Source: a virus
DNA length: 26,387 bases
Virus record (IMG/VR): IMGVR_UViG_3300028840_002752
Span: 1-26,387 of that record
Strand: one strand, 5' to 3'
Both the position numbers and the translations under genes were made by a program. Positions 1-26,387 of the stretch are shown piece by piece (within the stretch, counting starts at the first letter, position 1; each line of letters starts with the position of its first letter). The notes under the pieces were generated by a model, which saw nothing but the letters and a program-made list of their open reading frames with translations, was not told where the DNA came from and searched no databases.

Positions 1-338
1 AGAACGATTCTGTAAGGCTCAGCGTCTTCCAGTCCCAGAATGTAAGCGGTATCGTTGACACTTTTGCCGCCCGCGCTCATGAAAAACAGTGGAGAAAACC
101 CCGTATTCGAACCGCTGGGCAAGCGCTTGATACATCCCGAGATTCTGCCACCCGATTGCATAGGCTGAAAGTCGGCGATCACGCAATACAGGCCCACAGC
201 CCCGATCGCTTCGGAGTCCATGGAGTTGATCGCGTAAATCATGGATCCGCCCCCGCTGGGGGGTGTCTGTCCACTGGTTGCGCCCTTCTCGACCGAGGCC
301 AAGCTGTCGTCTAGTAATGCCCAATCTTCAGCGCTCAT
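1..338 (-). CDS. Putative distal tail or adsorption protein, truncated by the window edge
   Basis: The frame starting with ATG at 338 reads MSAEDWALLDDSLASVEKG and stays open for 112 codons to the window edge, so the C-terminus is missing. A reading frame of 101 codons also exists at 19-324, but it is Arg/Gln-rich and out of phase and looks spurious. A ribosome binding site (GAGGAAGGGTGG) precedes the ATG, and the stop of the 851-aa gene lies three bases upstream. After a Gly/Ser-rich linker (GQTPPSGGGS, about residues 23-32) the protein looks beta-rich. It contains SGGRISGCIKRLPSGSNTG and then FFMSAGGKSVNDTAYILGL, a pattern I associate with lectin-like phage tail proteins. Its place after gpJ and the 851-aa protein suits a fibre or receptor-binding component. 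The gene call is firm and the function is inference. Confidence 0.75.
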   Translation of the reverse strand, partial: MSAEDWALLDDSLASVEKGATSGQTPPSGGGSMIYAINSMDSEAIGAVGLYCVIADFQPMQSGGRISGCIKRLPSGSNTGFSPLFFMSAGGKSVNDTAYILGLEDAEPYRIV

Positions 339-341
339 TTA

Positions 342-2897
342 TTACCACCCTTCCTCGAAATTCTCGAACTGCTGAGGCGCCAACGGAGGCTGATCGAACC
401 AGGCCACCTGTAAGGTTGCTTCAAAAGCTGGCTCGTCCAGTATTGCTCCACCCCAGCCCTCGGGAATGAAAGACTCATTTGCTGAGTTGTCCACAAACGG
501 CTTTAACTGGTTGAACAGGGCGAAGTCTTGCCCCTCTGGAACAACCACTGTCTCGGCCGCCGGCGTTGTTTGTATCGTATAAGAGAACCTACTATCAGGA
601 TCAACGTCGAACATTTTGGGATCGTCTGCCCAGGCGTCTGGCACCGTACCGTGAACAGCCCCCTCAAGGTTCTCGAAGTACCGAGAAGGCACTTTAACCC
701 TGGACGTAACCCCTTGCACCAGGTCGATCAAGCCGACAACCTCGCGAATGTCCAGCTCCTCGTAAGTGCCGTGCTGGTTTGCGAAATAAAACTCCTCGGT
801 CGTGCTTCCTGAGCCGTCCCACCCAAAACCGATCTTGGCGCTGGTCTGGTCGGTGCTTTCTTCGTGGACAGAGAACTCCAGATCGGCGCCTGAGGCTGCT
901 GCAAATTTGGCGTTCATGTTGGCCACCAGGTCAGCCGCTGTGTCATAGGTGTCAGGATCGATCGTGATGTGCACCAGGTTCTCTTCGCTGGCTACATAGA
1001 TCCACATCTCATTCCTATTCGAGGGAACATTAATCGGGAATGTTCTCTCGTTGCCCACAAGCACGCCGTCCCAGAACCGGCAGGGGGGATCGTCTGGGTT
1101 AGTAAGGAACGTGCCCCGCCACCCCTGCTCGAAGTCCTCCGAACCATTCGGGAAAAACAGAGGATAAATATACCCGTCCGCCGTGGGGTCTGGTATCGCC
1201 TCAGCAACCTCGACCATGGTGCCCAGTATCGCTTGCACATTGCTTACCACGGTGTAGAGATTATCGTTGCCGGTTGAATCCTGAACGATTGCCTTAACCC
1301 CTGGATAAAAATACTTTCTCTTGTCGCCTGGGGTGATGAATGTCTTGGCCCCCTGGTTGACAAAAGTAACTTCACCACCGCCCAGCCACTCGGCCCAGCT
1401 CTTGATCGGCGCCTGGCTGATCGTTACCTCGTCGAGGTCCTCATAGATAGCCGTCCATTCGAATGTTTCAAACTGCGACTCGATCGACGTGCCGCCGGCA
1501 AACAGGGCAGCCACCGAGGGCGCTTCGTCGAATGTCTCAAAGAACCCTACATCATAGGCGCCGGTGTCCGTGGTGTCCTGGAATCCGAGCAGCCCGTGAA
1601 AATAATTATTTCCCCATACCGTATGATTGGGGAAGTTTAGATCCGTGTTGGCAGACCCTCCAATGATTTTAACACTGAGAAGGCCGCCCACGACGATCTG
1701 ACCGTTCCCAGCAACCTCGGCCTTACCTGTGACCGCGTTGGAAAGAAAGGCGTTCTGGAGGTCCTGGACGATTTCCTCGGCCGTTGTGGCTCCCACGGTA
1801 AGAACTGCTGTAAAGGCGGGCTCTCCGTCTAGCGATATTTCGAGCTCGTTGTTCGTTGGAGTTCTGGCTGGGATAGGCCAGACCGCTTTTGAAAGCACGT
1901 CCCCCCAGTATCCCCACACCTGACAGGTTGCAAGATCGCCAGCCTTCTCAGATTGCACCTTAAGCGACCCACCTGCCTGGGCCTCGCGTGCCATAAAATA
2001 GCCGTGCTGGACATACTGCTTAAGAATGGTTTCCAGCTCCTCGGCCGTGGCGTTCTGTGGGTCTTCGAAGTAAATATCGAACAGTTGAGCAAACTGCCCG
2101 AAGCCATACTGCTCCCTGGTGCCAAAAAGTAAGGTCGTGTTGGCTGTCCCCCCTTCGATGTCGATATAATTCTCTGTAGCCTGGGCCAGTGTTTTGATCA
2201 CTGGAACGGAGCCCTCGACAACAGCCACGATCAGATCGTCAACTGATAGCGTCGAAAATTCGGAGTTCAGTCTGTCGACCACCTGCTGAGCCGTAGTTTC
2301 TCCGCCGGCAAAAGTTGCCGTAACCTGAGCTTCTCGATTTATCGATATGAATAAAGTCGTCCCAGCACCAAGCGGCGCGATCGGATAAGTCGCCTGGGAT
2401 GCTATCTCGGCTCCCCACCCGTAATTATCAATATTCAAATACAGGATCGGAGGGATGATCAGGTTTGCCGGCACGCTTGCCAGCACGTCTTCGGTGACAT
2501 AGATCCTAGTGTTGGCGCCTGTGAATTCTATCGATTCGACTGTCCAGTATCCGTCGAGGTTTGTCTGTCCGAGCACGGTACCCTCTACCAGCACCGAAGC
2601 AGAGGGGGGCAGCAGGCGCAGCACGTCCCCAGCCACTTCGAAATAATTCGAGGGGGAGGTACCGACAGCGACGATCGACAGGCCCAGCACCTGATCTAGA
2701 TCATACGGATCGATCCCGCTCCAGATTTTGGCAAACGAGTCGAACCAGTTGAAACGCTCCGAAAGAACAAAGTCCTGGTATGTCCTGAACTTTGCCCAGC
2801 CTGGAAGCTGCAGGTAAGCCTCGAGTATCCAGTCCTCTGCCTGCCCAGGGCCAAGGCCAGCGATCGAAAAGTCCTTATTTTGGAACTCTGCAACCAT
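342..2897 (-). CDS. Large multidomain baseplate/tail-fibre-attachment protein (gpI position)
   Basis: This 851-residue protein directly follows gpJ; its ATG overlaps the gpJ stop codon (TAATG). In P2- and Mu-type phages this slot holds gpI, which links the baseplate wedge to fibres. Residues 20-75 are aromatic and acidic (WILEAYLQLPGW, FNWFDSFAKIW) and could be the wedge-binding part. The rest is beta-rich and holds three copies of a domain shared with other proteins here, at about 179-260, 349-423 and 629-707. Each has an opening strand (LFISINREAQVTATF, LEISLDGEPAFTAVL, MWIYVASEENLVHITI), then T(T/A)A..(V/I/L)V..(L/M)N. The first two end in IEGGTANTTLLF and IIGGSANTDLNF, while the third ends less typically. 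The protein is far larger than usual gpI proteins of about 200 residues. Baseplate role is likely from position; adsorption is inference. Confidence 0.6.
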   Translation of the reverse strand: MVAEFQNKDFSIAGLGPGQAEDWILEAYLQLPGWAKFRTYQDFVLSERFNWFDSFAKIWSGIDPYDLDQVLGLSIVAVGTSPSNYFEVAGDVLRLLPPSASVLVEGTVLGQTNLDGYWTVESIEFTGANTRIYVTEDVLASVPANLIIPPILYLNIDNYGWGAEIASQATYPIAPLGAGTTLFISINREAQVTATFAGGETTAQQVVDRLNSEFSTLSVDDLIVAVVEGSVPVIKTLAQATENYIDIEGGTANTTLLFGTREQYGFGQFAQLFDIYFEDPQNATAEELETILKQYVQHGYFMAREAQAGGSLKVQSEKAGDLATCQVWGYWGDVLSKAVWPIPARTPTNNELEISLDGEPAFTAVLTVGATTAEEIVQDLQNAFLSNAVTGKAEVAGNGQIVVGGLLSVKIIGGSANTDLNFPNHTVWGNNYFHGLLGFQDTTDTGAYDVGFFETFDEAPSVAALFAGGTSIESQFETFEWTAIYEDLDEVTISQAPIKSWAEWLGGGEVTFVNQGAKTFITPGDKRKYFYPGVKAIVQDSTGNDNLYTVVSNVQAILGTMVEVAEAIPDPTADGYIYPLFFPNGSEDFEQGWRGTFLTNPDDPPCRFWDGVLVGNERTFPINVPSNRNEMWIYVASEENLVHITIDPDTYDTAADLVANMNAKFAAASGADLEFSVHEESTDQTSAKIGFGWDGSGSTTEEFYFANQHGTYEELDIREVVGLIDLVQGVTSRVKVPSRYFENLEGAVHGTVPDAWADDPKMFDVDPDSRFSYTIQTTPAAETVVVPEGQDFALFNQLKPFVDNSANESFIPEGWGGAILDEPAFEATLQVAWFDQPPLAPQQFENFEEGW

Positions 2898-4471
2898 TAA
2901 ATCTCTGTCCCTGTGGCTCCGTTAATAAGAGTTAAAGTCCCCATTGCTGGGAACTGATAGTTTGCGATCTGTATGTCTTCATGTTCATCGTTCAGCTTGA
3001 ATTCGTCTTCGCTGGTTCCTATTTTTCTGATCCCTGTGGTGTCTCTTACTATGTTGTAAACGTCGCTTAAAGGTATTTCCCCCGCTGGATTGTCGTCTTC
3101 GTCTTTGTAATTCCAGCCGAAATCCACAAAGGGGTTAGCCATGCCGATCCCGAGCTGAATTTCAAGGCCTGAGTCAGTGGTCACATATTCCCCTATGAAC
3201 TGGCTCCCAGACGTGATCAGCGGTTCGAAATAATGACTCAATCTCTCTGTTACGCTGGCCTTCACCGTTGTGGCATTGGCGCCCGCTGTCAGATAAACCA
3301 CCGCGTAAACATCGACCGTCAAGTAAGGCGCCGTGTTCACAGCAGTTGTGAAGGAAATTACCTGCGGATAGGTCACCGTGATCCGCGTCTCGACAGCGTC
3401 AAGCAGCGCCTGGCTGGCTGTTCCTCCTCCATTGGGTACAATGTACAGGCGCCCCTCATTCTCGGGGATCTGGCTGTCTTCGTCGCTTGAGAGCATTAAT
3501 GCTCGAGCAACCCCTGCTATCTCGAGCGCCCTGAGCTCGAAGTCCTCCCTGGCGACAGTGCCGGCAGGTAAGCGCCTATTGTTTGGAATGTTCACGCGCG
3601 CCGCTGCGACAGTCTCGCGATCGATACCACCTGAGGCTTTTTCTGGATTGGTAACCGTCAAAACCGCTGTGTTACCAAGAGAGTCGGTGTATGTCTTGGC
3701 GAATTTCCTTAGTGAATTCTGGGCAACATTGCCAGAATCTCCGCCCCCTATTTCATAATCAATGTCGAATGTGCCCTCTGGAACCTTTCCGTTTGTGTTG
3801 TCTCCGAAATAGATCCAGCCGTAGTTGTCCTCGTCGACTATTACTTTGAAGTGCCTGGATGTCGGCCCGCTGTTCAGGAATGTTTCGACCTCTTCCCACT
3901 CACCGGCCGCCGTCGAGAACGCTGCGGATCCGTCCAAATAAGGAGCATACTGTAGTTTATATCGCTGGTTGTGCTTCCCTGTGCTGGTGTATGTATCCTG
4001 TTTAGATGTAGAGTGCCTCCATTGCAGCGTGCCCGTTGTATCACCAGACGGGATCACAACCTCGGCTTGAATTTCTCCGACGATAGGAGTGGGAACTTCC
4101 TGAGTTTTCACGACGTCTTTCTGTGCAAAAGTCAGAGTTCCAGGAAGCGGCCCGTTTTCTATGGTTACAGTTAGATCGGCAGTGGCTGCCACCTGGCCAG
4201 ATAACTGGTAACCCTGGCGCCGGCCGTGGTAGATCGCCGAGCGCCGCTCGTCCATGGTCGCCACAAACGACTCGCGCGCAGCCTTCGAAATGTAGTAATC
4301 ATTTCGAGACAAAACCCAGGCCATTTCCTTCCTTAGAAGGTTCATCATATTGGGCGAGTCTGGGTCTGTCATATCAGGGAAAGCTGAGTCCTGCAGGCTC
4401 CGAAGTCGGAGATCTGCAGAGTCAAAATCTCTCTCTGTGAAGTCGTATGTCTCCGTAAAAATCGCTGTCAT
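2897..4471 (-). CDS. Baseplate wedge protein, gpJ / T4 gp6-like
   Basis: A 524-residue protein of the Baseplate_J type, the wedge component that forms the ring around the hub and triggers sheath contraction. Residues 1-90 are a helical, charged N-terminus with the usual run DMTDPDSPNMMNLLRKEMAWV. The centre has YFGDNTNGKVPEGTFDIDY followed by GGGDSGNV, a pattern very typical of this family. The C-terminal half carries the expected NNRRLPAGTVAREDFE and a late STREP-like regular alpha/beta section ending in an acidic tail. The start ATG overlaps the gp25 stop (ATGA), and GAGGT lies just upstream. Neighbours gp25 above and the gpI-position protein below match the conserved W-J-I order. Residues about 95-240 are longer than in compact P2 gpJ and may be an extra domain. 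Confidence 0.88.
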   Translation of the reverse strand: MTAIFTETYDFTERDFDSADLRLRSLQDSAFPDMTDPDSPNMMNLLRKEMAWVLSRNDYYISKAARESFVATMDERRSAIYHGRRQGYQLSGQVAATADLTVTIENGPLPGTLTFAQKDVVKTQEVPTPIVGEIQAEVVIPSGDTTGTLQWRHSTSKQDTYTSTGKHNQRYKLQYAPYLDGSAAFSTAAGEWEEVETFLNSGPTSRHFKVIVDEDNYGWIYFGDNTNGKVPEGTFDIDYEIGGGDSGNVAQNSLRKFAKTYTDSLGNTAVLTVTNPEKASGGIDRETVAAARVNIPNNRRLPAGTVAREDFELRALEIAGVARALMLSSDEDSQIPENEGRLYIVPNGGGTASQALLDAVETRITVTYPQVISFTTAVNTAPYLTVDVYAVVYLTAGANATTVKASVTERLSHYFEPLITSGSQFIGEYVTTDSGLEIQLGIGMANPFVDFGWNYKDEDDNPAGEIPLSDVYNIVRDTTGIRKIGTSEDEFKLNDEHEDIQIANYQFPAMGTLTLINGATGTEI

Positions 4472-4851
4472 CTCGGTACCTCGACTCTAACAGTCCTTCG
4501 CTCAGGTTCAAGTTTAGCACGTTCCACGTATGTAATAGAAACGCTTGCCAAGTTCTTTTCGAAAGAAACTCCGGCAGTCATCGCTCTGTAGGCCGGCGCG
4601 TACGTGTTGATCTGGTCCGTCGCCTCTCTAAAAGCAATTGCGTTGCTCGTCACCGTGCTGCTGACATGCTCGTGAAGGAGTTCTCGCAGCCTGGTTCCAT
4701 ATTCTGAATCCCAGGGCAGCTCACCCTTTTCTATGCTCAGCAATAGCATGAGGTCTGCTTTTTCCAGGTCCAGGCCTGACACTGAGGCCAGGTCCCCTTT
4801 CCCGTTTAGCTGCACAGGAAACTTCAGCCCTATTAAATCCTTGCTCAGCAT
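4468..4851 (-). CDS. Baseplate wedge protein, gp25 / gpW-like
   Basis: The product is 127 residues starting MLSKDLIGLKFPV. I chose ATG 4851 because AGGAG lies 8 bases before it. An upstream in-frame start at 4884 would add 11 residues with no such site and overlap the previous gene more deeply. The ATG still overlaps the preceding stop (ATGCTGA). Family features are the N-terminal GLKFPVQLNGKGDLASVSG stretch, a helical middle with ELPWDSEYGTRLRELLHEH, and a C-terminal strand SVSITYVERAKLEPE. The Glu-Tyr-Gly-x-x-Leu motif is the hallmark of gp25-like proteins, which nucleate sheath assembly on the baseplate in T4, P2 and related injection systems. It sits directly before gpJ as expected. Confidence 0.9.
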   Translation of the reverse strand: MLSKDLIGLKFPVQLNGKGDLASVSGLDLEKADLMLLLSIEKGELPWDSEYGTRLRELLHEHVSSTVTSNAIAFREATDQINTYAPAYRAMTAGVSFEKNLASVSITYVERAKLEPERRTVRVEVPR

Positions 4852-5633
4852 TTTTGATCTCCTAACGCTACGGTGATCGCCCACTGCGGATCCACAATAG
4901 CAAGGTCGATTTGTTCCAGCAGATCCGCTAAGTCGTCAAGCAGGTCAATAATGGGTTCGAGCTGGTCTGCAAAGACTCCGTCGAGAATCTCGCCAAAGCA
5001 CGGTATCTCTGGACCACCAAAGAACCCCATGAAAATATTGACGATCAGAATAATTCGGCCGACTGCCTTCAAAGCAAGCGCAGTCTCGGCAAGAGAGTCG
5101 TTCATGGTGTTCTGAGCGCATGCCAGGAACCCCGCCTTGTTGACGTCCCCCAGGTCGGCCGCCCTGTCGATTTCCTCAGCCATTTCGACCAGACGATCCA
5201 GCAGGTACCTTAGATCGTCTGCCAGCCCTCGCAGCAAAGCGATCAGCGCCTGAATGATAGCCTTGACCATTCTGGGGATCGATAGCTGTGGGATCATCGA
5301 CAACAACTGGTTAATTTTTGACAGCAGCTCAGGAAAGCATTCGAAGATACCAGAGGGATCAAGGGATGTTGCAAAGTCGGTGAACGCTTCCAGGCATTTA
5401 AAGATCGCCAGGACTGTGTCCAGCACATTCATAAAGGGCTGTAAGAAGGCCGTAGCTGGGCCCAGTTGCCCCATGTAATTAAGAGGTATCTCTGTCGGAC
5501 TGGGTACCGAATTGATCGCCGTCAACAGGTTAGACAGGCAGGCGCCCCCAGGGAAGCAAATGTCTCCTATTTCTGCAATCGGTGGGATGTCGTTGCAGAT
5601 AAGGTCGGTTGCCACGTTCCAAGAAAAAGCCAT
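4845..5633 (-). CDS. Cysteine-rich hydrophobic helical protein of the baseplate region, unknown function
   Basis: I do not recognise this 262-residue protein. It begins immediately after the spike gene's stop codon (TAG then ATG, no gap) with only a weak ribosome binding site, so translation is probably coupled. It is rich in Leu, Ile and Ala, mostly helical, with amphipathic or hydrophobic runs around residues 105-145 (LSKINQLLSMIPQL, MVKAIIQALIALL) and 185-205 (AVGRIILIVNIFMGFF). It has eight cysteines, including DICFPGGAC near the N-terminus, which is many for a phage tail protein. A position between spike and gp25 is sometimes taken by PAAR tips or assembly factors, but no PAAR motif is visible. 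It could be a hub plug, an assembly chaperone or a membrane-active component; none is demonstrated. Confidence 0.7.
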   Translation of the reverse strand: MAFSWNVATDLICNDIPPIAEIGDICFPGGACLSNLLTAINSVPSPTEIPLNYMGQLGPATAFLQPFMNVLDTVLAIFKCLEAFTDFATSLDPSGIFECFPELLSKINQLLSMIPQLSIPRMVKAIIQALIALLRGLADDLRYLLDRLVEMAEEIDRAADLGDVNKAGFLACAQNTMNDSLAETALALKAVGRIILIVNIFMGFFGGPEIPCFGEILDGVFADQLEPIIDLLDDLADLLEQIDLAIVDPQWAITVALGDQKC

Positions 5634-6224
5634 CTAAATCATGCCCGCTTTCCGAGATAGTTTACGACCTCCGATCTCAATGTCGCCAGTAGCGTCGATC
5701 GATAGCTGCCCCTTGCACTCGATTTTCATGCCTGTCTCAGCGAGGATTCTGACACTGTTGCCCTCGATGTCAAAGCGAAATTCGCAGATCAGGCTTTCTT
5801 CTTCGTTCACCTCTTTAACCACCTGCATGGCTGCGTATTTTTGCCCCTCTCGCCTGTCGTAAATTAGGCGCAAATTCTCATCGCCTCCCACCATTACGTC
5901 TGGATGCACGAACTCTGGGAAGGTCATACCAAAAGCATGCTGCGCCGGCAGGTATAAGAGCTGCTCCTCGTTGCCGTTGACAACCCAGATAGACACCAGG
6001 GCCCCCATGGGAGGAACGCGGTTAAAGCCCCACAGCGGAGCTCCACCGAACCCCAGAGGCCAAGCCCAGGCTGACTCTTCCCATTTCCCTGGGACCTTCG
6101 CTTTAATGCGCCCCAAAACTGGCATATCGGCCGCCTCCGGATCGTTTTCCGGATCCAGCTCTCGCTTGACTATTTTTCCATTGTATGGACCGCTTACAAT
6201 ATTACGGTTTTCATCGCCGAACAT
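5634..6224 (-). CDS. Baseplate spike protein, gpV / gp5 OB-fold type
   Basis: A 196-residue protein fitting the central spike that closes the tail tube and pierces the outer membrane. Residues about 14-100 form the OB-fold region: GKIVKRELDPENDPEAADM, LGRIKAKVPGKWEESAWAW, then VPPMGALVSIWVVNGNEEQ and LLYLP, the usual order in gpV/gp5 proteins. Residues about 140-196 are short alternating strands (RFDIEGNSVRILAETGMKIE, LSIDATGDIEIGGRK) consistent with a short trimeric beta-helix. No lysozyme domain like that of T4 gp5 is present. The start has AAGGGG seven to eight bases upstream, and the hub gene ends nine bases before it. The short spike and the following unknown helical protein suggest the tip may be completed by a separate subunit. 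Confidence 0.87.
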   Translation of the reverse strand: MFGDENRNIVSGPYNGKIVKRELDPENDPEAADMPVLGRIKAKVPGKWEESAWAWPLGFGGAPLWGFNRVPPMGALVSIWVVNGNEEQLLYLPAQHAFGMTFPEFVHPDVMVGGDENLRLIYDRREGQKYAAMQVVKEVNEEESLICEFRFDIEGNSVRILAETGMKIECKGQLSIDATGDIEIGGRKLSRKAGMI

Positions 6225-6232
6225 GTTGCCCC

Positions 6233-7573
6233 TTACCTCGCGTTTAACGCGTCGACTATATTCTGGTCCTGAATTTCTTCGACTTTAAAAGTCTTGCCGC
6301 CTGGGCTGTTCTTGTTTCTATGGTGCCAGGTCCATTGAGGCGTATTATTGGGCCCCATTTCGAGAATCGCCACCCTGATCAGTTCCTCTGGTTTTGGTGG
6401 TCGCTCGGTGTCCTGGTCGTCCTCAGACGGGTTCTTTTTACCGTTGACTCCCTTCTTTTTGTCTGTGTACAGCTTGCCAAGGGCGTCCCTGACTGTTTTG
6501 AGTTCGGTGCGATACTTACCACCTGAGATCTGGTGCACTGCGGTTTTGACATAATACAGCCCAGAATATCCCTCAGAGTAATTGCGCAGGCCGATCAGCG
6601 TTTTCGCTCCCACCCTGGGATCGCCCTTTATTGGAAGTGTCATCTTATAGCGCCGGTCAATTACTCTTCTATACATCGCCTCGGCTGCAGCGTTAACCTC
6701 GCTCTGGCTTGCGAACCCCATGTTTAGTTCTTCGGTTCTGGTCAGCCTTTTCTCGCGGTTCCCCTCCAGGTTGTCTGGGTCTCCGATTTCCTGCTCCTTA
6801 CCAAGGGATATCGAATAATCCTCTTCAGCGTTGCCCCCCTCTATTCCCTGCTCAGCGACCACCTCCTCGAGGGTGTACGGATCTATCGCTCGGATCCTGA
6901 TTTTGGCAACGTCCTTCGCAAAATTTGACTCTGTGTTAGGACCAGGCGCCAGGATCTCCCCGTCCCCTGAATAGTGCCCCCTGTAGGTATACCAGCGGTA
7001 AGGCTCAAGGTCTTTCTGACGTGGTCGGAAATGCGCGCCGGCCGCATCGATCCACCATTGGAAATGATTGCGCCTTGCCAGCTTTTGAATAAAGCGCGCG
7101 TCTGAGGTGTTCTGGGTGATCGTGGTTCTGTAAACCGGTGTATCAATCACGTCCAGCATTATCCCCGTGAAGCCGTTTTCCTCGAATATTTCCCTTACAA
7201 CGTCTGAATCTCGCACGCCGACCCACTGCTGATAAACGCGCCCCTTGTCTAGCTGGGTAGCCTTGCCCTTCATTTTGACCGTCAGATTAAGCCCTGATTC
7301 CTTAGCCGACTTGACGATCATGGTGTAGACTGGCGACATGTTCGAGGTATATCCCCATTGAACTAAGTACTGTTGCCCCTCCTTGAGTCTGGCTTCGTCT
7401 AATAGTGCCTTGTCGTGGTTCCTGAACACCACATCACACTTGTCGAATTTTCCTTCGTTATCGAAAAAAGTGAAGGTCTTCAGCCTGTCTGGCGCAAAAT
7501 CTAAAAGGCCGTCCACGCCTTCGTCAGAGTCGACCAGGTTTAAAGCGACCACCGGTGCAGGGGAGCTAGTCAA
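6233..7573 (-). CDS. Baseplate hub protein, gpD / T4 gp27-like
   Basis: A 446-residue hub protein of the late-control gpD family, which forms the trimeric ring between tail tube and spike. Features include an N-terminal barrel with LKTFTFFDNEGKFDKCDVVF and LKEGQQYLVQWGY. A central part follows with DVVREIFEENGF and ARFIQKLARRNHFQWWIDA, the classic helix that interprets the gpD fold. A C-terminal barrel has VGAKTLIGLRNYSEGYSGLY and YVKTAVHQISGGKYRTEL. Residues about 370-446 are a Lys/Asp/Pro-rich linker and tail. The start is TTG at 7573, preceded by CGGAGG at seven bases, and it overlaps the LysM gene's stop. No nearby ATG gives the same reading. It is adjacent to the spike gene, as hub and spike normally are. 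Confidence 0.88.
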   Translation of the reverse strand: MTSSPAPVVALNLVDSDEGVDGLLDFAPDRLKTFTFFDNEGKFDKCDVVFRNHDKALLDEARLKEGQQYLVQWGYTSNMSPVYTMIVKSAKESGLNLTVKMKGKATQLDKGRVYQQWVGVRDSDVVREIFEENGFTGIMLDVIDTPVYRTTITQNTSDARFIQKLARRNHFQWWIDAAGAHFRPRQKDLEPYRWYTYRGHYSGDGEILAPGPNTESNFAKDVAKIRIRAIDPYTLEEVVAEQGIEGGNAEEDYSISLGKEQEIGDPDNLEGNREKRLTRTEELNMGFASQSEVNAAAEAMYRRVIDRRYKMTLPIKGDPRVGAKTLIGLRNYSEGYSGLYYVKTAVHQISGGKYRTELKTVRDALGKLYTDKKKGVNGKKNPSEDDQDTERPPKPEELIRVAILEMGPNNTPQWTWHHRNKNSPGGKTFKVEEIQDQNIVDALNAR

Positions 7574-7910
7574 TTATGAACCTCCGCTCTGGGTCCAGGA
7601 TCTTTGTAAAAAGAGTATTTTTCGAAGGAACAACGATTATCTGACCAGCTTTTAATTTAATGAAAGGATCGATCACCGGCTCGGGCTGAAAGTCTGCGAT
7701 ATATCTCCACAGGGTATTTGCTTGAAAAATAGGAGCATACCAAAAAGCAGCGATGTCCTCCCATTTTTCGCCCTCTTTGACGGTGTGCTCTATGTTGTCG
7801 TCCAGGTCCTGGTATGGGTAAGGCTCGTATTCTGTGGTGTACAGATACCCCCTGGGATCATACTGCTCTTTGCAGAGCTGGTAAGGGCTGTATATCGTCA
7901 GTGTTGCCAT
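7566..7910 (-). CDS. LysM-domain tail/baseplate protein (gp53-like adaptor)
   Basis: The product is 114 residues starting MATLTIYSPYQLCKEQ. ATG 7910 is preferred because AGGAG precedes it at about nine bases and the previous gene ends four bases before. An in-frame start at 7982 would overlap that gene by 68 bases. Residues 42-96 match a LysM module: HTVKEGEKWEDIAAFWY at its start and KLKAGQIIVVPS at its end. In phage and related contractile systems such modules (T4 gp53, Afp7-type) usually hold hub and wedge together rather than bind cell wall. Place between the tube-adaptor-like protein and the hub supports that. A cell-wall-binding role is possible but less likely. Confidence 0.8.
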   Translation of the reverse strand: MATLTIYSPYQLCKEQYDPRGYLYTTEYEPYPYQDLDDNIEHTVKEGEKWEDIAAFWYAPIFQANTLWRYIADFQPEPVIDPFIKLKAGQIIVVPSKNTLFTKILDPERRFIID

Positions 7911-7914
7911 GTGC

Positions 7915-8445
7915 TCAGCTCCTATTGTATCCGACCTCTGCGATATCGTCGGCTGTGTACCTGTATTGAGGCTCCTCGGCAAAGGTGCAGCGCATTGTGA
8001 GCTCCATGATCTGCCCTGTTGCCGGATCCCGCCTGGGTACCTCCCAGTCGATACTTCTCAGGCGCGCATAAACAGCCAGAACTCCAGGAACGCTCAGAAA
8101 CAATAAGGGAGTGTCACCGCCGGCAACCTCCACCGCTAGGCGCACAGGGTTAAGAAGGGATCGTATGAACGCTCTCGCCTGATCGATCACGGCGCTCCCC
8201 TGCTCTGTCGTTTTCCCCGTCAACGCCGTCAATGTGATCCTGTTCCAGCGTAGCTCTAAATTAAAAGTCTCGTTGCTAGTATGAGAGAATGTGGCGTTTT
8301 CGTGCGTACCCCCCAGCGCCGGATCGCTGTTGTAATTAGCAGAGGCAGCCCCTCCGATATTAGGCGGTTCATATTGGAAGTAGATCCCCTTGCCGCTGTC
8401 CAGGTTCAGGACCGTGCTTCTCACCTGGGTCGGTACATCGCTCAT
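7915..8445 (-). CDS. Putative tail-tube/baseplate adaptor protein
   Basis: A 176-residue protein starting at an ATG with AAGGAGG five bases upstream, within the tape-measure stop region. Near the N-terminus it has GKGIYFQYEPPNI, resembling the F-Q-(Y/F)-N/E-P signature of tube-initiator proteins in contractile injection systems. A regular beta/helix section follows (NETFNLELRWNRITL, DQARAFIRSLLNPV), then VYARLRSIDWEVPRRDPATG and MRCTFAEEPQY. In Afp7-type proteins this domain and LysM are joined in one chain. Here the two would be separate adjacent genes, four bases apart. The likely role is to connect the first tube ring to the hub. The family link is from recalled motif patterns and position only. 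Confidence 0.55.
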   Translation of the reverse strand: MSDVPTQVRSTVLNLDSGKGIYFQYEPPNIGGAASANYNSDPALGGTHENATFSHTSNETFNLELRWNRITLTALTGKTTEQGSAVIDQARAFIRSLLNPVRLAVEVAGGDTPLLFLSVPGVLAVYARLRSIDWEVPRRDPATGQIMELTMRCTFAEEPQYRYTADDIAEVGYNRS

Positions 8446-8454
8446 TTAGCCTCC

Positions 8455-11001
8455 TTAATAGCCGATCGGAGGAACAGGGGACATGTCAGGATTGTCCAAG
8501 TTTTCCTCTGAGGCCTCGCCTGCACGCTCTTGAAGCACTGCAAACAGTTGCTGCCCGTCTATCTCGATAACCTGGACACGTTCTTTTTGCAGCTCGCTTT
8601 TAATATCCACTAGGCGCTTGCTGAGCTCGTTGACCAGGGCGCCTTCCATTGGCCTGGGTGCGTGCACACCGGCCGCCGCTGTTTGTTTCTGGCTCTCGGT
8701 GAAGGCCTTAGAAATATTTTTCGCCTGTTCCTTTTTCACATTCGACGCAACGCCGCCGCCTGTTAATTGCTTGACTCCGCGCGCTATTATGTTCTCGCTC
8801 TCGCCTGTGAAACCAAAGAAATCTGTCAGTGAAGACCCCATTTCCTTGGCCCCTGATTTGATCGCGGTAAAGTCGCCTGTAAAAATTCCTTTGTGAAATT
8901 CGACGAACCCCTGGGCAAGCCTCACAAACATTCCGAACATTTCCCCCAGGTAGGTTCCCACCTCTTTGAAGATCTGGCCTATTACTCCCACCGTGGTGAA
9001 GATAACATCCAATAGAACGATCACCTTTTCCAGCGCTCCTATGAAGTCACCAAGGGACACATCTTTGAAGTTTTCGGCAACTGCAGCTCCGAACTCGGTG
9101 AGCCGTGTCACCGCTGTGAGCAAGGTTTCTGCCAGCATAACAAGCATATCTCCGAACATTTCGCCCTTGGTGGTCCACTCGTCTGTGCTTTTCGTTGCAC
9201 CCGCTGCGCCACCTGTGAAGATATTGAAGACACGGCCGATCGTCTCTTTGAATTTTTCCCACGGCTTTTCGAGGCGCCCCAGGGCAGCAGTGAACCCCAT
9301 AGAAACGCCCTCGAAAAAGGCCTTGGCCTTTTCCCACATAGCTATGAACCTTCGAAAGAAGCTAGCCAGTCCTGGGGATTTCCCCATTTTTTCGAAGGCC
9401 TTGGTGGTTTCCTCTGTCAGGCCGCCCGTTTTGACAATGTCGACGATCCCACGGAATCCCATTTTTATCGTTTCAAAGAACGATGCACCCTCGGCCTTGG
9501 ACTTACCAAAATTGGTAGACACAGCTTTATAAATACCGTACGCACCCAGAGCGATCCCGCCGAACAGCAGGCTTATCGCCCCTCCTATTAGAAGCATTTT
9601 GCCCAGGCCCAGGAAGACATTCGTAAGGCTGAAACCGAACAGCCTGAGCGCCGTGCGAGCGATCAGAATGATTCCCACGAACTTGGTAATAGTGCCACCG
9701 ATTAAAAGAAACGAAGTAACCGCTGTTTTGAGTTCCTCTGGGAGTTCTTGGAATACTGACAGGAATGTGTTGAACGTAGCGAGCAGCGCCTTAACTCCGC
9801 CCTTGGTGATTTGAGCGGTTCCCTTGCCGAGCTCCATCATGAATGTCTGAAAAGAACCGGTCAGCAATGTAACTTGCCCGTTCAGGGTGTCGAGTTTCAT
9901 GTCGTTCATCGCCTGGGCGAATCCCTCCACGTCCTCTGGGTCCAACTGAGCCTTGTAATATTTCCAGGCCTCGGCGCCCTTCAAAACTTTTCCGTCGGTT
10001 GTTGTTATTCCCTTGTCTAGCTGTTGAAATATCGACAGAATACCTTTCTTGGCGCGCTCACCGAAGGCCTCACCGACCATCATACCGCGCTCGCCCTCTG
10101 TCATTTTCCCCATTTTGTCAGCCATTTCGACAAGCAGGTTTCCAAAGTCTTTATATTTCCCAGTCGCCTGGTCGACGACATCGATCCCCATGCTTTCCCT
10201 GATTACTTTTTGAGTCTTTTTCGATGCCAGGCGCCCTGTCATAATCTGGAAAGCGGATCCTGCCATGGCTGCAGAGGGAATGATATTTTTAATGAGCCCC
10301 AGAGCTGCCATGGATTCCTGAACGTCCAGGCCAAGAGAGATCGCACCTGCCGAGGCGTTCTGCAGGGATTCGGTCAGCTCCTCGATCGCAAGTCCAGAAA
10401 CCGTCGTTGTTTTCACTAACTGATCAACCGTGATCCCTGCCTTGTCTGCCTCTAATCCAAAAGCCTTAAGCGTCTGGGTGGTCAATTTGGCTGCCTCTTC
10501 TAAGGGAACCTTACCCCCTGACGCTCCGGCAAGGAACAGTGAAGGCATTAAGGTATTGAGAGATTGCGCAGTTGTGAAGCCCTGCTGGGCCAGCGCCGTC
10601 AAGCCCTGCACCGCCTCGGTGGGAGTGAACTGAGTCTCTATGCCCGCCTTAGATGCAGCATTGGCTAGCCTTTCCATTTGTTCGGCCGTCGCACCCGATA
10701 CCCCCCGCAGGGTGGCGAGTTCGAACTCGAGTTCACCGGCCCCCTTCACCGCCTCACCGACAAACTGCTGCAGGCCGCTCCCTGCTTTGACTAAACCGGC
10801 GCCAATGATACCGCCCGCCATTATGTTGCGCATTTGCTTTTGCATTAGCGCAACGCCTTGATTCATCCCTCCAAGAGTGGTGTTAACCTGCGCCGCTGCT
10901 GCGCGCATTTGTCCGAATGAGCCAGATACCTTATTGAGGACAGGCGTGGCCATGTCTCTGGCGAGCACATCGAATATGGTCTTCATGCTTTTACCAGCCA
11001 T
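8455..11001 (-). CDS. Tail tape measure protein (TP901 core type)
   Basis: An 848-residue protein with the composition and layout of tape measures: Ala/Gly/Met-rich, long helices and no cysteine. Residues about 70-400 match the TP901-type core (LATLRGVSGATAEQMERLA, TPTEAVQGLTALAQQGF, QNASAGAISLGLDVQESMA). Residues about 425-495 form a hydrophobic stretch with several candidate membrane-spanning segments (FVGIILIARTALRLFGF, GGAISLLFGGIALGAYGIY). The C-terminus is charged and helical. At the usual 1.5 angstrom per residue the tail would be roughly 125-130 nm (inference). AAGGG precedes the start. The gene lies between the chaperone pair and the baseplate genes, as in most tailed phages. No peptidase or transglycosylase domain was recognised. 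Confidence 0.93.
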   Translation of the reverse strand: MAGKSMKTIFDVLARDMATPVLNKVSGSFGQMRAAAAQVNTTLGGMNQGVALMQKQMRNIMAGGIIGAGLVKAGSGLQQFVGEAVKGAGELEFELATLRGVSGATAEQMERLANAASKAGIETQFTPTEAVQGLTALAQQGFTTAQSLNTLMPSLFLAGASGGKVPLEEAAKLTTQTLKAFGLEADKAGITVDQLVKTTTVSGLAIEELTESLQNASAGAISLGLDVQESMAALGLIKNIIPSAAMAGSAFQIMTGRLASKKTQKVIRESMGIDVVDQATGKYKDFGNLLVEMADKMGKMTEGERGMMVGEAFGERAKKGILSIFQQLDKGITTTDGKVLKGAEAWKYYKAQLDPEDVEGFAQAMNDMKLDTLNGQVTLLTGSFQTFMMELGKGTAQITKGGVKALLATFNTFLSVFQELPEELKTAVTSFLLIGGTITKFVGIILIARTALRLFGFSLTNVFLGLGKMLLIGGAISLLFGGIALGAYGIYKAVSTNFGKSKAEGASFFETIKMGFRGIVDIVKTGGLTEETTKAFEKMGKSPGLASFFRRFIAMWEKAKAFFEGVSMGFTAALGRLEKPWEKFKETIGRVFNIFTGGAAGATKSTDEWTTKGEMFGDMLVMLAETLLTAVTRLTEFGAAVAENFKDVSLGDFIGALEKVIVLLDVIFTTVGVIGQIFKEVGTYLGEMFGMFVRLAQGFVEFHKGIFTGDFTAIKSGAKEMGSSLTDFFGFTGESENIIARGVKQLTGGGVASNVKKEQAKNISKAFTESQKQTAAAGVHAPRPMEGALVNELSKRLVDIKSELQKERVQVIEIDGQQLFAVLQERAGEASEENLDNPDMSPVPPIGY

Positions 11002-11023
11002 GAATCCCTTTTCCGCCGTTCCC

Positions 11024-12162
11024 CTATTTGTTCTTTATGGCCCTTGCCAGTTCGTCGTTTCTCTTGATCAAAGCCTCTAATATACGAATAGCATCTTTTA
11101 GAGGTAGTTGGCCAGCGTCCTCCCACCTCATATTTGTAGAAATACCAAAATAAGAGCTGGTACAAAGATCCAGTTGCATTTGAAAAAGGTACTCTTCAGA
11201 GAAGCAATCGACCAGGTGCTCGACCTCTAGCAAGGGGGACAGGCGTGCCCACTCATCCAGAGTTGAACCGCTTGGATTCGGTTCGAAAGTATTGATTATG
11301 CGTAATAAATCAGGGCTGACTATACGGCTATAGTGTACTAATTCTTCTCCGCCATCCTGATCAGAGCCGCGTCCTTCCTGCGACGTCGGCGATCCCGCTC
11401 GGCTGCCACGACTGGGATCCAAAATTCTAAATCGAAAGGGATAGTGGCTTCTCCATCCGAGTTGCACCAGGGGCAGCGAGTGTCGACTACCAGATCCACC
11501 CCTGCGCTTGCCTCTGACATTAGATCCGTGAGTGCGATCCTGTCGTCTCCCAGCTTTCGGATCCAAGACATAACGTCGTTTCTGTGCATCCCCTCGACTT
11601 CGATGATCCTGCAGTTCAGGTTAAGGTCGTCGGTTTCCGCGTTTGGATTGTCCTTGGATAGCTTCTCGATGAGTTCTTCGTCTGTTCCGTAAGCCATGCG
11701 CCACTTGATACCACGTTCCCCGAGCTTGCCCTCGAATGGCAGCCCCTGCTTGAAAGCCTCCCTGTGCTCGTCCTTTTCGAAGCCCCATATTACCAGATCG
11801 CCTCCGTCCTCTATGGGTCTCAGGTCCGTCCTGCGGGTATAGCTTTTCGGACAGCGATCACACTGCACCTTCATGTTATAGATGGCGCCGTCCCCATACG
11901 AATTAACCCTGGTTCCTATTAGGCCCCAGATACGATCCTCGGTGGTTGCCTGCAGCCAGTTGACCGAATCTTCCGGCCCCAGGATCCTTGATTCGGGATA
12001 GTCTCCGACGTCCACGAGCTTGGCTGTCGCAGCTTCCAGAGCTGCCGTGTGGGACTGGACTATTGAATTTCTCATTCCTTTCAAGGTGCTGCGAAATTCT
12101 GCCACCGAGCGCCCTTGCATCTCGACTTTCATACGCGTTGGAAAAGTTATTATCTCTGACAT
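11024..12162 (-). CDS. Tail assembly chaperone, predicted -1 frameshift fusion (379 aa)
   Basis: The 274-aa chaperone frame is overlapped by a second open frame running on to 11024. The second frame has no credible start of its own, and downstream of the first stop it becomes protein-like (VSPDLLRIINTFEPNPSG, LKDAIRILEALIKRNDELA). The relation between frames is -1. A heptamer C CCT TTC at 11440-11434, in the correct phase, would move Pro and Phe tRNAs onto CCC and TTT. Slipping there joins residues 1-243 to 136 residues of the new frame, giving 379. Tail chaperones between tube and tape measure commonly use such a shift (lambda gpG/gpGT). The extension probably contacts the tape measure or tube. 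The fusion is predicted, not shown; an alternative is a slip nearer the stop at 11338. Confidence 0.72.
11338..12162 (-). CDS. Tail assembly chaperone, unshifted product with paired CxxC motifs (274 aa)
   Basis: The unshifted 274-residue form starts at ATG 12162 behind AAAGGGGC. It carries CDRC at residues 101-104 and CPWC at 230-233, a likely four-cysteine zinc site joining distant parts of the chain. After CPWC comes TIPFDLEFWIP, resembling the end of the T4 gp26/gp51-type baseplate-assembly family as I recall it. Other visible patterns are TTEDRIWGLIGTRVNSYGDG and a long helical segment with FRSTLKGMRNSIVQSHTAAL. The last residues are Arg/Lys-rich (RDRRRRRKDAALIRMAEKN) and lie beyond the slip site, so only the unshifted form has them. 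Gene order (tube, this gene, tape measure) supports a chaperone over a structural hub part, but both readings are possible. Confidence 0.75.
   Translation of the reverse strand: MSEIITFPTRMKVEMQGRSVAEFRSTLKGMRNSIVQSHTAALEAATAKLVDVGDYPESRILGPEDSVNWLQATTEDRIWGLIGTRVNSYGDGAIYNMKVQCDRCPKSYTRRTDLRPIEDGGDLVIWGFEKDEHREAFKQGLPFEGKLGERGIKWRMAYGTDEELIEKLSKDNPNAETDDLNLNCRIIEVEGMHRNDVMSWIRKLGDDRIALTDLMSEASAGVDLVVDTRCPWCNSDGEATIPFDLEFWIPVVAAERDRRRRRKDAALIRMAEKN
11434..11440 (-). other. Predicted -1 ribosomal frameshift slippery site
   Basis: On the minus strand the bases are CCCTTTC, read as C CCT TTC in the chaperone frame, the X XXY YYZ pattern. Fourteen bases downstream GATCCC (11419-11414) can pair with GGGATC (11396-11391) across a 17-base loop. 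That is a modest stem, further away than usual. Confidence 0.6.
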
Positions 12163-12270
12163 GTTTTTGCCCCTTTCTGGTCTAAGAACAAATTAGCACG
12201 GGGATCTCTAGGTTTCAAATAAATAATAATTGACGGAACCCGAAAAGGTAAGGGGGGAAGAGTTTGCTGT

Positions 12271-12741
12271 TTAGGTAACAGGTTTTTCTTCGATTTTGCG
12301 AGGTCGCAGGATGAACCCGATCTTCCTTGCACCGTCTGCCTCTGCGTCGAAATCGCCGAACTTACGGCCGCCACAGTAGCACCTGTGAAGACGATACTTC
12401 ACGAGCTGGGTGGTGTTGTCGCGATCGAGCTGTATCAGGTCCGCGTCGAAATAAAGGTCCTCGCCTATTTCCCCGCCTCCCTCTATCACGTTGATCGTTT
12501 TGTTCCACAGATCGCGCACAGTGGGATCAGTGTAAGAAGGCCCCTCCACCTCGACGTCAACTGGCTGATATTCTCCAGGCGCCCTGTTTGGGTGTGTCTC
12601 AGCCGATTGCCGGATCACGTTGTCGGTGACCGTTTCGTCTGGAAGGGTAACACGGGAAAAACGCACCCTCTCGATCCCGTCTATCTCCAGGACCCACTTG
12701 GGCTGCATGTGAAAATTTCTTGGTTCGCTATGTGCTCCCAT
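12271..12741 (-). CDS. Tail tube protein (T4 gp19-like)
   Basis: A 156-residue protein directly after the sheath gene, the standard position of the inner tube subunit. It begins behind AAAGGAG and is beta-rich. WVLEIDGIERVRFSRVTLP near residue 16 fits the opening beta-hairpin of gp19-type tubes. PVDVEVEGPSYTDPTVRDLW and the following helix fit the central loop-helix. QLVKYRLHRCYCGGRKFGDF is the late strand pair. Two cysteines stand close together (CYC). The C-terminus ends in a basic/polar tail. The gene is followed by 108 untranslated bases before the chaperone start, the longest gap in the window. Assignment rests on size, fold pattern and context; the exact subfamily is uncertain. Confidence 0.82.
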   Translation of the reverse strand: MGAHSEPRNFHMQPKWVLEIDGIERVRFSRVTLPDETVTDNVIRQSAETHPNRAPGEYQPVDVEVEGPSYTDPTVRDLWNKTINVIEGGGEIGEDLYFDADLIQLDRDNTTQLVKYRLHRCYCGGRKFGDFDAEADGARKIGFILRPRKIEEKPVT

Positions 12742-12755
12742 TTTTATCAGCTCCT

Positions 12756-14957
12756 TTAACTGCCACTTGCAACCGTACGAGTGACGATTAATTCAACATA
12801 CTTGGCATCGTCCGAGAAACCAAGCCCTAACTTTCCGCGCATGCGCTGCTGAGCTCTAATTTCTGGACCGTTGAGGGCCTCTGACACTTCGAAAAATGTC
12901 GGCCTGGCTGGGTCAAACGCGTCGGCCGGCAGAGTAGCGAGGAACCTATTGCCCGAGCGCTCCCAGTCCCCACGGTTTTTCGCGTTGTTTTTGGAGTGCT
13001 TGACCCAGATCGAATCTGACTTTAGAGAAGCAACGATATAAATGGCTCCGCGCGCGTGCCATTGCCTGGGCCAGTCTCCATTTATTTTCAGGTTGTCGCC
13101 TCCGTCGAAGTGGTAGGCAGTGTTTTTGAACTTGCGGATCGGTTCTATGTTCCTGTCTGCGATCAGGTTCGCTTTTTCCTGGAACTTCAGATCCTCGAAC
13201 TCCACGCCCAGGCAATTTTGAATCACTCCGCGATCGTCCTTCACTCCGGCCGTGCTGACAAAGATCGTGTCTGGGTTGTTCCTGTCGTTGTAAGCGAACC
13301 TTCCCATTTTGGCCATTTCCGATCCGATCGTCACGGTTTCCTCGTCGCCAAAGATAGCGCTCGAGGGATTCGCGATTTTGATCCTGGGCCATGCACAGCA
13401 GCCGAACTCGATCGTATTATAGAGATAATTCTCGCTCCATGTCTTCATTTGCGTGGCTGTGGAAACGTCGCCAGGTCCTGGCGTGGGATGTACAGCGTAA
13501 ATCTCTCGGTTCCTGTGCGTCGAGTATGTGTTGATCCCCGCGTGCACTGTTGCCGAGGCGTGCCCTGGTACTGAGAAAAGCCGAATGTCTTCCTCGTCGT
13601 CCAGCGCATAGAGCCCTGTGTATCCCGCCAAACTTCCCACGAAGTCTGAGTCCAGCAGCCCTGAGAGCCCGTCGTCTCCGCCGGTCATAGGTCCCCAGGT
13701 GCCATTCGTCGGCCGTGCCTGCAGCGCCGTGTAACCTGAGCCTCCCATGAGATCCGCGTCGACCAGGTTGATCAGGTCGGAACCTGTCAGGGTGTTATTG
13801 ACGATTGCCAGCACATAGCGATCGTCTGACTGGTCCATGGTAAGATTCGCCCAGCTTTCCTGGATATCGCCGTCCTTGGTTACGGACAGGTCAAAGCGCT
13901 CGGCGTCTCCGTTGCTCGCGTCTGCAACCACCAGGTAGAGGCTGTTTACATAGGCGCCTGGAGTTTTTCCGTTTACCGTCAACGTGGTGATAGTGCCGGC
14001 CGCTGAGCCAGAGTGGACCGCTCCGTCGAAGCCAAACTTTGTTTGAGCGAGCCCTGTCATCTTTACGCTGGAAAGTGGGCCCGTGGTTCCACTGGTTACG
14101 GTGAGTTCGCCACCGCTCTCTATCGATATTGTGGCACCGACCAGGGGCAGAGCTTCAATGTGCGCCTTGGCCTCTGCTGCGGTAACGGCTGCGATGTTGA
14201 CCACGTCACCGGTTCCAGCCGTCGGAGCAGCCCAGGTGATCGTATTGGTACCCCCTGCGATGATCGCCACCGTGGATCCGGTTCCCTTGGTGTCGCTCTG
14301 AATGTGAACCTCACCAGCGTTGTCATAGGCGTGGCAGCCTGGGATCCCTGCTGCGTTTATTTGATCGACCACCTCTGCAACCGTGGTTGTTGAGCCCGAG
14401 AATGTGACTGTTTTGGTGCTTCCCCCGTCGATCGACAGGTTCAAAGTGAGGCCGTCCTGATCTCCAACTGGCCAGGTGTCGTTTGACTCGACATAGCCAG
14501 CCGCAGCGTTAAAGGTAACTGTTTGAGGGCCCCCTCCGTCTATCTCGAAGATCAGGGTGTCGGCCGGTTCCAGCTCAAAAGGCTCTGCGCCGCTGCTGGT
14601 TTCTGTGCCGGCCGTCGGTGTCCCCGAGGTATATGTGGAGAGATCAAGCGTACCTATTACGGCTGTGTAGCTCGTCGGGTTGCTTATGTCCGTGTAGTGA
14701 CATGTTCTCACCACGTCGAGGGCTGTTCCTCCGTTGTCGAAGAAAGAATCGACACCGATCGAAATATCCGAGTCGTCGTTGTCGATGTAGCCCCCGAAAA
14801 TTTTACGATACTCTTCAGGGCTGAAAACAGTTGTTCGCTCTCCCACTGGGCCCCGCTCAGTGAGTCCGACGACGGCCCCTCTTGAGACATCCACGCCGGT
14901 GATGTTCTGCTGTCCCTGTTGCCATTTAACATCAATTCTTGAAGCGCCAGTAGGCAT
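12756..14957 (-). CDS. Contractile tail sheath protein with inserted domains
   Basis: A 733-residue sheath, large for the family (about 390 in P2 to 660 in T4). N-terminal signature: VDVSRGAVVGLTERGPVGE and FSPEEYRKIFGGYIDN (residues 22-60). The C-terminal sheath core is clear: FAYNDRNNPDTIFVSTAG, LIADRNIEPIRKFKNTAYH, QWHARGAIYIVASLKSDSIW, RPTFFEVSEALNGPEIRAQQ. Between them, residues about 128-312 hold inserted beta domains of the type shared with other proteins here. One copy (about 162-245) seems to interrupt another (128-160 plus 250-312). Such insertions normally decorate the sheath exterior. The start follows TTTGGAGG at the end of a 58-base leader with a small hairpin. High expression would be expected. 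Confidence 0.93.
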   Translation of the reverse strand: MPTGASRIDVKWQQGQQNITGVDVSRGAVVGLTERGPVGERTTVFSPEEYRKIFGGYIDNDDSDISIGVDSFFDNGGTALDVVRTCHYTDISNPTSYTAVIGTLDLSTYTSGTPTAGTETSSGAEPFELEPADTLIFEIDGGGPQTVTFNAAAGYVESNDTWPVGDQDGLTLNLSIDGGSTKTVTFSGSTTTVAEVVDQINAAGIPGCHAYDNAGEVHIQSDTKGTGSTVAIIAGGTNTITWAAPTAGTGDVVNIAAVTAAEAKAHIEALPLVGATISIESGGELTVTSGTTGPLSSVKMTGLAQTKFGFDGAVHSGSAAGTITTLTVNGKTPGAYVNSLYLVVADASNGDAERFDLSVTKDGDIQESWANLTMDQSDDRYVLAIVNNTLTGSDLINLVDADLMGGSGYTALQARPTNGTWGPMTGGDDGLSGLLDSDFVGSLAGYTGLYALDDEEDIRLFSVPGHASATVHAGINTYSTHRNREIYAVHPTPGPGDVSTATQMKTWSENYLYNTIEFGCCAWPRIKIANPSSAIFGDEETVTIGSEMAKMGRFAYNDRNNPDTIFVSTAGVKDDRGVIQNCLGVEFEDLKFQEKANLIADRNIEPIRKFKNTAYHFDGGDNLKINGDWPRQWHARGAIYIVASLKSDSIWVKHSKNNAKNRGDWERSGNRFLATLPADAFDPARPTFFEVSEALNGPEIRAQQRMRGKLGLGFSDDAKYVELIVTRTVASGS

Positions 14958-14986
14958 TTGTTACCTCCAAATTGTTTTTTTCTTTT

Positions 14987-15003
14987 TCGACCTTCTTGGT
15001 CGA
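14987..15003 (-). promoter_or_regulatory. Small hairpin in the tail sheath leader
   Basis: TCGACC and GGTCGA pair across the loop AAGAA, followed on the minus strand by an A-rich run of about 13 bases before the sheath ribosome binding site. There is no U-tract in this direction, so it does not look like a terminator. It may stabilise the sheath message or be a processing site (inference). Confidence 0.4.
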
Positions 15004-15016
15004 TGTTATCACATAC

Positions 15017-15982
15017 CTAGCTCGCCGTTAAAATGATTTCCGGCGAGTCCGGATCCTCAACGGTCCAGCCTATATCTGTAAGAGTTCCAGCCAGAACCGT
15101 CAAGTCAACTTCTTCTATGACTAATCCGACGGTGCACATCTTCAGCCCGTCGTTCTCTGGTCCCATGTCAAATGAGGGCATTCCCTCCTTGGGGATCAGC
15201 ATGGGATACTCATAATCCTCGGCCGCCTCGGTATCAAACGAAGGCGGCGCGCATTTCAGCTTCGGAACGTCCAGCAACGCGTCAAGGAACGCCTGAGACA
15301 TTGCCATAATCTCCCTGGGGTGCTCCTCCCTGGAGTACATTTGAATCGATTCCATGACTATATTAACCACGGTTCCAGGCCTGTACTCGTTAAAGTCGGT
15401 TGCGCTGGTCATGTATTCTTGCACCCCCAGCGCCTGAGCGTCTTCGTCGTATTCTGTATCGACCCCATTGATCCAGATAAGAGGGAGCTCGCCCTGCAGA
15501 ATCTGCTCGAGCTGCGCGTCTTCACCCTCAGAATAACTGCGCCCCATGGTGATCGCGATGTTTTTTGTGATGTGCCGGCGCAGGTAAGCAACCAGGCGCC
15601 CTAGCACGTATTCCAGCGCCTGCTCGTCTGTGAACAAAGGCCGGTTGTAAGTATACGAATTAAAAACGACCACTTCGCCAGGTATCTCGGCGCCGCTGCT
15701 GTCCAGGTTGTACAGGGTGACCGCCACGGGATCGCCGCTGTCTCCCATGTCGTCGCCTTCGTAAGTCGGTACCGTGGCGATCGCCTGGGTGGGAGTAAGT
15801 GCGAAGGCTGCAGGGGACTGCAAACTTCCAAACATAACTTTGATTGACTGGAACGCAGGGCCTGAAGAGTCCAATGGAGGATCGGGGGGCATGGAGAAAT
15901 TAGTGCCCGTTATTTGAATCAAATTGCGGCCGCGCGTCGTGCCCCCTGTCGGTGTTATGCTGCTGATAGTAGGAACTCCCAT
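15017..15982 (-). CDS. TIG-domain protein in the tail terminator position
   Basis: The product is 321 residues starting MGVPTISSITPTGGTTRG. ATG 15982 overlaps the previous stop (TAATG) with AGGAG ten bases before it. An in-frame start at 16048 would add 22 residues inside the previous gene. Residues about 1-115 form an IPT/TIG Ig-like domain: PTISSITPTGGTTRGRN, LIQITGTNF, VMFGS, and a closing strand VVVFNSYTYN. Residues about 116-321 are a separate alpha/beta part beginning FTDEQALEYVLGRLVAYLRR, with LIWINGVDTEY and CTVGLVIEEVDLTVLAG. Standing between the completion protein and the sheath, it occupies the place of tail terminators, which cap tube and sheath at the neck. The TIG call is good; the terminator role is inferred from order. 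Confidence 0.7.
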   Translation of the reverse strand: MGVPTISSITPTGGTTRGRNLIQITGTNFSMPPDPPLDSSGPAFQSIKVMFGSLQSPAAFALTPTQAIATVPTYEGDDMGDSGDPVAVTLYNLDSSGAEIPGEVVVFNSYTYNRPLFTDEQALEYVLGRLVAYLRRHITKNIAITMGRSYSEGEDAQLEQILQGELPLIWINGVDTEYDEDAQALGVQEYMTSATDFNEYRPGTVVNIVMESIQMYSREEHPREIMAMSQAFLDALLDVPKLKCAPPSFDTEAAEDYEYPMLIPKEGMPSFDMGPENDGLKMCTVGLVIEEVDLTVLAGTLTDIGWTVEDPDSPEIILTAS

Positions 15983-16575
15983 TACATTGATACTCCTAAC
16001 ATAGCAGCGAGGCCGCTTACAAATCTTTCCTCGCTTCCCTTTATCCACTCATCATGCGCAGGGTTCAACCAGGGCCTTGCTGGAATTCTGCGCCTTAGTT
16101 TTTGGCCCACTCTCCACGGCGCCCGTAAAATACCGTATTTCATGAGCACGAAAGAAAACCGGCGCATTTTTTCCGTCACCACGACCGTGTAAGTTTTGGT
16201 TCCCCCTTCGTGGATCGCTGCCAGGTCGGCAAGTTTCTTGCCTTTTTTGCTGCGCGCAGTCCTGTGAACTCCCACGGTGTAATGGTACATATTCTCTCTT
16301 TTGGGTTTCACCGCGTTGACCATTGCCGCCGTGTCAATGAGAGCTTTGGTGCTGCTTCCTCCACCCGTCCTGATACCCCTTAAAAGAATGGTCGTCCTGG
16401 ATATGGGTCTTATTTTCTTGCCGCCTGGGCGCTGCGCTATCAGCCCCCCCTTTATGTTATTAGCCAACATCCAAGCTTCTCGAGATAGCATGGTCGTGAC
16501 CGCCTTGTTAAAAGCGCCCACGATCATTCGGTACTCTTCGAGCACTGGGGGGCTGTTGTCTTGAACCCTTATCAT
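15982..16575 (-). CDS. Tail completion / HK97 gp10-like virion morphogenesis protein
   Basis: A 197-residue basic protein whose ATG overlaps the preceding stop by four bases. Family marks are an N-terminal helix with REAWMLANNIKGGL, then the arginine-rich RPISRTTILLRGIRTGGG and a conserved loop VGVHRTARSKKGKKLADLAA running into IHEGGT. Near the end comes IPARPWLNPAHDEWI. The E-G-G-T followed by R-P-(W/F)-L/I-x-P pattern is shared by HK97 gp10-type tail proteins and the P2/Mu virion-morphogenesis (gpS-like) family. The protein acts at the head-tail interface during tail completion. Position between neck and terminator genes agrees. No ribosome binding site close to the ATG was seen, so coupling to the previous gene is likely. 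Confidence 0.82.
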   Translation of the reverse strand: MIRVQDNSPPVLEEYRMIVGAFNKAVTTMLSREAWMLANNIKGGLIAQRPGGKKIRPISRTTILLRGIRTGGGSSTKALIDTAAMVNAVKPKRENMYHYTVGVHRTARSKKGKKLADLAAIHEGGTKTYTVVVTEKMRRFSFVLMKYGILRAPWRVGQKLRRRIPARPWLNPAHDEWIKGSEERFVSGLAAMLGVSM

Positions 16576-17387
16576 TCCGTTTCTATCTCGCGATCCTTCC
16601 TGCAGTGTATATAAAAAAGATTTATCTCAGGCGTACCGAAAAACGCCAGCCCGTACCCTGCCGGCTCAACATCCTTGATCCACATCCCTGGGGGGACAGG
16701 GAAGTCCATTGCGATCGCGCCGTTTAGCTGCAGGATGCGATCGACCCTATCGCCCACGTGTAACTTTGGGAGGCCGTCTGCTTTCATAAGCCCTGCTGTT
16801 GCCAGGTGGTCTTTCCTGAGAACTATCACTATATCGGCTTTATCCGACTCACCGCCGGCCGTCAGAGTTCGATCCCCCCAGTCATCTCGGTCTAACTGGC
16901 ATTTTAAAGTCACACCAGCGAGCTCACGCCGCCTGCCAGCGCCCGTTTGAGTTCCGTCTGCCCTGGGTAGCGGCGCCCTCCAAATGTCATCATACGCGCC
17001 GTCCTCGACCTCCTGAGCAGGGAAACCCAGCAGGGCGCCGGCAGGTCCTTCGACTAGTACAGACCCACCTTCACCCTCCGTATTTGTGCAAATTATGACT
17101 TGCCCCTCCGAATCTTCGACAGCGAAGCCATTTGTTATCAGTGCGTTTATCTGATCGACCACCTCCGCCGCAGTCGCATGAACGGGATCCGCAAAAAGCG
17201 AGCTGTCTATCGCTATTGTTTGAAGCCCTCCCACATCGAAGGTTACTTCCAGATTAATGGTGGGATAGGGTGAAAAGTCCCAGGTTTCTGGATCTCCGTT
17301 TATGTTGGCCTTATTGGTGGTGATCGTGTCCGTGCGATAAAATACCGCCTGGAACTTCTGGATTAATGCTGTGTAAAAACTGGTCAT
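16572..17387 (-). CDS. Putative neck (head-tail joining) protein with inserted beta domain
   Basis: A 271-residue protein overlapping both neighbours by ATGA, lacking a clear ribosome binding site and so probably translationally coupled. Residues about 42-125 are a copy of the domain shared with sheath and decoration protein: INLEVTFDVGGLQTIAIDSS, HATAAEVVDQINALITNG, EGQVIICTNTEGEGGSVLVE, LLGFPA. The remainder (about 131-271) is beta-rich with VIVLRKDHLATAGLMKADGL, LHVGDRVDRILQLNG and VPPGMWIKDVEPAGYGL. This looks like the small barrel of head-closure or stopper proteins, which also sit between connector and completion genes. The barrel assignment is inference; the shared domain is seen directly in the residues. 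Confidence 0.6.
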   Translation of the reverse strand: MTSFYTALIQKFQAVFYRTDTITTNKANINGDPETWDFSPYPTINLEVTFDVGGLQTIAIDSSLFADPVHATAAEVVDQINALITNGFAVEDSEGQVIICTNTEGEGGSVLVEGPAGALLGFPAQEVEDGAYDDIWRAPLPRADGTQTGAGRRRELAGVTLKCQLDRDDWGDRTLTAGGESDKADIVIVLRKDHLATAGLMKADGLPKLHVGDRVDRILQLNGAIAMDFPVPPGMWIKDVEPAGYGLAFFGTPEINLFYIHCRKDREIETE

Positions 17388-18397
17388 ACAAACTTCATTT
17401 GTAGGGGTCTTTTAAATCGCTCAAGTATCTGGTCGATTATGGTGCTATTGGTAAAGCCGTTTGTATTTGTGTTTTCTGAGCTTTCCGGATCTGCAAATTC
17501 GACTTCCTGATCCCTTGTTTTCTGGCGCGTTATACGGTTTTTAAGGATGACCGCGATCGATTCGTCAGAGAGCGCAGGGTAGCACCTGTTGACGGTTATC
17601 ATGCGAGCACACCACTCGATCAGAGCTGGAACCCCTCCATATTCAAGAGGTACCTGGCTATTATTCGCAGTTTCACCGCAGACGGCGCCCCTTGCCAGCT
17701 CGGTGAAGCCAAAAATGCCCCAGATTTTTGTTTCTTGCCTATCCTTCGGAAAGTGTCCCCCGCCCAGGCTGTAGAGGCGCGTTCCTTCGTCGACCAGGTA
17801 ACCGTCTGAATAAGTGATCATTGGGTTTTTCCTGTCGTCTGGGGAGGTCAGGCCGTTGCGAAGGTATCGGTTGTTCACTTCCAAAGTCTCTATGTTTTCC
17901 TCTTCGTCGTTCATGGTGATTTTCTGCAGGGCAATAATGGGGATATCCAGAAACAGCCTGGGCAGCCCCTCACCGGTGACTTCGAAGCACTGGTACCTAG
18001 GAACGAACCAAGACAGACAGTAATCCTCAATGTACCTTGTAGCGAGCTCTATGTACTCCTCAACCGTGTCGTCGTCGACGTCCGTGGCCAGGACCCCCTC
18101 TTTTCTAATAGCTGCCAAGGTCGTGTAAGCATCCTTCTCGACGACGTCGGCCGCGTACGGTGTGCCGTATGGAGTGCCGTCTGCCTTTATGAGCGTGGCC
18201 TGATAGCTCCATGCCGTGTCGCCCGTGGGATCCTGGTAGACATACCGCTCAACGACACCTCTTAAAGGGGGTCTGGTGGTAGCGTGGGAAATCTCGACGA
18301 AGCCACCCCCTGGATCCCGTTCTATTTTTAGCTCGACATAATCCTCATCAATGCGATCTTGCACGTCTGGGATTACAAATTCTAGGCGTATAGTCAT
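17384..18397 (-). CDS. Head-tail connector (gp6/gp15-like) with N-terminal Ig/FnIII-like domain
   Basis: A 337-residue protein starting behind GAGGGTGAGCC. Residues about 1-84 look like a fibronectin-III or Ig-like sandwich (YVELKIERDPGGGFVEIS, YVYQDPTGDTAWSYQATL, KADGTPYGTP). From about residue 90 the pattern becomes that of adaptor proteins that dock under the portal: YTTLAAIRKEGVLATDVDDD, TVEEYIELATRYIEDYCLSW, then LFLDIPIIALQKITM with a strand and NNRYLRNGL. A C-terminal helical section follows (WCARMITVNRCYPAL, IAVILKNRIT). The helix-rich core with D-x-P-I-x-x-(L/I) before a strand is standard for gp6-like connectors. Typical members are 90-200 residues, so this is long. Connector role is fairly secure; the N-terminal fold is inferred. 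Confidence 0.72.
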   Translation of the reverse strand: MTIRLEFVIPDVQDRIDEDYVELKIERDPGGGFVEISHATTRPPLRGVVERYVYQDPTGDTAWSYQATLIKADGTPYGTPYAADVVEKDAYTTLAAIRKEGVLATDVDDDTVEEYIELATRYIEDYCLSWFVPRYQCFEVTGEGLPRLFLDIPIIALQKITMNDEEENIETLEVNNRYLRNGLTSPDDRKNPMITYSDGYLVDEGTRLYSLGGGHFPKDRQETKIWGIFGFTELARGAVCGETANNSQVPLEYGGVPALIEWCARMITVNRCYPALSDESIAVILKNRITRQKTRDQEVEFADPESSENTNTNGFTNSTIIDQILERFKRPLQMKFV

Positions 18398-18464
18398 GGC
18401 TCACCCTCTAAGGTGATTCTGACACGAGACTATTTTGAAGGTCAAGCGACGGCCGCTTAAATAG

Positions 18465-18896
18465 TTACTCAGCAGGTTCGGCAGGCGTGGGCGCAGGTGC
18501 TGGGGCAACCTGAGCAGGCGCCGCAGCAGGCGCAGGCTCTGCCGTGGCTGGTGCTTCCTCTTTCTGGGGTGGTACTTCCTTCGGTTTTGGTGGGTCAAGG
18601 ATGTTCCAGACATAACCGATCACGACAGGGACAAACAGCTTGCCGACAGCGTTCTTGATTGTCGTAATTTCCTTTACGTCAAAGTGAGGATTGTCCTCCT
18701 CGTGGATCCTCTGCGCCAGCATAAACGCCTTGAATTTCTCGTCGCCTGTGGCCTTGGCGTCTGCGTTCATTAGCGCTTGAATACAGGCGGATCTGATAGT
18801 CATTTCCGTTTTGGGCCCGCCTGGTTCTTTGGGAGGGTCCTTTATTGGTGCCCCTTCCAAATCTAAAACTTTCTGAGTAACGTCGATCGTTGGCAT
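18465..18896 (-). CDS. Small phage protein with Pro/Ala-rich tail, unknown function
   Basis: A 143-residue protein starting behind AAAGGGGC. Residues about 30-100 form a helical core: MTIRSACIQALMNADAKATG, FKAFMLAQRIHEED, VKEITTIKNAVGKLFVPVVI. This resembles a common small phage protein near head-tail genes (length about 100, unknown function) from memory. Residues about 102-143 are low-complexity Pro, Ala and Glu, likely disordered. It is the first gene downstream of a good sigma70-like promoter at 18936-18964, unlike other genes here. It could therefore be made separately from the head proteins. I cannot assign a function. Confidence 0.68.
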   Translation of the reverse strand: MPTIDVTQKVLDLEGAPIKDPPKEPGGPKTEMTIRSACIQALMNADAKATGDEKFKAFMLAQRIHEEDNPHFDVKEITTIKNAVGKLFVPVVIGYVWNILDPPKPKEVPPQKEEAPATAEPAPAAAPAQVAPAPAPTPAEPAE

Positions 18897-18935
18897 CGTC
18901 TTCGCCCCTTTCTTTTTAGGTTCAAACTGAAATCC

Positions 18936-18964
18936 ATTTTAAACACTGGCTTTGTGTTCGTCAA
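18936..18964 (-). promoter_or_regulatory. Sigma70-type promoter inside the structural operon
   Basis: Minus strand: TTGACG (18964-18959), 17 bases, then TAAAAT (18941-18936). Each hexamer matches the bacterial consensus at five of six positions with ideal spacing. The predicted start near 18929 gives a leader of about 33 bases to the ATG at 18896. It lies in a 96-base gap, not inside a gene. Confidence 0.65.
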
Positions 18965-18992
18965 TCGATAATGGTAGTAAAAATATGGAGAT

Positions 18993-19613
18993 TTAGCCCA
19001 GTTCTGAGCTGTAAATCTGAACCCCTGGATACCTTACGTAAGCAAAGCCTCCGTTGGTTCCCTCTGCGTTTTTGTAGGGTTGATCGTCGGCTATTTTGCA
19101 AGTCATGGAATCTGGCAGACCATTCTCAACGGAAGACATCGCAGACGGTACCAGGATCACAGGCTTGCCGTCCGCTAAAAAGTCCAGGGTGATATCCCAC
19201 TCGTCACCGGTCTGCCCCGCGTTGGCATCCGAGGCCGGTTCGATTTTTTTCTTTTTCGACCGCTTTGTGAAGTCCTTGCGCGCCTTGTAAACAGTCTGCC
19301 CCAGCTCTGTCTCACCGCTAGAGTAAGAGACGACCATATCACCACCCTCGTGAATCACTGCAGCCATGAACCGAATATACGCCCTAGGGACCACAACGAT
19401 CCTATTATCTGGAGGATCTGTCTGGCCTGGGTATGCTAACCCCTGGGCTGTCACCTTCCATGTGCTATCCGAGGGCCCCACTGGCCACGTGGAAGAGTCG
19501 CACCAGTTCGGACTGGTTACCGAATCCCTAGAAAGCCAATCTAGCTTGGCAAGCCCTATAGCGGACAGCCATTTCCTGAGCATGTGTTCTTGCTCTGTAT
19601 AGGTTAACTCCAT
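18993..19613 (-). CDS. Unknown virion-region protein
   Basis: I do not recognise this 206-residue protein. It begins behind AAGGAGG, inside the end of the fibre-like gene. Residues 1-30 are helical (EQEHMLRKWLSAIGLAKLDW) and the rest looks beta-rich with charged loops: NRIVVVPRAYIRFMAAVIHE, DMVVSYSSGETELGQTVY, a basic stretch KARKDFTKRSKKKKIEP, then WDITLDFLADGKPVILVPSA and GGFAYVRYPGVQIYSS. The Arg/Lys cluster at about 112-122 may contact nucleic acid or a partner. Coupling to the fibre-like gene and the promoter right after it suggest it ends a transcription unit. It might be a chaperone or partner of the fibre (inference). Confidence 0.6.
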   Translation of the reverse strand: MELTYTEQEHMLRKWLSAIGLAKLDWLSRDSVTSPNWCDSSTWPVGPSDSTWKVTAQGLAYPGQTDPPDNRIVVVPRAYIRFMAAVIHEGGDMVVSYSSGETELGQTVYKARKDFTKRSKKKKIEPASDANAGQTGDEWDITLDFLADGKPVILVPSAMSSVENGLPDSMTCKIADDQPYKNAEGTNGGFAYVRYPGVQIYSSELG

Positions 19614-19614
19614 T

Positions 19615-20895
19615 TTAGTAAACCTCCTTACTTATTATCCAGCAATTCAATAACGCTGTTCCAACCGGTCCCTTAGATTCTAGGGTTTCACCGAATGATC
19701 CACTATAGGATCCCGCTGTAGCATATCCCTGCTTGGCTGTGGAATAGGCAAAAATAAAATCTCCGATATTGACTGAGCCCCTCATTAAAACTTTCCAGGG
19801 CAGCCCGTTGACTGCTACGGTGATCCAGTTACCAGCCCCTGAAGGTCCTCCTGTCACCACTGGCCCCATGACATTGTTATCGTCAAGCGTTGTGGTTGTA
19901 ACCGCTGCCCTTGAGTTTGCTGAATCATTCGCAACCACGTCCCCCTCTACCAAAGAGCCCCCGCTTCGATTTTCTACTCTTACGACTTCACCTGGAACGA
20001 TCCAGCAGTTCCCGTCGTAATAGAACATCTTGCCGAAGGTCGTGCACCAGCAGGAATCTCCCACCCTGGCGCCCGAGATTGCTTCCATGTTCGCCTTGGT
20101 TTGAGAGCCCCAGTGTCCTCGGCCTGCGTAGATCAGCGCCGTCTCACCGTCGTTGACCTTCAAAAATTCGTGCTTTTCTCCACTGAATGAAGAGGGGGCG
20201 TCTGGCAGCTCCAAAAAGTCTGTCTGGTGAGGATTTCCAGAGGTTACCTGCGAGTGAGTATAGGCTGCCTTTGCCTGGGCTGCTGTGACCTGGTTCGCTC
20301 CGCCATAGTCAAGCGCCTGGTCGGTGTCCTGGGTGTGGAACTCATCGATCTGGGCCTGGCTAACAAACTTGTGAGTCGTTGCGCTGTCGTCCAGATCGTC
20401 TGGGTCCAGAACAACCACGCCGGTCTGAGTGTTTACGGATTGGACCGAGTCGTCTGCTGGTATTCGCTGCCATACTGATCCATCATAGATCAGAGTGTCG
20501 CCTATTCCCACAGTGATCGACCCAGATCCGAAGTCTCTTGAGCCTGCAGTGCTGCACCTGTAAAAATCGCCGTTTGTCCCTGTACCGTCTGCCAATGTTG
20601 GAGTATTAGTCAGAATGTCATAGGCGCCTTTGTACTCCATAGCCGAAGTGGGCAACTGTCCGAAAGGCAGCCTCGCTGTAGCGTCCAGCGTGGCGACTCC
20701 GTTGGCTGCTCCCTTCTCAGCAATAGGAATGTAGGCACCCGCCCCAATACTGAGAGTTTGCCATGCAGCTCCGTCCCAATAGGTGAACTCGCCTGTATCT
20801 GAATTGTAGATCAGCTTGCCAACTACCGGATCGGTGATCGCCGAAATCTCGGCAGCCGTTAACTGAGGGGCATTAATTCCGCCTGGTGGTCGCAT
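19615..20895 (-). CDS. Fibre-like protein encoded in the head module (possible head fibre)
   Basis: A 426-residue protein with modules usual in phage fibres. Residues 26-49 have GKLIYNSDTGEFTYWDGAAW. Residues about 57-82 have IAEKGAANGVATLDATARLP, the N-terminal fibre pattern. Residues about 104-175 have GTNGDFYRCSTAGSRDFG, GIGDTLIYDGSVWQRIP and VQSVNTQTGVVVLDPDDLDD. The C-terminal part (about 300-426) is a beta domain with VVRVENRSGGSLVEGDVVAN and MRGSVNIGDFIFAYSTAKQG. The start follows AAGGGGGG closely. Most myoviruses encode tail fibres after the baseplate, so a fibre between capsid and connector genes suggests a head fibre; misplaced tail fibre is the alternative. Confidence 0.72.
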   Translation of the reverse strand: MRPPGGINAPQLTAAEISAITDPVVGKLIYNSDTGEFTYWDGAAWQTLSIGAGAYIPIAEKGAANGVATLDATARLPFGQLPTSAMEYKGAYDILTNTPTLADGTGTNGDFYRCSTAGSRDFGSGSITVGIGDTLIYDGSVWQRIPADDSVQSVNTQTGVVVLDPDDLDDSATTHKFVSQAQIDEFHTQDTDQALDYGGANQVTAAQAKAAYTHSQVTSGNPHQTDFLELPDAPSSFSGEKHEFLKVNDGETALIYAGRGHWGSQTKANMEAISGARVGDSCWCTTFGKMFYYDGNCWIVPGEVVRVENRSGGSLVEGDVVANDSANSRAAVTTTTLDDNNVMGPVVTGGPSGAGNWITVAVNGLPWKVLMRGSVNIGDFIFAYSTAKQGYATAGSYSGSFGETLESKGPVGTALLNCWIISKEVY

Positions 20896-20904
20896 GGTCC
20901 CCCC

Positions 20905-21339
20905 TTATGTGTCGTCGCGTCGTATTTTGACGATTAGCTGAGCAGGCGTTCCCGCCGGCGCCGCGTCAAACGACACTACAAACTTGATTTTATCAGCGTT
21001 CAGGTTGTCGAAATCAAGCCACGCGTTCTCGGCTGTCACCCCTGAAAATTCAACCGTGGGATTGTCAACCATGGCATTTTGATCCAGGCGGTAAGCTGCC
21101 GGTGTGATATTAGTCCAGGCATCGATATCGACGACAGTGCCCTCCTGATCCGTCTGAGCTGGTTTAATGTCCGCAAAAATAGACACGCTCATGGTGACGT
21201 CGGCCGCGCCGGTGTGTCCTCCCACCGCCTTAATAAGCGCAGAGAAGTCCTTTTTCTGGTCCATAACATCGCCAGCAATGGGGACCTCAAATTCGATGTC
21301 GTCCCCTGAGGTGATGTTCAGATTGGTATAAAGTTTCAT
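20905..21339 (-). CDS. Small beta-rich protein of the head module, unknown function
   Basis: A 144-residue protein starting behind TAAGGAGC. It looks like a single beta-sandwich: MKLYTNLNITSGDDIEFEVP at the start, VTMSVSIFADIKPAQTDQEG in the middle, and IKFVVSFDAAPAGTPAQLIV followed by KIRRDDT at the end. It is acidic, has no cysteine or membrane segment, and ends with two strands suited to self-association. Location between a tail-bearing head protein and the fibre-like gene suits a minor decoration protein or a fibre-anchoring collar, but no family was recognised. Confidence 0.62.
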   Translation of the reverse strand: MKLYTNLNITSGDDIEFEVPIAGDVMDQKKDFSALIKAVGGHTGAADVTMSVSIFADIKPAQTDQEGTVVDIDAWTNITPAAYRLDQNAMVDNPTVEFSGVTAENAWLDFDNLNADKIKFVVSFDAAPAGTPAQLIVKIRRDDT

Positions 21340-21382
21340 AGTCGGCTCCTTAAGGCGATGGAAAAACGGTTCAGGCTACTAT

Positions 21383-22090
<708 letters not shown>

Positions 22091-22098
22091 GATCAAAA

Positions 22099-22113
22099 CT
22101 CCTTGCCCCAAAG
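22099..22113 (-). promoter_or_regulatory. Ribosome binding site overlapped by a complementary element
   Basis: Minus strand CTTTGGGGCAAGGAG (22113-22099) contains the AAGGAG used by ATG 22090. Its first 11 bases are perfectly complementary to TTGCCCCAAAG (22148-22138), which lies in the loop of the hairpin just upstream. Pairing would cover the first two bases of the ribosome binding site. Confidence 0.5.
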
Positions 22114-22170
22114 TTAAAAACGGGGGGCCAATCAGAGCTTTGGGGCAAAGACTTCACTGACCAGCCCCCC
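22111..22170 (-). terminator. Terminator-like hairpin downstream of the decoration gene
   Basis: On the minus strand GGGGGGCTGGTCAG (22170-22157) pairs with CTGATTGGCCCCCC (22135-22122). This makes 14 pairs, three of them G-U, with a 21-base loop. Then come CG, TTTTT, AACTTT. The U-run is on the minus-strand side only, so the direction fits. The loop also holds a small stem (CTTTG/CAAAG). It would reduce read-through from the capsid genes. Confidence 0.65.
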
Positions 22171-22201
22171 ATAGGAGTTAACAAGCCCGAGGGCTCAGTA
22201 A

Positions 22202-22837
22202 CTACTCAGAGAATAGAACTGCTTCAAACGTGTAACCCGAAAGGTCCGTGGACGCTGCGCCGTCACCGACGTCCTCGCCTGTTGCTGGATCAACGATCAT
22301 CAGCTTGGGATCGTCGCTTCCCTCGTTCACTGTCGTGGGGAACAGATAGACCGCGTTTGCAGTTCCTCCGGTGATCTCCAGAGAGGCGTCTGCACCGTTT
22401 CTCTCGGTCTTCACCGTTACCTGGGCGCCGTCGTCGTAGGCATGCAGCCCCGTCTCCGCCTCGATTGAGGCTGCCAACTGGGCCCGCGTGGTGTGAGTAC
22501 CTGACAAGGTCAGGGTTTGCTCTGCTCCGCCGTTCAGCTTGTAAATGATCGTTTTTGTGTCCTGGTCTGCGACTGGCCAGCCTGCGGCCGCACTCTGCAC
22601 CGTTGCCGGAGTGTGAACGATCCTCGGGGTGTATTGCGGATTTGCTCCGTAAGTCAACACACCCATGCAGCCGATCGCCGTGACGTTCTTGCCGATTGCA
22701 GCTTGCAAAGCCGCGTTGGCATCCGAGCCTCCGTCTGGGTAGGTCACATCCCCCGTGAATCTTATATAATCCACGAAGGTGGCCTCGGCGCCACTGGCAC
22801 CCATTTCAGCTTTGACTGTTACGTTTCCTATAGTCAT
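22202..22837 (-). CDS. Putative capsid decoration protein with inserted beta domain
   Basis: A 211-residue protein directly after the capsid gene, behind AAGGAG. Its ends look like one small decoration protein. The start has VTVKAEMGASGAEATFVDYI and VTYPDGGSDANAALQAAIG. The end has PKLMIVDPATGEDVGDG and STDLSGYTFEAVLFSE, a C-terminal pattern I associate with proteins encoded beside major capsid proteins in many phages. Residues about 86-168 between these ends are a copy of the shared domain (WPVADQDTKTIIYKLNGG, LHAYDDGAQVTVKTERNGAD, LEITGGTANAVYLF). It closely resembles the sheath copy (WPVGDQDGLTLNLSIDGG). The insert presumably projects from the capsid surface. A minor tail role is unlikely from position. 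Confidence 0.7.
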   Translation of the reverse strand: MTIGNVTVKAEMGASGAEATFVDYIRFTGDVTYPDGGSDANAALQAAIGKNVTAIGCMGVLTYGANPQYTPRIVHTPATVQSAAAGWPVADQDTKTIIYKLNGGAEQTLTLSGTHTTRAQLAASIEAETGLHAYDDGAQVTVKTERNGADASLEITGGTANAVYLFPTTVNEGSDDPKLMIVDPATGEDVGDGAASTDLSGYTFEAVLFSE

Positions 22838-22871
22838 TTTTTATCTCCTTGGTAACCTTTTGTTTAGCCTA

Positions 22872-22898
22872 CCCCCCTGACTCTAAGAGTCAACGGGG
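22872..22898 (-). promoter_or_regulatory. Hairpin between capsid and decoration genes
   Basis: On the minus strand TGACTC pairs with GAGTCA over a TTA loop, extended by CCCC/GGGG across a two-base bulge. No U-run follows, so it resembles a message-stabilising or processing hairpin more than a terminator. Part of it could also be read as a poor promoter (TTGACT, 16 bases, TAGGCT). Confidence 0.45.
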
Positions 22899-22916
22899 AT
22901 GAAACCACGGCCGCTT

Positions 22917-23846
22917 TTATATGGCGATGTTGTAAACCGTCGCCGCTGCCAGATCCTCTTCGAGTGCGCAACCGACTCTGAGAGAAATAACCATGTAGGT
23001 CTTTCTCGCCAGTGCTTTGCGCTCGAACTCCACTCGGATATTTCGATGCCAGCCGCCCACGAATTGCTTCGGGTTCAGCAAAGCCTCTGTGGTTCGGCTG
23101 CCTGGGCTTTGATTCGTTGGCCACCTTGGAATGTTGACCATGGGGATCCCCAGGGGGCTGGATCCGGTCTTTTTCTCCAAGAGGAAGTCACCGAGGTTCG
23201 TCTCCCTGTCGGTCAAGCTCTGGCGGTATTTCCGCTCTGTTTTGAAGGCACCGAGCCAGCGGAGCTGAGCCTCGTCGGCCTCGTACCATTCCTCTGGGAT
23301 CGCGTCCATGCCCTGCATTGCTAAGGCGGTATCCCAGTCGGCTGCCAGCCCGTCGACGGTGTTGCTGGTGATGAGCCTTAGCAGTCCGTCGAACAGTGCG
23401 AGATCGGGATCGGCCGAGGTGGTGTCACCGTTCACGAAGTTGTCCTGTACGTCGACAGCTACTTTCTTCCTCATGTAACCCTCGACGGTGTTCCACAGGG
23501 CCTTTCCTTCGACGTTGTCCTCGAGCACAGAGTCGGACAATGGAACCACCGAGATCATTTCTTTGGTGGTCAGGACCACTTCGTCAGTGGTCGGCGCCAC
23601 AAAGTCCGCGCTCGGCGGAGCCTCTGACTCAACCGCAGCGTGCAGGACACGACCGGTGATCGTCAGTTTGGGGAACTTCTGCTCTGGTTCTGTCATCATG
23701 ACTGTGCGCATGATCCTGAGCAGGGGTGCACTCGACACGGCGCCGACTATGAATTTTCTCGCCACCTTGGGGGGCAGCAAACCTCCATTATCGAGCTCGT
23801 TTGAGAGCATCTCGACCTTTTTCATTATTTCAGCATTTCCTAGCAT
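22917..23846 (-). CDS. Major capsid protein (HK97-fold type)
   Basis: A 309-residue protein behind GGAGG, flanked by protease/scaffold and decoration genes, the standard slot for the main shell subunit. Visible patterns: an N-terminal helix (MLGNAEIMKKVEMLSNELDN), then VARKFIVGAVSSAPLLRIMR and the beta region VLTTKEMISVVPLSDSVLED, which fits the E-loop/P-domain junction with its usual (V/I)xxx(V/I)P(L/I)SxxxLED signature. A spine helix follows (VEGYMRKKVAVDVQDNFVNG), and the A-domain has ISLRVGCALEEDLAAATVYN. The N-D-x-x-x-D type pattern and the late D-x-x-x-A-A/V ending are usual for this fold. Length is near that of mature HK97-like proteins, so any cleaved part is short; scaffolding is separate. 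Confidence 0.9.
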   Translation of the reverse strand: MLGNAEIMKKVEMLSNELDNGGLLPPKVARKFIVGAVSSAPLLRIMRTVMMTEPEQKFPKLTITGRVLHAAVESEAPPSADFVAPTTDEVVLTTKEMISVVPLSDSVLEDNVEGKALWNTVEGYMRKKVAVDVQDNFVNGDTTSADPDLALFDGLLRLITSNTVDGLAADWDTALAMQGMDAIPEEWYEADEAQLRWLGAFKTERKYRQSLTDRETNLGDFLLEKKTGSSPLGIPMVNIPRWPTNQSPGSRTTEALLNPKQFVGGWHRNIRVEFERKALARKTYMVISLRVGCALEEDLAAATVYNIAI

Positions 23847-23857
23847 TGAATCCTCCG

Positions 23858-24901
23858 TTAGAGTTCAGGCGATAAATCGATCGACGCGTTGCGCTCGTCG
23901 TCTGGCTCGTGGTCGGTGTCGATATTGATCTCGCCAGGGATCATCGACTGCGTTGAGCCTATGCTGGTGTTCAGTCTGGCGATCTCTGCCTCCAGTTTGG
24001 TGACCGTTTTTTCGAGTTTGTCGATCGTTTTGTCTTTTTGCATGGATTCCTTTTTAAGGGCCTCCATGATTTCCTTGAGTTTGGGGTCGTCCGATTTGTT
24101 GACTGGCTCAGCGACTGGCGCCGGCTCGTCCTCGGTCTGGCCCGTATTTTCTTCGCTGCCTGATTCCTGGTTCCCTGCTGCAGGTTCGAGAGCTGACTTT
24201 GCCATTTCGAGCCATTTGTCGTCGTCGGTGGGTTCGAGGGATTTCTTGATCCCGTCTAGCCACTCGCCGGCCGTCTGCTCGTCCTGGCTGTCTGCTGCGT
24301 CTGAATCCGCGTTTTCAGGATCCGTGCTTGGAACGTCAGCACTTTTTTGAAGTCTGGTTTTCAAATCCCCTGGCAGCTTGCTGTCCACGGGGTCTTTGGG
24401 GTCGAATGTAACTTTTATTCCTGCGCTCAAAGCTGCCCTCACAATTCTCTCGTATACACGCGCCTGGCTGGATCCCTCGCTGTATGCAGAATAATTCTGC
24501 TTGAATCTAGCGATCGCGTTACGAGTCCTTGCTGGATCGGGCTTTGTATCGCCCTCATATGCCAGCGGATATTTGAGATTGACGGGATCTCCATAGAGCC
24601 TTTCTGTGGTCGGCGCGCCGGCCGGATAGCTCAGCGCTGATCCCTTGGTGAGTATTTCGATCCCGTACTTTGCAGCACGGGCCTTCTGTGCTTTTTCCTT
24701 GGCTTCCCTGGAAGCGTCTTTGCCTGGGACAGCTTTTTCGGTTTCCTCGACGACGATCTGGCCTATGTCGCCTTCTCCGTCCTCGGACTTCACCATTAAG
24801 AATTCCTGGTAGCCATTCGCTCCGCGAGTAACGATCGATAGCTCGTCTGTGAACATTTCCACGCAGCGCTTAACCTTTTTGGTTTTCTGTTTCTTAGCCA
24901 T
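23858..24901 (-). CDS. Scaffold-like protein with protease-associated N-terminus
   Basis: A 347-residue protein behind GAGGAGG, overlapping the protease gene by eight bases. Residues about 19-40 have DELSIVTRGANGYQEFLMVK, a motif typically found at the end of, or right after, XkdF-type proteases (from memory). Residues about 66-168 hold a module with YGIEILTKGSALSYPAG and LYGDPVNLKYPLAYEGD, reminiscent of DUF6582-type phage regions. Residues about 190-270 are acidic and disordered. Residues about 273-318 form a coiled coil (LKKESMQKDKTIDKLEKTVT), the usual scaffold core. The basic N-terminus (MAKKQKTKKVKR) differs from the acidic remainder. It probably helps shell assembly and is removed by the protease; this is inference. 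Confidence 0.72.
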   Translation of the reverse strand: MAKKQKTKKVKRCVEMFTDELSIVTRGANGYQEFLMVKSEDGEGDIGQIVVEETEKAVPGKDASREAKEKAQKARAAKYGIEILTKGSALSYPAGAPTTERLYGDPVNLKYPLAYEGDTKPDPARTRNAIARFKQNYSAYSEGSSQARVYERIVRAALSAGIKVTFDPKDPVDSKLPGDLKTRLQKSADVPSTDPENADSDAADSQDEQTAGEWLDGIKKSLEPTDDDKWLEMAKSALEPAAGNQESGSEENTGQTEDEPAPVAEPVNKSDDPKLKEIMEALKKESMQKDKTIDKLEKTVTKLEAEIARLNTSIGSTQSMIPGEINIDTDHEPDDERNASIDLSPEL

Positions 24902-25631
24902 TGACAGGAACCTCCTCGGTGCGTTTTATCGCAGTGCCGCCCACGCTGAACGCGCCGAAATCTCCCTTTTTTATGGCTTCCCATAGCTCGTCGTTGTAAA
25001 TGCGCAGGCGCACAAGCCAGGTGCCTTTCCGAATTTTGTGAGATTTTTTCCCGTTTTTAAAGACAAAATCCACGGGGGCCAAATAGCTCTCTAACACTGC
25101 GACATGAGGCGACACGTCGATCCGGTGCATTAGGCCGACGACCCCGCCATTTTCGAGCCACCTGTGCGCCGTTTTCCTGATAGCGTCCGCAGAATAAATC
25201 TCGTCCTGCTTGTCAGGATCCAGGGGGGCCCCGTTCTCACCGTCGTTTGGTTCGAGTGCAACCGAGAAAACCGTGCGTTCTTCCTCGTCTTCCTCGTCGT
25301 CGGTTTCTGCTTTAAGGATGTGCTCTTCAGCCGATTCAGGAATTACTTTTAGGCCGTTTTGAGAGATCAGGTCGTTTATCAGCTCTGCCTCTTTATTAAG
25401 GACCACAGACTCCTCATATTTGAGCACTCTGTCTTCGTCCTTGGGTGGCGATATGACAAGGCCTGATATGTCACCGATCGGGGTAACGGCCGTTCCCGTC
25501 GCAGGCTGTCCAATGGGATCGCCGGTGAACTTCTCCACCGCGTCGATGACCACAGCGTCGACGTCGCCAGCAATAACAGAGACGTTTTTCCCGTCCCTGT
25601 TAATGCCCCTGTATAGTCTGGTAGCGCTCAA
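24894..25631 (-). CDS. Prohead protease, XkdF-type serine protease
   Basis: A 245-residue protein starting at TTG 25631, since AGAAGG precedes it and no ATG is available nearby. Residues about 119-239 match the XkdF family: RTVFSVALEPND, YSADAIRKTAHRWLENGGVV, LMHRIDVSPHVAVLESYLAP, TWLVRLRIYNDELWEAIKKG and DFGAFSVGGTA. By pattern His169 and Ser229 are the likely catalytic residues. The acid that completes the triad is not certain; Glu181 is one option. Residues 1-118 are extra compared with the core I recall, with an acidic stretch DDEEDEEE at 111-118. Proteases of this kind trim scaffold and capsid after assembly. Location just before scaffold and capsid genes supports the call. Confidence 0.8.
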   Translation of the reverse strand: MSATRLYRGINRDGKNVSVIAGDVDAVVIDAVEKFTGDPIGQPATGTAVTPIGDISGLVISPPKDEDRVLKYEESVVLNKEAELINDLISQNGLKVIPESAEEHILKAETDDEEDEEERTVFSVALEPNDGENGAPLDPDKQDEIYSADAIRKTAHRWLENGGVVGLMHRIDVSPHVAVLESYLAPVDFVFKNGKKSHKIRKGTWLVRLRIYNDELWEAIKKGDFGAFSVGGTAIKRTEEVPVNG

Positions 25632-25636
25632 TTTCT

Positions 25637-26387
25637 CTAACCTTCTAGGCCAGGCAGCAGCTCGGCGTCCTCCTCGGTTCCCTCTGGGCGCTCAAGTGGT
25701 GGAGAAAGATCCGTGCTGTTGTCCCCCTCCTCTCCCTCGGCGTCGTCTGAGTCGTCTTCTGTGTTCTCCTCGGCGTCGTCTTCGGTATCGGTGTCGGTGT
25801 CCGCGGTGTCGGTGTCCGTGTCGTCGTCGGTATCCGTGTCGGTGTCGGTGTCCGTGTCGGTGTCAGTGTCCGTGTCTGTGTCCGCGTCTGTGTCCGCGTC
25901 TGTGTCGGTATCGGCGTCGGTGTCGGCGCTGGAATCATCAGGGAAGTGCTTTGCAAGGGCCTTTTTCAGAAAACCCTCGGCCTTTGAAACCATGTTTTTG
26001 TCAGCACCCGCCACGCTAGCTGTCTTGATCGCATCACGCACGGCGTCGACCATTTGCCAGTCCAGCAGTTCTTTGATGTCGTCTTCGGTTACACCCTCTG
26101 AACTGTCCAGCTTTGTCTTCATTTCGTTCAGCTTGACAACAAAGCCGTCGATTACTTCCATTGCGATGTCAAGAGCAATACCCTTCAGGACATGCTCCTC
26201 TTTTGTGGTGTCAGACTTGTTGAGCGGTTTCAAGCCATCCTTGAGAGCCTGCAGGGCCTTTTTGATTCCAGCGAGTTCGTCCCTGATCGTTTTGTTGACG
26301 TCCTCTGGGGTTTCGTCAACCTCGATCTCGATCGGGATAACCTGATCCATGGCTATGATCCCGTGCTCGCTGATACCCTTGTACATT
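25637..26387 (-). CDS. Protein with Asp-Thr repeat tail, possibly 5'-truncated (portal C-terminus or pre-scaffold)
   Basis: The frame is open to the window edge. An ATG occurs at 26386 without visible ribosome binding site, so the true start may lie outside. Residues about 1-150 are helical and charged (DVNKTIRDELAGIKKALQAL, DDIKELLDWQMVDAVRDAIK, MVSKAEGFLKKALAKHF). About 153-205 is a near-pure Asp-Thr/Asp-Ala run, then an acidic tail ending LPGLEG. It is immediately upstream of the protease (TAG five bases before its TTG), the place of portal genes or their immediate followers. Hence it may be the end of a portal with an acidic extension, or a separate scaffold-like protein. The Asp-Thr run is encoded by the hexamer repeat. 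Confidence 0.5.
   Translation of the reverse strand, partial: MYKGISEHGIIAMDQVIPIEIEVDETPEDVNKTIRDELAGIKKALQALKDGLKPLNKSDTTKEEHVLKGIALDIAMEVIDGFVVKLNEMKTKLDSSEGVTEDDIKELLDWQMVDAVRDAIKTASVAGADKNMVSKAEGFLKKALAKHFPDDSSADTDADTDTDADTDADTDTDTDTDTDTDTDTDTDDDTDTDTADTDTDTEDDAEENTEDDSDDAEGEEGDNSTDLSPPLERPEGTEEDAELLPGLEG
25785..25930 (-). repeat. Imperfect 6-bp repeat coding for Asp-Thr tract
   Basis: The plus strand shows many near-copies of GGTGTC/CGTGTC/GGTATC arranged with a 6-base period. The minus strand reads GAC ACC units, giving Asp-Thr. Synonymous differences between units show that the amino acids, not the bases, are kept, although the length could vary by slippage. Confidence 0.88.

What the first reader, a model, noticed from the sequence alone, without database searches (positions are those of the whole stretch)
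777..22582. One beta-rich domain reused in four different virion proteins
A segment of about 80 residues recurs in the 851-aa baseplate protein (three copies: 2363-2118, 1853-1629, 1013-777), the sheath (14576-14022), the neck protein (17264-17013) and the decoration protein (22582-22334). Shared pattern: strand pair with (D/N)GG..(Q/K)T(V/L/I)T(F/L), helix with (T/A)TA(A/E)(E/Q)(V/I)V.(Q/R)(I/L)N, strand pair with V.I.S/T.T.G..(S/A)S(V/L), and (G)GTAN..LF. The same inserted unit in head, neck, sheath and baseplate suggests a modular surface coating, for example glycan or host-surface binding all over the virion. Recurrence is seen in the residues; function is inference. Bases are quite diverged, so spread within the module is not recent.
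Basis: partly seen in the sequence, partly recalled or inferred. Interest (0 to 1): 0.75.

Follow-up and report, generated by a model that had tools for sequence, protein, structure and literature searches.

The report
FliD-like surface module reused across virion
An uncultured phage carries one small flagellum-cap-like domain in its head, neck, sheath and baseplate proteins, in the sheath even one copy inside another; the fold itself is known from other phages, but this degree of reuse, nesting and sharing between head and tail proteins was not described in the papers I could read.

Summary
The recurrence is real, but the copy list needs correcting. Profile comparison links the segments in the decoration, neck and sheath proteins and two of the three baseplate segments (HHalign 83-100% for every pair; control segments 0-9%). 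The third baseplate segment (1013-777) is not supported. The sheath segment holds two copies, one inserted inside the other; a model with mean pLDDT 81 shows two beta-beta-alpha-beta-beta-beta units. A probable degenerate half copy follows the first baseplate copy. The module has the fold of FliD D2-D3, flagellin D2 and the lateral domain of several phage sheaths (XM1, PhiTE, Mu). That this fold recurs in sheath, nozzle and auxiliary capsid proteins of different phages is already published (PMC12846349). New here: six secure copies in four virion proteins of one window (more, in five proteins, in a related 93-kb contig); the nested cassette found also in a head protein of another phage; and a replaced cassette region in one pair of close relatives. 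Most likely these are outward-facing accessory domains carried in surface loops and exchanged by recombination. Adhesion is plausible but untested. New variant of a known kind.

The parts
22334..22582 (-). module copy in the 211-aa protein encoded after the major capsid gene (putative decoration protein, ORF 22202-22837)
   Evidence: leave-one-out profile iE 2.7e-15; HHalign 93-100% to the sheath, neck, bp1 and bp2 copies
17013..17264 (-). module copy in the 271-aa putative neck/connector protein (ORF 16572-17387)
   Evidence: leave-one-out iE 1.7e-9; HHalign 86-98% to the other secure copies
14217..14471 (-). inner sheath module, complete, nested in the outer module (sheath ORF 12756-14957)
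   Evidence: leave-one-out iE 4.5e-16; model EEHEEE, pLDDT about 86-93 over most of it
14499..14573 (-). outer sheath module, N-terminal strand pair
   Evidence: profile piece at residues 129-153; strands E9-15 and E20-25 of the cassette model
14019..14210 (-). outer sheath module, helix and C-terminal strands
   Evidence: leave-one-out iE 7.1e-4; H136-145 and three strands in the model; HHalign of the composite outer module 83-97% to the other secure copies
2118..2363 (-). baseplate module copy 1 (851-aa protein, ORF 342-2897)
   Evidence: leave-one-out iE 2.1e-9; HHalign 83-98% to the other secure copies; EEHEEE locally at pLDDT about 59-81
1629..1853 (-). baseplate module copy 2
   Evidence: leave-one-out iE 3.5e-8; HHalign 86-96%; EEHEEE locally at pLDDT about 51-81
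1893..2111 (-). probable degenerate C-terminal half of a further module, directly after copy 1
   Evidence: HHalign 77% to neck, 75% and 82% to two modules of relatives, lower to the rest; not certain
777..1013 (-). segment claimed as baseplate copy 3: NOT supported
   Evidence: leave-one-out iE 0.51; HHalign at most 13%; EEHEE order predicted at pLDDT 38-60 only

Best explanation
A roughly 80-residue module with the FliD D2-D3 / sheath lateral-domain fold is carried by at least four virion proteins of a contractile-tailed phage, probably in surface loops. In the sheath a second copy sits in the loop between strand 2 and the helix of the first. The copies are old at each position and are inherited with their host protein, but the nested cassette also moves between proteins and between phages by recombination. 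Shown: homology, nesting (by model), conservation across distant relatives, presence of the same cassette in a head protein of another phage, replacement of the cassette region in one close pair. Inferred from solved sheaths: the modules point outward. Inferred and untested: they act as accessory surface contacts (weak adhesion to host or environmental surfaces) and not as parts of the assembly or contraction machinery.
For: Homology of copies. Nested EEHEEE in EEHEEE, mean pLDDT 81. Fold relatives are flagellins, FliD and phage sheath and nozzle proteins; XM1 and Magia sheath domains found by sequence profile at E 3.4e-6 and 2.4e-5. Conserved in decoration, neck and sheath proteins of phages whose capsid protein is 36% identical. 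Cassette in a head protein next to the major head gene of another phage, 38.9% identical to the sheath; outer modules of sheath and head protein group at 96/97, inner ones of three sheaths with the head protein at 97/89. Insertion into Baseplate_J-type proteins of relatives where XM1 and Magia have a short loop. Replacement in L015 versus L051: codons 146-255 dS 1.46, dN 0.27; codons 1-145 and 331-755 dS 0.21, dN at most 0.01. Lateral sheath domain reported not to take part directly in contraction: PMC12846349; extra sheath domains lie away from the tube: PMC9230969.
Against: No binding partner, ligand site or experiment. VIA Z values (up to 8.3) are moderate and could in part reflect a common arrangement; Foldseek gave no PDB match at E 0.001 or better. 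Pfam Flagellin_IN is below its curated cut-off for the window sheath. The neck1 gene of the same close pair is replaced as a whole, so the sheath replacement may be ordinary mosaicism. AU tests do not settle module movement between positions. Insertion in decoration and neck proteins was not shown against module-less homologs.
Confidence: 0.55

Rival explanations
1. The modules are structural: neighbouring copies on sheath, capsid or baseplate touch each other and stabilise the virion.
For: Published for the extra sheath domain of Staphylococcus phage 812 as a suggestion (PMC9230969); decoration proteins in general cement capsids (own knowledge).
Against: The lateral domain of the PhiTE-type sheath is reported not to take part directly in contraction (PMC12846349); the inner sheath module varies strongly between two otherwise nearly identical sheaths, which is unexpected for an interface that must fit its neighbours.
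Confidence: 0.2
2. The modules are tolerated passengers: surface loops accept insertions at little cost, and recombination spreads them without a selected function.
For: Nested insertion and occurrence in many unrelated host proteins; general mosaicism in the close pair.
Against: Copies are kept at the same positions in phages whose capsid proteins share 36% identity; outer sheath copy has dN 0.006 at dS 0.69 in the close pair, i.e. strong purifying selection.
Confidence: 0.2
3. The resemblance is convergent or low-complexity: short beta-rich Thr/Gly-rich sequence that looks alike by chance.
For: The composition is biased in that direction, and bp3 looks alike without scoring.
Against: Nine control segments of the same proteins score 0-9% while the copies score 83-100%; decoration and inner sheath copies share even the lead-in WPVADQ/WPVGDQ.
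Confidence: 0.02

Closest known systems
Lateral/insertion domain (InD) of type 2 tail sheath proteins: Vibrio phage XM1 gp6 (7KH1), PhiTE, Mu, E217, A-1(L)
   Same: Same fold (VIA Z 4.8-6.5); XM1 domain found by sequence (E 3.4e-6; HHalign 95% to the inner sheath copy); inserted after the sheath N-terminal part.
   Different: Here two copies are nested in the sheath, and homologous copies occur in three other virion proteins of the same phage.
FliD D2-D3, flagellin D2 and Pfam Flagellin_IN (PF07196)
   Same: Same order of elements and best structural matches (Z about 5-8.3); four of 17 modules hit Flagellin_IN, best E 9.3e-5.
   Different: Window sheath is below the curated cut-off (17.4 against 22.7 bits); these are phage virion proteins, not flagellar ones.
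Same fold in podovirus nozzles and auxiliary capsid proteins (8i4m, 7ey9, 7qof, 8giu as listed in PMC12846349)
   Same: The recurrence of this fold in different classes of virion protein is already published.
   Different: There it is noted across different viruses; here four proteins of one phage carry sequence-related copies, with nesting and cassette sharing.
Ig-like domains of tailed phages (Fraser et al. 2006, cited in PMC9230969)
   Same: Works alike in pattern: accessory surface domains on many virion proteins, exchanged horizontally, with suggested weak carbohydrate binding.
   Different: Different fold: a helix between two and three strands; no Pfam Ig-type hit in the modules, although a TIG domain was found in a neighbouring protein.

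Membership tests
Sheath lateral/insertion domain, FliD D2-D3-like fold | strand-strand-helix-strand-strand-strand unit of about 80 residues | tested here: met
   Cassette model, both inner and outer unit, mean pLDDT 81; bp1 and bp2 locally.
Sheath lateral/insertion domain, FliD D2-D3-like fold | structural match to FliD, flagellin or sheath insertion domains | tested here: met
   VIA Z 6.5 to XM1 sheath at 26% identity, about 7 to FliD, 8.3 to Vibrio flagellin; moderate Z, but all top rows are of these classes. XM1 domain also by sequence profile, E 3.4e-6.
Sheath lateral/insertion domain, FliD D2-D3-like fold | position between the N-terminal part and the rest of the sheath | tested here: met
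   Sheath residues 14-85 match solved sheaths; the cassette follows at 125-313.
Pfam Flagellin_IN (PF07196) | score above the curated cut-off | tested here: not met
   17.4 bits against 22.7 for the window sheath; four of 17 isolated modules hit at best E 9.3e-5.
Ig-like domain | all-beta Ig sandwich / Pfam Ig-type match | tested here: not met
   No Ig-type Pfam hit in the modules; model has a helix between strands 2 and 3.
Surface adhesion module | binds a glycan or host surface | not testable with these tools
   Needs purified modules and binding assays.

The most novel reading that the evidence does not exclude
The phage lineage keeps a shared pool of one exchangeable surface module that it displays on head, neck, sheath and baseplate at once, grows by inserting modules into modules, and trades between head and tail proteins, so that the whole virion coat can be diversified by swapping one kind of part.
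Probability: 0.25. Interest if true: 0.7.

Novelty: new variant of a known kind. Interest (0 to 1): 0.5.

Why it matters
It extends a published observation (one FliD-like fold in several virion proteins of different viruses) to one phage that carries it in at least four proteins, with sequence homology strong enough to follow its movement. Nested insertion and sharing of a cassette between a head protein and a sheath show how phage surfaces gain accessory domains, and give a concrete system for asking what the lateral domain of sheath proteins does.

Tried and rejected
tblastn of the sheath cassette, of the decoration protein, of a consensus module and of the neck C-terminal half against 50,697 phage records: no match, so isolated relatives were found only through XM1's own segment. 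Genes after the capsid gene in eight other phages with related capsid proteins were compared as possible module-less decoration proteins: no convincing homology. The full baseplate model has mean pLDDT 42 and was not used for fold search. Whether the sheath inner modules of the Terriglobia phages were replaced by a decoration- or baseplate-type module: the tree hints at it, but AU tests do not reject one origin. Same-genome decoration and sheath modules are not consistently closer than cross-genome pairs, so no clear gene conversion. Third baseplate copy rejected for lack of profile support. Ig-like and chance/low-complexity readings rejected.

Full report
Setting. The window is an IMG/VR virus record with a structural gene block of a contractile-tailed phage, all on the minus strand: capsid (Phage_capsid, PHROG 1623), head-tail adaptor, Neck1-type protein, sheath, tape measure, Baseplate_J. 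The sheath identity is supported by solved sheath proteins matching residues 14-85. 'Decoration' and 'neck' for the 211- and 271-aa proteins, and 'baseplate' for the 851-aa protein, are positional inferences.

Observation. Leave-one-out profiles recover every named copy except the third baseplate segment. With ortholog alignments, HHalign gives 83-100% for all pairs among decoration, inner sheath, outer sheath, neck, baseplate 1 and baseplate 2; the third baseplate segment reaches at most 13%, and nine control segments stay at 0-9% against the modules. The sheath segment is not one unit: profile pieces at residues 129-153 and 253-311 flank a complete copy at 166-240. An AlphaFold2 model of the cassette (mean pLDDT 81, pTM 0.50) gives strands 9-15 and 20-25, then a complete EEHEEE unit (47-108), then helix 136-145 and three strands: one module inside the loop of another. 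A probable C-terminal half copy follows baseplate copy 1.

What the module is. VIA-align ranks Vibrio flagellins (Z up to 8.3), FliD D2-D3 of many species (about 7), the XM1 sheath (6.5, 26% identity) and the sheaths of A-1(L), PhiTE, Mu, Sf14, E217 and Milano, then T7-type nozzles. These Z values are moderate, and Foldseek alone gives no PDB match at E 0.001 or better, but sequence adds support: an expanded module profile finds the XM1 and Magia sheath domains at E 3.4e-6 and 2.4e-5, and Pfam Flagellin_IN is hit by four of 17 modules. The XM1 authors describe this domain as an insertion in the sheath N-terminal domain, similar to FliD D3 (PMC10457771). The phage Adele paper states that the lateral sheath domain is found in sheath, nozzle and auxiliary capsid proteins, FliD and flagellin, and does not take part directly in contraction (PMC12846349). 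The fold and its wide distribution are therefore known.

Distribution. Relatives come from 93-kb contigs in an FCB MAG and a Terriglobia MAG. The module is kept in decoration, neck and sheath proteins of both, although the Terriglobia capsid protein shares only 36% identity. It is also in the baseplate ortholog and in a 713/780-aa tail protein with two copies. In other contigs of the FCB MAG it interrupts a Baseplate_J-type protein at a point where the XM1 and Magia proteins have a short loop. The complete nested cassette lies in a head protein encoded next to the major head gene, 38.9% identical to the window sheath over residues 88-300. In a 38-row tree the outer modules of sheath and head protein group together (96/97), as do inner modules of three sheaths and the head protein (97/89); decoration, bp1 and bp2 form their own clades. 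The cassette thus moved as a unit; the direction is unresolved, and AU tests do not settle other movements.

Exchange. Two close relatives (L015, L051) have sheaths 94% identical overall. Codons 146-255 have dS 1.46 and dN 0.27; codons 1-145 and 331-755 have dS about 0.21 and dN at most 0.01; codons 256-330 have dS 0.69 and dN 0.006. The cassette region was replaced, and the inner module differs far more in protein than the outer one. This is one case, and the neck1 gene is replaced as a whole in the same pair, so general mosaicism contributes.

Mechanism. Shown: homology, nested arrangement (model), conservation, cassette sharing, one replacement. Inferred: outward exposure, from solved sheaths. 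Inferred and untested: accessory adhesion, as proposed for extra sheath domains (PMC9230969). A stabilising role and a passenger role are the main rivals.

Judgement. The novelty of these last points is against the papers I could search only.

Noticed in passing
window 2454-2690 and 1152-1376 (851-aa protein); L050:9482-11821: A second small repeated domain type ('TGNDxxYTVV...T.VTV.E.IP..TADG'): two segments of the 851-aa protein match each other (HHalign 62%), and one matches a stretch that interrupts a module in a tail protein of a relative (34.6% identity, E 4.8e-6).
   Followed up: partly
window 15017-16048: The 343-aa protein between Neck1 and the sheath has an N-terminal TIG (Ig-type) domain (Pfam E 1.3e-6), a further accessory surface-type domain in this virion.
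   Followed up: no
L053:5553-6872: The 439-aa sheath (PHROG 205, E 2.4e-87) of the phage whose head protein carries the cassette appears by eye to hold its own diverged insertion of similar pattern (VTINGQEATIDSG...); not tested.
   Followed up: no
L015:1885-2535 versus L051:10703-11347: The Neck1-type gene is replaced as a whole between these close relatives (pS 0.66, pN 0.30, against pS about 0.15-0.35 in neighbouring genes).
   Followed up: partly
window 25637-26386: An Asp-Thr-Asp repeat tract in this gene coincides with a break in the DNA alignment between the window and contigs over 99% identical next to it, so the tract probably varies quickly.
   Followed up: no
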